This document shows, piece by piece, positions 1 through 64,000 of a stretch of 64,000 bases of DNA. Each line of letters opens with the position of its first letter. Position 1 is the stretch's first letter. A model generated the notes under the pieces. It saw nothing but the letters and a program-made list of their open reading frames with translations. It was not told the DNA's origin and ran no database searches. The position numbers and the translations under genes are program-made. Origin of the DNA: Sphingorhabdus contaminans (lineage in GTDB: Bacteria > Pseudomonadota > Alphaproteobacteria > Sphingomonadales > Sphingomonadaceae); contig NZ_VKKU01000002.1 in NCBI RefSeq assembly GCF_007280415.1, positions 310,001 to 374,000 of the forward strand, read 5' to 3'.

Positions 1-572
1 TTCGGGCCTGAGACATCGACAAAGGCCGCAGCATCGGCGGTCGTGATATGTTCGAACACGATCTTCAGTTCGGGCAGATTGCGGACAAGCCCGGTCAAGG
101 TGCGCTCGATAAACACCGCCTCCCGGTCGAAAATATCGACATGGCTGTCGGTCACTTCGCCGTGGATCAGCAAGGGCATCCCCACGGACGCCATTTTTTC
201 GAGCGCGGGCATGATGCGGGCGATATCGGTCACGCCATGCGCGCTGCCCGTGGTGGCGTGGGCCGGATACAGCTTGGCGGCAGTAAACACGCCCTCGGCA
301 AAGCCCCGCGCCAGTTCGTCGCCCTCAACATCATCGGTCAGATAGGCGGTCATCAGGGGCGTGAAATCGACGCCCTGCGGAACGGCGGCCCTGATCCGGT
401 CGCGATAGGCGGCGCATCCTTCGACGCTGGTCACCGGCGGCGACAGGTTGGGCATGACAATCGCACGGGCAAATTGCCGGGCGGTAAAGGGGACGACCCC
501 CTTCATCACGGCGTCATCGCGGAAATGGAGGTGCCAGTCATCGGGGCGGCGGATCGTCAAGCTGTCAGTCAT
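1..572 (-). CDS. pyrC: Dihydroorotase, N-terminal part (cut by window edge)
   Basis: Dihydroorotase closes carbamoyl aspartate to dihydroorotate in the cytosol, the third step of pyrimidine synthesis. Read on the minus strand the protein opens [20 protein letters not shown]. The H-x-H metal site, the [11 protein letters not shown] stretch holding the lysine that is carboxylated in this family, and the metal histidines in LIHGEVTD and FEHITT are all visible. About 190 codons are inside the window and the C-terminal part lies beyond the left edge. The gene is transcribed divergently from the ygfZ-like gene, 38 bp away. The GEVTD/EHITT pattern favours PyrC over allantoinase-type relatives. Confidence 0.93.
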
Positions 573-610
573 CTCTTCCCTTTAGGCGAAGCGGACCCTA
601 TCTGTCACCC

Positions 611-1345
611 ATGTCCAGCCCCCGTTTGTTCGATCGTGCCGTCCTCCGCCTCTCCCCCACCGAGGAAGGCGAAGATGTGCGCGGATTTCTGCAAGGTCTG
701 GTGACCCAGGATACAAAGGGCCCCCTGCCCGCATGGTCCGGCCTGCTCACCCCGCAGGGCAAGGCCCTGTTCGATTTCATCCTGTGGGACGATGGCGCGG
801 ATATCCTGATCGATTGCGAGGCGCGCGAGGCCGAGGCACTGGCGCGGCGGCTCTCCATCTACCGCCTGCGCCGCAAGATCGCGATTGGCGTGGACGAAAG
901 TCTGGGCGTCTTCTGGTCGCCGGACGGCACGGGCGACCCGCGCCACGCCGCACTCGGCCGCCGCTGGATCGCGCCCATCGGGGCCGACGATGTCGACGCA
1001 AGCGAAGCCTTCCGCCGCCACCGGCTGGCGCTCGGCATCGCAGAAGGCGTGGCCGAACTCGGCAGCGACCAGACGCTCTGGCTGGAAACCAACGCGGCCG
1101 AACTGGGCGGCGTGTCTTTTTCCAAAGGCTGCTATGTGGGTCAGGAAAACACCGCGCGGATGAACTGGCGACAAAAGGTCAACCGCCGTCTGGTGGTTGT
1201 CCCGCTGGCCGACGCCGACCCCAAAAGGCAGCGTGTGGCCTATCCCGAACTCGGCCTGTCGGTCGAATTACGGCGGGTGGAGGATATGGCGGGGCTGGCT
1301 TTGCCGGAGTGGTTGGGGGGTGCTTTGGACCCGGGCGAGGTGTGA
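611..1345 (+). CDS. ygfZ: YgfZ/GcvT-family folate-binding protein
   Basis: A 244-residue protein of the YgfZ (IBA57-like) branch of the GcvT fold. Family members bind tetrahydrofolate and support assembly or repair of [4Fe-4S] enzymes such as MiaB. The diagnostic K-G-C-Y-V-G-Q-E motif sits at about residues 172-179, followed by a conserved-looking R-x-N-R-R-L strand. The N-terminal region (LFDRAVLRLS, then GLVTQDTKG) matches the usual YgfZ opening. It is a single gene, divergent from pyrC. No catalytic aminomethyltransferase role is expected for this branch. Confidence 0.9.
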   Translation: MSSPRLFDRAVLRLSPTEEGEDVRGFLQGLVTQDTKGPLPAWSGLLTPQGKALFDFILWDDGADILIDCEAREAEALARRLSIYRLRRKIAIGVDESLGVFWSPDGTGDPRHAALGRRWIAPIGADDVDASEAFRRHRLALGIAEGVAELGSDQTLWLETNAAELGGVSFSKGCYVGQENTARMNWRQKVNRRLVVVPLADADPKRQRVAYPELGLSVELRRVEDMAGLALPEWLGGALDPGEV

Positions 1346-1352
1346 TTTTTTG

Positions 1353-1392
1353 GGTGCGGAATTTTTTTCGTTAGAAGGAAGAAGAGAAAAAG
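1353..1392 (+). repeat. GAAGGAAG dispersed element, copy 1
   Basis: A T-run, then TCG, then AGAAGGAAGAAG and an A-rich tail, just after the ygfZ stop. The same order occurs at 5141, 5715-5810, 19327, 26471 and 28706. The function is unknown. It has no open frame and lies only in intergenic DNA. Confidence 0.6.
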
Positions 1393-1415
1393 CCGCAACC
1401 TCGAAGGCACAAACC

Positions 1416-1784
1416 CTAATCCAGCAACTCCAGCTTCACCCTAGCCGTCCCGCTCCGGTGCATGCCGATCTCGCGCGCTGCGGCGTAGCTTATGTCGATA
1501 ATCCGCCCTTTGCCCCAGGGCCCGCGGTCGTTGATACGGACGATGACTTCCTTGCCATTGGCCAGATTGGTGACGACCACGCGGCTGTCAAAGGCGAGCG
1601 AGCGGTGCGCGGCGGTGAAGCCTGCGGGGTCGAAACGCTCCCCGCTTGCGGTGCGGCTGCCGGCGAATTCATTGCTGTAATAGCTGGCCATACCATCGCC
1701 GACATGACGCCTGATGTCCCCCGCCTGCGCCAGAACCGGCAACAAAGCGAGCGCCAGCAACGGCGTGCGAAATCGTGCTTTCAT
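1416..1784 (-). CDS. rlpA: RlpA-like septal ring lytic transglycosylase family protein
   Basis: A 122-residue secreted protein with an N-terminal signal peptide (hydrophobic LLALALLPVLAQA) followed by one double-psi beta-barrel of the RlpA type. The family signature appears as GMASYYSNEFAGSRTASGE, then VVVTNLANGKEVIVRINDRGPW and the aspartate of GRIIDIS. RlpA proteins cleave denuded glycan strands at the septum, although some homologues lack activity. The chosen ATG has a GGAGGGG Shine-Dalgarno 3-9 nt upstream; an in-frame ATG 24 nt earlier does not. No SPOR domain is present, so this is a short single-domain form. Confidence 0.85.
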   Translation of the reverse strand: MKARFRTPLLALALLPVLAQAGDIRRHVGDGMASYYSNEFAGSRTASGERFDPAGFTAAHRSLAFDSRVVVTNLANGKEVIVRINDRGPWGKGRIIDISYAAAREIGMHRSGTARVKLELLD

Positions 1785-1916
1785 GGACCCCTCCATCGAT
1801 TCGTCCAATTTACGCCCAAAGCCCCAAACCCGCCAATCCGCCTATCGATATGGCGCGCCAATATTAGGCCGAGGTGAATTGGGGAAATTGCCCGGTGGAC
1901 GTCCATCCTGTCAGAT

Positions 1917-1932
1917 GCTATACATGTATAGC
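1917..1932. promoter_or_regulatory. Palindromic operator upstream of antitoxin gene
   Basis: GCTATACATGTATAGC is a perfect 16-bp palindrome ending 10 nt before the antitoxin ATG. RelB/ParD-type antitoxins autorepress through palindromes of this kind, so it is the likely operator of the toxin-antitoxin operon. The binding itself is inferred. Confidence 0.65.
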
Positions 1933-1942
1933 AAAGGAAATT

Positions 1943-2164
1943 ATGATGTTGGCAATACGGCTAGATGCCGATCTGGAAAGGCGGCTTACCGAGCTGGCCG
2001 CGAAAACCGGTCGCACAAAGACCTTCTATGCGCGTGCGGCGATTGAGGCGCATCTTGAGGAATTGGAAGACTATTTCCTCGCCGAAGAGCGTGTCGCCAA
2101 CTTCCGGCCGGAAAAGTCTGTTTCGCTGGAATCCCTGAAAGCTGAACTGGACAGGAATGTTTGA
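1943..2164 (+). CDS. RelB/ParD-type antitoxin
   Basis: A 73-residue antitoxin opening MMLAIRLDADLERRLTELA, the beta-strand/helix of a ribbon-helix-helix DNA-binding domain. Then comes TGRTKTFYARAAIEAHLEEL and a charged tail (about residues 45-73) expected to wrap the toxin. The GCAAAGGAAA Shine-Dalgarno at 1931-1940 decides the start at 1943 or 1946; the longer open frame upstream has none and runs through the operator. The stop codon abuts the toxin start with no gap, so translation is probably coupled. The subfamily (RelB versus DinJ/ParD) cannot be settled by eye. Confidence 0.85.
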   Translation: MMLAIRLDADLERRLTELAAKTGRTKTFYARAAIEAHLEELEDYFLAEERVANFRPEKSVSLESLKAELDRNV

Positions 2165-2437
2165 GTGCCATCTGCCAAATGGACGGTGGCATTTGATCCG
2201 GCTGCTGCAAAAGAACTGAAAAAGTTGGGGCGCGAACCTGCGCGTCGCATAATCGACATCCTTGAAACGCGTATCGCAACATTGGATGATCCGCGTGACT
2301 TGGGCAAACCCCTTCTTGGCGAATGGAGCGGATACTGGCGTTGGAGGGTCGGTGATTACCGCATCATTGCGCGTATAGAAGACGAACGCATTGTCATATT
2401 CGTGGTGCGCGTGGCGCATCGGCGGGAAGTATATTAA
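2165..2437 (+). CDS. RelE/ParE-family toxin
   Basis: A 90-residue RelE/ParE-fold toxin. The family pattern is clear: W-T-V-x-F-x-P-x-A near the start, the helix AKELKKLGREPARRIIDIL, GKPLLGEWSGYWRWRVGDYRII, and a C-terminal strand IVIFVVRVAHRREVY. RelE members cleave mRNA on the ribosome, while ParE members poison gyrase. The terminal R-V-x-H-R-R-E-V-Y favours RelE. The start is GTG directly after the antitoxin TGA. The gene sits 42 bp from the 3' end of gyrB, a position with no evident functional link. Confidence 0.87.
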   Translation: MPSAKWTVAFDPAAAKELKKLGREPARRIIDILETRIATLDDPRDLGKPLLGEWSGYWRWRVGDYRIIARIEDERIVIFVVRVAHRREVY

Positions 2438-2479
2438 ATTTCCCGTCTATCTGCGACACACGCACCAACAATCATCTCA

Positions 2480-5077
<2,598 letters not shown>

Positions 5078-5140
5078 CTAATGCGACCGTTTTCCACATC
5101 TATTTGACGTTTAAAATCAGGTGGTTGGCATATCGCGAAT

Positions 5141-5190
5141 GTTGTGCCAGTTATTTCGCTAGAAGAATGAAGAAAAAGAAGAAAAAAGGG
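5141..5190 (+). repeat. GAAGGAAG dispersed element, copy 2
   Basis: Opens GTTGTGCCAG, then TTATTTCGCTAGAAG and a long G/A tract. It runs into the region just before the ATG at 5198, so it probably supplies part of that gene's 5' untranslated region. Confidence 0.6.
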
Positions 5191-5197
5191 TTGGAAT

Positions 5198-5596
5198 ATG
5201 GGTGGCAATCCGCACGAGCGGCTATTCACCATCGCCTATGATGCAGGTCTTCAGGTACATAAGGAACTTGGACCCGGATTGATGGAATCGGTATACGAAA
5301 CCATCCTTGCGAACAGGCTGGCGCGCGCGGGACACAAGGTCGAACGACAAAAGCCGATAACAATCGTGGTTGATGGCATTACTCTTCCCGATGCGTATCG
5401 GGTGGATTTGTTGATTGACGGCAGTCTCGTGGTCGAATTGAAAGCGCTGGAAAAAATTGCAAATCTGCACATCCGCCAAACATTGACTTATGTGCGATTA
5501 CTCAATCAGCCGCTGGGAATATTAATGAATTTCGGCAACGAAACTTTCGCTGAGAGCACGCGGCGGATCATGAATAACCACTTCATGGGACGCTGA
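5198..5596 (+). CDS. GxxExxY protein (PD-(D/E)xK-like fold)
   Basis: A 132-residue member of the GxxExxY family. The name-giving motif is in LGPGLMESVYE (about residues 25-35). A nuclease-like core follows: YRVDLLIDGSLVVELKA, with an aspartate and a spaced E-x-K as in PD-(D/E)xK enzymes. The end, QTLTYVRLLNQPLGILMNFG, is typical. The biochemical role of the family is not established. The gene stands alone between two copies of the GAAGGAAG element (5141 and 5715), which may mark it as an acquired unit. Confidence 0.85.
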   Translation: MGGNPHERLFTIAYDAGLQVHKELGPGLMESVYETILANRLARAGHKVERQKPITIVVDGITLPDAYRVDLLIDGSLVVELKALEKIANLHIRQTLTYVRLLNQPLGILMNFGNETFAESTRRIMNNHFMGR

Positions 5597-5714
5597 TAAC
5601 GATTTTTTTGCAGCCCCCGGGTGCAATTTATTTCAATAAAAGAAAAAAGAGGAAGAAGAAGAAGATAGAGAGACGCAGATTATGGAATCTATAATGTTGG
5701 GGTAGCGCGAACCA

Positions 5715-5810
5715 GCTTTTTTCCTTTTTATTCCTTCTTTCTTCTATCCAAAAAACTGGCACTACCCCAGAATTTTTCCTTCTTCCTTCTGACGAAAAAA
5801 CTGGCACAAC
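5715..5810 (-). repeat. GAAGGAAG dispersed element, tandem copies 3a and 3b
   Basis: On the minus strand two units follow each other. The first starts GTTGTGCCAGTTTTTTCGTC at 5810; the second starts GTGCCAGTTTTTTGGATAG at about 5766. Each has an AGAAGGAAGAAGG-like purine tract. The 5597-5839 gap holds this element and an A-rich stretch; no gene is seen there. Confidence 0.65.
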
Positions 5811-5839
5811 CAGACATCCGAAAAACAGCAAGGCATCCA

Positions 5840-7405
5840 ATGACCTTTGATCCGCAGGCCGAACTTGAAAAACCCTTTGGCTCTTACCCCGATCTGATTG
5901 CCCATTGGGGGCAGGACCGGCCGGGGCGGGTTGCGCTTGATGACGGGCGGGAGAGTTTGACCTGGGGGGAGGTGTCGGCGCTGGTCGACCGGATGGCGGC
6001 GCAGTTGCAACGGGACGGATTGCAAAAGGGGCAGGCGGTTGCGATTCTGGGGACGACCTCGGTCCGTTATGCCCTCGCCTATCTGGCGGCGGTGCGGGCG
6101 GGTGGCTGTGCGGCGCCGCTTACAACCTCTGCCGCGCCGGGACAGCTAAACGCCATGATGCGCGACAGCGGCGCGATGCATCTGTTCATCGACGCGCCCA
6201 AGCGCGCCGATCTGACCGGGGAAGATCTGCCGTCGCTCAAAACCATCATGCTGGATGCCCCGTTGCCGGATGCGCCCGATATCTTTGGCTGGATGGCAGA
6301 GGAAGGCGCGGTGCCGGCGGATAGGGGCTGCACCGCCAGCGACCCGTTCAACATCATCTATTCCAGCGGCACGACCGGCACGCCCAAGGGCATTGTCCAT
6401 TCGCGCGGGATGCGCTGGAAACATGCCGCCGTCGGGCCCAATGCGGGCTATGGCGAGCCGGAGCAGAAATCGCTGATCTCCACCCCGCTTTATTCGAACA
6501 CGACGCTCGCGCTCGTCATGCCGACGCTCGCTTATGGCGGCAGCCTCTTCATGATGCCCAAATTCGACGCCGCCCGCTATCTGGAGATTGCGGCGGGGGA
6601 ACGGATTACGCACACCATGCTGGTGCCCGTGCAGTATAAGCGCCTGATGGAATTTGACGGGTTCGACAGCTTTGACCTGTCGGCCTTCCAGATCAAATAT
6701 TGCACCAGCGCGCCCTTTTCCGCCGCATTGAAGGCCGAGGTGGTCCGCCGCTGGCCAGGCGCGCTGATCGAGATTTATTCGATGACCGAGGGCGGCGTGG
6801 TCTGCCTTTTGCACGCGCATAAATATCCCGACAAGCTGCATACCGTGGGCCAGCCCGCACCGGGCAGCGAGGTGTTCACCATCGACGAGGATGGCAACCG
6901 CCTGCCGCCGGGAAGCATTGGCGAACTGGTCGGACGGTCGCCGACGATGATGTCCGGATACCAGAACCAGCCGGAAAAAACGCAGGAAGCAAGCTGGTAC
7001 GACGAAGAAGGTGGCCGTTGGCAGCGGATGGGCGATATTGGCCGGGTCGATGAGGACGGCTTTGTCGAGCTGGTCGGCCGGGCCAAGGACATGATCATTT
7101 CGGGCGGGTTCAACATCTATCCCGTCGATCTGGAGGCGGTGCTGTTGCAGCATCCCGATGTGGAGGAAGCCGCCGTGATCGGCATGCCGAGCGAGCAATG
7201 GGGCGAAACGCCCGTCGGCTTTGTCACCCCGGCAAAGGGCGCCACGCTCGACACCGGCGCCGTGCTGGCCGCGACCAATGCGCAGCTTGGCAAAACGCAG
7301 CGCCTGTCCGCCCTTTACGAAATTGCCGAAATGCCGCGCAGCCATATCGGCAAGCTGCTGAAAACCGACCTGCGCGATCTGGCGGCGGAGAAGCAGCGTG
7401 CATGA
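5840..7405 (+). CDS. AMP-dependent acyl-CoA synthetase/ligase
   Basis: A 521-residue adenylate-forming enzyme (ANL superfamily) that activates a carboxylic acid as acyl-AMP and transfers it to CoA. The P-loop-like signature YSSGTTGTPKGIVHS is at about residues 174-188, and the A5 motif appears as YSMTEGG. The hinge is MGDIGRVDEDGFVELVGRAKD, then IISGGFNIYPVDLEAVL, and a C-terminal HIGKLLKTDLR lysine region. The substrate cannot be told by eye; the length and motifs fit a fatty or aryl acid:CoA ligase. The next gene overlaps its end by 8 bp, suggesting an operon. Confidence 0.9.
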   Translation: MTFDPQAELEKPFGSYPDLIAHWGQDRPGRVALDDGRESLTWGEVSALVDRMAAQLQRDGLQKGQAVAILGTTSVRYALAYLAAVRAGGCAAPLTTSAAPGQLNAMMRDSGAMHLFIDAPKRADLTGEDLPSLKTIMLDAPLPDAPDIFGWMAEEGAVPADRGCTASDPFNIIYSSGTTGTPKGIVHSRGMRWKHAAVGPNAGYGEPEQKSLISTPLYSNTTLALVMPTLAYGGSLFMMPKFDAARYLEIAAGERITHTMLVPVQYKRLMEFDGFDSFDLSAFQIKYCTSAPFSAALKAEVVRRWPGALIEIYSMTEGGVVCLLHAHKYPDKLHTVGQPAPGSEVFTIDEDGNRLPPGSIGELVGRSPTMMSGYQNQPEKTQEASWYDEEGGRWQRMGDIGRVDEDGFVELVGRAKDMIISGGFNIYPVDLEAVLLQHPDVEEAAVIGMPSEQWGETPVGFVTPAKGATLDTGAVLAATNAQLGKTQRLSALYEIAEMPRSHIGKLLKTDLRDLAAEKQRA

Positions 7406-7868
7406 TGAATTCGGACCCAATCTGACGGTTGTCATCTCGGTCCTTCAGACCGCATTGACCCCGGCATTCCTGCTGGTCGCGGTGGGCAGCCTGCTGAATG
7501 TCCTGACGGGCCGGCTTTCCCGCATTGTCGACCGCAGCCGCGATTTGCAGCAACTGCACGGCGTTACCGAAGGCGCCGCGCATCAGCGGGTGGTGAGCGA
7601 ACTGCGTATCATCGAACGGCGGATGCAGGTTGTCGGGTCATCTATCCTGTTCGCCGTGCTGTCCGCGATCACCGTATGCATCATGATCGCGCTGCTGTTC
7701 CTGATGGGGCTGACACAATTTTCAGCGCCGTGGATCGCCGTGTCGGTCTTCATGCTCTCGCTGGCGCTGCTGGCGACCTGCCTGCTGCAATTTGTGCGCG
7801 AAATCCGGCTGGCGACGCATGCGATCCATGTGCCGCAGGAATATCTGGAGCTGCCGGAAAAGGGGTGA
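7398..7868 (+). CDS. DUF2721 membrane protein
   Basis: A 156-residue protein with three hydrophobic segments (about residues 10-32, 75-100 and 105-128). A basic, helical loop VLTGRLSRIVDRSRDLQQL lies after the first and ERRMQVVGSSILF before the second. This is the DUF2721 pattern; its function is unknown. The start is GTG, overlapping the end of the acyl-CoA ligase gene by 8 bp, so the two are probably co-translated. Confidence 0.8.
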   Translation: MHDEFGPNLTVVISVLQTALTPAFLLVAVGSLLNVLTGRLSRIVDRSRDLQQLHGVTEGAAHQRVVSELRIIERRMQVVGSSILFAVLSAITVCIMIALLFLMGLTQFSAPWIAVSVFMLSLALLATCLLQFVREIRLATHAIHVPQEYLELPEKG

Positions 7869-7880
7869 AGGGACTTCCCC

Positions 7881-8381
7881 CTACCCCTTATTCTTCGCCA
7901 CCCGCGCGACCACTTCGTCGCGGATGGTGGGGGTTACGAACTTGCCGATCTCTCCGCCATATAGCGCGATTTCCTTGACGAGGCGCGAGGCGATGGGCTG
8001 CAGGGCGACATCGGCCATCAGGAACACGGTGTCGACGCGGTTGTTGAGTTGCCGGTTCATACCGGTGAGCTGATATTCATATTCGAAATCGGTCACGCCG
8101 CGAATGCCGCGGATGACCGTGGATGCGCCCACCGATTCCGCAAAATCCATCAGCAGCGAATTGAAACCCACAACGCGGATCGTGGCATCGCCGATGCTCG
8201 CCACCTCGCGTTCGACCATCGCGATGCGTTCATCGTCGGAAAACATCGGCGACTTGGCGGCGTTGGTGGTGACGCCAATGACCAGCTCGTCCACCAGCTT
8301 CGCGCCGCGGCGGATAATGTCCATATGGCCCAGCGTGATGGGGTCAAAAGTGCCGGGATAAACGCCGATGCGATGGGTCAT
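7881..8381 (-). CDS. coaD: Phosphopantetheine adenylyltransferase
   Basis: CoaD joins 4'-phosphopantetheine and ATP to dephospho-CoA, the fourth step of CoA synthesis. The 166-residue protein has the nucleotidyltransferase signature GTFDPITLGHMDII (about residues 10-23), VGFNSLLMDFA, RGIRGVTDFEYEYQL and the ISSRLVKEIA-like PIASRLVKEIALYGG. Length and motifs are typical. Its ATG overlaps the ispA stop by one base (TAATG), indicating coupled translation in an xseB-ispA-coaD operon. Confidence 0.96.
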   Translation of the reverse strand: MTHRIGVYPGTFDPITLGHMDIIRRGAKLVDELVIGVTTNAAKSPMFSDDERIAMVEREVASIGDATIRVVGFNSLLMDFAESVGASTVIRGIRGVTDFEYEYQLTGMNRQLNNRVDTVFLMADVALQPIASRLVKEIALYGGEIGKFVTPTIRDEVVARVAKNKG

Positions 8382-9262
8382 TAACGGTCCCTCTCCGTAA
8401 TATAATTGGCAATGGCGCGCAACAGGTCGGCTTCGCTGCCATAGCTTGCCAGATGCTCATTCGCCTGTGCAACCAGCATGGCCGCCTGCTGCTTGGCGCG
8501 GTCGAGGCCCATGAGCGAAACAAAGGTCCCCTTGCCCGCATCGGCATCCTTTTGCAGCGCCTTTCCGGCGAGTTCGGGATCACCTTCCACGTCCAATATG
8601 TCGTCGGCAATCTGGAAGGCGAGGCCGATATCGCGGGCATAGCCTTTCAAGTGCGCGCGGCCTTCGGGCGGAATATGGCCGAGGATCGCGCCCATCTCCA
8701 CACTCGCGGCGATCAGGGCGCCTGTTTTCAGCGCCTGCAACCGCGTCACCGTCGGCAGGTCAAAGCTCTTCTTTTCCGCCTCCAGATCCATCATCTGCCC
8801 GCCCGCCATGCCGTCAGGACCGCTTGCAAGGGCAAGGGTCGCGATCAGCTCGCTGCGGATGAAGGGGTCGGTGTGGGTGCGCGAGCTTGCGAGGATTTCA
8901 AAGGCCAGCGCATGCAGGGAATCGCCGGCCAGCACGGCGGTCGCCTCGCCAAAGGCGCGGTGCACGGTGGGCTTGCCCCGGCGCATGTCGTCATCGTCCA
9001 TGCACGGCAGATCATCATGGATCAGCGAATAGACATGGATCGCCTCCACCGCCGTCCCCACGCGCAGAGCGACATCGCGGTCGACATGGAACAAAGCGGC
9101 GGTCGCGGTGACCAGCAAGGGCCGCAATCTTTTGCCCCCGCCAATCGCGGCATGGCGCATCGCGGCATAAAGCGGGTCGCGCGCATCGCCAGGCAGCGCG
9201 AGCAGCCGGTCAAATTCGGCGTCTACATCCGCAGCAATCTGGCTGAGCGCGTCGTGCAACAT
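8381..9262 (-). CDS. ispA: Farnesyl/geranyl diphosphate synthase
   Basis: A polyprenyl diphosphate synthase of 293 residues that condenses DMAPP/GPP with IPP. The first aspartate-rich motif is DDLPCMDDDDMRRGKPT (about residues 79-95), the second FQIADDILD (about 222-230). GGKRLRPLL marks the IPP-binding start. The length and the double insertion in the first motif (DDxxxxD) fit short-chain IspA. It lies between xseB and coaD; the xseB-ispA pairing is widespread in Proteobacteria. Confidence 0.95.
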   Translation of the reverse strand: MLHDALSQIAADVDAEFDRLLALPGDARDPLYAAMRHAAIGGGKRLRPLLVTATAALFHVDRDVALRVGTAVEAIHVYSLIHDDLPCMDDDDMRRGKPTVHRAFGEATAVLAGDSLHALAFEILASSRTHTDPFIRSELIATLALASGPDGMAGGQMMDLEAEKKSFDLPTVTRLQALKTGALIAASVEMGAILGHIPPEGRAHLKGYARDIGLAFQIADDILDVEGDPELAGKALQKDADAGKGTFVSLMGLDRAKQQAAMLVAQANEHLASYGSEADLLRAIANYITERDR

Positions 9263-9268
9263 ATCCGG

Positions 9269-9508
9269 TCAGCCGGCGTCGAAGGGCGTGGTGCCGGCGG
9301 GCGTGCCATCGGGCCCCAGCGTGATCGCCTCAATCCGCGCCTTTGCCGCGTCCAGCCGCTGCTGGCACAGCGCGCGCAACTGGTTGCCGCGTTCGTAGAG
9401 CGCAATCGATTCGTCGAGCGGCGCTTCCCCGCTTTCCAGCTTGTGGACGATATCCTCAAGCGCACGCAGCGCCTGTTCGAAATTCAGTTCGGGTGCTTCG
9501 GAAGACAT
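9269..9508 (-). CDS. xseB: Exodeoxyribonuclease VII small subunit
   Basis: The small subunit of ExoVII, which binds as several copies to XseA and degrades single-stranded DNA. It has 79 residues, the usual length: LNFEQALRALEDIVHKLESGEAPLDESIALYERGN is the family's coiled core, listed here as two blocks, LNFEQALRALEDIVHKLE and SGEAPLDESIALYERG. The chosen ATG gives MSSEAPEL; a longer frame reaches 9562 but lacks similarity. The gene lies 6 bp upstream of ispA. Confidence 0.92.
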   Translation of the reverse strand: MSSEAPELNFEQALRALEDIVHKLESGEAPLDESIALYERGNQLRALCQQRLDAAKARIEAITLGPDGTPAGTTPFDAG

Positions 9509-9627
9509 CCTTCTGCAATGGCGCTCCCTGTTGTTCGGGTCAAGCTTTTCGGGCATTTGCAAAATTCTTTGGCCGACGCATATTTTCGCTTTTCAATGGC
9601 GGAAGGCTGCGGCAAACGGGCCGCCTT

Positions 9628-10074
9628 ATGAAAACACCTCTCCTCATTCTCGCCCCGTTGTCCATGCTGGCGTTAGCGGCATGCAACCAAACCGAAACCC
9701 CTGCCGCCGGTGAAGCCGACGCAGCCAAAACCACTGCAGCCGCAGAAGAAATCGAAATGCCGCCCGCAATCACCGCATCCGGCACCTATCGCTGTGCCGA
9801 CAACACCATCCTTTATGTCGACTTCCTCGGCGCGAATGAAGCCGCCGACATCCGCGTCGGCGACAAGGCCGCGACCGCTGTCCGCGTCACCGCCCCTGCC
9901 CCCGAAGCGCCCGCCGCCGACGCCGCAGCAACCGACGCCGCGAAGCCCGCTGCCGAAGCGGCCCCTGCTGGCCCGCTAAAGTCCGCCGACGGCGAAAGCA
10001 CGCTTTCGGGCGCTGGCAAGGAAATCAAGGTCAAGCTCGCCGGAAAAGGCGAACAGACCTGCAAAGGCAGCTAA
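9628..10074 (+). CDS. Secreted lipoprotein, MliC-like C-terminus
   Basis: A 148-residue lipoprotein with signal peptide and lipobox LALAAC (cysteine about residue 19). An Ala/Pro/Glu-rich linker follows, then YRCADNTILYVDFLG and STLSGAGKEIKVKL ending in EQTCKG. The paired cysteines and the strand order resemble the MliC/PliC lysozyme-inhibitor fold, interrupted by an Ala-rich insertion of about 35 residues. The MliC link is tentative; lipoprotein status is secure. It is a single gene followed by a strong terminator. Confidence 0.75.
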   Translation: MKTPLLILAPLSMLALAACNQTETPAAGEADAAKTTAAAEEIEMPPAITASGTYRCADNTILYVDFLGANEAADIRVGDKAATAVRVTAPAPEAPAADAAATDAAKPAAEAAPAGPLKSADGESTLSGAGKEIKVKLAGKGEQTCKGS

Positions 10075-10102
10075 GCGCTTTTAACAAGATCCACACAACC
10101 AC

Positions 10103-10134
10103 GGGGTCGTTCCAACCGGAACGGCCCCTTTTTT
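10103..10134 (+). terminator. Rho-independent terminator
   Basis: Stem 10103-10113 with 10118-10128 (GGGGTCGTTCC against GGAACGGCCCC), a four-base AACC loop, then six T. It ends the lipoprotein gene transcript. Confidence 0.9.
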
Positions 10135-10191
10135 ATGGGTTGAGGCTATACGGGTGACGGTATTTACAAAAGGAAGGTGGGCAGAGCCCCC

Positions 10192-11067
10192 TTAAACCCC
10201 GGCCTTCAACAGCCAGTCGTGGAAAATCTTCACCGCGCGCTGGCGCAGGGCGCGGGGGCGGCAGACGAACCAGTAGCTGTAGGGGCTTTCCACCTCTTTA
10301 TCGAACAGCCGGGTCAGGCGCGGGTCGCGGGCGTCGGAAAAGTGGCTGCCATGCATGATGGCAACGCCAAGTCCGTTGGCCGCAGCCTCCAGCATCAAGG
10401 GACCACTGTCGATATGGTCGATGGCCAGCGGTTTCAGGCGGGGTTCGCCCATCGCCTCGCGCCAGGCGTCGAATATCATCGGCATGTCGCTATGGACCAT
10501 GACCGTATGCTTGGTGAGGTCGGACGGGGTTTTGATATCCTGCTCTTTCGCCCATTCTTCCGAAGCGATGGCGTAGACGACATTGCTGTCCAGACGGACG
10601 CTGTACAATTTGGGATCAACCTCCGCCGCAATGATGATCGCCGCGTCCACCACATCGCCCAGCAGATTTTCGGCATGGCCCGAGGTATCGACATCGATAT
10701 GCAATTTGGGAAATGCCTTGCGCAGGGCGGGCAGTTTCGGAATCAGGCGCTGCGTCCCGAACAGCGGCAGCACACCCAGCCGCAGGCGGTATTCACCGCC
10801 ACGCCCCGCCAGTTCCTCAACCGCCTCGGCCATCGCGTCCATCGCGGGTTCGATCGCGGCCAGCAGGGCTTCACCATCGGCGTTGATGACCATCGCCTGC
10901 GCGCGCCGGTCAAAAAGCGGCTTGCCGATGAAATCCTCCAGACCCTTGATCCGGCGGCTGAGTGCAGGGGGCGACAGGGCAAGCTCGCTCGCCGCCGCCT
11001 TGGCCGAGCCAAGCTTGGCCACGCGCAAAAATGCTTCCAATGAGCGCAGGGGAGGTAAACGACGCAT
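10192..11067 (-). CDS. LysR-family transcriptional regulator
   Basis: A 291-residue LysR regulator. The N-terminal winged helix reads RSLEAFLRVAKLGSAKAAASELALSPPALSRRIKGLE, given here in its parts RSLEAFLRVAKLGSAKAAA and SPPALSRRIKGLE. A PBP2-type effector domain follows. The PPLRSLEAF opening is that of the GcvA-like branch. The ATG at 11067 has CTAGGAGT 8 nt upstream; a GTG just before it is less likely. No divergent target gene is adjacent: the + strand facing it carries only a possible small RNA. The effector is unknown. Confidence 0.9.
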   Translation of the reverse strand: MRRLPPLRSLEAFLRVAKLGSAKAAASELALSPPALSRRIKGLEDFIGKPLFDRRAQAMVINADGEALLAAIEPAMDAMAEAVEELAGRGGEYRLRLGVLPLFGTQRLIPKLPALRKAFPKLHIDVDTSGHAENLLGDVVDAAIIIAAEVDPKLYSVRLDSNVVYAIASEEWAKEQDIKTPSDLTKHTVMVHSDMPMIFDAWREAMGEPRLKPLAIDHIDSGPLMLEAAANGLGVAIMHGSHFSDARDPRLTRLFDKEVESPYSYWFVCRPRALRQRAVKIFHDWLLKAGV

Positions 11068-11216
11068 CACATACTCCTAGGGTCCTGACCCTATTCATTT
11101 GTCGCGGTGCAACAAATACGGGTTTTTCATCGCATCCGCCGGAACGGCACGAATTTCATTGCAAAATGACTATTTGATAGTTGCAGAATATGCAACAGTA
11201 ATTGCGTTGTTCGCAC

Positions 11217-11315
11217 TTGCACAAAAATAAGGTGAGGCGCATATCGGACATGCCTTATAGGCATCCTCTCCTAAAGACTTTTTCAGGGTCGGCTTCGGTC
11301 GGCCCTTTTTTTTGC
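11217..11315 (+). ncRNA. Candidate small RNA with own promoter and terminator
   Basis: No + strand gene precedes the clear terminator at 11288-11315 (GGGTCGGC, ttcg loop, GTCGGCCC, eight T), so something short must be transcribed into it. A TTGCAC at 11217 with CATATC 17 nt later could be the promoter, putting the RNA at about 11250-11315. It contains an unpaired CCTCTCCT, an anti-Shine-Dalgarno-like stretch. This is inference only. Confidence 0.35.
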
Positions 11316-11332
11316 GCTGCAACAGGGCACGG

Positions 11333-12634
11333 TCAGGCCGGCAGGGTGAGCGTCCGGCGACCCCAGAGGATCAAAAACAGCAAGGCCGCACCGATCAGCA
11401 AAAAGGTGGCAGGTTCCCATATGCTGAACAGCGCCACACCCACCGCAGGGGCGAATATATAGGCCGCGCCGTTGATCGAGGCGATCTTCCCCGCGACATC
11501 GCCCTGTTCGTGCCGCTGCACCGCGAGCGAGGCGCCTGCGGTAAAACCGGGGCGGAACAGCCCGAAACCGAGCGAGGCAATCGCAAAGCCGGTACTGATA
11601 CCGTAAAAATCATGGCTGACGCCGGTCAGCACCACGCCAATCAGCGCGAGGACCGATCCCAGCAGCACCGAACTGCGCGCGGCGAGAGACAGCATGGGGA
11701 TCAGGCCCCATTGCGCCAATAATGTTGCCATCGCCCCGATCAGCATCACCGATCCGCTGGCCTGTACCGCTTCCCACGGTTTATCGTGCAGGCCGAGCCG
11801 GTCGCGCACCAGAAAACCGACGACACCCAGCAATATTGCCTGCGCATGGCCACCAATCAGACCCGCCAGCAGCCAGGACAGCATCCGCTCGTCGCGCCAG
11901 GGAAGGCGAACCTCGTTTGTGGGCAGCGTCGAATCCAGTGCCTGCCCGTCTTCCTGTTCCGCGTCGGGTGCGTTCATCGACCCTGCATTGGGATAGGCCG
12001 CAACCGAACCGCGCGCCGCGAATTTGGGGGTATCGTTGGGCAATTGCACATGCAGCGCAATCAGCACGGCAACACCGAAGACCGCGAACATGATCAGCGG
12101 CCCTGCAAGGCCAAATGGCGGGAAAAGCAGATAATGCGCGACCGCCGGGCCGATGACCGTGCCCACGCCAAAGGAGGACGCAAGCATCGACAAGGCCTTT
12201 GTCCGCTCCTCCCGCTCGGTTCGTGCCGCGACATAGGCCTGAACGGCTGGCGGCGCGGCAGAGCCGAATCCGCCGTAAAGACTGCGGAACAGGGCAAAAA
12301 GGATAAAGGTCGCAACAGGACCGATCCAGCCGGCCAGCCCCATCCACAGCACAAGGCCGCATAATCCCATTGAGGCGACAAAGCCGACGATGCCGACACT
12401 CATCAACTGTTTCCGGCCGCGCCGGTCGGACAAACGCGCCCATTTGGGGGCGGTAATGACCCAGAGCAGCGCGGACCAGCTAAAGGCAAGGCTGACCCAG
12501 ACATCGGGCATGTCGAGTTCGCTGGCGATGGCGGGCAGCGCCGATTGCATCGCTGTATTTCCGGCGGCAGCAACCAGCATTACCAGAAACAGCACGATCA
12601 CGCGGCTACCCGGAATGGCGGGGACCGCGCTCAT
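11333..12634 (-). CDS. Major facilitator superfamily transporter
   Basis: A 433-residue protein with about 12 hydrophobic segments in two halves of six. The MFS loop 2-3 signature appears as PKWARLSDRRGRKQLMSVG (about residues 62-80). A long polar central loop (about 200-240) separates the halves. Substrate is not evident; the drug/metabolite-exporter type is plausible. The ATG overlaps the stop of the preceding ABM-domain gene (ATGA), so the two form an operon. Confidence 0.87.
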   Translation of the reverse strand: MSAVPAIPGSRVIVLFLVMLVAAAGNTAMQSALPAIASELDMPDVWVSLAFSWSALLWVITAPKWARLSDRRGRKQLMSVGIVGFVASMGLCGLVLWMGLAGWIGPVATFILFALFRSLYGGFGSAAPPAVQAYVAARTEREERTKALSMLASSFGVGTVIGPAVAHYLLFPPFGLAGPLIMFAVFGVAVLIALHVQLPNDTPKFAARGSVAAYPNAGSMNAPDAEQEDGQALDSTLPTNEVRLPWRDERMLSWLLAGLIGGHAQAILLGVVGFLVRDRLGLHDKPWEAVQASGSVMLIGAMATLLAQWGLIPMLSLAARSSVLLGSVLALIGVVLTGVSHDFYGISTGFAIASLGFGLFRPGFTAGASLAVQRHEQGDVAGKIASINGAAYIFAPAVGVALFSIWEPATFLLIGAALLFLILWGRRTLTLPA

Positions 12635-12954
12635 GGCTTTACCCAGTCATAGCTGCGCACGACTTCGGCGACGTGCAGGCTGTAATGCGTGTACCAGCGG
12701 TCCCGTCCGGCATCACGGATGGCGGCATGGTCGGGATGGTCGCGCCACGCCTTTGCATCGGTGTCGCTGGCCCAGTAACTCACGGTAATGCCAAGGCCAT
12801 CCGCGCCGCGCACCGACTCCATGCCAAGATAGCCCGGTTGCTCTGCCGCAAGCACGTCCATCGCGTGCGCCGCCTGCGCATAGCCATCCGCATCCGCATC
12901 GCTGCGCTGCGCGATAAAAATGACAGAAGTGGAGCCGATGGGAAGCCGTGCCAT
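12631..12954 (-). CDS. Antibiotic biosynthesis monooxygenase (ABM) domain protein
   Basis: A 107-residue single-domain protein with the dimeric ferredoxin-like ABM fold: VIFIAQRSDADADGYAQAA, then QPGYLGMESVRGADGLGITVSYW and DHPDHAAIRDAGRDRWYTHY. Related proteins are heme-degrading or cofactor-free monooxygenases, but many have no known substrate. The downstream MFS gene overlaps by 4 bp. The W-x-x-H-P-x-H motif (WRDHPDH) is typical of the EthD/ABM group. Confidence 0.8.
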   Translation of the reverse strand: MARLPIGSTSVIFIAQRSDADADGYAQAAHAMDVLAAEQPGYLGMESVRGADGLGITVSYWASDTDAKAWRDHPDHAAIRDAGRDRWYTHYSLHVAEVVRSYDWVKP

Positions 12955-13087
12955 AACAAGTGCATAGAACCTATTTGCGGAACGGTGCAACCCGCACGGA
13001 ACATAATCTTGCTTAATGCTGTTGCATAAGCCAGCCTGATTTGCGAGTGCAATGCAACTGTCACAATAGCGTCGCGGAACCCCCTCT

Positions 13088-13714
13088 ATGACCTCATCCA
13101 CCCTGGCCAAAGCACCGCTGCTGACGCGCGCAAAGACCCGTATCAGCCGCTTTTTTGGTCCCTGGGGCGTGTTTTTCAAAGGTTTTGTGAAGCATCCGGT
13201 GATGGTCGGATCGATCATTCCCTCCTCCCAGCGCACGGTCGCCAAGATGCTCGCACCCGTCGACTGGGAAAATACCAAGCTATTTGTCGAATATGGCCCG
13301 GGAATCGGCACATTCTGCCAGCCGGTGCTGGACCGCATGCGTCCCGATGCGACCCTGCTGGTGATCGACCTGAATGAGGATTTCATCGTCTATCTGCGCA
13401 AGACCATCCGCGACAGCCGCTTTATCGCGGTGCACGGATCGGCCGCCGATGTGAACGAGATTATCGCGCAATTCGGTTTCAAAAATGCCGACTATATCCT
13501 GTCCGGCCTGCCTTTTTCGACGCTGCCCAACAATCTGGGCCCGGTGATTGCCGAAAACACCGCCAAGGCACTCCGCCCCGGCGGCGCCTTCCTCGTCTAC
13601 CAATTCCGCGCCCGCGCCCGCGATTTCATGGAACCCCATTTCCGCAAGATCGACAACGGATTCGAACTTTGGAATGTCCTGCCCTGCCACCTGTTCTGGG
13701 GCTGGAAGGAATAG
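13088..13714 (+). CDS. Class I SAM methyltransferase, PmtA-like
   Basis: A 208-residue methyltransferase. The SAM-binding loop is VEYGPGIGTFCQPVL (about residues 67-81); LLVIDLNEDF carries the acidic ribose-binding residue, and ILSGLPFSTLPNN is the motif-IV region. The order and an amphipathic N-terminus (TRISRFFGPWGVFFKGF) match bacterial phospholipid N-methyltransferases (PmtA). These convert phosphatidylethanolamine to phosphatidylcholine at the inner membrane. rRNA dimethylases share the fold, so the substrate is inferred. It stands alone, 40 bp before the first junction repeat. Confidence 0.8.
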   Translation: MTSSTLAKAPLLTRAKTRISRFFGPWGVFFKGFVKHPVMVGSIIPSSQRTVAKMLAPVDWENTKLFVEYGPGIGTFCQPVLDRMRPDATLLVIDLNEDFIVYLRKTIRDSRFIAVHGSAADVNEIIAQFGFKNADYILSGLPFSTLPNNLGPVIAENTAKALRPGGAFLVYQFRARARDFMEPHFRKIDNGFELWNVLPCHLFWGWKE

Positions 13715-13754
13715 GGCGGCCGGATTTTTGGTTAGGGCTATGAAGCAATTGTTG

Positions 13755-13790
13755 AAACCGGACTGACCGGACACGACAACATTGCGGACT
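13755..13790 (-). repeat. Junction repeat, island 1 (type-1 half)
   Basis: The minus strand reads AGTCCGCAATGTTGTC, then GTGTCC and AGTCCGGTTT. It is the right border, in repeat orientation, of the unit carrying the 13817-14446 gene. Confidence 0.8.
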
Positions 13791-13816
13791 AATGCTGTGT
13801 CCGTTACCTATTTGCA

Positions 13817-14446
13817 ATGAAGCTTATCGGCAAGTCTGGCTTAAACACCGCTTTGGAGGCATGCTATCTGACATTTGCCGCGCCAACCCCTTCTATAATC
13901 GAAGGCTGCCCGTGCTGCATTTCAAACCGCGGTGTTGATGTTCTGCTCACTACTCCATTGCGCGAGCTAACCGGCCAGCAATTATGGAAGTATGTGTCAG
14001 GCGCGTTCCTCACGATCGGCGGTGAGGAAGACTTCCGTTATTTTCTCCCTCGAATCTTCGACATCTCGGTGCACGACCCTGCTAACGCCAATCATCCCGA
14101 AATCGTTATAGGCAAGCTGCAATTGTCTAACTGGCGGAAATGGCCAAAGACTGAGCAGAGTGTAATCGAAGAGTTTTTGAATGTCTGGTTCGATTGGGCA
14201 ATGGCAAACGACTTGGCAGAGATTGAAGAGGGATGGCTCGGTACGGATACGGAAAGTGTGCTTTGCGGTGCTGCGCGAGCGGGGATACCGCTAAGAAGTT
14301 GGTTAGCTCGCTTAGAAGCGCCGTTCGCTTTGCCTGTGCTTTCAGATTTGAAGAAGAGATTTCCGGGTGAACTGTCGGCTTTTTGGGAAGACGCCCCCTC
14401 CGGTCTGGCCGAGTTGTCTGCTTTTCTCAATCAGTCGAAAAACTAG
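13817..14446 (+). CDS. Hypothetical protein (island 1)
   Basis: A 209-residue protein of no family I recognise. It has no signal peptide or membrane segment. Features are an EGCPCC motif at about residues 29-34, a mixed alpha/beta first half and a helical, acidic second half (WFDWAMANDLAEIEEGW). Base composition is lower in GC than the flanking core genes. It is enclosed by junction repeats at 13755-13790 and 14447-14592 and ends one base before the latter, as expected of a compact cassette-like unit. Confidence 0.7.
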   Translation: MKLIGKSGLNTALEACYLTFAAPTPSIIEGCPCCISNRGVDVLLTTPLRELTGQQLWKYVSGAFLTIGGEEDFRYFLPRIFDISVHDPANANHPEIVIGKLQLSNWRKWPKTEQSVIEEFLNVWFDWAMANDLAEIEEGWLGTDTESVLCGAARAGIPLRSWLARLEAPFALPVLSDLKKRFPGELSAFWEDAPSGLAELSAFLNQSKN

Positions 14447-14592
14447 CGCCCGCTTCCCACAACAAAGCAGACATTCAAGCAATCATTTCACGCCTTCGAT
14501 AGCTGCCGTCTGTTTATCGGGTCAACCAAAGGCAGCTTTCCAACGATATGCCATAAAAGCGGACTATCAGGACACGACAACATTGCGGACGT
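14447..14592 (-). repeat. Junction repeat, long form (island 1)
   Basis: A 146-bp junction. On the minus strand it begins with the type-1 half (ACGTCCGCAATGTTGTCG), passes AAAGCTGCCTTT and GGCGTGAAAT, and ends with the type-2 half GAATGTCTGCTTTGTTGTGG. The same order and spacing recur at 20489-20637. An inner dyad AGCTGCC...GGCAGCT lies at about 14501-14537. Confidence 0.8.
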
Positions 14593-14605
14593 AATCGGCA
14601 ATGTT

Positions 14606-14968
14606 ATGCTAGTAAGCATGAAGATATTTCGACCATTCGGCGACACTAACAAAGCGTTGCTCTTGATTGGGATTTCGGGAGGTGTAAGTTTTGCGCTTCT
14701 TAGCGCACTCATGTTTGCTTTTCGCGCGCAATGCGAGCCAGTCCTTCGTCTCATCTTGGAGCTACTTCCTCGTAAGAGAAGCTTCTACCAATACAATTCT
14801 GAAAGCTATTACATTTGGGCGGTTTGTGCTGCTGGGATGTCCCTCATTTGGATTATGCTTATGGTCGTCGCAATCCTCAACAAGCCGCGAGTTGATCGCA
14901 GAATTGATAAAAATCTAAAGAGTAAAATAAATCAATCTGCACGAGGTGCGCCGCTCGAACCTCGCTAA
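14606..14968 (+). CDS. Hypothetical two-helix membrane protein (island 1)
   Basis: A 120-residue protein with two hydrophobic segments (about residues 17-38 and 68-90) and a strongly basic C-terminal tail rich in K and R. No family is recognised. An internal ATG at 14618 (MKIFRPFG) may be the true start; neither has an obvious ribosome-binding site. The composition is visibly AT-rich. The gene is enclosed by junction repeats at 14447-14592 and 14995-15027. Confidence 0.65.
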   Translation: MLVSMKIFRPFGDTNKALLLIGISGGVSFALLSALMFAFRAQCEPVLRLILELLPRKRSFYQYNSESYYIWAVCAAGMSLIWIMLMVVAILNKPRVDRRIDKNLKSKINQSARGAPLEPR

Positions 14969-14994
14969 ATAATATTGCGTAGTAAATTATGATA

Positions 14995-15027
14995 GAATGC
15001 CCGCAAACCACAACATTCCAGACATTA
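14995..15027 (-). repeat. Junction repeat, island 1 (type-2 half)
   Basis: The minus strand reads TAATGTCTGGAATGTTGTGG, then a short tail ending GGGCATTC. It is the left border, in repeat orientation, of island 1. A partial AACCGGACATTC follows at about 15051. Confidence 0.75.
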
Positions 15028-15202
15028 CCGTGAGTTTATTGACACACTAAAACCGGACATTCATTCAGGCAAATTAGCAACGCGAGCCACTGTGGTCATC
15101 GTTCGACCAATTCCGCACTATCGCTATACCCCCTGACGGCAGCTTGGATTATTTGGGGGCGGCAAGGGGACGGCCTCTTAAAGGAACCGCCCCCGCCTGT
15201 CT

Positions 15203-15754
15203 TCAAATCTCGCGGTCGCCGAACTGGACGAAGTCGACTTCGCCATTGGTTGCGCCGCAGGTGAAATCATCATCCTTGCCGCCGGACAAACGGCCCTCCA
15301 CCCGCCAGCCTTCGCCGTCGCGGGTGACGTTGCGGATTTCCTCGACGCGCGCGCCGTCGCGTTCGGCGGCGCTGGAGCAGGCCTCTACCGCGCTGGCCAC
15401 ATCATTGCGGCCGGCGGCGTCGGGAATGGTGTCCCGTGTGCTGCTTGGTTCCTCGTCATAGGGTCGGTTGTCAGGATAGTTATCGCTGTCGCGGCGGTTC
15501 TTGCTGCCCTTGCTCGCGGCGTCGGCAACAATGGCTATTCCGGCAAGGATTGCGATCCCGGCCAGAATGTCACCGCCATCGACACGGTCGCGATGCCGAT
15601 AGCGGTGACGTCGGCCCCAGCCATTATATTCGCCGGCCGATTTCAATACGGAAGAACCGCGATCAAGCGACACCGCCGCAAAGGCGGGTGCTGCCGACGT
15701 GGCGACGACTGCCGCTGTGCCCACGGCCAGCGCTGATTTCCGAAAATACCCCAT
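15203..15754 (-). CDS. Secreted protein, paralogue of the next gene
   Basis: A 183-residue exported protein with a signal peptide (about residues 1-26, ending AAPAFA). A short hydrophobic glycine segment follows (DILAGIAILAGIAIVADAA), then a charged linker and a C-terminal domain: DVASAVEACSSAAERD, EEIRNVTRDGEGWRVEGRL, DFTCGATNGEVDFVQFG. The same arrangement occurs in 15848-16417, so the two are tandem duplicates. It is a widespread Sphingomonadales-type hypothetical family; location is probably periplasmic. A GC-rich hairpin at about 15154-15192 follows the stop. Confidence 0.75.
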   Translation of the reverse strand: MGYFRKSALAVGTAAVVATSAAPAFAAVSLDRGSSVLKSAGEYNGWGRRHRYRHRDRVDGGDILAGIAILAGIAIVADAASKGSKNRRDSDNYPDNRPYDEEPSSTRDTIPDAAGRNDVASAVEACSSAAERDGARVEEIRNVTRDGEGWRVEGRLSGGKDDDFTCGATNGEVDFVQFGDREI

Positions 15755-15802
15755 ATTTGCCTCCTGTTTGGGGGTGCGAAACTCCCCCCTTCATCCGCGC
15801 TT

Positions 15803-15839
15803 AAAGGGTCCAGCCTGTCGCCAGGCTGAACCCCTTTTT
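15803..15839 (-). terminator. Hairpin between the two secreted-protein genes
   Basis: A near-perfect stem, AAAGGGTCCAGCCTG with CAGGCTGAACCCCTTT around a four-base loop, just after the 15848-16417 stop. On the minus strand it ends CCCTTTAA, so it is an imperfect terminator or an attenuator between the paralogues. Confidence 0.6.
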
Positions 15840-15847
15840 GCCTTTAG

Positions 15848-16417
15848 TTACCGCCAGCGGTCGAGACCGCTATAGTCGATATCGACCACCCGTCCGCGTT
15901 CGACATAGCAGGTGAACCGGCCCTTGTCGTATCCGCGTCCGTAACCGCCGCCATAGCCATCCCGGTCATAACGGTCATACCGGTCATAGCCACGGTTGTT
16001 GCCGCGCCAGCCGTCCTGCACAACAAGGTTGCCCTTGACGCGGTAGCCATAGCGGGTGCGTTCAATGTCGCGGATCTGCGTCACGTCCGACCGGCTGTAA
16101 CGGCTGGCCCAGCGCTCGACGCTGTTGACGCACTGGTTCACCGCCGCACGGCCACCGCCGTAACGCGGGCCATAGCCGTAACCGGCGCGGTTATAGTCAT
16201 AGCGGTCACCGCGGTCATAGCCATAGCGGTCGCGGTCATTGTCCGATGCCGCAATCACCGCAGCAAGTCCGCCGAGCACAACGGCCCCGGCAATGACTTC
16301 GCCTGCGCTGATGCCATCGCGATCATAACGGTCGCGGGCCTGTGCGGGGGCGGATACGCTTACCAAAGCTGCAGCAGCAGCCCCGGCGCCTAGCAAGCTT
16401 TTGGTTACAAAATTCAT
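15848..16417 (-). CDS. Secreted Gly/Tyr/Arg-rich protein, paralogue of 15203-15754
   Basis: A 189-residue exported protein with a signal peptide ending SAPAQA. It has a glycine-rich hydrophobic stretch (AGEVIAGAVVLGGLAAVIAAS), two low-complexity tracts rich in Tyr, Asp, Arg and Gly (about residues 58-95 and 140-165), and a C-terminal core (AVNQCVNSVERWASRY, TRYGYRVKGNLVVQ, FTCYVERGRVVDIDYSG). Two cysteines pair up with those of the neighbour. The ATG at 16417 has AGGAGA 8-13 nt upstream. Function is unknown; an envelope role is likely. Confidence 0.75.
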   Translation of the reverse strand: MNFVTKSLLGAGAAAAALVSVSAPAQARDRYDRDGISAGEVIAGAVVLGGLAAVIAASDNDRDRYGYDRGDRYDYNRAGYGYGPRYGGGRAAVNQCVNSVERWASRYSRSDVTQIRDIERTRYGYRVKGNLVVQDGWRGNNRGYDRYDRYDRDGYGGGYGRGYDKGRFTCYVERGRVVDIDYSGLDRWR

Positions 16418-16607
16418 CTTCAGTCTCCTGTGCCGTATCGGGCTGTTTCCCGTGCGGACAGATGCTGAATAGGTGATTCGTCTTGACCGGATCCTGAATT
16501 GACTTGTCAGCTTTTGTTCAGGAAAGTAATGTGTTTTATGAACAACTCTGTGAAGCCTGCCTTCTATGATGGTTGCACCCCTGCCCAAATACCGATAGCC
16601 TGCGGGC

Positions 16608-16943
16608 ATGAGCGTACAGGGAAGCTGCCATTGCGGTGCGATACAGATCAGGGTGCCACACGCGCCGGAATGGGTGGCGGATTGTAACTGCTCGCTGTGC
16701 CGCCGCACCGCCTGGCGCACGGCCTATTTCCCGCCGGAGCAGGTGACGGTATCCGGCGAGACCAAGGCCTATATCTGGGGCGACCGGATGATCGGAATCC
16801 ACCATTGCCCGACCTGCGGCTGCGGCACGCATTGGGCTACGCTTGGCGAGGACTTCGGCAAAATGGGCATCAACGCGCGCCTGCTCGACGATTTCGACGA
16901 GGGCGCTGTCGAGGTGCGCAAGCTGGACAATGCAGGGGATTAG
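16608..16943 (+). CDS. GFA-family (CENP-V/GFA) zinc protein
   Basis: A 111-residue protein of the glutathione-dependent formaldehyde-activating (GFA) fold. The zinc cysteines are SCHCGAIQI (about residues 6-14), DCNCSLCRR (25-33) and HCPTCGCGTHW (66-76). The family name comes from one enzyme that speeds formation of S-hydroxymethylglutathione; most members have no proven substrate. It is a single gene with no clear ribosome-binding site. Confidence 0.88.
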   Translation: MSVQGSCHCGAIQIRVPHAPEWVADCNCSLCRRTAWRTAYFPPEQVTVSGETKAYIWGDRMIGIHHCPTCGCGTHWATLGEDFGKMGINARLLDDFDEGAVEVRKLDNAGD

Positions 16944-16981
16944 GGAGGCTGTCAGGTGACAGCACTCCGCAGGCATTAAAT

Positions 16982-19159
16982 CTACTTCAACTCCAGCCCC
17001 GTCCATTTGGCGAGGAAGGCGTAGATGTCGGAATATTCCTCGATCAGCTTGTCCGTCGGCTTGCCCGAACCGTGGCCTGCGCGGCTTTCGATGCGGATGA
17101 TCTTGGGCCGCGATCCGGTCTTTGCCGCCTGCAGCGCGGCGGTATATTTGAAGCTGTGCCCCGGCACCACGCGGTCGTCGGTGTCCGCGGTGGAGACGAT
17201 CACCGCCGGATAATCGACGCCCGACCGGATATTGTGATAGGGCGAATAGGTGAGCTGCATCCTGAGGTCCGCCTCTTTTGCCGGGCTGCCATAATCGTCG
17301 ACCCAATAGCGGCCCGCGGTGAAGCGGTCGAAACGGGTCATATCCATCACGCCGACGGCGGCATGGCCCGCGGCGAACAGGTCCGGCCGCTGGTTCAGCG
17401 ACGCACCGACCAATAGACCGCCATTGGAGCGGCCCTCAATCGCAAGCTTGCCCTTGGCGGTGTAGCCCTTGGCAATCAGATATTCGCCCGCCGCGGCAAA
17501 ATCGTCGAACACATTCTGCTTGTTCATCAGACGCCCCGCATCGTGCCAGGGCTTTCCATATTCGCCGCCCCCGCGCAGATTGGCGAGCGCGAAGACGCCG
17601 CCCGACTGGATCCACGCCATGCGCGTCGCCGAATAGGTCGGCGTCTGCGAAATGTTGAACCCGCCATAGCCATAGAGCAATGTCGGCGCGCCCTTGCTGA
17701 GGTCGAGGCCCTTTTTGTGGACGATGAACATCGGGATCTTCGTGCCGTCCTTCGACGGGTAGAAGACCTGCTCGATTGCAAAATCCGCCGGATTGAAGCT
17801 CAGCTTCGGCTCGGCAAAGGGGCTCGACTGGCCCGTGCGGCTGTCAAAGCGGTACACCGCGCCCGGCTGGTTGAAGCTGGAAAAGCCGTAAAAGGTTTCG
17901 GGATCCCCCGGCGTACCGGAAAAACCGCTCGCGGTGCCGATGGCGTTCAATGAGATTTCCTTGGCCGGACCACCGGCAAGATTGGTCATCATCGCCATCG
18001 ATTTCGCGTCCTTGATATAGGACAGGATCAACCGCTCGCCCACAATCTGCGCACGGGTCAGCGTTTCGGCGCGTTCGGCGACAATATCGGTAAAGACCGG
18101 CGTCTTGCCCGACAGGTCCACCGACACAACCTTCAGGCGCGGCGCATCCTTGTTGGTCACGAACCAGAGCTTGTTGCCCATTCCCTCGACCAGTTGCCAT
18201 TCATGCTCCAGCCCCTTGACCAGCGGCGTCGCCTTCCACGACGGTTTCTTGCCGAGCGGCATGATGTGCAGCTCATATTTCTCGTCCGTGCCCTGCGCCG
18301 TGGTGATCAGCGCCCATTTGCCGTCATGCGTGACTTGTGCGCTATGGCCATATTCGGGCTTGTCGGGGGTCGCATAGATGGCCTTGTCCTCCGACTGGGG
18401 GGTGCCGATCTTGTGGTAATAGATGGTCTGGTTGTAATTGAGCTGCTGGAAAGCGGCGCCTTCCTTGGGCTCGGCAAAGCGCGAATAGAGGAAGCCGTCA
18501 TTGCCCACCCAACTGATGTTGGTGAACTTCGCCCATTTGATCTCGTCGGACAGGATCTTGCCGGTCGCGGTGTCGAGCACCCGGATCGTCCGCCAGTCGG
18601 AACCGCCATCCTGAATTGAGTAGGCGAGCAGCTTGCCATTTTTCGACGGCACCCACGCGTCGAGCGCGGTCGCGCCGTCCTTTGCCCATATATTGGGGTC
18701 AATCAGGACACGGTCCTTGCCCGTCAGCCCCTTGCGCACATAGAGCACCGACTGGTTCTGCAGCCCGTCATTTTTCGTGAAGAAATAATTGCCGCCCGCC
18801 TTTTCCGGCAGGCCGAAACGTTCATAGTCGAACAGCTTCTTCATCCGCGCGGCCAGCACATCCTTGCCGGGCAGCGTGTCGAGATAGGCATCGGTCACCT
18901 TGTTCTGCGCCTTGACCCAATCGGCAACGGCGGGGTTGACGCGGACATCATCCTCCAGCCAGCGATAGGGATCGGGAATTTTGATGCCAAAGGCGGTGTC
19001 GACGACATCGACCGTCTTCGTCTGCGGATAGGTCAGGCCGGCCGTCACATCCGCCGCCATATCTGCCCCCATTTCCGCTGTCGCCGCATCATCGGCAAAA
19101 GCGCCCTGCGACCCCGCCATCGCCATCAACGCAACCCCCAACCAAAGTGCTTTACGCAT
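16982..19159 (-). CDS. Prolyl oligopeptidase family serine peptidase, secreted
   Basis: A 725-residue S9A peptidase. The signal peptide (LWLGVALMAMAGSQGAFA) sends it to the periplasm. The propeller domain starts PDPYRWLEDD. The C-terminal alpha/beta-hydrolase carries the triad serine in EGRSNGGLLVGA (about residue 576), aspartate in STADTDDRVVPGHSFK (about 661) and histidine in RAGHGSGKPT (about 694). It cleaves short proline-containing peptides. The ATG at 19159 follows AGGGAATG; a longer frame to 19267 would hide the signal peptide. It is a single gene. Confidence 0.93.
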   Translation of the reverse strand: MRKALWLGVALMAMAGSQGAFADDAATAEMGADMAADVTAGLTYPQTKTVDVVDTAFGIKIPDPYRWLEDDVRVNPAVADWVKAQNKVTDAYLDTLPGKDVLAARMKKLFDYERFGLPEKAGGNYFFTKNDGLQNQSVLYVRKGLTGKDRVLIDPNIWAKDGATALDAWVPSKNGKLLAYSIQDGGSDWRTIRVLDTATGKILSDEIKWAKFTNISWVGNDGFLYSRFAEPKEGAAFQQLNYNQTIYYHKIGTPQSEDKAIYATPDKPEYGHSAQVTHDGKWALITTAQGTDEKYELHIMPLGKKPSWKATPLVKGLEHEWQLVEGMGNKLWFVTNKDAPRLKVVSVDLSGKTPVFTDIVAERAETLTRAQIVGERLILSYIKDAKSMAMMTNLAGGPAKEISLNAIGTASGFSGTPGDPETFYGFSSFNQPGAVYRFDSRTGQSSPFAEPKLSFNPADFAIEQVFYPSKDGTKIPMFIVHKKGLDLSKGAPTLLYGYGGFNISQTPTYSATRMAWIQSGGVFALANLRGGGEYGKPWHDAGRLMNKQNVFDDFAAAGEYLIAKGYTAKGKLAIEGRSNGGLLVGASLNQRPDLFAAGHAAVGVMDMTRFDRFTAGRYWVDDYGSPAKEADLRMQLTYSPYHNIRSGVDYPAVIVSTADTDDRVVPGHSFKYTAALQAAKTGSRPKIIRIESRAGHGSGKPTDKLIEEYSDIYAFLAKWTGLELK

Positions 19160-19266
19160 TTTTTCATTCCCTATCTCGCAAGAATCTGTCGCCCCACGCC
19201 TAATGCGTTGCGCGGCGAAGGCCAATAGTTTCCTTTGGCTTTCCGATGGGGACGGGCTGGTGAACA

Positions 19267-19287
19267 CCCTCTCCCAACGGGAGAGGG
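19267..19287. repeat. CCTCTCC dyad
   Basis: CCCTCTCCC, AAC, GGGAGAGGG: a perfect 9-bp inverted repeat. Similar dyads lie at 21150-21340, 28565-28697 and 29325-29347. There is no T-run, so it is not a plain terminator. Confidence 0.65.
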
Positions 19288-19326
19288 GGTGAGTTAACAG
19301 TCGCTGCCCTGCGCTGGCGGATAGGT

Positions 19327-19446
19327 CGTGCCAATTTTTTCGTCAGAAGAAAAAAGAGAAAGAAGGAAAAAAGGAGAGATCGAAACGCATCCGGCCCTTC
19401 TTTCTTCTTCTTTCTCTTCTTTCTTCCATATAATCCCCTGGCACTA
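19327..19446. repeat. GAAGGAAG dispersed element, inverted pair (copy 4)
   Basis: Two copies face each other. GTGCCAATTTTTTCGTCAGA opens on the + strand at about 19327; its partner ends CCCCTGGCAC at about 19443. They are separated by about 20 bp after G/A and C/T tracts. The 19160-19546 stretch has no gene. It holds the CCTCTCC dyad, this pair and the first junction repeat of island 2. Confidence 0.65.
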
Positions 19447-19506
19447 ACCTATAGTCAGGCCCGAACGGGATGAATGGCCGCTTTTATTGTACTGGGCGGG
19501 CAGCGG

Positions 19507-19537
19507 GAATGTCTGGAATGTTGTGGAAAGCGGACTA
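19507..19537 (+). repeat. Junction repeat, island 2 (type-2 half)
   Basis: GAATGTCTGGAATGTTGTGG, then AAAGCGGACTA. A weaker copy (AATGGCCGCTTTTATTGT) lies just before, at about 19474. It is the left border of island 2. Confidence 0.75.
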
Positions 19538-19546
19538 CCCCCGCTT

Positions 19547-19864
19547 TCAAGTTAGGCAGCCAAACACAGCGTCGTGCCAAAACATTTGTGGGTCGCAAAA
19601 CCAGTCTCGGTTGGCTTCCGTCTCGAAGCGAGCGAATGGGCGCATATCGAGGCTGTAACGAAAGCCCAGAGCCAGCAGTTGCCAGAGGTCATCTTTCTCT
19701 GGATGGCAACTCAAACGAACGACTAGTCCCCGCTCACCTTCACCGTTCACGCTAGAAACGCTGGGGATGCGTTCAAGCCATTCAAAATAAGCGCGCTCAT
19801 CGGCTTCATGATAAAAGACAACACCGGAGTTCATGTGTTCGAGTGTGAGTAGATCTTCAGTCAT
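19547..19864 (-). CDS. Hypothetical protein (island 2)
   Basis: A 105-residue soluble protein of no recognised family, rich in aromatic and acidic residues (FYHEADERAYFEWLERIPSV; DEEADRDWF-like FETEANRDWF). It has no signal peptide or membrane segment. It lies opposite to the junction-repeat direction and is closely fitted between the repeats at 19507-19537 and 19889-19953. Confidence 0.6.
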   Translation of the reverse strand: MTEDLLTLEHMNSGVVFYHEADERAYFEWLERIPSVSSVNGEGERGLVVRLSCHPEKDDLWQLLALGFRYSLDMRPFARFETEANRDWFCDPQMFWHDAVFGCLT

Positions 19865-19888
19865 TCGCTCAGGTAACAGACCTGAACC

Positions 19889-19953
19889 GATGTCCGCAAT
19901 GTTGTCATTTGCCGACAGTCCGGTTTAGCGAATTTGCGGTGTTAGCTGACGTT
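19889..19953 (+). repeat. Junction repeat, short form (island 2)
   Basis: The type-1 half GATGTCCGCAATGTTGTC, GCCGACAGTCCGGTTT, then a degenerate type-2 half ending TTAGCTGACGTT: 65 bp in all. The order is the same as at 27829-27896. Confidence 0.75.
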
Positions 19954-20023
19954 TCTTGATTCACACCGACTTTTGAGGATCACCAGACCGCCGCCTCCAC
20001 GAAACAGAATCCAGATTAATTGC

Positions 20024-20428
20024 TCAATTTTGTGTAGCCCTTCGGCTTCCACCTTTTAAAAGCCTGTCTTCCCAATAGGTTATGTTAGCTTCGTCCTCAT
20101 GAACAGAATAATATTGGAGAAGACGGTCCGCAGCTTTCATGTCACCGGCCTCAGCGCGCTTCGTGAGCGCGGTAATTTCCTTTTCTGACCACTGCCAGCC
20201 GACGCGAATGTCCGGTGCAACTGCTAGATCGCTCTCAGGCATGGCCTCTCTAGCCTTTTGAAGCCGCTCAAGCTTCATTGTCGCTTCTTTATCTCCTGAC
20301 TGTGCTTTAATCGAAAGCTGTGCCTCTTCTGTTGCACTAAGGTGCTGGTTTTGCGTGGTGCGGTCCGAACAACCAAATGTCGCACTCGCCAATAGCGCCA
20401 TCGTCGCAGTGGAGTAGAATCGCCTCAT
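20024..20428 (-). CDS. Hypothetical lipoprotein with SEL1-like helices (island 2)
   Basis: About 134 residues from the ATG at 20428 (MRRFYSTATMALLASATFGC), a signal peptide with lipobox ATFGC. The rest is helical, with A-x-x-G-D-x-x-A pairs: KAQSGDKEATMKLERLQKA and RAEAGDMKAADRLLQYYS, reminiscent of SEL1/TPR-like repeats. Family and partner are unknown. A further in-frame ATG lies at 20446. The gene sits inside island 2, antiparallel to the junction repeats. Confidence 0.65.
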   Translation of the reverse strand: MRRFYSTATMALLASATFGCSDRTTQNQHLSATEEAQLSIKAQSGDKEATMKLERLQKAREAMPESDLAVAPDIRVGWQWSEKEITALTKRAEAGDMKAADRLLQYYSVHEDEANITYWEDRLLKGGSRRATQN

Positions 20429-20488
20429 GATTTGAACTTCCTCCATCGACCCGGGCCGCGCACGATAGCATACTATAAGTCGTGAACG

Positions 20489-20637
20489 AACGTCTGCTTT
20501 GTTGTCGTTTGCCGACAGGCCGCTTTTATCTCAATTTGTCGAAAAGCTGCCTTTCATTCAGATGATTAACCAACGACAGGTATTGACGGCGTGAAATAGT
20601 TGCCTGAATGTCTGGAATGTTGTGGATTTCTGACGTT
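20489..20637 (+). repeat. Junction repeat, long form (island 2)
   Basis: A 149-bp junction: AACGTCTGCTTTGTTGTC, GCCGACAGGCCGCTTTTAT, AAAGCTGCCTTT, GGCGTGAAAT, then the type-2 half GAATGTCTGGAATGTTGTGG ending TGACGTT. Its building blocks appear in the same order as in 14447-14592. Confidence 0.8.
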
Positions 20638-20670
20638 ACATTCGACCGTTTCATGGCTATTCATTCCTAA

Positions 20671-21084
20671 ATGCAGAACCGACCCTACAAACTCAGCAAA
20701 CATTCAATTTTGGTCGCGTTAAGATTGCTTGCGACTGCAATAATAACTGCATTCATCGGAGCGGTCCTAAACTTCTTTTACAGGAAGTTTTTCGATCCTG
20801 AAGCTTACGCCGCAGAGCCGAACGTCATCCGGGCAATCTTCTCATATGCTTTGACAATACCTTTCATCCTATTCGCGTTGATAATCTTAGGCCTGCCTAC
20901 CTCCTACTTGCTGCGTCGTTTCAGCTTGGAAAACTGGCTAATCTATGCCCTTTTCGGAGCCGCCCTAGGTGTAGGTTTTCTCTACGCGGTGCTTTCATAC
21001 CTCACTCCTTTCGGAATAGTTGCAGGCGCGATTTACGGTAGCATCTGTGCCATCATTTGGTTTGCCTTGAGCCGAAAGTTCTGA
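20671..21084 (+). CDS. Hypothetical membrane protein (island 2)
   Basis: A 137-residue protein with four hydrophobic segments (about residues 15-37, 54-76, 86-106 and 110-131) and little else; no family is recognised. It is visibly AT-rich: a 60-base stretch at 20701-20760 counts 24 G+C, against 37 in 6001-6060 of the acyl-CoA ligase. Its TGA stop overlaps the first bases of the junction repeat at 21083, so gene and repeat form one compact unit. Confidence 0.7.
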   Translation: MQNRPYKLSKHSILVALRLLATAIITAFIGAVLNFFYRKFFDPEAYAAEPNVIRAIFSYALTIPFILFALIILGLPTSYLLRRFSLENWLIYALFGAALGVGFLYAVLSYLTPFGIVAGAIYGSICAIIWFALSRKF

Positions 21085-21147
21085 TGTCCGCTTTGTTGTC
21101 GTGTCCTGATAGTCCGGTTTCGGTTTAGATTCCCAAATAGCAGACAT
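21083..21147 (+). repeat. Junction repeat, island 2 right border
   Basis: GATGTCCGCTTTGTTGTC, GTGTCCTGATAGTCCGGTTT, then a degenerate type-2 half ending AGCAGACAT. The end of island 3 (28499-28563) closes with the same TTCCCA...CAGACAT wording. Confidence 0.75.
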
Positions 21148-21149
21148 AT

Positions 21150-21340
21150 CCCCCTCTCTCCTTTAGGGGAGAGGTACGTAGTCTTACGGCTTTAGCCGTT
21201 AGACGGAGTGGAGAGGGGGAGGTTGGGCATGAACTTCGCCGTTGGAGCCCCTCTCCAACTGCGCCTAGGCCTTTCGGCCAAGGCTTCGTATCCTCTCCAC
21301 TGAGCCGCAGGCGGCCGGAGGCCAACGGGAGAGGGGAGTC
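21150..21340. repeat. CCTCTCC dyad cluster with 52-bp duplicate
   Basis: Several CCTCTCC/GGAGAGG dyads around a core at 21247-21298 that is identical over 52 bp to 28628-28679 and contains GGCCTTTCGGCC. Both copies immediately follow the right border of a junction-repeat island. Confidence 0.8.
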
Positions 21341-21524
21341 TCACACAAAGACACAAAGGCGCGAAGAAGAGCATCTTTTTTGATCTCCAGCCGTTCCCCT
21401 GGAGCCGAAGGCCTGAAGAGCACAAGTTGTTTCACCTTCGGTGATTACATTCCAGGGTGACGGTGCTTTTCTAAGTACTTCGCTTCTTATGACTTCCCTT
21501 TGTGCCTTCGTGTCTTTGTGTGAG
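21340..21524. repeat. Inverted repeat, CTCACACAAAGACAC type
   Basis: The left arm, 21340-21365, reads CTCACACAAAGACACAAAGG. The right arm, 21496-21524, is its complement with a few changes. About 130 bp without a gene lie between. The 21085-21587 stretch therefore holds only repeats. The structure resembles a miniature inverted-repeat element. Confidence 0.65.
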
Positions 21525-21587
21525 CAAAATTATCCCAACGTAGCAGCTCCCAGACAGTCTCGAACGCGTTCCCGTTGCCCCCGCGTC

Positions 21588-22880
21588 CTAAAGCACCCTG
21601 ATCCGCGGCGTCCGGTTTTTTCCGCGCAGCAGCAGTGCCCAGATCGCCCAGACCATGGCGTCGGCGCGATCGGGGCTTTTGCCTTCGCCTTCATAGCCGC
21701 CGGGGACGAGGCCGCTGAGTTCCGTCTCCAGCTCGGGAAATTCACCGGCGAAACAGGCGCGGCCATTTTCGAACAGGGCGGCGACGGGTTCGGCGCGGGC
21801 GGCCTTGCCCACTGCGGCATGGACCAGATCCACCGGCAGGGTCGCCGACGCGGCGAGCAGGACGGTGCGGACCATCGCCCCGCCCTGGTTCCGTTCGGCC
21901 ACCACACGGTCGGCGTCATAGTGGTGCGCCGCCTCGGCCACCGCCCGCGCCCACCCCTCTGGTGAGGCACCGGTCACTGAATGGTCGGCCAGCACATAGG
22001 CGATGCCATCGGCGGCAAGTGCGCATACGATGATGCCGCAGGTGCCATTGGCCGAAGTGGGCGGATCGACGCCGATGACGGTGCGGACAATCTCGTGGGG
22101 CAAGGCCGCCACCCGGCACCGGGCGATCAGTTCCAGCGGCCACAGGCTGCCCTCGACATCGTCGAACAGACGCCCCTCCAGTTCCTGCAGCGCCAGCCGC
22201 GTTCCACCATAATGCGCCTTCATGGCCTCGATAAAGCGCGGGGGCAGATGCGGATTTTCCGACGTTGCCCCGCCCGTCCGCACGCTGTCCGCCGCCTCCA
22301 ATATCCGGCGCAGCAAGGGTAGCGCGCGGGGCGTGGTCGTGACCGCCGCGCGGGGGAACGTCCCCATGCGCAGGCCCATCTGCATATTGTTCCAGCTATC
22401 GACCGGATGTTTCCATTTGGCGAGCTCGTCGGCCCAGGCGAAATGATGCTCCGGCCCGCGCAGCCCTTCGGGATTGGCACCCGAATAGAGTGTCGCCTCT
22501 GCGCCATTGTTGAACCAGAGCGTGCGCTGCGCCGCGGACCATTGGGCGATCTCGCCTTCGGACGCCAGCCGCTGCAGGCCGGACGGCCCTTCGACCATCA
22601 CCCGTCGCGCCTCGTCCAGCGTGGCGGCGACCAGCGCGATGCGGCATCCGGGATGGGCACGCATCTGCGCCAGCACCCATTCGGCCCCGGCCCGCGTCTT
22701 GCCAAAGCCGCGCCCCGCCATGATCAGCCAGGTTCGCCAGTCGCTGTCGGGCGGCAACTGCCCTGCATGATGAAAGGTCCGGAAATCGCTGTTGAGCGCC
22801 AACGTCGTGCGCTCGTCGAGATGCCCGATCGCGGTGGCGCCATAGGGGCCCTGGACGGCGTTGAAAAAACGCTCGCTCAT
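21588..22880 (-). CDS. terL: Phage/GTA-type terminase large subunit
   Basis: A 430-residue terminase large subunit, the ATPase-nuclease that packages DNA into heads of phages and gene transfer agents. The Walker A motif is MAGRGFGKTRAGAEW, Walker B-like FAWADELAKW, and coupling motif VTTTPRALPLL. The RNase H-like nuclease has VIGVDPP (first aspartate), VVAERNQGG and DRADAMVWAIW (last acidic site). The best match by eye is the Rhodobacter-type GTA/Terminase_6 group. The ATG at 22880 overlaps the terS stop (ATGA). No portal, protease or capsid gene follows; the downstream DNA is repeats. Confidence 0.9.
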   Translation of the reverse strand: MSERFFNAVQGPYGATAIGHLDERTTLALNSDFRTFHHAGQLPPDSDWRTWLIMAGRGFGKTRAGAEWVLAQMRAHPGCRIALVAATLDEARRVMVEGPSGLQRLASEGEIAQWSAAQRTLWFNNGAEATLYSGANPEGLRGPEHHFAWADELAKWKHPVDSWNNMQMGLRMGTFPRAAVTTTPRALPLLRRILEAADSVRTGGATSENPHLPPRFIEAMKAHYGGTRLALQELEGRLFDDVEGSLWPLELIARCRVAALPHEIVRTVIGVDPPTSANGTCGIIVCALAADGIAYVLADHSVTGASPEGWARAVAEAAHHYDADRVVAERNQGGAMVRTVLLAASATLPVDLVHAAVGKAARAEPVAALFENGRACFAGEFPELETELSGLVPGGYEGEGKSPDRADAMVWAIWALLLRGKNRTPRIRVL

Positions 22881-23587
22881 TTCTGCGCAGCCCGGGCCAT
22901 GCGTTCGCACTTCTCGATGATTTCTGCCTTCACCTTCTCGACATCGACCGGCGGACGTTTCCGGTCGTAGCGGCGCAGGCGGCCATTCTGACGCAGACGT
23001 GCCTCGTAAAGTTGCGCCACACGGATCGCCTGATCGACTGACATGTCCGCAAATTCGGGCAGCGGCGGTTCCTGTTGCGCCAGCAGATTATTGGCCGAGG
23101 TCAGCAGCGACAGCGCCAGCCGTTCGGTGGCAAGGGCCACCACCTCGTCCCAGCGCTGGTCAAAGGCGGGCCAGATCTTGCGGCGGTTGTAGAGCGCCGT
23201 GGTCGACATGCCGATTGCCCGCGCGGCCTCCCGCACATTGCCTGTTTCGGCGAGCCGAGTGAAAAATTTCTCCTCCACCTCTTCGTTCCAGCGGCCTTCG
23301 CCGGTCGCCATGACGCAGGTCTTCCCGCTGCGCGATGACCGGATGGTGCGCGGGCGACTGTCGTTCAGCGCGACATCTTCGGGCACGCGCCCCGCCGCCA
23401 GCGCCGCCCGCCCTGCTTCGAGCGCGGCGGCCCATAGTTGGGCGAAATGGGGATTGCGTTTGCGGTACTGATAGGCGGTGGCGTGGTCGATACCGGCGAT
23501 CCGTGCCGCTTCGCGGACATTGGCGCAGCGGCCGAGCGCACGCAAAAACGCCCGCCGCCACTCAGGTGGCGTGGTTTTGGAAGGCAT
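22877..23587 (-). CDS. Terminase small subunit-like DNA-binding protein
   Basis: A 236-residue protein made of two similar helix-turn-helix units: LGRCANVREAARIAGIDHAT at about residues 18-37 and AETGNVREAARAIGMSTTA at about 113-131. Each is followed by Y-x-R-R/K and an aromatic helix. A basic C-terminal tail follows (RLRRYDRKRPP). The position directly before terL with a 4-bp overlap makes it the DNA-recognition subunit that loads the large terminase. The ATG follows AAAGGAAA. The internal duplication is unusual for TerS, so the call rests partly on context. Confidence 0.75.
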   Translation of the reverse strand: MPSKTTPPEWRRAFLRALGRCANVREAARIAGIDHATAYQYRKRNPHFAQLWAAALEAGRAALAAGRVPEDVALNDSRPRTIRSSRSGKTCVMATGEGRWNEEVEEKFFTRLAETGNVREAARAIGMSTTALYNRRKIWPAFDQRWDEVVALATERLALSLLTSANNLLAQQEPPLPEFADMSVDQAIRVAQLYEARLRQNGRLRRYDRKRPPVDVEKVKAEIIEKCERMARAAQK

Positions 23588-23648
23588 GGGATTTCCTTTG
23601 CTTTTTTGGGAAAGTCAAAATGCGGACGCTGTTGGTCCACTTTTCGTG

Positions 23649-23677
23649 CGCTTACCTATTTAGCGTCACCATGTCAA
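23649..23677 (-). promoter_or_regulatory. Candidate promoter of the terminase pair
   Basis: On the minus strand TTGACA (23677-23672), 17 bp, then TAAGCG, about 60 bp before the small-subunit ATG. The -35 is perfect and the -10 weak. Confidence 0.35.
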
Positions 23678-23700
23678 GTTTTTTTAACCTATCTGGTTAT

Positions 23701-24804
23701 TCATTCGGATCGGTCGGGATCGCTTCGTCGGTCCATCTGCCGCCATGCCAAAGCCATGGCCCAGACCACGCCTACAACGAACAGCAGGCTTTCGAGCGCA
23801 CCGGACACCATCGCGCTGACCGGGCCGAAGCCATTTTCGCCCACCAGCGCGCCAATCTGGTCGGGCCGCAGTTGTGATTGCGGCAACATCTGCGCCACCG
23901 CGATCAGACTGCCCCCCAGCAATCGTCCGCCGAGCGCGGGGATCGCCACCCCGATCCCGATGCCGATCAACGCGGCGGGCCACAATCTGATCGGTCCGGA
24001 ACGCCGCGTAAACCACATGCCGAGTCCGACAGCGGCACCGATGACTACACCTTCGATACCGCCGGTGATTGTCACAGGCGAACTCCCGTAGATCAGGCTG
24101 AATGCGTCCAGCCCGAGAAGCTTGACCGATCCACCGATGATCATACCCCCCATGGCGCCGGCTGCCATATGGCCGGCCCAGTTCGCCCGCCGCTGCACCG
24201 CGGCGGAAAGCCCGAGGCATATGCCTGCCGAACCCAGCATCGAAAACAGAACCGTCAGCGCCGTCATGACCAGGACGACGGCGCTATCGTTCTGGGCGGT
24301 CTGGCCCGCTGCGACAAATCCGTAAAAAAGCCCGCCGATGACACCGGCCACGCCGCCCCCGACGACACCCGCGCCCGCCAGCAGCCAATAGCGCGCCCAG
24401 TCGAACCTGTATAAAGGCGGCGCCTCAAGAAGCGCGGACCCCGAAAAACCGACAGGCGCAGGGGCGACCTGTATGCTTTCGGGCGCGCCTTCGCTCACTT
24501 CGGCGATGAAGCGATAGCCATATTTGGGGACCGTCTCGATAAAGCGCGGGCGGGTCGCATCGTCACCCAGCGCGCGACGCAGCGCCTTGACACATTGGGT
24601 CAGCGCCTCATCCGTCACCGGCACGCCGCGCCAGACTTCTTCCAGAAAACGTTCCTTCGACACAAGCGCGCCCGGCGCGCCGACCAGCAGGGCCAGGGCG
24701 TCGAAATACCGTCCGCTCAGATCGACCGGCACCCCGTTTCGGGTCAGCAGCCGATTTTCCCGATCAAGCCGGAAAGTATCGAAATATAGGTACGCCGCAT
24801 CCAT
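23701..24804 (-). CDS. Membrane-bound winged-helix regulator (ToxR/CadC type)
   Basis: A 367-residue protein. The N-terminal OmpR/PhoB-type winged helix (about residues 1-100) reads FDTFRLDRENRLLTRNGVPV, VWRGVPVTDEALTQCVKALR and FIETVPKYGYRFIAEV, as in CadC/ToxR one-component regulators. The C-terminal two thirds have about six to seven membrane segments rich in glycine and alanine rather than a periplasmic sensor, so the signal is likely sensed in the membrane. It is divergent from a multi-pass membrane protein (24895-25458) that could be its target. Confidence 0.85.
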   Translation of the reverse strand: MDAAYLYFDTFRLDRENRLLTRNGVPVDLSGRYFDALALLVGAPGALVSKERFLEEVWRGVPVTDEALTQCVKALRRALGDDATRPRFIETVPKYGYRFIAEVSEGAPESIQVAPAPVGFSGSALLEAPPLYRFDWARYWLLAGAGVVGGGVAGVIGGLFYGFVAAGQTAQNDSAVVLVMTALTVLFSMLGSAGICLGLSAAVQRRANWAGHMAAGAMGGMIIGGSVKLLGLDAFSLIYGSSPVTITGGIEGVVIGAAVGLGMWFTRRSGPIRLWPAALIGIGIGVAIPALGGRLLGGSLIAVAQMLPQSQLRPDQIGALVGENGFGPVSAMVSGALESLLFVVGVVWAMALAWRQMDRRSDPDRSE

Positions 24805-24894
24805 TTTTCACCAATTGCTCATGGGCCCATCATGCTGCTCACCCCCTAGTGTGCCATTCCTTTGCCGACAATCACCAAATGGGGCAAAAATTTG

Positions 24895-25458
24895 ATGAAC
24901 AAGATCGGCGTGGGGGGTCCCGGTCCGGGACGGATTCCAATCTGGCGGATTTTGGGTTGGGGTACCGCAGCGTTGTCGATCTTGACGCCCTGGCTGGCCA
25001 TGCGGTTCAACCCGGAACTGGGGTTGGAGGCGCATGACTTCATCTTTGCCACCGTTGTCATTGGCATCACCGGCGCCCTTATCGAGCTGACCATTCTCCT
25101 CACCGCCAATTGGTTTTCGCGCGCGGGCGGGTTCGTCGCGATCCTTGCGGGCTTTCTGGTCTTCTGGTCGAACCTCGCCGTCGGCATGATCGGCACAGAA
25201 GGCAATAGCGTGAACCTGTTCTTCGGTCTCGTCCTGCTGATCGCCATCATCGGCGCATGGCTGTCCAGCCTCCACCGCAATGTCCTGCCCGCCGCGATGC
25301 TCGCCGCCGGGACCACGCAATGCGCCATCGGCCTGCTCGCCGGCATATGGGGCAGCGATTTCAAGGGCGGGGTGCTGACCGTCGCGATGTCGACATTATG
25401 GTGGATTTCCAGCCTTCTGTTCGCCATCGCCGCCAAGCAAAAGGCGGCGGCGGATTAG
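24895..25458 (+). CDS. Hypothetical multi-pass membrane protein
   Basis: A 187-residue protein with about five or six hydrophobic segments (for example ILGWGTAALSILTPWLAMRF; GFVAILAGFLVFWSNLAVGM). No family is recognised with confidence. The ATG at 24895 (MNKIGVGG) is preferred over an in-frame TTG at 24862. The gene is divergent from the ToxR-type regulator with about 90 bp between, the usual layout of a regulator and its target. Confidence 0.7.
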   Translation: MNKIGVGGPGPGRIPIWRILGWGTAALSILTPWLAMRFNPELGLEAHDFIFATVVIGITGALIELTILLTANWFSRAGGFVAILAGFLVFWSNLAVGMIGTEGNSVNLFFGLVLLIAIIGAWLSSLHRNVLPAAMLAAGTTQCAIGLLAGIWGSDFKGGVLTVAMSTLWWISSLLFAIAAKQKAAAD

Positions 25459-25471
25459 GCCCACCCCGCCG

Positions 25472-26362
25472 TCACGACGCCAGAAAGCGCGCGAGCGACG
25501 AGGTGTCGATGGCGCAATGGCCGCCATAAAGCGGATGCCACTCCACCGAAACGCCCCGCTCCGCCGCCTGGGTAGCAAGCTTTTGCGACCCTTCGAAATT
25601 GCCATAGGCATCGTACAGACCATTTGCGAGATAGAGCGCCGGATAGGTCGCATCGGCCCGCTTCACCAGTTCCAGCGGAGAAATCCGCTTCCACTCCGCC
25701 TCGTCGGCGACATAGCTTTTCGACAATAGCCACACGCCAAAACCGATTTTGGGATCGGCACCCGTCCGTACAAGTGCGGCGCGCATGGCGGACAGGGACG
25801 CAAAGGGCGAGATGGTATAGACCCCGGGGCAGAGCGCGGCGACCTTCGCAAAACGCTGCGGATGGCTAAGGCCCGCGATCAGGACATTCAGTCCCCCCAT
25901 GGACTCGCCCAGCAACATCCGCCGCCGCGGCACGCCGGTGTGCGCATCCATCTCGGGCAACCTCGCCATGAAATCCGCGAGCAGCCCGCTCTCCTCTTTC
26001 CTGCCCTTGGGGACAAGCAGCCAGGTCGGACCGTAGGAGACAACCACAACCACCGGCGGCACCATCCCGCTCTGCTGCCAATAGGCCTGCACCATCGCGG
26101 TCCAGTAAGTGTCGTCGTTCCAGATATGCGCCTCCAGCTTGCGGCCGTGCAGATGATACACCACATCCGCGCTCGTCCCTCCCTTCGCGCGGTAAATGCA
26201 ATATGTCATGGACCCCGCCACATGGCAGCTTTTCTTCGCGGGAATATAGGCAACCTTCTGGCTGCCCTGCGGCGCCGTGATTTTCGTCCACGCATACCAG
26301 CCGCCAAGAAGGAGCAGCAGAAGGATAAGCCATTTCCGATAGGGCTTGCGCAGCAATTGCAT
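25472..26362 (-). CDS. Alpha/beta-hydrolase, esterase family
   Basis: A 296-residue protein with an N-terminal membrane anchor (KWLILLLLLLGGWYAW). An esterase-D-like alpha/beta-hydrolase domain follows: VVVVVSYGPTWLL, the nucleophile elbow LLGESMGGLNVLIAG (serine about residue 172), and a C-terminal histidine in PLYGGHCAID. Substrate is unknown. An upstream in-frame start at 26437 would add 25 basic residues in front of the anchor. It is convergent with the membrane protein gene, 13 bp apart. Confidence 0.82.
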   Translation of the reverse strand: MQLLRKPYRKWLILLLLLLGGWYAWTKITAPQGSQKVAYIPAKKSCHVAGSMTYCIYRAKGGTSADVVYHLHGRKLEAHIWNDDTYWTAMVQAYWQQSGMVPPVVVVVSYGPTWLLVPKGRKEESGLLADFMARLPEMDAHTGVPRRRMLLGESMGGLNVLIAGLSHPQRFAKVAALCPGVYTISPFASLSAMRAALVRTGADPKIGFGVWLLSKSYVADEAEWKRISPLELVKRADATYPALYLANGLYDAYGNFEGSQKLATQAAERGVSVEWHPLYGGHCAIDTSSLARFLAS

Positions 26363-26470
26363 CTCGGCACCGGACCCCTGTTGAAAATGGCGTGATGTGT
26401 GACGGCGGATGCTAATGCGTTTGGGCTTTCGCGGCAAGGCAGGGCGGTGCCGGGGCGGGGCGGGGCGGGT

Positions 26471-26519
26471 GTGGGTGATTTTTTCGCTCAGAAGGAAGAA
26501 GGGGAAAAAGGAAGAAGGC
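26471..26519 (+). repeat. GAAGGAAG dispersed element, copy 5
   Basis: A T-run, TCGCTC, AGAAGGAAGAAGG, then AAAAAGGAAGAAGG. It lies in the 26363-26637 gap, which shows no gene. Confidence 0.6.
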
Positions 26520-26637
26520 GTTGTGGTGTTTCTTGGGCGTCAGGCCCCGCAAAACACATTTTCCCCAACCCGCCGCAAACCTACCCGTCCCGCGTGGATT
26601 ATTGCGGAGCCGATGCCATCAATCTAATGGCTATGAA

Positions 26638-26943
26638 ATGACGCAGGGCACTAAACCGGTTCAACTTCATCCTCCCGTAGTGCGGTCAAGGTTCATGCAA
26701 GTCACCTGCTTCTCAATTGGTGGGATAATATTCTTACTATCCCCGATTTTCCTCGCTGATTGGCGTTTAAGGTCGATGATAGACTGGAAAGAGTTTTGGA
26801 TACTGCTGGTCGTTTTTTGGGCAAACAGCGCGATGCTTATTCGCTCAGGATATTCTCATCGTCGCCTTAGAGCGCAAGAAATGAGCATGTTGGCAGAGCA
26901 TGATCGACGCATAGCCGCCTTGTTCGAGACAAGCGATAATTAG
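26638..26943 (+). CDS. Hypothetical two-helix membrane protein (island 3)
   Basis: A 101-residue protein with two hydrophobic segments (about residues 23-42 and 49-68) and a charged C-terminus (RRLRAQEMSMLAEHDRRIAAL). No family is recognised. The ATG at 26638 is the first in frame after a low-complexity region; no strong ribosome-binding site is seen. It is AT-richer than its neighbours. A junction repeat starts 3 bp after the stop. No clear left-border repeat was found. Confidence 0.6.
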   Translation: MTQGTKPVQLHPPVVRSRFMQVTCFSIGGIIFLLSPIFLADWRLRSMIDWKEFWILLVVFWANSAMLIRSGYSHRRLRAQEMSMLAEHDRRIAALFETSDN

Positions 26944-26945
26944 CC

Positions 26946-27012
26946 TATGCTCTAAATGTTGTCATTTCTAACCAGTCCGCTTTGGCGAATGTGTAGCGGA
27001 ATTGCGAAGTTC
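26946..27012 (+). repeat. Junction repeat, degenerate (island 3)
   Basis: TATGCTCTAAATGTTGTC, then AACCAGTCCGCTTTGGCG and a weakly matching type-2 half to about 27012. Confidence 0.6.
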
Positions 27013-27014
27013 AG

Positions 27015-27266
27015 TTATGTGCCACTGTTTTTGAGTACATCTACATGGTGCCGCATCCACTCTCTCTTGAAGGTTGCATAAGTCTCATTTTTTTGGCGAA
27101 TGTCGGCATCATCTGCCCAGTGGCTTAGTTGTTGCCACGCAGAAAATTCCACCGAATTAAGATCGAGCGGGTTCGGCACAGCCGCATCCAATTCATCTGG
27201 ATCAACGTCACCACCGTCTATGACGTGCTGGAGTGTTTCCAGCAAATAAGATTTCACAGCAGTCAT
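27015..27266 (-). CDS. Hypothetical small acidic protein (island 3)
   Basis: An 83-residue soluble protein of no recognised family. It is acidic at the N-terminal half (GGDVDPDELDAAVPNPLDL) and carries a tryptophan/histidine-rich helix (WQQLSHWADDADIRQ) and a basic-aromatic tail (FKREWMRHHVDVL). It is antiparallel to the other island 3 genes and to the junction repeats that enclose it at 26946 and 27291. Confidence 0.55.
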   Translation of the reverse strand: MTAVKSYLLETLQHVIDGGDVDPDELDAAVPNPLDLNSVEFSAWQQLSHWADDADIRQKNETYATFKREWMRHHVDVLKNSGT

Positions 27267-27290
27267 TGCGCTAGCATATTAAACTACCGA

Positions 27291-27354
27291 AGGTTCGCAA
27301 TGATGACGTTCAATTGCAGTCCGGATTGGCCGATTTGTTGTGGCTAGCTGACAT
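27291..27354 (+). repeat. Junction repeat, short form (island 3)
   Basis: A type-1 half with changes (GGTTCGCAATGATGACG, GCAGTCCGGATT), then the type-2 half GGCCGATTTGTTGTGG ending TAGCTGACAT. Confidence 0.7.
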
Positions 27355-27393
27355 AAAGATGGTAGGGTCCAGTTGTCCGAAGGAGTGTTCCAG

Positions 27394-27822
27394 ATGATTG
27401 GTGTACTTACCGCTCTTTCTCTTGTTGCTGCCCCGCTGGCTCCGCAACCCACAGCACCAGAAGCTACTGCCGAATCATTCCTGAAAGCGTTCAAAGAGAT
27501 GGATGAGGTGCGTTTCGACAATTTCTTCGCGCCGGACGTAACTATGTTTTTTCCTGAAGGCCCATTTCCCGATGACCGGATTGAGGGGCGAGATGCAGTG
27601 CTTGCGGCATTCCACAGCTTCTTCAAATTGGTGAGAGAGCGCGGCAGAACCTCTCTTAACATCGCTCCCGTCGAGCAGCAGATGCAAGTATTTGGCGACG
27701 TTGCCGTGCTCACCTTTGAACTTCACGGCGAAGAGACGATTGGACGGCGTTCCATTGTATTTAGCAGGCTCGGCGGCGATTGGCGCATCGTTCACTTTCA
27801 CGCTTCGGCAGTGGATAAGTAG
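27394..27822 (+). CDS. SnoaL/DUF4440-like NTF2-fold protein, secreted (island 3)
   Basis: A 142-residue protein with a signal peptide (MIGVLTALSLVAAPLAPQ). A single NTF2-like domain follows: AESFLKAFKEMDEVRFDNFF, the F-x-P-E-G turn, IEGRDAVLAAFHSFF, and the closing strands VAVLTFELHG and WRIVHFHAS. Such domains bind small ligands or act as enzymes; no specific role can be read. AAGGAG 9 nt upstream fixes the ATG at 27394. It lies between two short junction repeats. Confidence 0.8.
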   Translation: MIGVLTALSLVAAPLAPQPTAPEATAESFLKAFKEMDEVRFDNFFAPDVTMFFPEGPFPDDRIEGRDAVLAAFHSFFKLVRERGRTSLNIAPVEQQMQVFGDVAVLTFELHGEETIGRRSIVFSRLGGDWRIVHFHASAVDK

Positions 27823-27828
27823 CCTCGA

Positions 27829-27896
27829 GAACGTCCGCAATGTTGTCGTATCCGGAAAGTCCGGTTTGGCCGCTTTGTTGTGGAAAGTAGACGTTC
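27829..27896 (+). repeat. Junction repeat, short form, best-preserved copy (island 3)
   Basis: 68 bp: GAACGTCCGCAATGTTGTC, GTATCCGGAAAGTCCGGTTT, GGCCGCTTTGTTGTGG, AAAGTAGACGTTC. The ends are inverted (GAACGTC...GACGTTC). It shows how the type-1 and type-2 halves join. Confidence 0.85.
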
Positions 27897-27916
27897 GCAC
27901 GGGTAGGCCTCTGCTT

Positions 27917-28477
27917 ATGCGATACATCCTTCCTGCCATCTTGACCTGCACCGTCTTCGTCCTGCCTGCTCAAGCTGAGCCAAACCTTGAACGAGGTTTC
28001 GACGGCGCGCTTAAAGGGTGTGAGGAATGGCTGTTGAATCCCGCAAGTTGGATCGACGGAACGGGTCCCTTCATCAAGGCTGTAGGGCTCGGGGAGCAGA
28101 TGGGCCGTGTTGACAAAGTAGAAGAGGTAAACCTTCCGCCGAAGCCAATGCGACGAGCGAACCACTATTGGCGCATCAACTCCACTTCGACTGCTGGCTA
28201 TGTTCTTGTGGTGTCCGATCAACTGCCCATGTGTCATATCACGGGCGGCGGCGGCACGGATCTGCAGCCGAGTATCCAGACCGTTTTGTTATCGGCGAAC
28301 TTCAACGGTCGCTGGGAGCAACTAAAAACCAATTCAGAAGGTGATTTGGTATCGACAACGTTTCGCAACCGGCAAGAGCCCGCACTGTCCATGATCATCA
28401 GTCGAGCAAAGCAGGCGGGCCAGAGGCTGGATAGAGTTCAGGTGATCGCAACCGCCACTTACCAAGTGGGTAAGTGA
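27917..28477 (+). CDS. Hypothetical secreted protein (island 3)
   Basis: A 186-residue protein with a signal peptide (ILPAILTCTVFVLPAQA). A globular domain follows with cysteines in GALKGCEEWLLNP and LPMCHITGGGGTD, and a final strand block (ISRAKQAGQRLDRVQVIATATY). The layout is common among Sphingomonadales exported hypotheticals, but I do not recognise the family. The ATG begins 20 bp after the 68-bp junction repeat. Confidence 0.7.
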   Translation: MRYILPAILTCTVFVLPAQAEPNLERGFDGALKGCEEWLLNPASWIDGTGPFIKAVGLGEQMGRVDKVEEVNLPPKPMRRANHYWRINSTSTAGYVLVVSDQLPMCHITGGGGTDLQPSIQTVLLSANFNGRWEQLKTNSEGDLVSTTFRNRQEPALSMIISRAKQAGQRLDRVQVIATATYQVGK

Positions 28478-28498
28478 CCTACATCAGAAAGCTAGGCT

Positions 28499-28563
28499 AA
28501 CGTCCGCAATGTTGTCGCGTCCTGATCGTACGCTTTCGAGCCGGATTTCCCATTAACAGACAT
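28499..28563 (+). repeat. Junction repeat, island 3 right border
   Basis: AACGTCCGCAATGTTGTC, GCGTCCTGATCGTACGCTTT, then a degenerate type-2 half ending AACAGACAT. It is followed directly by the CCTCTCC cluster, as at the end of island 2. Confidence 0.75.
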
Positions 28564-28564
28564 C

Positions 28565-28697
28565 ATTCCACTCTCTCCTTCAGACGGAGTGGACAGCGGG
28601 AGGTGGGGTGGTCGCTTCACCGTCGCGGCCCCTCTCCAACTGCGCCTAGGCCTTTCGGCCAAGGCTTCGTATCCTCTCCCCTAAAGGGGAGAGGGGG
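28565..28697. repeat. CCTCTCC dyad cluster with 52-bp duplicate (second copy)
   Basis: Contains 28628-28679, identical over 52 bp to 21247-21298, and ends in a CTCTCCCCTAAAGGGGAGAG dyad. The 28478-28827 gap holds only this, a GAAGGAAG element, a junction repeat and the rplQ terminator. Confidence 0.8.
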
Positions 28698-28705
28698 CAA
28701 ACGAC

Positions 28706-28768
28706 GCCTTCTTCCTTATTCCCTTCTTCCTTCTAGCGAATCCAAAAACCCCCACCGGCCGGCACAAC
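28706..28768 (-). repeat. GAAGGAAG dispersed element, copy 6
   Basis: On the minus strand it opens TTGTGCCGGCCGG, then a T-run, TTCGCTAGAAGGAAGAAGGG and a second GGAAGAAGG. Confidence 0.6.
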
Positions 28769-28770
28769 AA

Positions 28771-28804
28771 AAAAGGGCGGCACCCTTGCCGGATGCCGCC
28801 CTTT
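28771..28804 (-). terminator. Terminator of the ribosomal protein cluster
   Basis: On the minus strand AAAGGGCGGCATCC pairs with GGGTGCCGCCCTTT around GGCAA and runs into six T, 23 bp after the rplQ stop. Confidence 0.92.
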
Positions 28805-28827
28805 AAATTCAGTCGTTGAAGCCGGGA

Positions 28828-29244
28828 TTATTCGGCGTCGTCGTCCAGCATTTCGACCGGACCGCTGTCCTGGCCCTTGGCGTCGACATTGCGGTCGACC
28901 AGTTCGATGACGCCCATCGGGGCGGCGTCGGAGCCGCGGAAGCCGGCCTTGATCACGCGGCTGTAGCCACCATTACGGTCGGCATAGCGCGGAGCCAGTT
29001 CGTCGAAGAGTTTCTTGAGCTGCGTGTCGTCCATCAGACGGCTCATCGCCAGGCGACGGTTGGACAGGCCACCCTTTTTCGCAAGCGTGATCAGCTTTTC
29101 AACATAGGGACGCAGTTCCTTTGCCTTGGGCAAGGTGGTCTTGATCTGTTCATGCTTGATCAGCGACGCCGCCATGTTGCGAAGCATCGCGGTACGGTGC
29201 GCGGTGGTGCGTTGCAGCTTACGTTGGCCAACTTTATGGCGCAT
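28828..29244 (-). CDS. rplQ: 50S ribosomal protein L17
   Basis: L17, 138 residues, lines the peptide exit-tunnel side of the 50S subunit. It opens [20 protein letters not shown], the invariant family start; the ATG at 29244 is chosen for that, although the frame is open further. An acidic tail (VEMLDDDAE) closes it. It is the last gene of the alpha operon, 111 bp after rpoA, and is followed by a strong terminator. Confidence 0.97.
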
Positions 29245-29324
29245 AAATACTTCCTTCGTTTGTAGGGGGGCCGTGTCAGGTACCCCGATCCAGGCCCGCT
29301 TGAGGGGGAGCCCATTGCCCTGTT

Positions 29325-29347
29325 CCCTCTCCCGCAAAGGGAGAGGG
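29325..29347. repeat. CCTCTCC dyad between rpoA and rplQ
   Basis: CCCTCTCCC, five bases, GGGAGAGGG. It lies in the transcribed spacer between rpoA and rplQ and would form an RNA hairpin there. Confidence 0.65.
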
Positions 29348-29355
29348 GAATTGGT

Positions 29356-30417
29356 TTAGCCCAGCAGTTCCTGCTCGAGCTTCTTGGCCATTTCCTCGAT
29401 ATTTTCGGGCGGCCAGCCGGGGATGTCCATGCCGAGGCGCAGGCCCATCGACGACAGCACTTCCTTGATTTCGTTGAGCGACTTGCGTCCGAAATTGGGT
29501 GTGCGCAGCATTTCGGCTTCGCTCTTTTGCACGAGGTCGCCGATATAGATGATGTTGTCGTTCTTGAGGCAGTTTGCGCTGCGGACCGACAGTTCCAGTT
29601 CGTCGACCTTTTTGAGGAGGTAACGGTTGAGCTGGTTCGCGTCCGATTCTTCCGACGATGCCGATGGGGCGGCCATGCCGATCATCGGCGAGCTTGCGGC
29701 CATCGAATCTTCGAAGTGGACGAACACCTGCAACTGGTCCTGAAGGATGCGGGCGGCATAGGCCACGGCGTCTTCGGGGGTGACGGTGCCGTCGGTTTCG
29801 ATCGTCAGGCTCAGCTTGTCATAGTCGAGTTCCTGACCGATACGCGCATTGTCGACCTTGTAGGCGACCTGGCGGACGGGCGAATAGAGGCTGTCGACGG
29901 GGATCAGGCCGATCGGCGCGTCGGCCGGACGGTTGGCAACGGCAGGAACATAGCCCTTGCCGGTGTCGGCGGTGATTTCCATGTTCAGCGTCGCGCCGTC
30001 GTCGAGATGGCAGATGACCAGATCCGGGTTCATCACCTGGATGTCGCCGGAAACAGCGATATCGCCTGCGGTGACCGCGCCGGGGCCGGTGGCCGAAAGC
30101 TGGAGCCGCTTGGGGCCTTCGCCTTCCATTTTCAGGGCGACCTGCTTGATGTTCAGTACGATGTCGGTGACATCTTCACGGACGCCGGCAAGCGACGAGA
30201 ATTCGTGCAGCACGTTCTCGATCTTGATCGACGTGATCGCTGCACCTTGCAGCGACGAGAGCAAGACGCGACGCAGCGCATTGCCCAAAGTCAGACCAAA
30301 GCCACGCTCCAAAGGCTCGGCGACGAAGGTAGCTTTACGCTTCGCATCGCTGCCGGACTTCAGTTCGAGGGCGTTGGGCTTTTTCAGTTCCTGCCAGTTC
30401 TTGATATTGACGGACAT
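29356..30417 (-). CDS. rpoA: RNA polymerase alpha subunit
   Basis: A 353-residue alpha subunit. The N-terminal domain that dimerises and seeds polymerase assembly contains [20 protein letters not shown]. The C-terminal domain that binds UP elements and activators shows [19 protein letters not shown] and [18 protein letters not shown], including the usual DNA-contact arginine/asparagine region. A flexible, Ser-rich linker of about 20 residues joins them. It lies between rpsK (154 bp upstream) and rplQ. Confidence 0.98.
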
Positions 30418-30571
30418 GGATTTCCCCTAGCTAGGTTGGGACTGAACCGGTTCTTGGTGCACCGTCCGGTCAGGCCGATTGAAACTTGTTTTAAGAACTG
30501 CCCCCTTGTCGGGGACCGTCCCTGTGGAGTTTGGGGCCGACCTGTGCGAGCAGGTCCTCCCCAAGCCGAAT

Positions 30572-30961
30572 TCAGACGCGGCGGCGTTTCGACGGACGAA
30601 CACCGTTGTGCGGGATCGAGGTGACATCACGGATCGAGGTGATCGTGAAGCCCACGGCCTGCAGTGCGCGCAGAGCCGACTCACGGCCCGAACCCGGGCC
30701 CTTGACTTCGACTTCGAGCGTGCGGACGCCATGTTCGGCGGCCTTTTTGCCGGCGTCTTCTGCTGCAACCTGTGCGGCATAAGGGGTCGACTTGCGGCTG
30801 CCCTTGAAGCCCATGGTGCCGGCCGACGACCAGCTGATGGCGTTGCCCTGGGCATCGGTGATCGTGATCATCGTGTTGTTGAAGCTGGCGTTGACATGGG
30901 CAACACCGGCCGAAATATTCTTGCGTTCCCGCTTCTTAATGCGCTGTGGTTCGCGTGCCAT
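30572..30961 (-). CDS. rpsK: 30S ribosomal protein S11
   Basis: S11, 129 residues, sits on the 30S platform near the E site. [19 protein letters not shown] and [14 protein letters not shown] are family hallmarks, and it ends [13 protein letters not shown]. It is 75 bp downstream of rpsM in the alpha operon. Confidence 0.98.
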
Positions 30962-31036
30962 AAACTGTGTATCCTAATCTTACAAATCCGTGGAAGCCTC
31001 CGGCGGAGAAATAAAATTCCGTCCCCCGGACGGTTT

Positions 31037-31405
31037 TTATTTCTTCTTGCCAGCAATTGCCTTGGCCTTGCCCTTGCGGGTGCGCGCATTGGTGTGCGTG
31101 CGCTGGCCACGGACCGGAAGACCCTTACGGTGGCGCAGGCCACGGTAGCAGGCGAGGTCCATAAGACGCTTGATGTTCATCGACCGCTCACGGCGGAGGT
31201 CGCCCTCTACCGTATAACCGGCGTCGATGGTTTCGCGGATTTGCAGAACTTCGGCGTCCGAAAGATCCTGCACACGGCGGCTATGATCAATTCCCAATTT
31301 GTCCGCGATCTCGAGCGCCTTTGTGCGACCGATACCGTGAATATAGGTAAGCGCAATGATCACGCGCTTATTCGTTGGAATGTTAACCCCGGCAATACGA
31401 GCCAA
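31037..31405 (-). CDS. rpsM: 30S ribosomal protein S13
   Basis: S13, 122 residues, in the 30S head, contacts the P-site tRNA and L5. [20 protein letters not shown] opens it and [20 protein letters not shown] is the conserved basic tail. It begins the alpha operon proper: a good promoter candidate lies 133-161 bp upstream, after the inserted rimK gene. Confidence 0.98.
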
Positions 31406-31537
31406 TTTACTTACTCCTGCTCCACAGGTGCCCCGAAAGACTAACCCTATCTCTACGCTGATGATATTCCTAAACTAAAAAATCCAGCGGGCGCAATAAA
31501 GCGCTGCTGGCTATACCAGATGTTTGGAATGTCATCG

Positions 31538-31566
31538 CCACTAACGCGAGTCTCTCAAACTGTCAA
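31538..31566 (-). promoter_or_regulatory. Candidate promoter of the rpsM-rpsK-rpoA-rplQ operon
   Basis: On the minus strand TTGACA (31566-31561), a 17-bp spacer, then TAGTGG (31543-31538). The layout matches the candidate before rpsL (TTGACC, 17 bp, TAATGG), which supports both. Confidence 0.5.
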
Positions 31567-31600
31567 GCCGACGATGACATTTATGCAATCCAGGCAGTGC

Positions 31601-32506
31601 CTATCCATTGCCTTTTGTCTTGGTTTTTCCACGGACCGCATTTTCTTCGATAAACTGGATGATCTTGGTCGCGATATCCTTGCCACATGCCTTTTCGATT
31701 CCTTCAATTCCCGGACTGCTGTTGACTTCCATTATTACCGGTCCGTGATTGGATCGCAGCATATCAACGCCCGCCACATTCAGCCCCATGGCCCTTGCTG
31801 CTCGGACCGCAGTCGACCGTTCTTCGGGCGTGATCTTGATCGCTTCGGCCGACCCGCCGCGGTGCAGATTAGATCGGAAGTCACCTTCGGCACCCTTGCG
31901 TTGCATGGCGGCTACAACCTTGTTGCCAATGACAAAGCATCTGATGTCCGTCGCGTTCGCCTCTTTGATGAATTCCTGCACCAGGATGTTCACATTGGCA
32001 CTGCGGAAGGCTTCGACTACCGAACGCGCCGACTTCTCTGTCTCGCCCAGGACGACGCCAATACCCTGTGTTCCCTCAAGCAGCTTGATAACGACCGGGG
32101 CGCCACCGACCATCTTGATCACTTCGTCGGTCTGCTTGGGGTCATGCGCGAACGCGGTGACGGGCAGGCCGAGGCCCTTTTTCGCGAGGATCTGCAAGGA
32201 TCGCAATTTGTCCCGCGACCGTCCGATCGCGACGCTTTCATTGAGCGACCAGACATTCATCATTTCGAACTGCCGCAACACGGCGAGACCGTAGAAGGTG
32301 ATGGACGCACCGATGCGCGGGATGACCGCATCATATTTGCCGAGCTTTTCGCCCTGATAATAAGCCTCCGGCCGGTGGGACGTGATATTCATGGTCACGC
32401 GAAGCGTGTTGAGGACATCAATCTGGTGCCCGCGTGCAACCGCCGCTTCCACCAATCTTTGGTGGGAGTATAGGTCGGCGTTTCGCGCCAACATTGCAAT
32501 TTTCAT
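31601..32506 (-). CDS. rimK: RimK-family ATP-grasp glutamate ligase
   Basis: A 301-residue ATP-grasp ligase. RimK adds glutamates to the C-terminus of ribosomal protein S6. [20 protein letters not shown] starts it. The ATP-grasp core shows [29 protein letters not shown] and [17 protein letters not shown], and the metal site is in [15 protein letters not shown]. It lies in the spc-alpha supercluster, 13 bp after a RimB-like protease gene and 195 bp before rpsM, an uncommon place. The S6 target is inferred from the family. Confidence 0.93.
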
Positions 32507-32519
32507 GTAAGGTTATTCC

Positions 32520-32975
32520 TTATTGCACTGGCTTGCCCAGCATCCAGCGCCGTTCACTATTTACCAAAAAGCCGCGCCTTAACGCCCGACGCCCAATAAG
32601 CAAGGGAAACGCCATTGAACGTCGATTTGCCAAGGTGAGCTGGCCATTCCAGCATAATGTACCGAAACAAAATGTCGCCGATATTACATAACGTTCCTGC
32701 CGGTCACCGTTTGAGCTGCGGACAAGGCGCTTATCGATCAATGGTGCTTCGTAACGTTTGGGCTTCTCCCCGGCGTTCAGCCGGAACCAGAATTCTACCC
32801 ACTTTTCCCCATCCCGGACCAGCGGCTTGACCCGGGTCGCATGGATGGATGACGTCGCAGCTCCGGTGTCCATCTTCGCGTGCACATGGCGGAGGCCGAG
32901 GCTCGGGATATCGACCATTTCACACCAGCCAATTTCGACTTTCGCATTTTTCCGAAGTTGACGCCCCCCGACCAT
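32520..32975 (-). CDS. RimB-like retropepsin-type protease (PF05618 family)
   Basis: A 151-residue protein of the family called ATP-dependent zinc protease/RimB. The aspartyl-protease-like motif AKMDTGAATSSIHA (about residues 34-47) and the closing PLLIGRRALRRGFLVN are diagnostic. In Pseudomonas RimB acts with RimK to trim or control glutamate tails on S6. Adjacency to rimK (13 bp) supports the same pairing here. The protein may be cytosolic; no signal peptide is seen. Confidence 0.88.
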   Translation of the reverse strand: MVGGRQLRKNAKVEIGWCEMVDIPSLGLRHVHAKMDTGAATSSIHATRVKPLVRDGEKWVEFWFRLNAGEKPKRYEAPLIDKRLVRSSNGDRQERYVISATFCFGTLCWNGQLTLANRRSMAFPLLIGRRALRRGFLVNSERRWMLGKPVQ

Positions 32976-32981
32976 ATTTCT

Positions 32982-33677
32982 TTATTTTGGCGCAGGCGCT
33001 TGTTCGTCGCCGGTATCATTGTCGCTTTTGACTTCCAGCGCTTTTTCCGTCCCTTCGGCCGGCCCTTCATCCTTCAGATTTTCGACATCCAGCGAAAAGC
33101 CATCGACGCTGGCTGTGTCTTCGGTGGCCGAAGCGAAGGGTGTCAGCAGGCGCCGGAACTGGTCACCCAGAACGCTATCCACAGCAGGCGCGATTTCGCT
33201 GACCTTGTAGCGCATATAGCCGCCGACCACATAGGAGAAGCTGATCTTGGTGGACTGCCCGTCCTTTGACGGTTCCATGGCGACGGTTAACGTCCCTGTC
33301 ACCGCCTCGGACTGCAGCGGCCCCAGCCCGCCCTGCATCCGCAGCACTTTCCCGGGCTGGGAAAAAATGACACGCATATGCTCCACGCTGCCGACGGTCT
33401 TCACTTTCCCGTCAGCGCCCTTTTCCTGAAACAGTTCGCAAAAGCAGCCATTGGCCTGCGCATCGATATAAAAACCTTCGGTCGAGCCGGACCAGCTGTG
33501 CGATTTGTTCCACCAATCTTTCGGCGCAATCAAGCGCTTCCAGATTTCGTCCGGCGACGCCTTGACCGATGCGATATGGACGCTGTTGAATCCGGCATCG
33601 GAACTAGTTTTGACCTCTGCAAAGGCGGGCGCCGTAAACGCCAGGTAGCCTGCAGCACATGTGATGGCTTTTCTCAT
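32982..33677 (-). CDS. Secreted SRPBCC-family protein
   Basis: A 231-residue protein with a signal peptide (AITCAAGYLAFTAPAFA) and a START/SRPBCC-like lipid- or ligand-binding domain: VHIASVKASPDEIWKRLIAP, WWNKSHSWSG, KVLRMQGGLGPLQ, TKISFSYVVGGYM. A long acidic tail follows (about residues 195-231). It lies between adk (44 bp) and the RimB-like gene (6 bp), so it is likely co-transcribed with rimK. An exported protein inside a ribosomal cluster is odd. Its ligand is unknown. Confidence 0.8.
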   Translation of the reverse strand: MRKAITCAAGYLAFTAPAFAEVKTSSDAGFNSVHIASVKASPDEIWKRLIAPKDWWNKSHSWSGSTEGFYIDAQANGCFCELFQEKGADGKVKTVGSVEHMRVIFSQPGKVLRMQGGLGPLQSEAVTGTLTVAMEPSKDGQSTKISFSYVVGGYMRYKVSEIAPAVDSVLGDQFRRLLTPFASATEDTASVDGFSLDVENLKDEGPAEGTEKALEVKSDNDTGDEQAPAPK

Positions 33678-33721
33678 AGTGCAACTTTGCCGCGCCTGAT
33701 TACGCACGGCAATGGCAAAAA

Positions 33722-34372
33722 TTACTTCTTGCCGATGATTGCTTCTATTTCTTTTGTCACTTCATCGATGGACCGCATGCCATCAATACGCCGGACGAGA
33801 CCGCGTTCGTCGTAGATGGGCAGGATCGGCGCCGTTTTGGCGCGATACTCCGCCATGCGCGTCCGCACCGTTTCTTCATTATCGTCGGGACGACGCTTGA
33901 ACTCGGTCGAGCCGCAATTGTCGCAGACACCTTCGACCTTAGGCAGTTTATAACGGTCGTGATATCCCTCGCCACAGGATGCGCAGGTGAAACGGCCGGT
34001 GATGCGATCCACCAACGCGTCCTCATCCACGTTCAGTTCAATTACAAAATCAAGGGTGCGTCCACGATCGGCCAGAATCTTGTCGAGCGAATGGGCCTGC
34101 GCCGCGGTCCGCGGATAGCCGTCGAAAATCGCGCCCTGTTCATCCGGCATCGAATCCAGCTTATCACAGATCAGATCGTCCACAATCTCGTCGGACACGA
34201 GGCCGCCCGAATCCATCACCGCCGCAACACGTTCGCCCAATGGAGTTCCCGCCTTGCGGGCGGCACGCAGCATGTCGCCGGTCGAAAGCTGGGCCATGCC
34301 AAAATTATCAACCAGGTTACTTGCCTGTGTACCTTTTCCCGCTCCCGGCGGACCCAACAGGATGATATTCAT
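33722..34372 (-). CDS. adk: Adenylate kinase
   Basis: Adenylate kinase balances ATP, ADP and AMP in the cytosol. The 216-residue protein has the P-loop LLGPPGAGKGTQ at about residues 5-16, DGYPRTAAQA, and a zinc-type lid with CASC and CDNC. The ATG at 34372 gives MNIILLGPPG; a six-codon extension is less likely. secY lies 35 bp upstream, the classical secY-adk order. Confidence 0.98.
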   Translation of the reverse strand: MNIILLGPPGAGKGTQASNLVDNFGMAQLSTGDMLRAARKAGTPLGERVAAVMDSGGLVSDEIVDDLICDKLDSMPDEQGAIFDGYPRTAAQAHSLDKILADRGRTLDFVIELNVDEDALVDRITGRFTCASCGEGYHDRYKLPKVEGVCDNCGSTEFKRRPDDNEETVRTRMAEYRAKTAPILPIYDERGLVRRIDGMRSIDEVTKEIEAIIGKK

Positions 34373-34407
34373 GAAACGTCTAACCCCCAATCGTTCCGAT
34401 GGCCCCT

Positions 34408-35784
34408 TTAGCGGGCGCGACCACCTTTAAGTTTCGCCTTTTTAAGCAAGTCGCCATATTGATGGGCGAGCAAATGGCTCTGGATCTGTGAAATCGTATC
34501 GATCGTCACATTGACCAGAATGAGCAGGCTGGTTCCGCCGATGGCAAAAAACTGCTGCTGACCTGTTTGTGCCATCACATAGTCGGGCAGCAAGCAGACA
34601 AGTGTCAGATAGGCAGCGCCTAACACGGTAATGCGCGTCAACACATAGTCGAGGTAGGATTCGGTGTTCTTGCCGGGCCGAATGCCAGGAATGAAGCCAC
34701 CTGCCTTTTTCAGATTTTCCGATGTTTCTTCGGGGTTGAACACAACCGCAGTGTAGAAGAAGCAGAAGAAGATAATGCCCAGACCATAAAGCAGCAGATA
34801 AACCGGCTGCCCATGGGCGAGATACTGGTTCAGGGTGATCACAAAATCGCCCATCGCGCTTTCACCGGCGACCTTGTTGCCGCCCAGTTGCGTGATCGTA
34901 ATCGGCAATAGCAGCAGTGACGAAGCAAAGATTGGCGGGATAACGCCAGCGGTATTGATCTTCAGCGGCAAATGGCTGCGGTCCGCCTGCATCATGCCAC
35001 GCTGTGTCGCGCGCTTCGGATACTGGATCAGAACGCGGCGCTGGCCCCGCTCCATGAAGCAGATCAAAAGGGTCAGACCGACGAACATGGCGACAAAACC
35101 GATAATGACGAAACCGCTGATGGAGCCGGTGCGGCCACCCTCCAGCAGGTTGGCAACAAGCCGCGGAAGCTGCGCCACAATACCCGCCATGATGATCAAC
35201 GAGATACCGTTACCGATACCGCGCGACGTAATCTGTTCACCCAGCCACATCAGGAACATGGTGCCGCCGATCAGGCTGATCGTGGCGACGATCCGGAACA
35301 TGAGGCCGGGTTCGACAACCGCGCTGATGCCATTGGCCGCGGCCAGGCTTTCCAGCCCCGCGGCAAGGAAATATCCCTGCAACGCCGTCAGGAAGACGGT
35401 GCCGTAACGGGTATATTGGTTAAGCTTCTTGCGTCCGCTCTCGCCCTCTTTCTTGATGGCGGCCAGCGTTGGCGACAGCGAAGCCGCGAGCTGAACAACA
35501 ATTGATGCGGTAATGTAAGGCATGACACCGAGCGCGATGAGACTCATGCGCTCCAGGCTTCCGCCCGAGAAAGTGTTGAAAATATCCAATACGCCGCCCG
35601 CGGCGTTGTTGGCGTAAAGTGCCGCCTGGGCAACAGGGTCTACGCCGGGCAATGGCACAAAGCTCAGCAAACGGAAAATGATGAGCGCCCCGATCGTGAA
35701 CCAGATACGGTTCTTCAATTCTGTCGCTTGCCCGAACTTCGAAAGATTGAGGTTCGAAGCCATTTGGTCGGCCCGAGATGCCAT
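34408..35784 (-). CDS. secY: Protein translocase subunit SecY
   Basis: The channel subunit of the Sec translocon, 458 residues with ten membrane helices. The N-terminal FVPLPGVDP, the plug region FSGGSLERMSLIALGVMPYI and the loop-rich C-terminal GFIPGIRPGKNTESYLDYV are typical. It is the last classical spc-operon gene here before adk. In the 184-bp gap after rplO lies a GC-rich hairpin (about 35894-35929) followed on the minus strand by TTGACA (35892-35887), a possible internal promoter. Confidence 0.98.
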   Translation of the reverse strand: MASRADQMASNLNLSKFGQATELKNRIWFTIGALIIFRLLSFVPLPGVDPVAQAALYANNAAGGVLDIFNTFSGGSLERMSLIALGVMPYITASIVVQLAASLSPTLAAIKKEGESGRKKLNQYTRYGTVFLTALQGYFLAAGLESLAAANGISAVVEPGLMFRIVATISLIGGTMFLMWLGEQITSRGIGNGISLIIMAGIVAQLPRLVANLLEGGRTGSISGFVIIGFVAMFVGLTLLICFMERGQRRVLIQYPKRATQRGMMQADRSHLPLKINTAGVIPPIFASSLLLLPITITQLGGNKVAGESAMGDFVITLNQYLAHGQPVYLLLYGLGIIFFCFFYTAVVFNPEETSENLKKAGGFIPGIRPGKNTESYLDYVLTRITVLGAAYLTLVCLLPDYVMAQTGQQQFFAIGGTSLLILVNVTIDTISQIQSHLLAHQYGDLLKKAKLKGGRAR

Positions 35785-35968
35785 GTGTTACTTTCCTTAT
35801 TCCCGGATCAGACGGGCATCGCATTTATCGCGCTGCACCGCCGGACCCCAAATTTCGCCTGACATTCATCGGCTATCCCCCGGAAATGTCAAACCCCGCC
35901 AGCCCATATCGGGAAGCGGGGCTGGCATGACAAGAGCGAAGTCGTCGCCGCCTGTCTTATTTTATGCT

Positions 35969-36481
35969 TTAGGCGCTTTTCGCCGACGATTTTTTCGCCG
36001 CCGCTTTCTCGGAAGCCGAAGCCTTCACGAGAATTTCGACCTTACCGCCTGCCTTTTCAACTGCCTCAACAGCAGCTTTCGAAGCACCGGCAACCGCGAA
36101 GTTCACCTTCGACGTCAGTTCGCCCTTGGCGAGCAGACGGACACCATCCTTGCCACCACGTGCCAGGCCAGCGGCCTTCAGTGCGGCATGATCGACAACA
36201 GCCTTGATGTCGATCTTCTTGGCGTCGATGAATTTCTGGATCATGCCCAGGTTCACTTCGGCATGGTCCTTGGCAAAGATGTTGTTGAAGCCACGCTTCG
36301 GGATACGCATGTGGAGGGGCATCTGGCCGCCTTCAAATCCGTTGATCGAAACACCCGAACGGCTGGTCTGGCCCTTTTGGCCGCGACCCGAGGTCTTGCC
36401 CTTGCCCGAACCGATACCACGGCCCACGCGCATACGGCGATGGCGGGCGCCTTCATTGTCTTTAATGTCATTCAGTTTCAT
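35969..36481 (-). CDS. rplO: 50S ribosomal protein L15
   Basis: L15, 170 residues, stabilises 23S rRNA domains in the 50S core. [20 protein letters not shown] and [20 protein letters not shown] are the family start. It is longer than many L15 because of an Ala/Lys/Ser-rich tail ([14 protein letters not shown]). It follows rpmD after 119 bp containing a strong hairpin. Confidence 0.97.
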
Positions 36482-36569
36482 GTGTTGCACTCGCTTTCGC
36501 TTTAATTCGCGCTGGTCCCTGCAAAAGGCAGGGGCGGCGTGCCTTGCGGCACTATTTTCAACAAATCAA

Positions 36570-36593
36570 GCCCTCCGGCAAAGCGGAGGGCTA
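36570..36593 (-). promoter_or_regulatory. Hairpin between rpmD and rplO
   Basis: AGCCCTCCG pairs with CGGAGGGCT around a short loop just after the rpmD stop. The T-poor tail suggests a processing or attenuation site rather than a full terminator within the operon. Confidence 0.5.
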
Positions 36594-36600
36594 TGATATT

Positions 36601-36777
36601 TCAGTTTTGCACTTCGACCATGTGCCGAACTGCACGGATCATACCGCGCACTTCAGGCGTGTCTTCCAGTTCGACAACGCGGTTCAGCTTGTCGAGGCCA
36701 AGGCCCTTCAAAGTTGCGCGCTGCGATGCAGGACGGCGGATCGGCGAACCGGTCTGCTTGATTTTAATCTTCGCCAT
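36601..36777 (-). CDS. rpmD: 50S ribosomal protein L30
   Basis: L30, 58 residues, short enough to be overlooked. [40 protein letters not shown] and [16 protein letters not shown] cover the whole protein and match the family. It is 5 bp after rpsE in the spc operon. The ATG and length leave no alternative. Confidence 0.97.
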
Positions 36778-36782
36778 GTCAA

Positions 36783-37478
36783 TTACTCCGCAATAGCTTC
36801 GGCGTCGGCTTCAGCAGACTTGCTGCCACCGCGACCCAACAGATCGGCGATTTTCTTGCCACGACGTTGCGCGACCGATTTCGGGCTGGTCTGGTCTGCC
36901 AGAGCGGCAAAGGTTGCGCGGATCATGTTGTAGGGGTTCGACGTACCGACCGACTTGGTCACAACGTCTGCAACGCCCAGCGATTCAAATACGGCGCGCA
37001 TCGGACCACCGGCGATGATACCCGTTCCGGCAGGTGCCGAACGAACGGTTACGTTACCGGCACCGAAATGGCCACGGCCATCATGATGCAAAGTGCGTCC
37101 GTCCTTCAGGGGAACGCGGATCATGGCCTTCTTTGCAGCCGCAGTTGCCTTGTTGATGGCTTCCGGCACTTCGCGCGCCTTGCCATGGCCAAAGCCTACG
37201 CGACCCTGTCCGTCACCAACGACGACCAGTGCGGCAAATCCGAAACGCTTACCGCCCTTAACGGTCTTCGAAACGCGGTTGATGTGGACGAGCTTTTCGA
37301 TCGTGCCATCATCTTCTTCCTGTGCAGGACGACGCTCGTCGCGACGGCCACCACGGCCACGGCCTTCGCCGCCACCGCGTCCGCCACGTCCGCGACGCTG
37401 ACCTTCACCGGCTGCGTCTACGGGTGCGCCGCCGTCAACGACTGGTGCATCTGTCTGGGTATTTTCGTCAGCCATCAT
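36783..37478 (-). CDS. rpsE: 30S ribosomal protein S5 with RG-rich extension
   Basis: S5, 231 residues, helps decoding accuracy and mRNA unwinding. The core is standard ([48 protein letters not shown]). The first 55 residues are an extra tail rich in Arg and Gly, then acidic ([24 protein letters not shown]). Such a tail is seen in Sphingomonadales but not in Escherichia coli S5 (about 166 residues). The start overlaps the rplR stop; ATG at 37478 or 37475. Confidence 0.97.
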
Positions 37479-37831
37479 CAGAACTCCAATCCGCCTTCGC
37501 GCGCCGCATCGGCAAGCGCTTTGACGCGACCGTGGAAGAGGAAACCGCCACGGTCAAAAACTACGCTGGAAACGCCAGCTTTCTGGGCAGCAGCCGCGAC
37601 GCGCTTGCCAACTTCGGCAGCCGCTTCGGCGGTCGAGCCGTTCTTTGCCTTGGCGCCCTTGTCCAGTGTCGAAGCCGAAGCAACGGTCACGCCCTTGCTG
37701 TCATCGATGATCTGGGCATAGATATGCCGGCCGGTACGATGCACCGAAAGACGCGGACGGCCAGCAACCTGGGCCCGCAATTTCGAACGAACGCGAAGGC
37801 GCCGCTTTGCAAAAAGAGATAGTTTCGCCAT
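37478..37831 (-). CDS. rplR: 50S ribosomal protein L18
   Basis: L18, 117 residues, binds 5S rRNA at the central protuberance. [35 protein letters not shown] and the end [20 protein letters not shown] are standard. It is 3 bp after rplF and overlaps the start of rpsE. Confidence 0.97.
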
Positions 37832-37834
37832 GGC

Positions 37835-38368
37835 TTACTTCTTCTTTCCTTCTTTGCGGAAGATATACTCGCCGCGGTATTTGATACCCTTGCCCTTGTA
37901 AGGCTCGGGCTTTCTCCAGCGACGAATTTCGGCAGCAACCTGACCGACCTTCTGCTTGTCCATGCCCGAAATTTCCACCGTGGTGTTATCGGGCGTCTTG
38001 ATTTCGATACCTTCGGGAACCGCGAAATCGACATCATGGCTGTAGCCAAGCTGCAGTTTCAGCGTCTTGCCCTGAACATTGGCACGGTAGCCAACGCCGG
38101 TGATTTCCAGCACCTTGGTAAAACCTTCAGTCACACCGGTGACGAGATTCTGTACCAATGTACGCTGCATACCCCAGAATGCACGAGCTGCCTTGCTGCC
38201 ATTTGCAGGCATGACCGACAGACCTTCGTCCTTCATTTCATAGGAAATGAGGTCGCTCATCGGCATCTTCAGTTCGCCCTTGGGGCCTTTCACCGACAAT
38301 GTGCCTGCATCCATGCTGGCGGTCACGCCGGCAGGAATGGGAACGGGTTTCTTACCAATGCGGCTCAT
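37835..38368 (-). CDS. rplF: 50S ribosomal protein L6
   Basis: L6, 177 residues, lies near the GTPase-associated region. [17 protein letters not shown] opens it and the two repeated domains end in the signature [19 protein letters not shown]. The start overlaps the rpsH stop by one base. Confidence 0.98.
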
Positions 38369-38763
38369 CAGAATACCTCCGCCAGGATTTCGCCGCCAAC
38401 GTTCTGGGCGCGCGCTTCGGCGTCGGACAGAACGCCCTTTGGCGTCGAAACGATGGTGATACCCAAACCGTTACGGATAACGGGCAGCTCCTGGCTTCCC
38501 GAATAGACGCGACGGCCTGGCTTCGAAACGCGGGCAACATGCTGGATCGCAGGCGCGCCTTCGAAATATTTCAGTTCGATACGCAGGCCCAGATGCTGGC
38601 CAATGGTTTCTTCGCTGTATCCGCGAATATAACCTTCGCGCTGCAGAACATCGAGAACATGGGCACGCAATTTGGATGCGGGAGAAACGACAGAGTCTTT
38701 CTTCGCCCGCTGGCCGTTGCGGATACGGGTGAGCATATCACCCAAAGGATCGGTCAATGACAT
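38368..38763 (-). CDS. rpsH: 30S ribosomal protein S8
   Basis: S8, 131 residues, a primary 16S rRNA binder and, in Escherichia coli, the autogenous repressor of the spc operon. [14 protein letters not shown] and the end [20 protein letters not shown] with STPKGV are typical. It lies between rpsN (12 bp) and rplF. Confidence 0.98.
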
Positions 38764-38775
38764 CTTCTTCTATCC

Positions 38776-39081
38776 TTACCAGCTCGACTTTGTGACGCCT
38801 GGGATCAGGCCCTTATTGGCCAGATCACGCAGTTGGATACGGCACAGCCGGAATTTACGGTAATATGCGCGTGGGCGACCTGTGGTTTCACACCGGTTAC
38901 GAACGCGATGCGGGTTCCCGTTACGCGGAATTTCCGCCATCTTCAGACGCGCAATCAGGCGTTCGCTTTCGTCGAGCGAAGTGTCCTTCGCCATCGCCTT
39001 CAGTTTCGCATAACGACCGGCATATTTCTTTGCCAGCTTCTTGCGACGCTCATTCTTGTTTATGGAGCTCAGTTTAGCCAT
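38776..39081 (-). CDS. rpsN: 30S ribosomal protein S14 (zinc-independent form)
   Basis: S14, 101 residues, in the 30S head. This is the long form without the CxxC pairs of zinc S14. [20 protein letters not shown] and [14 protein letters not shown] are the family markers. Its start overlaps the rplE stop by one base. Confidence 0.98.
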
Positions 39082-39665
39082 TATGCAGCCGCCTTTTCTT
39101 CAGCTTCTTCTACAGGGAACGGGAAGCCGAACAGCTTGAGCAGTTCGCGCGCTTCGTCGTCCGTGTTTGCCGAAGTCGTTACGATAACATCCATGCCGCG
39201 CACCGTTTCGATGGCGTCATAGCTGATTTCTGGGAAGATGATCTGTTCCTTCAGGCCCATGGCGAAGTTGCCACGTCCGTCGAAGCTCTTCGGGTTCAGG
39301 CCACGGAAGTCGCGGATACGCGGCATCGCAATGGTGACCAGACGATCAAGAAATTCGTACATCTGGGCGCCACGTAGGGTGACCTTCACGCCGATCGGCA
39401 TGCCTTCACGCAGCTTGAAGCCGGCGATCGACTTCTTCGCCTTGGTGATGACCGGCTTTTGTCCGGCAATCAGTTCCATTTCGGCAAGAGCGGTCGTAAC
39501 CTTCTTCTTGTCCTGCGAACCTTCGCCCACACCCATGTTGAGTGTGATCTTTTCGATTTTCGGCACAGCGAAGCGGTTGGTGTAACCGAATTTGTCGGTC
39601 AACGCCTTGACGATCGTGTCGTCATAACGCTGCTTCATGCGCGGTGTGTATTTCTTATCAGCCAT
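39081..39665 (-). CDS. rplE: 50S ribosomal protein L5
   Basis: L5, 194 residues, forms the bridge to S13 and binds 5S r[40 protein letters not shown] and the end [19 protein letters not shown] identify it. It overlaps rplX by 8 bp and rpsN by 1 bp. Confidence 0.98.
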
Positions 39666-39978
39666 TGATCGTCTCCCCGGACTTCACGGCCACGCGGACC
39701 TTTTTGCCGTCCTTGGTTTCAACGCGAACGCGCGTCGGCTTGCCCGTCTTGGGGTCGGCCAATGCAACATTCGAGATGTGCAGCGGAGCTTCAAAGCGGT
39801 CGAGACCACCCTGCGGGTTAGCCTGGCTTGCTTTGCGGTGACGCACGGCAACATTGACGCCGGAAACGACGACCTTGTTGTCCTTTGGCATCACGGCGGT
39901 CACTTCGCCCGACTTGCCCTTGTCCTTACCGGCGAGCACGACAACCGTGTCGCCCTTTTTGATTTTAGCGAGAGCCAT
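39658..39978 (-). CDS. rplX: 50S ribosomal protein L24
   Basis: L24, 106 residues, an early 50S assembly protein with a KOW motif: [40 protein letters not shown] is the second conserved block. It is 2 bp after rplN and overlaps rplE by 8 bp. Confidence 0.97.
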
Positions 39979-39980
39979 TG

Positions 39981-40349
39981 TTATAGCACCTCCGGTGCCA
40001 AGCTGATGATTTTCATGTGGTTCTTGGCGCGCAATTCGCGAACAACCGGTCCGAAAATACGGGTGCCAATCGGCTCCTTGTTGTTACCGATCAGAACGGC
40101 AGCATTGGAGTCGAAACGGATCACCGAGCCATCGGCACGGCGGATGTCCTTGCGGGTGCGAACGATGACGGCCTTGTGGACGTCGCCCTTCTTCACCTTG
40201 CCCCGCGGTGCGGCTTCCTTGATCGACACCACGATGATGTCGCCAACGCCGGCAGTACGACGCTTGGAGCCGCCCAGCACCTTGATGCACTGGACGCGCT
40301 TTGCACCGCTGTTGTCTGCGACATCGAGATTGGATTGCATCTGAATCAT
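39981..40349 (-). CDS. rplN: 50S ribosomal protein L14
   Basis: L14, 122 residues, at the subunit interface. [36 protein letters not shown] and [13 protein letters not shown] are invariant-type blocks. It lies 4 bp after rpsQ. Confidence 0.98.
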
Positions 40350-40353
40350 GGGA

Positions 40354-40623
40354 TCAATCCTCCGTCGTTGCAGCAGCGACCGGAGCCGCGGCAGCGTCAG
40401 CTACCAGGCGCCAGGTCTTGTTCTTGGAAATCGGCGCGCACTCTTCGATGCGGACGACTTGGCCTTCCTTGACGACATTGTTTTCGTCATGGGCATGATA
40501 TTTCTTGGTGCGACGAATGATCTTGCCGTAAAGCGGGTGCTTCACTTTGCGCTCGACGAGAACGACAATGGTCTTGTCATTCTTGTCGGAGACCACGGTC
40601 CCGGTGAGAATACGTTTTGGCAT
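40354..40623 (-). CDS. rpsQ: 30S ribosomal protein S17
   Basis: S17, 89 residues, binds the 5' domain of 16S rRNA. The ATG at 40623 gives [20 protein letters not shown]. The middle shows [20 protein letters not shown] short Ala-rich tail ([15 protein letters not shown]) extends past the usual end. The longer frame to 40710 is an overlap with rpmC. Confidence 0.97.
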
Positions 40624-40633
40624 GGGTGGCTCC

Positions 40634-40843
40634 TTATGCCGTCTTTGCAGCGGCGCGTTGGCGCTCGCCCTGCAGGGTTTTGATGCGGGCGATGTCACGA
40701 CGCACTTCACGGACGCGGGCCGGCTTTTCCATCTGGCCGGTGGCCGATTGGAAACGCAGGTTGAATGCTTCGCGCTTCAGTTCGCCGAGTTGAACGGCGA
40801 GCTGGTCGTCTGTCTTGACGCGCAGATCTTCAGTCTTGCTCAT
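40634..40843 (-). CDS. rpmC: 50S ribosomal protein L29
   Basis: L29, 69 residues, at the exit-tunnel rim near the trigger factor site. [20 protein letters not shown] and [20 protein letters not shown] cover the helical hairpin. It is one base after rplP and 10 bp before rpsQ. Confidence 0.97.
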
Positions 40844-40844
40844 C

Positions 40845-41279
40845 TTATGATGCTCCCAGATGCGAGGTGTCGCCGAGACGCGCCACGACCTTGGTCTTGA
40901 TTGGCAGTTTCATCGCAGCGCGCTGGAAAGCGACCGCCGCGATCGGGCCAGGAACGCCGTCCAGTTCGAACATGATCCGGCCGGGCTTGACCTTGGCGGC
41001 CCAATATTCGACCGAACCCTTGCCCTTACCCTGACGGACTTCGGCAGGCTTCTTCGTGACCGGAACGTCCGGGAAGATGCGGATCCACAAACGTCCCTGA
41101 CGCTTGATGTGACGCGTAATCGCGCGGCGGGCCGCTTCGATCTGGCGTGCGGTAATCCGCTCGGGTTCCAGTGCCTTCAGGCCGTAGGAGCCGAAGTTCA
41201 GGTCCGAACCGCCCTTGGCGTCGCCTTTAATGCGGCCCTTGAACTGTTTGCGGAACTTTGTTTTCTTTGGTTGCAGCAT
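40845..41279 (-). CDS. rplP: 50S ribosomal protein L16
   Basis: L16, 144 residues, near the A-site tRNA elbow. [38 protein letters not shown] and [19 protein letters not shown] are diagnostic. The usual R-hydroxylation site region (VRQGKGKG) is intact. It is 15 bp after rpsC. Confidence 0.98.
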
Positions 41280-41294
41280 GTCTAGTTCCTAAAC

Positions 41295-41999
41295 TCAGCG
41301 GCGATCGGACTGCGGACGGACGCCGGAAGTCTGCGCTTCCATCATCAGCCGGTCGGTTGCCATCGGGTCGTGACCCAGGATTTCGCCCTTGAAGATCCAG
41401 CACTTGATGCCGATGATGCCATAAGCGGTGAGCGCTTCGGCTTCGGCATAGTCGACGTTCGCACGCAGCGTGTGCAGCGGAACGCGGCCTTCGCGATACC
41501 ATTCGACGCGGGCAATTTCTGCTCCGCCCAAACGGCCACCGCAGGTGATCTTGATACCTTCCGCACCCAGACGCAGCGCCGACTGAACGGCACGCTTCAT
41601 AGCGCGGCGGAATGCGATACGGCGGATCAGCTGGTCAGCAACGCCCTGTGCCACAAGCTTCGCATCGACTTCCGGCTTGCGGATTTCGACGATGTTCAGC
41701 GAAACGTCGGCGCTGGTGAACTGGTTGATCTGCTTCTTCAGCTTCTCAATATCCGCACCCTTCTTGCCGATGATCACACCGGGACGAGCTGCGTAGATCG
41801 AAACGCGGCAATTCTTTGCCGGACGCTCGATCACCACCTTCGAAATGGCAGCCTGGGGCAGCGTTTCAAAGATGAACTTGCGGATCTTGATATCTTCCAG
41901 AAGCATACGGCCATAGTCCGCACCTTCGGCGTACCAGCGGCTGTCCCATGTCCGGTTAATCTGCAGGCGAAGCCCGATAGGATTTGATTTTTGACCCAT
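41295..41999 (-). CDS. rpsC: 30S ribosomal protein S3
   Basis: S3, 234 residues, at the mRNA entry. [20 protein letters not shown], the KH domain [18 protein letters not shown] and RREMKRAVQ-like [19 protein letters not shown] are present; [20 protein letters not shown] follows. It lies 3 bp after rplV. Confidence 0.98.
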
Positions 42000-42002
42000 G
42001 AC

Positions 42003-42383
42003 TTATGCCTCTTCTTGGCGCTCGCGCACAACGATGCGCAGGCGGCTGAACGGTTTGAGAATCCGGCTCGACTTGCCGCGGCCACGGGCCATGAAGCGCT
42101 TCATGGTCAACGCCTTGCCCACGCTTGCTTCGGCGACGAACAGGCTGTCGACGTCAAGATTGTGGTTGTTTTCAGCGTTGGCGATGGCCGAAGCCAAAAC
42201 CTTGCGAACGTCCGAAGCCATGCCCTTTGTCGAAAAGGTCAGGATATTCAGCGCGTCTTCGGCCTTCTTGCCGCGGATCAGCGCAGCAACGAGGTTCAGC
42301 TTTTGCGCGGAACCACGGATGGTGGTGCCAACGGCCAAAGCCTCGTTGTCAGCGACGCGACGGGGTGCAGATGCCTTACCCAT
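42003..42383 (-). CDS. rplV: 50S ribosomal protein L22
   Basis: L22, 126 residues, whose hairpin lines the exit tunnel. [39 protein letters not shown] and the tip [18 protein letters not shown] are conserved. It overlaps rpsS by one base. No macrolide-resistance-type deletion is evident in the tip. Confidence 0.98.
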
Positions 42384-42658
42384 TAGCGTTTGCCCTTCTT
42401 GTCTGCGCCATGGCCGTGATAGGTACGCGTAGGAGCGAACTCACCCAGCTTGTGGCCAACCATGTCTTCATTCACCGAAACGGGAATGAACTTGTGGCCA
42501 TTATAGACGCTGAACGTCAGGCCAACGAATTGCGGCAGGATTGTCGAGCGGCGCGACCAGGTCTTGATCGGAGCAGCTTTCCCGGAATCCTGGGCGGTTT
42601 CTGCTTTTTTCAGCAGATAGAGGTCAACAAACGGACCTTTCCAGACGGAACGAGACAT
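42383..42658 (-). CDS. rpsS: 30S ribosomal protein S19
   Basis: S19, 91 residues, in the 30S head beside S13. [40 protein letters not shown] and [20 protein letters not shown] are family blocks. It is 3 bp after rplB. Confidence 0.98.
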
Positions 42659-42661
42659 GAG

Positions 42662-43498
42662 TTACCTCTTCTTCTTAGCATGCCGCGAACGGATGATCAT
42701 CCGGTCGGTCGACTTGTTGCTGCGGGTACGCGCACCCTTGGTTGGCTTGCCCCAAGGCGTAACCGGATGACGACCACCCGAGGTACGGCCTTCACCACCA
42801 CCATGGGGGTGATCGACAGGGTTCTTTGCAACACCGCGGGTCAGCGGGCGAATGCCGCGCCAGCGGTTACGGCCAGCCTTGGCGAGCGTGGTGTTCGAAT
42901 TGTCCGGGTTCGAAACGGCGCCAACGGTACCCATGCAGGTGCCGAGGATGTAGCGCTGCTCACCCGAATTCAAACGCACGATAACGCGTCCGCCATCACG
43001 ACCGACGAGCTGCACATAGGTGCCTGCCGAACGGGCGATCTGACCGCCCTTGCCGGGCTTCATTTCGATATTGTGGCAGATGGTGCCAACCGGCATCTGG
43101 CTCAGCAACATGGCGTTGCCAGGCTTCACGTCGGTCTTTTCACCGGCAACAACGCTGTCGCCAACGGCGAGGCGCTGCGGCGCGAGGATGTAGGCGAGTT
43201 CACCGTCTTCATATTTCACAAGCGCGATGAAAGCCGACCGGTTGGGGTCATATTCCAGACGCTCGACGGTTGCAGGCATATCCCATTTGCGACGCTTGAA
43301 GTCGATCAGACGATATTTCTGCTTGTGTCCGCCACCGATGCCGCGCGAGGTGACATGGCCTTTGTTGTTACGGCCGCCGGTCTTTTTCTTGCCTTCGGTC
43401 AGCGCCTTGATCGGGCCGCCCTTGTAAAGGCTGGAACGATCAACGAGCACAAGGCCGCGACGGGCGGGGCTAGTTGGTTTGTAGCTTTTGAGTGCCAT
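42662..43498 (-). CDS. rplB: 50S ribosomal protein L2
   Basis: L2, 278 residues, next to the peptidyl-transferase centre. [39 protein letters not shown] and the peptidyl-transferase-linked loop with histidine, [20 protein letters not shown], are all intact. It is 10 bp after rplW. Confidence 0.98.
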
Positions 43499-43508
43499 TA
43501 TCCTGCCC

Positions 43509-43820
43509 TTAAATTCCGGTGGTCACGTCGATGCTCTGGCCTTCTGCCAAAGTAACGATCGCTTTCTTGACGTCCGAACGCGTGTAGGGCTTGCCCTTCC
43601 AGCGCTTGGTCTTGCCTTTTTGCACCAGCGTGTTGACGTTCAGAACCTTGACGTCGAACAAGGCTTCAACAGCTGCCTTGATCTGCGGCTTGGTCGAATT
43701 GCCGTTCACCTTGAAAACAACAGCATTGTTTTCGGAGAGCAGCGTCGCCTTTTCGGTGATGTGCGGGGCAACGATCACGTCGTAATGACGTACGTCGATT
43801 GCTTCTTTTGACTTAGCCAT
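43509..43820 (-). CDS. rplW: 50S ribosomal protein L23
   Basis: L23, 103 residues, the docking site for trigger factor and SRP at the tunnel exit. [20 protein letters not shown] and [20 protein letters not shown] identify it. The ATG at 43820 overlaps the end of rplD by 8 bp; the frame stays open to 43844 without similarity. Confidence 0.97.
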
Positions 43821-44439
43821 TGAACCGTGCCTCCAGCTTTTCAACCGCAGCGCGGGTCAGAACCAGCGTTTCATGCTTCAGAATGTCATACACATTCGCG
43901 CCAACAGCAGGCATCACGTTGATGCCGACCAGATTGGCAGAAGCCATGCGGAAATTGTCATTGACGGTATCACCGTCGATTACCAGCGTGGTCTTGCCGA
44001 AGCCGAGCTTGCCAACCTGACCCTTGAGAGCAGCGGTCTTGGCTGCCTTCAGTTCCAGATCTTCCAGAACGATCAATGTGCCGGCCTTGGCTTTGCTCGA
44101 AAGCGCCATTTTGAGGCCGAGGCTACGGATCTTCTTGTTCAGCGACGGGTTGAAGTCACGCAAACGGGCACCATGGGCCTTACCACCACCGATAAATACC
44201 GGAGCAGCGCGGTCACCGTGACGGGCCGAACCGCCACCCTTCTGGTTGCCGAATTTCTTGCCGGTGCGGGCAACGTCCGAACGCTCACGCGTTGGGCGGG
44301 CCGTTCCGCGGGCTTTTTCACGCTGCCAGGTCACAACGCGATGCAGAATGTCGGCGCGCGGCTCAATGCCGAACACATCATCATTCAGATCGATATCGCC
44401 CTTGGCTTTGGCGTCGAGGGTTTGAACCTTGAGCTTCAT
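43813..44439 (-). CDS. rplD: 50S ribosomal protein L4
   Basis: L4, 208 residues. Its extended loop ([20 protein letters not shown]) reaches the exit tunnel. In Escherichia coli L4 also represses the S10 operon by binding its leader. [18 protein letters not shown] starts it and [20 protein letters not shown] follows the loop. It is 3 bp after rplC. Whether L4 autoregulation exists here is open; see the structured rpsJ-rplC spacer. Confidence 0.98.
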
Positions 44440-44442
44440 GGT

Positions 44443-45291
44443 TTAGCCCTCCTTCTTTTCTTCGCCGGCGTCGGCAGCAGGTGCTTCTTCAGCAGCAGCT
44501 TCGACAGCGGGAGCAGCTTCAGCGGCAGGCGCTTCGGCTTCTACAGCGGGAGTGTCGGCAACGACTTCCTCGGTGGCGACGACGATTTCTTCTTCCACGA
44601 CGGGAGCTTCATTGTCGTTCTTCAGCGCGCCGGGGAAAGGAGCGCCTTCCGGGGTCGGAACCTTGACGGCATCACGAACCAGCAACCAGCCATTCTTCGC
44701 ACCGGGTACCGAACCCTTGACGAAGATCAGGCCGCGTGCGACGTCGGTGCGGACAACTTCCAGATTTTGCTGGGTGCGTTGACGGTCGCCCATGTGGCCG
44801 GCCATCTTCTTGTTCTTGAACACCTTGCCGGGATCCTGACGGTTACCCGTCGAACCATGGGCACGGTGGGTGATCGACACGCCGTGCGATGCACGCATAC
44901 CACCGAAACCCCAACGCTTCATGGCACCGGCAAAGCCTTTACCCTGCGTGTGGCCGGTGATGTCGACCAGCTGACCATCGACAAAATGGTCTGCGGAAAG
45001 AGATGCGCCAACCGGCAGAAGGCCGTCGGCATTTTCAACGCGGAATTCGGCAACGCGAGCCTTGGGCTCGACCTGTGCCTTGGCAAATTCGCCACGCTGC
45101 GGTTTGTTTACATTTTTCGCTTTACGGGCGCCGGCACCAAGGCGGACAGCAAAATAGCCGTCCTTCTCTTCGTTGCGGGCTCCAACCACTTGGCAGCCTT
45201 CCAGCGCCAAAACGGTCACAGGTACGTGACGGCCATCTTCATTGAAGAGGCGCATCATACCCATCTTTTTCGCGATCACGCCAGTGCGCAT
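44443..45291 (-). CDS. rplC: 50S ribosomal protein L3 with acidic Ala-rich extension
   Basis: L3, 282 residues, begins 50S assembly and reaches the peptidyl-transferase centre through a long loop. [20 protein letters not shown] and the loop [20 protein letters not shown] with [17 protein letters not shown] are conserved. After about residue 215 an extra tail of about 65 residues, almost only Ala, Glu, Val and Pro ([19 protein letters not shown]), ends in GEEKKEG. Usual L3 is about 210 residues. The tail composition suggests a disordered acidic arm. Confidence 0.97.
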
Positions 45292-45516
45292 GATCCATAC
45301 TCCAACTTATGTCAGAGGCCCGGCTGGCAGGATTGCCAGGAGGGCGTGACGCCTAAATCCAGCCCTGAATTTGAAGCATGCCCCGTCCGGGCTAGGCACC
45401 GTTGGCTCAGCATGTGAGCCTTTCGGTAAGACGGGGAACGCAGCCCGGTCAAATCCTTGGAGGATTCTCCGGCGGTATTCCTAATGTCTCACTCCGCACA
45501 TTGCGGAGGTATCGGC
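45292..45516 (-). promoter_or_regulatory. Structured spacer between rpsJ and rplC (possible regulatory RNA)
   Basis: 225 bp without a gene, much longer than neighbouring spacers. CCCCGT (45381) can pair with ACGGGG (45431), CCGGGCT (45387) with AGCCCGG (45442), and GGCTCA/TGAGCC (45404-45420) forms an inner hairpin. The first two stems cross, so they form either a pseudoknot or alternative folds. Confidence 0.45.
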
Positions 45517-45828
45517 TTACGCCAATTTGATTTCGACATTCACACCGGCAGCAAGGTCGAGCTTCATCAGAGCATCAACCGTCTGCGGCGTGGGTTGCAC
45601 AATGTCGAGCAACCGCTTGTAGGTACGAACTTCGAACTGCTCGCGCGACTTTTTGTCAACGTGAGGTCCACGGTTCACCGTGAACTTTTCGATACGGGTA
45701 GGAAGTGGAATAGGTCCACGGATGAGCGCGCCGGTGCGGCGTGCGGTGTCTGCGATATCGCCTGTCGCCTGATCGAGGACGCGATGGTCAAATGCTTTCA
45801 GACGGATGCGAATATTCTGCGTTTCCAT
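45517..45828 (-). CDS. rpsJ: 30S ribosomal protein S10 (NusE)
   Basis: S10, 103 residues, in the 30S head. As NusE it pairs with NusB on boxA RNA during antitermination. [40 protein letters not shown] and [16 protein letters not shown] are conserved. The ATG at 45828 is fixed by METQNI. It follows tuf after 147 bp that contain a hairpin and a boxA-like sequence, and is followed by an unusually long spacer before rplC. Confidence 0.98.
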
Positions 45829-45853
45829 GGGTTCACCAAATTCCAAATTCTAT

Positions 45854-45867
45854 CAATATCAAAGAGC
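45854..45867 (-). promoter_or_regulatory. boxA-like antitermination element upstream of rpsJ
   Basis: On the minus strand GCTCTTTGATATTG, 26 nt before the rpsJ ATG, resembles the boxA of rRNA leaders (TGCTCTTTAACA in Escherichia coli). A hairpin with AAAACAGC/GCTGTTTT arms (45871-45917) lies just upstream. Binding by NusB/S10 is inferred. Confidence 0.45.
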
Positions 45868-45975
45868 CGAAAAACAGCATGTCCGACTTGCCTTTTGGAA
45901 GCCGGAGCAGCTGTTTTGAATTTCTTAAAACCGGCCCGCCCGAATCAGAGACCCGGGCGGGATGCGCGGCCTATA

Positions 45976-47166
45976 TTACTTCGAGATTGCGCTGACAACC
46001 CCTGAACCGACGGTGCGGCCACCTTCGCGAATTGCGAAGCGGAGACCCGGGTCCATAGCGATCGGTGCAATCAACTTGACCGAGATGGTTACGTTGTCGC
46101 CAGGCATAACCATTTCCGTGCCTTCGGGAAGGATAACTTCGCCGGTTACGTCGGTGGTGCGGAAGTAGAATTGCGGACGATAGTTCGCAAAGAACGGCGT
46201 GTGACGGCCGCCTTCATCCTTCGAAAGCACGTAGATTTCTGCCGAGAACTCGGTGTGCGGCGTAACCGAACCGGGCTTGCAGAGAACCTGACCACGCTCA
46301 ACTTCTTCACGGCCTACGCCACGGATCAGAGCACCGATGTTGTCGCCAGCTTCACCCTGGTCGAGCAGCTTGCGGAACATTTCAACGCCGGTAACGGTGG
46401 TCTTCTTGGTGTCGCGGATGCCGACGATTTCAACTTCTTCGCCAACCTTTACAACGCCGGTTTCGACGCGGCCGGTCACAACGGTACCACGACCCGAGAT
46501 CGAGAACACGTCTTCAACTGGCATCAGGAAGGGCTTGTCGACAGGACGCTCGGGCTGCGGGATGTAGCTGTCAACAGCTGCCATCAGCTCGAGGATCGAG
46601 TTCTTGCCGATTTCGTCGTCGCGGCCTTCGAGAGCGGCGAGAGCCGAACCCTTGACAACAGGAATGTCGTCACCGGGGAAATCATAGCTCGACAGCAGTT
46701 CGCGAACTTCCATTTCAACCAGTTCAAGGATTTCAGCGTCGTCGACCTGGTCAACCTTGTTCATGTAAACGACGAGCGAAGGAACGCCAACCTGACGTGC
46801 AAGCAGGATGTGCTCGCGGGTCTGCGGCATGGGGCCGTCAGCAGCGTTCACAACCAGGATCGCGCCGTCCATCTGCGCAGCACCGGTGATCATGTTCTTA
46901 ACATAGTCAGCGTGGCCAGGGCAGTCGACGTGTGCGTAGTGACGGTTCTCGGTTTCATATTCGACGTGTGCGGTCGAAATGGTGATGCCGCGCTCGCGCT
47001 CTTCCGGTGCCTTGTCGATATTGTCGAAGTCGACCTTTTCCGACAGACCCTGGTCAGCCAGAACCTTGGTGATCGCTGCGGTCAGCGTGGTCTTACCATG
47101 GTCAACGTGACCGATGGTGCCGATGTTGCAATGCGGTTTCGTCCGCTCAAATTTAGCCTTTGCCAT
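45976..47166 (-). CDS. tuf: Elongation factor Tu
   Basis: EF-Tu, 396 residues, delivers aminoacyl-tRNA to the ribosome. The GTPase motifs are [14 protein letters not shown] (P-loop), [13 protein letters not shown] and NKVDQVDD; the switch I region reads [18 protein letters not shown]. Domains 2 and 3 are complete, ending [16 protein letters not shown]. It lies in the str operon, 91 bp after fusA and upstream of rpsJ. Confidence 0.99.
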
Positions 47167-47257
47167 TTTTTCAAACCTTCTTTCGAATAGGGTATAATGT
47201 GACCAGTTGGGACGACGCCTGCTGAATCAGGCGCCGCCCTTAATCCTGTTTTGCCAA

Positions 47258-49330
<2,073 letters not shown>

Positions 49331-49402
49331 GGTCTTTACTCCGAAGTGTGGGCCGCCAATACGGTCCTGTTTAGTTTCCCAGCGTTGCGAACCCGCTGAT
49401 TA

Positions 49403-49873
49403 TTACCAGCGGTAGTGCGCAAATGCACGGTTGGCTTCGGCCATACGGTGCGTATCTTCCCGTTTTTTGACAGCGTTGCCGCGGTTCGACGCAGCATCCA
49501 TCAATTCGCCGGAAAGACGGGCAGCCATGGTGGTTTCGCTGCGGTTACGTGCAGCGCCGATCAACCAGCGGATAGCCAAAGCCTGCGCACGCTCGGGACG
49601 AACTTCGCAAGGCACCTGATAGGTCGCACCACCGACGCGGCGGCTGCGGACTTCGATACCGGGCTTTACGTTGTCCAGTGCTTCATGGAAGGTCTGCAGC
49701 GGATCTTTCTTCGCGCGTGCTTCAACGGTTTCCAGGGCACCATAAACGATACGCTCTGCTGCGGACTTCTTTCCGTCCAGCATCAGGTTGTTCATGAATT
49801 TCGAAAGCACGATATCACCGAATTTGGGATCGGGAAGAATGATGCGCTTTTCGGGACGACGACGACGTGACAT
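49403..49873 (-). CDS. rpsG: 30S ribosomal protein S7
   Basis: S7, 156 residues, organises the 30S head and touches E-site t[43 protein letters not shown] and [20 protein letters not shown] are standard, ending [10 protein letters not shown]. In Escherichia coli S7 represses the str operon. It lies 81 bp after rpsL. Confidence 0.98.
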
Positions 49874-49954
49874 ATTAAATTTCCTTTGTCTCTTTGGACC
49901 GTCTGGCTGCGCCGTTGCGCGCCATGCCGGTCCGCCAATGGAAAGCGGGCCGAA

Positions 49955-50326
49955 TTACTTCGGACGCTTTGCACCATATTTGGAACGCGATTGCTTGCGG
50001 TCCTTGACACCCTGCGTATCGAGTACGCCGCGAAGAACGTGGTAACGCACACCGGGAAGGTCGCGTACGCGGCCGCCGCGGATCAGCACAACGCTATGCT
50101 CTTGCAGGTTGTGGCCTTCGCCAGGGATGTAGGAAATAACCTCGCGCTGGTTGGTCAGACGGATCTTCGCAACCTTACGCAAAGCCGAGTTCGGCTTTTT
50201 CGGGGTCGTCGTGTAAACGCGGGTGCAAACGCCGCGCTTCTGTGGGTTTTGGTCCATCGCAGGGACCTTCGACTTGGTCTTCTGCGGCGTCCGGCCCTTG
50301 CGGACCAGCTGGTTAATCGTTGGCAT
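49955..50326 (-). CDS. rpsL: 30S ribosomal protein S12
   Basis: S12, 123 residues, at the decoding centre. [40 protein letters not shown] and [20 protein letters not shown] are conserved. Lysines at the classical streptomycin sites (TPKKPNS; the [10 protein letters not shown] region) look wild type. The aspartate methylthiolated by RimO in other bacteria is present. It is the first gene of the str operon and of the whole cluster. Confidence 0.98.
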
Positions 50327-50482
50327 ATCTTCACCTTAAAAGAAGCGGTTACTTTATGTAGCAAGGCGTTGTTGCGGTGGAGGCGCAGCCTTTAACCCAC
50401 CCGACCTGTCACATAATGTGCTAGCTAAATTGAGTTTTCACGACCCATGCGAGAATCACACTCATAGTATCGCGAAGGCGCG

Positions 50483-50511
50483 CCATTAGCGCCGGACCGG
50501 CCGTGGGTCAA
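50483..50511 (-). promoter_or_regulatory. Candidate promoter of the str operon
   Basis: On the minus strand TTGACC (50511-50506), 17 bp, TAATGG (50488-50483), then a GC-rich start-site region typical of growth-rate-controlled promoters. It lies about 160 bp before the rpsL ATG. Nothing else is seen in the 50327-50554 gap. Confidence 0.45.
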
Positions 50512-50554
50512 GGTTCAAGAAAATAATTGCAATTGAAACCTTCCGGCCGCTTCG

Positions 50555-51076
50555 TCACCCGTCCGATTGCCGTTCCGACAACACCGCCTCCTCAATCCGG
50601 ATCCGCCACCACAAAAGCGCGGCGTTCAGGATCGAAAAGGTGATCGCCATGGCCGGTGCGCCCAACAACAGGGGTAGCAATGCGATTTCCACCACCACCA
50701 GCGCATAATTGGGATGCTTTATATAACGGTAGGGCCCTTTTTTGACCCTCGGGAAATGCGGTGCACTGATGATGCGGGTCGTCCACCAGCGGCCAATACT
50801 CGCCAATGTCCAGAAACGGAAGGTCTGGCTGGCAATAAAGGCATTTAAAAGGATGAGGTCAGGCTGCGCCGATGGCACGGCAAACAGCGCAATGGAAATC
50901 AGCCATCCGCTATGCAGCACGATGAACAGCGGATAATGGTCCCGCCCATGTTCGCGCCCGCCTTCGCTCAACAGGCGGCGGGTATTGGCATTGGCATAGG
51001 CAAGCTCGGCCAGCCGCTGCACCACGACATAGGCCAGTACAATCTGTGCCCAAAGTGGCCAGTCAAGGGGTGTCAT
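50555..51076 (-). CDS. Isoprenylcysteine carboxyl methyltransferase-family membrane protein
   Basis: A 173-residue membrane protein with about four hydrophobic segments. The ICMT C-terminal signature is KKGPYRYIKHPNYALVVVEI, followed by RIRIEEAVLS. In bacteria such proteins often sit beside type III polyketide synthases and are thought to methylate or otherwise finish their phenolic products. Here the start overlaps the end of the PKS gene by 4 bp, so that pairing holds. The actual acceptor is unknown. Confidence 0.85.
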   Translation of the reverse strand: MTPLDWPLWAQIVLAYVVVQRLAELAYANANTRRLLSEGGREHGRDHYPLFIVLHSGWLISIALFAVPSAQPDLILLNAFIASQTFRFWTLASIGRWWTTRIISAPHFPRVKKGPYRYIKHPNYALVVVEIALLPLLLGAPAMAITFSILNAALLWWRIRIEEAVLSERQSDG

Positions 51077-52104
51077 GGCCGCAATACCCCCATCGCGCCC
51101 ACAAAGCCCGGCCCGAGCGCGGTCATCAGCATGGGTTTGGAAACCGGTCCCTTGGCCAGAACCCGTTCCAGCACAAACAACACGGTGGGCGAACTCATAT
51201 TGCCATTCCTGCGAAGCACGGCGCGGGTTTCGGTCAGGTCATCTTCCAGATAATCGGCCAGGGCATCGACAACACGGCCACCTCCGGGATGGCAGGCGGA
51301 TTCGCCCAGATCCCCCTTGGCCAAAGACTGGCTGTCCAGAAAAGCATCGCACACCGGCGCAAAGTCGCTGTTCACAAAAGAAGGGATATTCCGGGCGAGC
51401 ACCAGGTCAAAGCCGGTTTCGCCAATTTCCCAACCCATCATGTCCAGCGTCTCGGGCCAGATATGGCTGGCAAAGGCCGACAGCTCCGGCCCCTCCCCTG
51501 CTCCCACAATCGCTGCTGCGCAACCGTCGGCAAACAGGGCCAGCGCCACCATGTCTTTCTTGTCCATGCGGCTATGATCATAGGCGATACTGCACAGTTC
51601 GAGACTGACGAGCAGAACGGGCTTTTCCGGCGCGGCGCGGAACAGGTCGGCGGCCACACCAAGGCCGATCGCCCCGCCTGCACAGCCATAGCCGAACAAG
51701 GGGACACAGCGCGTGTCGGGCGCAAAACCCATTATGGCAATCATCCGGCTTGGCAGGCTGGGTGTCATCGTGCCCGTGGTCGATACAAAGACAATCTGTC
51801 CGATATCGGCAGGACACAGTCCCGCACGGTCGAGTGCCATGTTCGCCGCATCCTGAAACATCCGCGCCGCCGCATCTTCATAGACCTGCGCCCGTCCCGA
51901 CCAGGACCGATCGCCAAAATAATATTCCGGCGGCATGGCAATGTGGCGCTGTTCTATTCCGGTATTGCCAAGAATATCCGCGAGGCGCGCCGGCAAAGCC
52001 TTGCCCTTATCCTTTGCCAATATATCCAGCACCTGTTGCTGGGTCAGCAGATGATCAGGCAGCGCCGTGCCAATGGCGCGAAGACGGGGGGAGAGGTGCG
52101 ACAT
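51073..52104 (-). CDS. Type III polyketide synthase
   Basis: A 343-residue chalcone-synthase-like enzyme that extends an acyl-CoA starter with malonyl-CoA. The catalytic triad is complete: Cys141 in GYGCAGGAIGLG, His272 in ESACHPGGG and Asn302 in RRNGNMSSPT. The last motif, ALGPGFVGAM, is the family's closing glycine loop. The ATG at 52104 is chosen because upstream codons show no family similarity. The product (alkylresorcinol, alkylpyrone or naphthol type) cannot be told from sequence alone. It is co-translated with the ICMT-like gene. Confidence 0.9.
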   Translation of the reverse strand: MSHLSPRLRAIGTALPDHLLTQQQVLDILAKDKGKALPARLADILGNTGIEQRHIAMPPEYYFGDRSWSGRAQVYEDAAARMFQDAANMALDRAGLCPADIGQIVFVSTTGTMTPSLPSRMIAIMGFAPDTRCVPLFGYGCAGGAIGLGVAADLFRAAPEKPVLLVSLELCSIAYDHSRMDKKDMVALALFADGCAAAIVGAGEGPELSAFASHIWPETLDMMGWEIGETGFDLVLARNIPSFVNSDFAPVCDAFLDSQSLAKGDLGESACHPGGGRVVDALADYLEDDLTETRAVLRRNGNMSSPTVLFVLERVLAKGPVSKPMLMTALGPGFVGAMGVLRP

Positions 52105-52234
52105 ATTGTTCAACCGATACACAGGGCCAGGGGAAAGAGCCAATCATTATATAGCATCCGGATGAATAAACATAGTAGTGCAATGTTTGATGTTGGGGGA
52201 GCGTTTTGTGAAGTTATTTCTCTCCACCCAAATC

Positions 52235-52378
52235 CGTCACCCTGAACTTGTTTCAGGGTCCATCGTGCAGCAGCACCCGATGGTGTATGACGCACGCAAT
52301 CGTGCGTCACTGTGCGGTGGAACGCAGCGACAGCGGAAGTAGCTGAAAAATGGACCCTGAAACAAGTTCAGGGTGACG
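52235..52378. repeat. 144-bp palindromic intergenic element
   Basis: Perfect 29-bp inverted arms (52235-52263 and 52350-52378, containing CCCTGAACTTGTTTCAGGGT) enclose a second dyad, GACGCACG/CGTGCGTC, at about 52289-52308. The 52105-52424 gap holds no gene. A CCCTGAACTTG dyad family is scattered in many alphaproteobacterial genomes. Confidence 0.85.
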
Positions 52379-52424
52379 TGGAAGGGGAGGTAAAACGAGC
52401 GGTTGGAGACTGTCCCCAACGTCG

Positions 52425-53798
52425 CTACCCCCGCACTTTGTGCCAAGGCCCCCGGATCGCCAGCGTCATGGTCGGCGCGTAGAAATTCACGAACATGGTC
52501 GATCCGTCGGGCGAAAAGCAGGCGCCGGCAAATTCGGTCTGCACGCGGCTGCGGGCGAAGACATAGGCTTTGCCGTCGGGCGTGATGCCGCGCAGATGGT
52601 TGTCCGCAATATCGGTATACTGGTCTTCACAGACCATCAGATGCCCGTTCGGCATGACACACAGATTGTCGCCATAATTATAGGCCGCGGCATCCTGTGA
52701 TTCATAAAAAAGCTCGATCCGTCCCGGCGCGTCAGATTCGCCGGGGAAGCCCTCGTTCACCGCAGGCACATAGCGGAAGATCTGGCCGAGTTTCATCGCC
52801 CCGCCATCGGTGCAGGCAAAATAAAGCTCGCCCTTGCCCCACCAGATTCCTTCGCCACGTGCAAACAGCGTCGCGCCAAGAGCATGGCCGCGCAGCCGCA
52901 GATCGTCATCGGGACTTTCGGGATTGTCGAGCGGTATCCAGTTGGCACGCAGCGGTTTGCCGCGCAGCACAGCCGCCCCGGTCCAGTTCCGGCTATCCTT
53001 AATTCCGGCCTCACCCAAGGCCAGCGCCTCCAACCGGCCACCTTTGGCAAGTTCCCCGCGCACATTGGGGATGAAGCGGTAGAGCAGGCTGTCGTCCCGG
53101 TCTTCGGTCAGATAGACAATGCCGGTGCGCGGGTCGACGCAGGCGGCCTCATGGTTGAACCGGCCCATTGCCTTTAACGGCACAGGGTCGACCAGGCCCT
53201 TATGGGCCGAAGGCACTTCAAAAACATAGCCATGATCCTGACCCACGCCCTGCCCGGCGCGCGTGACATTTTCTTCGCAGGTCAGCCAGCTTCCCCATGG
53301 CGTGATGCCACCTGCGCAATTGCGGATCGTTCCCGACAGGCTGAGCCATTCGGCCTCTTTCCGGCCGGACTTCAGGTCATATATCAGCGTCGTCGTCCCG
53401 CCGGGCAGCGGCATGCCGCCAGCGTCCGCCATCCGGTCATAGGCCCGAACCTCGGCACCAACCTTCCCTGGAAACGGCCCGAAACGCAGATCACGGGGGC
53501 TGAGTTCATGGTTGCGGACAAGTGCGACCTTGCCTTTTCCGGCTGCAAAAGCGCCCATTCCGTCTCCGGCATTGGGAACAACAAAGCCGTCGTCCATCAC
53601 ATTGCCGAAACGTGAAATCACCTGATAGGTAAAGCCTTTCGGCAGATCGATCAGATGATCGGGATCGGGCAACAGGGCACCATAACCGGACACCTCGCTG
53701 CGCGCCGCGGGTGGCATCTGGGCAAGCGAACGTTGCGCAAGACCCGCAAAGGCGAGACTGCCCAGACCGAAATTGAAACTGCGACGGCTAAATTGCAT
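52425..53798 (-). CDS. PhoX/DUF839-family secreted protein
   Basis: A 457-residue protein exported through the Tat pathway: SRRSFNFGLGSLAFAGLA is a twin-arginine signal. The PhoX-like beta-propeller shows LVRNHELSPRDLRFGPFPG, GGTTTLIYDLKSGRKEAEW, NCAGGITPWGSWLTCEEN (the cysteine/glutamate metal region), FNHEAACVDPRTGIVYLTED and LYFACTDGGAMKLGQIFRY. PhoX enzymes are calcium/iron alkaline phosphatases, but DUF839 proteins vary. Phosphatase activity is plausible, not proven. It is divergent from gltX. Confidence 0.87.
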   Translation of the reverse strand: MQFSRRSFNFGLGSLAFAGLAQRSLAQMPPAARSEVSGYGALLPDPDHLIDLPKGFTYQVISRFGNVMDDGFVVPNAGDGMGAFAAGKGKVALVRNHELSPRDLRFGPFPGKVGAEVRAYDRMADAGGMPLPGGTTTLIYDLKSGRKEAEWLSLSGTIRNCAGGITPWGSWLTCEENVTRAGQGVGQDHGYVFEVPSAHKGLVDPVPLKAMGRFNHEAACVDPRTGIVYLTEDRDDSLLYRFIPNVRGELAKGGRLEALALGEAGIKDSRNWTGAAVLRGKPLRANWIPLDNPESPDDDLRLRGHALGATLFARGEGIWWGKGELYFACTDGGAMKLGQIFRYVPAVNEGFPGESDAPGRIELFYESQDAAAYNYGDNLCVMPNGHLMVCEDQYTDIADNHLRGITPDGKAYVFARSRVQTEFAGACFSPDGSTMFVNFYAPTMTLAIRGPWHKVRG

Positions 53799-53921
53799 GA
53801 TATAACCTCTTGGTTGACCCAGGATCAGGACCTCGGCTTCATGCTATTCGTTGCGAAAGATGACAAGCGTGTTGCACCTTGGTAGAGCGCGGCACATTTT
53901 CAATTGAAGGCACTTTTTTCC

Positions 53922-55415
53922 ATGACCGTTCGTACGCGCGTTGCGCCCTCCCCAACCGGTGATCCCCATGTCGGCACAGCCTATATTGCTCTGATAAATT
54001 ACTGCTTTGCCAAAAAGCATGGCGGCGAATTCCTGCTGCGTATCGAAGATACCGATCAGGCGCGCTCCACCCTGCAATCGGAAAAGATGATCCTGGATTC
54101 GCTGCGCTGGCTGGGTCTCAGCTGGGATGAAGGCCCCGATGTCGGCGGACCGCACGGCCCTTATCGCCAATCGGAACGCAGCGCGATCTACACCGAACAT
54201 TGCGACCGACTGCTGGCCGATGGCCATGCGTTCAAATGCTACTGCACCTCGGAAAAGCTGGCCGCGATGCGACGGCACCAGATCGCGGCAAAGCAACCGC
54301 CCAAATATGACGGCACCTGCCTGTCACTGACCGATACCGACCGCGCAAAGCTGGATGCCGAAGGCGTCAGCCATGTCGTCCGCATGAAAATCCCGACCGA
54401 AGGGACATGTGTGGTGCACGATACGCTGCGCGGCGAAATCGAATTTGAAAATGCCGTCGTCGATATGCAGGTGCTGATGAAATCGGACGGCTTGCCGACC
54501 TACCATCTGGCGAATGTCGTCGATGACCATTTGATGGGCATCACCCATGTGATGCGGGGCGAAGAATGGATTTCGTCCGCACCCAAACATCTGCTGCTCT
54601 ACCAGTATTTCGGCTGGGAACCGCCGGTGCTGACGCATCTTCCGCTGTTGCGCAATGCCGACAAATCGAAATTGTCGAAACGCAAGAATCCAACGTCAAT
54701 CCTCTGTTACCAGCGTGCCGGTTACCTGCCGCAGGCGATGCAGAATTTCCTCGGCCTGTTCATCAAGAGCGCGAGCGAAGAGGATGAAAAGACCAGCCTG
54801 CAGGAATTGATCGACGGTTTTGACGTCCACAATATCTCGCTCGGCGGGCCGGTGTTTGACACGTCCAAGCTGGACTGGCTCAATGGCCGCTATCTGCGCG
54901 AAGAACTGGATGTTGGCCAGTTTCTGGACGCGGTAAAAGCATGGGCATTGAACGATAGCTATCTGACCCCGATTGCCGAAATGGCGCAGGCACGGATTAC
55001 CAAATTGTCGGATCTCGGCAGCCTGACGGGCATGTTCTTCATGAACCGCATCGACGGCCTGACTGCCGATGCCTTGCGTGACGGCGTGAAGATTGATCAG
55101 GACCAGCAGCGCGCGGCCTATACGCTGGCATTGCAGCAATTTGACGGCCTGGTCGAATGGAACAAGGAAGGCGTCGAAACAACCCTGCGCCGTACCGCCG
55201 AAGTGCTGGAGGCCAAGCTGAAGGATGTCATCCGGCCGATGTATATCGCGATCACCGGCCAGCCGCAGGGCGTTCCGCTGTTCGATGCCATCGTCCATCT
55301 CGGCCGCGACATCATCCGCGAACGCCTGCGCCACGCAATGGAACTTCTGGGTCCCGCCAGCAAGAAAGAGGTCGAGGCCTGGACAGCGTTGCTGGCAGCT
55401 GAAAAGACCGATTGA
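53922..55415 (+). CDS. gltX: Glutamate--tRNA ligase
   Basis: GltX charges tRNA-Glu (and in many alphaproteobacteria one of two copies charges tRNA-Gln for amidation). The protein has 497 residues. The HIGH-like motif is [18 protein letters not shown] and the KMSKS-like motif SKLSKRKNP (about residue 250). The lysine of the second motif is present. Only [11 protein letters not shown] remains of the Cys zinc region. The ATG at 53922 is preferred over 53904. ung follows 20 bp later. Confidence 0.96.
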
Positions 55416-55435
55416 GCGCGGGGTCAGGACCAGCC

Positions 55436-56122
55436 ATGCCTGACATCCAACTCCATGAAAGCTGGAAAGCGCCGCTTTTGCCCGAATTTACTTCGGACTA
55501 TATGGCAGCGCTCCGGCAGTTTCTGGTGTCGGAAAAGGCAGCGGGCAAGACCATCTATCCCAAGGGCAGCGAATGGTTTCGCGCGCTTGATCTCACCCCG
55601 CTCGACAAGGTGCGCGTGGTCATCCTCGGGCAGGACCCCTATCATGGTCCGGACCAGGCGCATGGCCTGTGTTTCAGTGTGAAGCCCGGTGTCCGTCCGC
55701 CGCCCAGCCTTGTGAATATCTACAAGGAACTGGAAAGCGATCTTGGCCTGCCCCGGCCGCGGCATGGCTTTCTGGAACATTGGGCGCGGCAGGGCGTGCT
55801 GTTGCTGAACAGCGTGCTGACAGTTGAGATGGCCAAGGCCGCATCGCACAGCCAGAAAGGGTGGGAACGTTTTACCGACGCTGTTATCCGGCTGGTCAAC
55901 GCCAAGCCCGATCCGGTCGTGTTCCTTTTGTGGGGCAGCTATGCCCAGAAAAAGGCCGCCTTTGTCGACAGTTCACGGCATCTTGTTCTAAAGGCCGCGC
56001 ATCCATCACCTCTGTCGGCCTATAACGGCTTTCTGGGGTGCCGCCATTTCTCGCAAACCAATGCCTTTCTCGAAAAGCACGGACAACCCCCGATAGACTG
56101 GAGCCTGCCTGATGTCGTTTGA
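55436..56122 (+). CDS. ung: Uracil-DNA glycosylase
   Basis: Family 1 UDG, 228 residues, removes uracil from DNA. The water-activating loop [18 protein letters not shown] (aspartate about residue 70), [17 protein letters not shown], and the minor-groove loop [18 protein letters not shown] are intact. The ATG at 55436 is the first with family similarity. The 3' end overlaps galT by 11 bp, so ung and galT are translationally linked although functionally unrelated. Confidence 0.96.
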
Positions 56123-57146
56123 TGACCAGCCGCACCGGCGGTTCAATCCGCTGAACGGGCAATGGGTGCTTGTTTCCCCGCACCGTGCCAAGCGGCCCTG
56201 GCAGGGGCAGCAGGATGCACCCGACAACAGCGAGCGCCCCGCCTATGATGCGGGTTGCTATCTGTGCCCCGGCAATGAACGGGTCGGCGGGGTGGCGAAC
56301 CCGGACTATGCCGATGTGTTCGTTTTCGACAATGACTTTGCCGCGCTGATGCCCGGCAAGGACGCGCCGCAACCTCCGGGCAATCCCCTGTTTCAGGCCG
56401 CGCCCGCCAACGGGACCTGCCGCGTCATCTGTTTCTCGCCCGACCATGGCAAAAGCCTGCCGGAACTGGACGTGACCGCGATCCGCCGCGTCGTGGATGT
56501 CTGGGCCGCGCAGGAGGAGGAACTTGCACAAGGCCATGCCTATGTGCAGATTTTCGAGAATAAGGGCGCAATGATGGGCTGCTCAAGCCCGCATCCCCAT
56601 GGCCAGATCTGGGCGACAAACCATGTGCCTGTGGAACCATTTCAGGAAAATATAACGCAATTACAATGGTTTGAAGAACATGAGGCGTCGATGCTGCTGG
56701 CCTATGCCGAGGCGGAACGGGCTGACGGCAGCCGCACCGTCGTGGCCAACGACCACTGGCTGGCGGTCGTCCCCTATTGGGCAAGCTGGCCTTTTGAAGT
56801 CCTTCTCCTCCCTCTTTTTGCCGCTGCAAGCTTCAGCCAGGTTAACAACGAAAGGCGGGACGCCCTTGCCGATATCCTGAAGGCCATCACCACGGCTTAT
56901 GACAATCTGTTCCAGACCAGCTTCCCCTATTCCATGGGCTGGCACGGTGCCCCGTCGGCAGAACGCAACGCACCCCATTGGCAACTGCACGCCCATTTCT
57001 ATCCGCCGCTGCTTCGGTCCGCCAGCGTCCGAAAATTCATGGTCGGCTACGAAATGCTCGCCGAAGCGCAACGCGATCTGACCCCAGAAACAGCAGCGGC
57101 ACAACTGCGCGCCCAAAGCCCCATCCATTACCGGAGTGCCCCATGA
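56112..57146 (+). CDS. galT: Galactose-1-phosphate uridylyltransferase
   Basis: GalT exchanges UMP between UDP-glucose and galactose-1-phosphate in the Leloir pathway. The 344-residue protein has [20 protein letters not shown], a zinc-type [12 protein letters not shown] near residue 50, and the nucleophile HPHGQIWA (about residues 161-168), plus the late [17 protein letters not shown]. The start lies inside ung; the stop overlaps the galK ATG (ATGA). Confidence 0.96.
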
Positions 57147-58297
57147 CACCAATCGATGCCGATCTCCGTCAACGGGTTACAACGGCCTTTGAAAAGCATT
57201 TCGGGACGAACGCCGCCCATGTCATCCGCGCACCGGGCCGCGTCAACCTGATCGGGGAGCATACCGACTATAATGACGGCTTCGTCCTGCCCTGCGCCAT
57301 TGGCCCGTCGACCATGGTGGCAATTGGCGGCCGCAGCGACGAGCAGGTCCATGTCGTCGCAACCGATTTTGGCGATGCGACCGATATGTTCGACCTCAAA
57401 GATATCCGCTCTTCCGAGCAAGGCTGGGCCAATTATGTGCGGGGCATGTTGGATGCCGTTCAAAAGGCGGGGTTTCAGCTTCAGGGGGCGAACATTGCCA
57501 TTGCGGGCAATATTCCCAAGGGCGCGGGACTGTCGTCCTCCGCATCGCTGGAGGTTGCCGTCGGGCAGGCGATGCTCGCGCTTTGCGAAACGGACATTGA
57601 CCGCACCCGGCTCGCCCAAATTGCCCAAGCCGCGGAATGCGATTTTGTCGGCACAAAATGCGGCATCATGGACCAGCTCATTTCAGCGCAGGGAAAGGCT
57701 GGCCATGCGCTGCTGATCGATTGCCGCAGCTTGGGCTTGACCGATGCGCCCGTGCCCGCCGATCTGGCTATCATGATTGTGCATTCCGGCGTCACCAGGG
57801 GTCTGGTGGAAGGGCATTATAACGAGCGCCGCCGCCAGTGCGAAGCCGCGGCGAAGGCCATGGGAGTATCGGCATTACGCGATGCCGACATGGAGATGCT
57901 GAATGCGGCAGGGCTCGATCTCGTCACCCACAACCGCGCCCGCCATGTCATTGGCGAAAACCGGCGCACGGTGGAGGCGGCGGCCGCTCTGGAAAAAGGC
58001 GATCTCCAACGGCTTGGGATATTGATGGCGGAAAGCCACCAATCCATGCGTGACGATTTCGAAATAACGGTTCCCGCGATAGATCGTCTGGTCGATGTGC
58101 TGCAAAATGCCATAGGAACCGAGGGCGGCGCGCGCATGACCGGCGGCGGATTTGGCGGCGCATGCGTGGCACTGATGCCGGTATCGCGTGTTTCCGACGT
58201 GCGGGCTGCGGTCGAACGCGGTTACCAGACGCCCGATGGCAAGACAGCAGAAATCATGGTGGAAACAGCAGGTCCGGGCGTCAGCCTGATCGACTGA
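57143..58297 (+). CDS. galK: Galactokinase
   Basis: GalK phosphorylates galactose at C1. The 384-residue GHMP kinase has RAPGRVNLIGEHTDYNDGFV (about residues 30-49), the ATP loop PKGAGLSSSASLEVAVGQA and the third motif MTGGGFGGACVAL. The ATG at 57143 overlaps the galT stop. galE and galM are not in the window, so the Leloir pathway must be completed elsewhere. Confidence 0.97.
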   Translation: MTPIDADLRQRVTTAFEKHFGTNAAHVIRAPGRVNLIGEHTDYNDGFVLPCAIGPSTMVAIGGRSDEQVHVVATDFGDATDMFDLKDIRSSEQGWANYVRGMLDAVQKAGFQLQGANIAIAGNIPKGAGLSSSASLEVAVGQAMLALCETDIDRTRLAQIAQAAECDFVGTKCGIMDQLISAQGKAGHALLIDCRSLGLTDAPVPADLAIMIVHSGVTRGLVEGHYNERRRQCEAAAKAMGVSALRDADMEMLNAAGLDLVTHNRARHVIGENRRTVEAAAALEKGDLQRLGILMAESHQSMRDDFEITVPAIDRLVDVLQNAIGTEGGARMTGGGFGGACVALMPVSRVSDVRAAVERGYQTPDGKTAEIMVETAGPGVSLID

Positions 58298-58334
58298 CAA
58301 GCGCGGCGGGCAACGCCAGATTTTTGCTCAGAAT

Positions 58335-59822
58335 TCAGGAAATATAGCCCAGCCCGTAGATTTCATCCTTGCCGGGCGCGCCGAGATCTTTGGCGCTTTT
58401 GGCGAGAGCAGATATACATTTCGAACGGGTCGTGCTGTTGACCGATTTTGCACAGCGCGCGAGCCATGCGGCAATATGCGGTGTTGCAAAAGAGGTCCCG
58501 CTGTAGCTGCCAATGCCGCCGCCCGGTGCCGCCGCCGCGACATCGACACCATGCGCGGACACCGTGATATAGCCGCCCTGATTGGCGTAACGGTAGACCT
58601 GCAGTTTTCGGTCGACCGCCGTCACCGCGACGACATTCGGTAGCGCGGCAGGATAGGCGGGCGGAGCCGTCGGGCCGCCATTCCCTGCTGCGGCGACGAT
58701 GACATGGCCTTTGCCCACTGCCCGCGAAATGAGTTTGTCCAGAATTTTGTTGCGCGGCCCTGCCAGGCTGATGTTGATGACGGGCACATCCTGCCCGACC
58801 ATCCAGTCAAGGGCACGCACAATGGCATCGGCGGACGTAAAGGGCTTGGCAGAATTGCCGCGGAAGATGTTCGCCGCATAAATCTGGCTGGCCCCGTCAC
58901 GAGCAAGCAAGGACGCGATGGCCGTTCCATGTTCGGTTGGGCTGCTGGCCTTGCCATCTCCAAAATCCCGCTGTTGCAGGCTGGTGGCGTTCAACACCCG
59001 ATGTGCGGTTACACCTGTGTCGATCATGCCAATTTTCAGATTGCCCTTGCGGCTGGCAATCTTGCTCTGCTTCGCACCGGCTCCACTTCCCTGGGTGGCG
59101 AACTGCATGGCGTAATAATGGGTGAAGTCGAACGCGCCGTCGGCATCAATCGCCCGCATGGTTGCCAGAGCAGTCGCGGCGTCCATGTTTTTGGGAATCG
59201 AAAGCCGCGTCACAATGCTGTTCAGGGCAGCCAGCGGCGTGCGCTCAATAACTGCAAAGCCCTTTGCCTGAGCGCTCGTGAGAGTCGTATCACGCAGATC
59301 GAGCGCAACTATTTCTCCACGGCGAACCGGGAACCCATGCCGGTCCTGCTCGGGACTCTCCGAACTTGCAAGGTCGCGCATGGATTGGGACGAACCGCGA
59401 AGTTCTTCGGCAGCTTCGGCCGCTTCTTCCGCAGCTTCGGCTGCCTCTTCTGCGGCTTCCTCGGCAGCCTCCGCGGCCTCTTTTGCGGCCTCTTCAGCTT
59501 CTTTTGCTGCTTCTTCCGCTGCGTCTTCTGCATCCTTTGCGGCGTCTTCAGCTTCTTTCGCTGCGCGTTTTTCCGCGTCGGTCACATCTTTGGCGCGATT
59601 CTGTTCGTCCTTGGCTTCACGGCTTTGTTTGCCGGAGAATTCCTTGACTTTCTCTTCTGCGGCGCGCTGCTGCGCCCGGTCAAAATCCCGCTGTTCATTG
59701 TGGTCGATGCGGTCCATCCGATCTTCCCGCGAGCCGCCACGCGCATGCAGGTTTGTGCAGGCCAAGGCACAAAGCAACGTCATGGTAATGAGGCGACGTG
59801 GTGAGCGTTCGGGATGTGTCAT
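58335..59822 (-). CDS. Secreted subtilisin-like (S8) peptidase with Ala/Glu coiled coil
   Basis: A 495-residue exported protein with a signal peptide ending in the first ~28 residues. A charged segment and an almost pure Ala/Glu/Lys helix (about residues 75-145, repeats of AAEEAAEEA) follow, then an S8 domain with Asp in KIGMIDTGVTAH (about 265), His in PTEHGTAIASLLA (about 296) and Ser in GTSFATPHIAAWLA (about 443). It is divergent from the ECF sigma gene, 170 bp away. The helix suggests an envelope spacer. Confidence 0.88.
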   Translation of the reverse strand: MTHPERSPRRLITMTLLCALACTNLHARGGSREDRMDRIDHNEQRDFDRAQQRAAEEKVKEFSGKQSREAKDEQNRAKDVTDAEKRAAKEAEDAAKDAEDAAEEAAKEAEEAAKEAAEAAEEAAEEAAEAAEEAAEAAEELRGSSQSMRDLASSESPEQDRHGFPVRRGEIVALDLRDTTLTSAQAKGFAVIERTPLAALNSIVTRLSIPKNMDAATALATMRAIDADGAFDFTHYYAMQFATQGSGAGAKQSKIASRKGNLKIGMIDTGVTAHRVLNATSLQQRDFGDGKASSPTEHGTAIASLLARDGASQIYAANIFRGNSAKPFTSADAIVRALDWMVGQDVPVINISLAGPRNKILDKLISRAVGKGHVIVAAAGNGGPTAPPAYPAALPNVVAVTAVDRKLQVYRYANQGGYITVSAHGVDVAAAAPGGGIGSYSGTSFATPHIAAWLARCAKSVNSTTRSKCISALAKSAKDLGAPGKDEIYGLGYIS

Positions 59823-59992
59823 TGTTGCTGTCCGTAAACGGGTGAATGTCTAGCCCCACAACGCTTTATCATAGCAATTATTCCACTGGCCAACGAATAA
59901 ATAAAAGTCTTATTATCCATGCGCCTAGTAACATTTAATGCCTAACAAGGAATAAAATACACAAGGCGGCGTTTTGGGGAGTGAACGTTAGA

Positions 59993-60508
59993 GTGCAAAG
60001 CAGCAACGGAACCGATCTGGACGTTAAGCCGCGCATAATAGCGTTCCTGCCGCGTTTGCGCCGCTTTTGCATGGCTCTCACCGGCAACAATGACAGCTGC
60101 GACGATCTGTTGCAGGAAACAGTAGAAAGGGCTTTGACACGGATAGAGCAATGGCAGGAAGGGACCAGTCTCGAAAGCTGGATGTTCCGCATCGCGCAAA
60201 ATCTCCACATTGATGCCGTCCGGAAAGGAGCACGGAGGGGTCAAAAGGTGGATATCGACGAACTGGCCGGCCTTTCAGGTGAAGACGGGCGGACAATCGT
60301 CGAAACGCGTTCCGAACTTGCGCATGCACAAAAAGCTATGGCGGCCTTACCCGATGAACAGCGTATTGTGCTGGCCCTCGTGGTAATTGACGGACGTTCC
60401 TACAAGGAGGTTGCGGATATACTCGACCTTCCCATGGGGACGGTAATGAGCCGGGTTTCAAGGGCACGTCAGGCTATCGACCTCTATCTGAATGGCAAAG
60501 CTGCATGA
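59993..60508 (+). CDS. ECF-type RNA polymerase sigma factor
   Basis: A 171-residue sigma factor of the extracytoplasmic-function class. Region 2 reads CDDLLQETVERALTRIEQW and SWMFRIAQNLHIDAVRK. Region 4 reads ALPDEQRIVLALVVIDGRS, YKEVADILDLPMGTVMSRVS and RARQAIDLY. GGGGAG at 59976-59981 points to GTG at 59993 rather than the in-frame GTG at 59981, which abuts it. The anti-sigma gene starts 13 bp after its stop. No clear ECF-type promoter was found in the divergent 170-bp gap. Confidence 0.9.
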   Translation: MQSSNGTDLDVKPRIIAFLPRLRRFCMALTGNNDSCDDLLQETVERALTRIEQWQEGTSLESWMFRIAQNLHIDAVRKGARRGQKVDIDELAGLSGEDGRTIVETRSELAHAQKAMAALPDEQRIVLALVVIDGRSYKEVADILDLPMGTVMSRVSRARQAIDLYLNGKAA

Positions 60509-60521
60509 GCGGGGCAAGGAC

Positions 60522-61283
60522 ATGAACAGCAAAGAGGACCGGGTGAGCGCCTATCTTGGCGGAGCTATGACACCCACCGAAGCGGCAGCGTTTGAGCTGG
60601 AGATGGAAGGAGACGCGGAATTGATTGCGATCGTCGAAAGATGGCAGCGCAATGACGCGTTGCTCAAACAGGCATTTTCAACGCCCGAGGCAGAACAGGT
60701 TTCGCCCGCATTGCTGGACCGCCTTGGCCTTGGCGATGCTCCGACAGAGAGCAATGTGATCGCGATGGGCATTCCGGAACCGTCACCGGCAAAGGCGCAT
60801 AACGATAATGTGCCGTCACCCCGGCGGCGCTGGGCCATCGCAGGATCGATCGCCGCAAGCGTTGCAGTGGCAATTGCCGTTGGTAGTTTCTGGACTGCAA
60901 AACCCGAAGGCCTCGGCAGCGAACCCCAATTCCAGACCGCGCTGAACGGGTCCGCATCAGGAACATCCGTCGCATTGAACGACCAGAAAAAGCTGACGCC
61001 AATTCTGTCTTTCAAAGCGGAAGATGGCCGTTTTTGCCGTGAATTTGCGTTGGAAGGCCAAGGCGGTGGCGAACAGGGCGTGGCGTGCAAGACCGGCAAT
61101 ACATGGGTGATCGAAGCGCTGGTCAAAGGTGGCGGAACGCTGCCTTCGAACAACGAGATCCGCACAGCCGGCAGTCAGGATGCGGCTTCGCTGGATGCGG
61201 CCTATAGCCGCCTGGGCGCGGGCGATCCCCTCAATCGTGAAAATGAAATGCAAGCAATTTCAGAAGGTTGGGCAAAAAACTGA
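60522..61283 (+). CDS. Membrane-anchored anti-sigma factor
   Basis: A 253-residue protein with an N-terminal cytoplasmic sigma-binding part (residues 1-100, KEDRVSAYLGGAMTPTEAAA start, no Cys/His zinc motif), one membrane helix (about 104-124) and a periplasmic domain of about 125 residues (AEDGRFCREFALEGQ, GVACKTGNTWVIEAL). Its place right after the ECF gene makes it the likely inhibitor. Two cysteines in the outer domain could sense stress or be targeted by a protease. The ATG follows AAGGAC. Confidence 0.87.
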   Translation: MNSKEDRVSAYLGGAMTPTEAAAFELEMEGDAELIAIVERWQRNDALLKQAFSTPEAEQVSPALLDRLGLGDAPTESNVIAMGIPEPSPAKAHNDNVPSPRRRWAIAGSIAASVAVAIAVGSFWTAKPEGLGSEPQFQTALNGSASGTSVALNDQKKLTPILSFKAEDGRFCREFALEGQGGGEQGVACKTGNTWVIEALVKGGGTLPSNNEIRTAGSQDAASLDAAYSRLGAGDPLNRENEMQAISEGWAKN

Positions 61284-61374
61284 ATTTACCGCGCATCAGC
61301 GGGAATAATGCCTGACCTTGCCCGTTGTTGATCCGTCGGCACTTTCGTCGACGGTAACAAGCGGGAGACGAAAT

Positions 61375-61752
61375 TTGAAAACACTTTGGAAAATGAGTGT
61401 TTGCGCGGCAGTCGCTGGCGCCACCCTGTTTACAGCCAGCAGCCTTTCCGCACGCCGGGGCGCTGACGATCCGGCAGGTCATGTGCGGCAATGCCGCGGT
61501 TGCGATGACGGACCTGGCGATGATCGCCGGAGCCGTGGTTCGGATGACAAAGCGGTCAAGGATCGGGGCGACAAGCTGGATCGGACGCAAGATGACCGCA
61601 GTGGGCGTCAGTCGCGTCGTTCCGATGATGCAGCTGCAGATGATAGACAAGGACGAGGTCGAGAACGTGGACGTGGTCGCGGTCGCGGTGGTGATGACGC
61701 CCCCGGCGATGACCGTCGCGGACGAGGTCGCGGCAGCGACGATCCGAGCTGA
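61375..61752 (+). CDS. Secreted Asp/Arg/Gly repeat protein
   Basis: A 125-residue protein starting with TTG (GGGAG 9 nt upstream). The signal peptide is WKMSVCAAVAGATLFTASSL. The rest is low-complexity repeats of DDRRGRG and GDDRxxR type, strongly charged in both signs. Such polyampholyte proteins may bind metal or the cell surface; no family is recognised. It follows the anti-sigma gene by about 90 bp and is probably in the same regulon. Confidence 0.65.
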   Translation: MKTLWKMSVCAAVAGATLFTASSLSARRGADDPAGHVRQCRGCDDGPGDDRRSRGSDDKAVKDRGDKLDRTQDDRSGRQSRRSDDAAADDRQGRGRERGRGRGRGGDDAPGDDRRGRGRGSDDPS

Positions 61753-61807
61753 GTTTCGGGTCGCCGGGCGGCCCTGGAAAGATAGCTACTTTTCAGGGCC
61801 GTTTGAC

Positions 61808-61833
61808 ACCAAGGGGTGAGAACCCTTTTTACT
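61808..61833 (+). terminator. Weak terminator-like hairpin
   Basis: AAGGGGT, GAG, AACCCTT, then a T-run, 55 bp after the stop of the repeat protein. Confidence 0.45.
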
Positions 61834-61900
61834 TTTTTCTAATTCTTCGACATGAGATGAAGCAATTAAGTTTCAGAACATGTCGTCCGGGGGAATTTAT

Positions 61901-62818
61901 ATGATTATGAAGCGTTTCAGGGCCGCCTTGGTGGCGGCTACAGCATTGGCACTTTCCGCTGCCGTTTCCGCGCCCGCATATGCCAACGAACAACAAAAGG
62001 CAGATGAGGATTCCTCGCCCGAAAGCTGGCGATTATCGACGGGCCTGAATTATTCGTCGAGAAGCTATGGCGAGATTGACGACACGAAGGTCGTATCGGC
62101 GCCCGTCGGCCTCAAATACACCAAAGGCAATTTCAGCATCCGGGTTTCGGTACCCTATGTCCGGGTGGACGGGCCGGGCTCGCTTGTTCAAACGCCCGAA
62201 GGTTCAGGCAGCGGCTCCAATAGCGGCTCGGGACGATCGGGGAACAGCGGTCATGGAAGCTCCAATTCGGGTTCCGGAAATTCCGGTTCCGGTGGCGTTG
62301 AAATTGACGACAGCACCGGCGTTCCGGTCAGCTCCAAGCGAAGCGGTTTTGGCGACGTTGTTATTTCGGCGACCTATTCCTTTGATCTGGGTTCGGATTT
62401 CTACATTGATGCAACCGGCAAGGTCAAAGTACCGACCGCATCGACGGCAAAGCGACTGGGTACGGGCGAAGTTGATGTGACTACCGGTCTTGATTTTGTG
62501 AAATCAATCGGCCCGGCAACCTTCTACATTCACGGCCGCCGCAGATTTGCCGGAAAGCCAACCGGCTCGCTGATCCGCAGCACATGGGGTGCAGGTGGGG
62601 GAGCGAGTATCAAGGCCGGCGATACCATCACGCTGGGCGCGGACTATGACTGGCAGGAGGCTACTTTTGCCGGCAATCCCGCAAATAGCGATGTGACCGC
62701 CTGGGCCAGTGCGCGCCTGAACAGCAAGATGAACCTGTCCATATTCGGTTCCACCGGGCTCAACAGCAACAGCGCCGATTTCGCCGGCGGCATCGGGTTG
62801 AGCATCAAGCTCAACTAA
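61901..62818 (+). CDS. Outer-membrane beta-barrel protein with Gly/Ser/Asn loop
   Basis: A 305-residue protein with a signal peptide (LVAATALALSAAVSAPAYA). Amphipathic beta-strands follow, as in the phenol-degradation MetA/transporter-like family (WRLSTGLNYSSRSYGEIDD; NFSIRVSVPYVRVDGPGS; SDFYIDATGKVKVP), ending in a terminal strand IGLSIKLN. A Gly/Ser/Asn-only loop at about residues 100-132 is inserted. The ATG at 61901 has GGGGGA upstream. It is the last gene of the sigma-linked block; its cargo is unknown. Confidence 0.78.
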   Translation: MIMKRFRAALVAATALALSAAVSAPAYANEQQKADEDSSPESWRLSTGLNYSSRSYGEIDDTKVVSAPVGLKYTKGNFSIRVSVPYVRVDGPGSLVQTPEGSGSGSNSGSGRSGNSGHGSSNSGSGNSGSGGVEIDDSTGVPVSSKRSGFGDVVISATYSFDLGSDFYIDATGKVKVPTASTAKRLGTGEVDVTTGLDFVKSIGPATFYIHGRRRFAGKPTGSLIRSTWGAGGGASIKAGDTITLGADYDWQEATFAGNPANSDVTAWASARLNSKMNLSIFGSTGLNSNSADFAGGIGLSIKLN

Positions 62819-62839
62819 ACGCGCGCTTTCGGGCACAGC

Positions 62840-62882
62840 AAAAAGGCAGCTGGCAACGGACATGTTGCCAGCTGCCTTTTTT
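62840..62882. terminator. Bidirectional terminator between convergent genes
   Basis: AAGGCAGCTGGCAAC pairs with GTTGCCAGCTGCCTT around GGACAT. There is an A-run before and a T-run after, so it serves both the + strand barrel gene and the minus-strand porin. Confidence 0.92.
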
Positions 62883-62890
62883 GTGCCGGT

Positions 62891-64000
62891 TCAGAAACGG
62901 AAGACGACACGGATCTTGGCAAGGATGGCGTCTTTCGATCCGCTTTCAAAACCCTTGCCGGGCATGAACCAGCCGACCTTTGCCTCCAACGCCAAGGGCT
63001 TTGCCAGGCGGGTGGAAAAGGCAAGGTCGATTTCGGTGCCAATATCGCGGTCGTCGCCGGTAAGCTCTGCCGAAATAGGCGAACCGCGGACATCATCATC
63101 GTCGCGCTTGGCCTGACGGTACCGGTGACCGATAAGTTCCAGGGAGCTGGAAGCGGTGGGCCGGATACCCAGCCCGAGCGTCAATATCTCGATGTTCGAC
63201 AGGTCGGGATCAAGCGCCTCACCATAATAGCGCACGTTGCCGAGGCCGGTGATGCGGTCTTCATTGTCCTGCAGTCCCGTCTGCCGGAAGGAGCGGTCTG
63301 TCGTCGCATCCCCACCGCCTGTTGCGTGGGCGTAGCCGGCAAACAGCGACGGTTTGGCCGGAAGCGGAAGGTGCCAGATCAGTCCGGCGTCTATCGCACG
63401 GGCGCGCAGCTTGCGCGTGCCGGAAGTGCCGCTCTGCCGGGCGAGTTCCAGCCAGTGTCCGATCTGCCCCGTCCGCCCTTCGGACTGGATGCCGATGGTC
63501 AGCGGGCTGAGGTTGGTGGCCCGCAGGTCGTTCTGCTTGATGGCATAGGCAGACAGATCCCAATCGCGGGTGACTTCATATTCGGCGTGGAATATCCAGT
63601 TATCGAACTTGCGCCGCACCGGTTCCTTTTTCAGCAGATTGGCCCGCAGCAATTCCTCCCGCCCCCACATGGCCTCGATCCGCCATTGGCGATGGTCATA
63701 AGCGACGCGGATACCGTCAAGGCGGCTGTCATATAGCCATTCGCGGCCATCCTCGACATCCTGCCGGCCAAGCTGAAGCTGGAAATCCTTCGCGAGGAAA
63801 TCATCGAACAAAATGTTCAGTTCGCGTATTTCCAGCCGCTCGATCGAGTTCCACTTTCCCGTCCGCCGGTCAAGGTCGAAACCTGCCTCGACCGATGCGA
63901 CAATCTCGATATCGTCATCGGGTGTATACAGCATGTCAACGCGCGCCTCCGGCTGGATGCGGGTCTCGGAATCATTGGTCAACCGGTCGAGATCGACATC
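62891..64000 (-). CDS. Alginate-export-type porin (AlgE-like), cut by window edge
   Basis: At least 370 residues of an outer-membrane barrel of the alginate-export group (PF13372-like). Seen from the visible start: DVDLDRLTNDSETRIQPEAR, VASVEAGFDLDRRTGKWNSI, the lip motif LQLGRQDVEDGREWLYDSRL and EHRYRQAKR-like LELIGHRYRQAKRDDDDVRG, and a final strand AKIRVVFRF. The N-terminus with its signal peptide lies past the right edge. The substrate is not necessarily alginate; relatives take up other acidic or hydrophobic compounds. Confidence 0.85.
   Translation of the reverse strand, partial: DVDLDRLTNDSETRIQPEARVDMLYTPDDDIEIVASVEAGFDLDRRTGKWNSIERLEIRELNILFDDFLAKDFQLQLGRQDVEDGREWLYDSRLDGIRVAYDHRQWRIEAMWGREELLRANLLKKEPVRRKFDNWIFHAEYEVTRDWDLSAYAIKQNDLRATNLSPLTIGIQSEGRTGQIGHWLELARQSGTSGTRKLRARAIDAGLIWHLPLPAKPSLFAGYAHATGGGDATTDRSFRQTGLQDNEDRITGLGNVRYYGEALDPDLSNIEILTLGLGIRPTASSSLELIGHRYRQAKRDDDDVRGSPISAELTGDDRDIGTEIDLAFSTRLAKPLALEAKVGWFMPGKGFESGSKDAILAKIRVVFRF

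Follow-up and report, generated by a model that had tools for sequence, protein, structure and literature searches.

Phage-type integration recombines attP with attB to yield attL and attR, and the dif site recognized in a different class of systems is close to 27 bp long. In integrons, the attC site is defined by an inverse core RYYYAAC and a core GTTRRRY (PMC3053210). Integrons are found only occasionally in Alphaproteobacteria (PMC9024848), and dif modules are described as having sites in opposite orientations at their ends (PMC10132070). A search of the literature, with most subscription journals outside its reach, returned nothing on the system reported here. It occurs in a window of 64,000 nucleotides, the whole stretch of DNA that was analysed, to which all coordinates below refer. 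Within this window, three islands of small genes are divided by recurring junctions, and it seems to us quite probable that each island is an array of mobile cassettes, mostly with one gene apiece, whose movement is due to a conservative, non-integron form of site-specific recombination.

The initial annotation listed 11 junctions sharing a core. With at most 3 mismatches, this core is matched 17 times in the window versus 2.27 expected, a number that was reached in 0 of 100 shuffles. Thirteen of these matches belong to the three islands as sites, and the other four (8588, 15397, 31519 and 42194) look like chance matches. Nine listed junctions were recovered in this way (13755, 14447-14592, 14995, 19507, 19889, 20489-20637, 21083, 27829 and 28499); those at 26946 and 27291 are degenerate, with 4 mismatches, and the search additionally found T2 sites at 27325 and 27865. 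The repeat is present across the whole genome, with 55 matches versus 8 in a control. Its half-sites are related inverted arms around a short centre, usually GTTGT, as expected of the attachment site of a serine or tyrosine recombinase. We distinguish T1 sites (cassette half P plus dock half B') from T2 sites (dock half B plus cassette half P'), and a unit runs from a T2 site through a gene to a T1 site. The G at position +5 of T2 is there by construction, having been required when the T2 matrix was refined, and no inference rests on it. The islands contain the following features.

13755..13792, minus strand: T1 site (P + B') at the right end of island 1, PWM score 42
13781..14463, minus: cassette 1 of island 1, gene 13817-14446 (+), 209 aa, of unknown family with 323 relatives
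14448..14477, minus: T2 site (B + P'), island 1
14464..14581, minus: inter-cassette spacer of 118 bp (35 bp and a further 83 bp, with a degenerate T2)
14556..14593, minus: T1 site, island 1
14582..15014, minus: cassette 2 of island 1, gene 14606-14968 (+)
14999..15028, minus: T2 site, left end of island 1
19305..19519, plus: left-end flank (LE) of island 2, common to several array left ends and to the orthologous G003 array
19506..19535, plus: T2 site, left end of island 2
19520..19900, plus: cassette 1 of island 2, gene 19547-19864 (-), 36 bp between start codon and T1 core
19889..19926, plus: T1 site, island 2
19936..20500, plus: probable cassette 2 of island 2, gene 20024-20446 (-); its degenerate T2, 35 bp past the T1 core, was assigned by eye and is below the T2 threshold
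20489..20526, plus: T1 site, island 2
20605..20634, plus: T2 site ending a 118-bp spacer, island 2
20619..21094, plus: cassette 3 of island 2, gene 20671-21084 (+)
21083..21120, plus: T1 site, right end of island 2, overlapped by a gene's stop codon
26946..26983, plus: weak T1 site, island 3, score 18
27290..27327, plus: degenerate T1 site, island 3, preceded by gene 27015-27266 (-)
27323..27352, plus: T2 site, island 3
27337..27841, plus: cassette of island 3, gene 27373-27822, SnoaL-like
27830..27892, plus: short junction (T1, 35 bp, T2), island 3
27877..28510, plus: final cassette of island 3, with its gene at about 27917-28477
28499..28536, plus: T1 site closing island 3 at its right end, towards rplQ

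Several properties noted in the initial annotation are borne out by this map. The repeat keeps one direction per island (the minus strand in island 1, the plus strand in the other two), genes occur in both orientations independently of it, and the stop codon of gene 20671-21084 falls within a T1 site. The genes are also AT-richer, with a median G+C content of 50% (83 cassettes, all loci) versus 58% for the window. The cassette gene set comprised 84 of 96 units, those of 200-2500 bp; the protein alignment took in 68 sequences, i.e., most cassette genes and two window genes from units that were not scored complete. The idea of a 146-bp element as the unit did not hold up. The commonest junction is instead a T1 site, 35 bp and a T2 site: in 39 of 57 junctions, exactly 35 bp separate a T1 from the T2 that follows it, 13 of these 39 having a low-scoring second site, and the long form is this 35-bp junction with an 83-bp insert. 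A 146-bp transposable element was thus rejected, given also that the gene moves and the repeat does not.

Evidence on what moves comes from gene units found in different species. In seven such units, the length from core to core is identical and identity inside is 78.2-98.6%; their immediate flanks are unrelated, with 50-56% identity under forced global alignment. Homology spans the gene and the inner half-sites, and ends within the site centre. Identities of P and P' are 93% and 84% in the shared pairs versus 72% and 61% in 3477 other pairs, and none of 5000 random sets was equally high. The outer parts are near background (shared versus other pairs: B 65/55%, B' 79/70%, LE 46/36%, RE 36/33%), and the fractions of random sets as high were 0.05, 0.03, 0.03 and 0.23, respectively. 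The slight excess of B, B' and LE over background counts against the model presented below. This analysis used 7 full-length pairs. We set aside the pairs with unit 14, which are partial, pair 61/62, whose members overlap, and the matches that units 45-48, 50, 54 and 59 from other genera have with one another; these units are mostly 137-158-bp repeats without a clear gene, plus one long unit that matches them. Cassette 3 of island 2 has a copy of equal length, 87% identical, at a different locus (L077) of G003.

Comparison of orthologous loci in the sister species (G000, G003 and G019) gave a complementary picture. At 6 of 6 loci, the outer flanks match and, inside, only junction sequence does. 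One locus has three cassettes in G000 and one in G003, and its left flank aligns without gaps over ~110 nt up to the core. Another has a different single cassette in each of the three species, two of which recur at other loci of sister genomes. The annotation's reading of cassette-like units is therefore supported, since the breakpoints of moved genes fall inside the repeat; its opposite, the same genes at the same sites in relatives, was not observed at any of the six loci with both flanks orthologous. On these sequence comparisons, the cassette unit, its breakpoints, turnover at fixed loci and sharing between species are shown. Given the shared units, the breakpoints in the site centre and the turnover at orthologous loci, it also holds, at the level of sequence, that the mobile cassette is the gene with its inner half-sites (P'...P) and that the outer half-sites (B, B') are the resident dock.

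We propose the following model. Each cassette would carry one half-site per end, P' after the T2 core and P before the T1 core, and joining of the ends in a circle would create a 27-bp dyad, TGTCCGCAAT-GTTGTGG-NNAGCGGACA. The halves of the chromosomal dock would surround the same centre, B having a TGNCNG-type arm and B' an inverted TGTCNGGACA arm. Exchange between P.P' and B.B' would leave B.P', a T2 site, at the left end of the inserted cassette and P.B', a T1 site, at its right end, and excision would be the reverse. Docks would lie in tandem, usually 35 bp apart, and several cassettes would consequently be aligned in one direction regardless of gene orientation. The two repeat types do resemble a pair of products from a single exchange, each with a dock half and a cassette half. 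We infer the circular intermediate, the direction of the reaction and the class of the enzyme, a tyrosine or serine recombinase that perhaps acts in trans.

Some other joins that the model predicts were found. P is joined directly to P' in one case, shared by L085 and L176, and in L162 a T1 site is followed 35 bp later by a B.B'-like site. B.B'-like sites are few, and none is at a locus proven to be occupied elsewhere. GTTGT-like cores are present at both ends in 67 of 79 distinct cassettes (74 of 87 when duplicate loci are counted). Among the other 12, one is TGGGT-like at both ends and 11 are mixed or other; the variant cores seen include TGGGT and GGGGT. Because of these 12 cassettes and the variant cores, a 7-bp overlap with strict homology is not upheld.

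It is important to consider other explanations. One is that the host's XerC/XerD act on dif-like sites, as in Acinetobacter dif modules, which we regard as unlikely. The 27-bp site is close to the dif site in length, and G000 has an XerC/XerD-like pair of ~300-aa tyrosine recombinases, although they score below equivalog cut-offs. A similar pair, judged by length and pairing, is among the PF00589 matches listed for array-rich genomes, but it is also among those listed for genomes without R1 matches. Moreover, T2 and T1 are on the same strand in all 7 shared cassettes, with arms of one type (a one-strand count over all units would by itself be circular, as units were defined on one strand). The half-site logos look unlike dif, with nothing seen that resembles the XerD arm, and a dif scan of G000 gave one match with 3 mismatches, no better than the control. 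We searched for PF00589 in 45 genus genomes (among the matches listed) and G000, and for PF00239 in the 45, and found none common to the array-rich genomes except the XerC/XerD-like pair. The six PF00589 proteins of G000 are this pair, a 412-aa integrase found in 2 of 45 genomes (the other being G026) and three other integrases or remnants; neither these other integrases nor two small tyrosine recombinases beside arrays in G008 and G011 fit all array-rich genomes. The same is true of resolvases near arrays, as compared for loci other than L177. G003 has 25 T1 matches yet no PF00239 match.

A second explanation is a divergent integron, in which the junctions would be highly diverged attC sites (CALIN) and IntI would be encoded elsewhere. 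It would account for arrays of single small, varied accessory genes, for junctions that measure ~66 or ~150 bp and vary in the middle, and for the GTT triplet in the core; complete integrons have also been reported in a few Alphaproteobacteria, including Sphingobium (PMC9024848). However, the genome appears to have no IntI: none of the six PF00589 proteins of G000 reaches the TIGR02249 or NF011946 cut-off, and the best TIGR02249 score, from an XerD-like protein, is 99.9 versus a cut-off of 265. The annotation, too, had seen no integrase and no attC consensus. In the junctions no longer than 130 bp, 56 of the 57, GTTRRRY occurs at the T2 core in 0, RYYYAAC upstream in 2 (shuffled: 1) and both in 0. 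The folding analysis that the annotation had suggested gave no support for a hairpin. The folds of the consensus sequences are weak, at -6.25 and -1.47 kcal/mol, and compensatory changes occur in 0 of 19 pairs in the long form and 1 of 5 in the short. In these alignments, the long form was represented by 13 rows, 12 of them distinct, and the short form by 26 of its 39 junctions; of the 13 left out, ten had a low-scoring second site and three (two of L175, one of L177) were omitted under no stated rule. P and P' do not covary in 84 cassettes, and single-strand recognition of the site was rejected on this basis. An attC site travels with its gene, but here the junction does not (identities of B' and RE in the 7 shared cassettes are close to background). 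An attC reading with crossover at one core only also fails, as homology stops inside both gene-facing cores. Given no IntI, no attC core pair, no supported fold and a junction that stays behind, the system is not an integron in our view, and we consider a divergent one quite improbable.

We attach an equally low probability to homologous recombination between dispersed repeats, which would swap islands or genes with the repeat having no enzyme of its own. The long repeats are ~69-87% alike across ~136 bp, which would suit this process, and a rearrangement endpoint coincides with arrays in G005 versus G000. On the other hand, all seven full-length pairs have their breakpoints within the site centre, between flanks with 50-56% identity (forced), and general recombination is not expected to give 35-bp spacing or a logic of two types of half-site. 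Finally, an ordinary transcribed hairpin or intergenic repeat with no role in gene gain or loss, which the inverted repeats of the long junction form might suggest and which the annotation had named as an alternative, is very improbable. As a complete explanation it is refuted: cassettes turn over within limits set by the sites, their breakpoints fall in the repeat, folds are weak and the junctions have no Rfam match.

The cassette system extends through the genome and across the family, with sites in 30 of 249 sampled family genomes and 17 of 96 genera. In plasmids, the 171-bp junction has no match at 1e-5, a 31-letter consensus has 12 weak matches (5 in Sphingomonadaceae) and a 66-letter consensus has 2, both in Novosphingobium. 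Plasmid pNL2 of Novosphingobium aromaticivorans DSM 12444 has a GIY-YIG gene flanked by T1- and T2-like sites. The 4 matches in phages are at chance level, and the dyad pattern finds 3 stretches in viral contigs, all within reading frames. Separately, the T1 pattern finds one stretch of viral contigs with a clear T1-like site (L181). At some loci of other genomes (L078, L088, L155, L156 and L177), sites occur in both directions.

We are somewhat inclined to the broader view that Sphingomonadaceae have a gene-cassette system apart from integrons and dif modules, in a group where integrons are rare. Its cassettes would carry a minimal P.P' dyad, the chromosome would carry tandem B.B' docks with a preferred pitch of 35 bp, and single genes would pass from species to species through a so far undescribed recombinase, possibly acting in trans. 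If true, this second cassette system would show how single accessory genes are traded without IntI in Alphaproteobacteria. The exact cassette boundaries make the model directly testable, and the cassettes offer a way into many short genes whose function is unknown.

As in integrons and CALIN, there are tandem single-gene cassettes with little promoter room and varied accessory genes, recombination sites at every boundary, and turnover between related genomes. Unlike them, the half-sites are GTTGT-centred dyad halves of two classes, dock and cassette; no IntI was found, there is no covariation and the junction is left behind when a gene moves; genes point in both directions, and islands are many and dispersed in each genome. 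Acinetobacter plasmid dif modules (pdif, XerC/XerD) are similar in their small gene modules, short sites and many combinations (PMC10132070), and differ in the opposite orientations of their sites, moved cassettes here having both in one orientation. The system resembles phage-type integration in its two different parent sites, two hybrid product sites, dyad arms and short centre, whereas what moves is in most cases one small gene, with no integrase, and its docks are many and in tandem, usually 35 bp apart. The islands thus provide swappable, integron-like slots for single small genes in a group of water and soil bacteria; since the sites differ from those of integrons and no integrase was found, they look like a separate way of trading genes.

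Seven cassettes, each running from a T2 core through a gene to a T1 core, recur across genomes with identical core-to-core length when units are compared with one another.

Cassettes shared between genomes (core-to-core length, identity inside)
Shared cassette 1: 333 bp, 98.6%
Shared cassette 2: 467 bp, 96.0%
Shared cassette 3: 476 bp, 87.0%
Shared cassette 4: 476 bp, 78.2%
Shared cassette 5: 494 bp, 97.3%
Shared cassette 6: 634 bp, 80.8%
Shared cassette 7: 1377 bp, 93.2%

In these pairs, identity drops to background at the centre of the site. The inner half-site of T1, called P, is 93% identical in shared-cassette pairs versus 72% in other pairs, and that of T2, P', is 84% versus 61% identical; 0 of 5000 random sets reach these values. 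The inner half-sites P and P' are part of the cassette. The outer parts, namely the dock halves B (T2) and B' (T1) and the array flanks LE (left) and RE (right), are at or slightly over background (shared/other pairs: B 65/55%, LE 46/36%, B' 79/70%, RE 36/33%), and the slight excess may reflect like docks attracting like cassettes, or chance. Because minor differences occur just beyond the arms (T2 positions +7 to +9, T1 positions -3 and -2), the crossover could lie anywhere in the roughly 13-bp centre. Given that some of these cassettes are 96-99% identical and the species' orthologous flanks 79-97% alike, the sequences suggest fairly recent exchange.

Six loci, with flanks matched on both sides, are shared among S. 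contaminans (G000) and the compared genomes G003 and G019.

Orthologous loci
Island 2
Island 3
L040/L158/L247
L041/L159
L044/L167/L087
L172/L077/L161

In 12 pairwise comparisons of whole interiors, there was no match in 9, the remaining 3 (island 3; L040/L158; L044/L087) matched in junction sequences only, up to 139 bp, and no gene was common to the interiors. At island 2, G003 has one different unit where the window has three, and the flank alignments stop inside the sites. At L044/L167, the left flanks can be aligned gap-free over about 110 nt as far as the core, and on the right the flanks match again from the core. No site was found in ten rplQ-adjacent regions of other genomes (L214-L223), in some of which (L215, L222) the outer genes are 200-300 bp apart. 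A single array in G005 adjoins the left flank of one array of G000 as well as the right flank of a second (L040/L245-L246, L248). These two G000 arrays are about 35 kb apart, with large genes resembling rpoB and rpoC between them; a rearrangement endpoint in G005 versus G000 falls at arrays.

The half-site logos are AATGTCCGCAAT for P, AATGTCCGCTT for P' reversed, TGGCNG-AAT for B and ACTGTCNGGACACG for B' reversed. TGTCNG is common to P, P' and B', and B has TGNCNG. All four arms face inward to a centre, usually GTTGT, and to judge from sequence, this arrangement is built like the crossover site of a recombinase. With T2 written as B.P' and T1 as P.B', a T1/T2 pair would derive from two parent sites, P.P', on a putative cassette circle, and B.B', the empty dock, exchanged by a presumed enzyme. 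One P.P' join of two cassettes without a spacer was found, identical in the loci L085 and L176; L162 and a few others have B.B'-like sites. The preferred spacing and constant direction would arise because docks stand in tandem. Since the core is unlike at the two ends in 12 of 79 distinct cassettes, the data do not uphold a simple rule of overlap homology; unequal cores would fit crossover at one core edge or a two-base overlap. Sites with the same arms and the centre TGGGT or GGGGT (L175, L176, L085, L147) may mark a second specificity or a second lineage.

Score matrices were used to call units, each extending from a T2 core to the T1 core that follows on that strand; their median length is 505 bp (n=96). 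Spacers, called likewise between a T1 and the T2 after it, measure exactly 35 bp in 39 of 57 cases; for 13 of the 39, the second site has a score under 25, and is mostly a decayed T2 within a long spacer (118 bp = 35 + 83). The majority of arrays open with T2 and close with T1, and several loci lack one end at the threshold used or have sites in both directions. LE and RE, which flank the arrays, are repeated sequences in their own right. Features of the window, in flanks and elsewhere, are as follows.

11245-11320, forward strand: suhB/mmgR small RNA, above the Rfam gathering score
19340-19450: purine/pyrimidine-rich inverted repeat in the left-end flank of island 2, also at similar left ends
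21196-21301 and 28577-28682: second repeat, CCTCTCC-rich with a palindromic middle, after islands 2 and 3 at their right ends, also after some other arrays
21588-22910, reverse strand: presumably a large-terminase-like gene, between islands 2 and 3

In the size range 200-2500 bp there are 84 units, and all but one of them (83) carry a reading frame of 45 codons or more, with a median cover of 86% of the unit. Genes run against the array in 48 cases and with it in 35. In the against-array group, the distance from gene start to T1 core is 35-38 bp for 15 genes, 11 of them at exactly 36, and 26 genes stop no more than 30 bp from the T2 core; 24 of the 35 with-array genes stop no more than 30 bp from the T1 core. 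Cassettes leave scant space for a promoter. The 68 proteins scanned include 33 Pfam families, and 24 of the 25 families shown have one member each, as do both PADLOC matches.

The window corresponds to C2:310001-374000 of G000. The core repeat is far over chance expectation in the window, and the whole G000 genome (two contigs, 3.29 Mb) has 39 forward and 16 reverse matches versus 3 and 5 for a control pattern. Its locations number about eleven, with three inside the window and the rest at L039-L045 and L172. Model R1, built from 54 T1 copies and run with the search tool's stricter filters, matches in 19 of 45 genus genomes (25 copies in G003, 20 each in G000 and G019, 15 in G005, 10 in G026) and in 30 of 249 family genomes sampled, from 17 of 96 genera. 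The first-cassette gene (13817-14446) has 323 relatives, and the named ones among the 120 listed are largely from sphingomonads; gene 20671-21084 has just 11. The former gene is in 3 of the 249 family genomes. Two of these copies, 61 and 65% identical, are from other genera, and there, read by eye, P- and P'-like arms with different cores stand on both sides. On plasmid pNL2 of Novosphingobium aromaticivorans DSM 12444, a T1 lies after a GIY-YIG gene (weak match, E 0.1), and a T2-like site, a long spacer and a further T1-like site were read by eye ahead of that gene. A clear T1-like site is on a 42.6-kb IMG/VR contig (L181:520-550). On a Sphingopyxis plasmid, a resolvase and a Tn3-family transposase have upstream of them a P.P'-like dyad with a different centre (L255:3001-3023).

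Leaving aside a Xer-like pair, which is listed for array-free genomes too, no tyrosine or serine recombinase was found to track the arrays. Short tyrosine recombinases of 193 and 210 aa adjoin arrays of G008 and G011 (L085:7784-8362, L175:4357-4989); the 210-aa protein has relatives in loci of G003, G006, G018, G024, G026 and G027, and the six PF00589 proteins of G000 include no relative. Small serine resolvases lie no more than a few kb from arrays (L164:5581-6126, L083:3788-4414, L089:4927-5607, L177:8642-9283, L085:1502-2221), and those of L164, L083, L089 and L085 are at most 40% alike.

The arrays were compared with integrons and dif modules. Of the integron features, we found no IntI, an attC pair (RYYYAAC/GTTRRRY) in 0 of 56 junctions, no supported fold of the site and no site travelling with its gene; nor do the sites of the shared cassettes have the opposite orientation of dif modules. 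Literature searches listed no paper on this cassette system. The arrays work like a cassette system, yet by these tests they belong to neither the integrons nor the dif modules.
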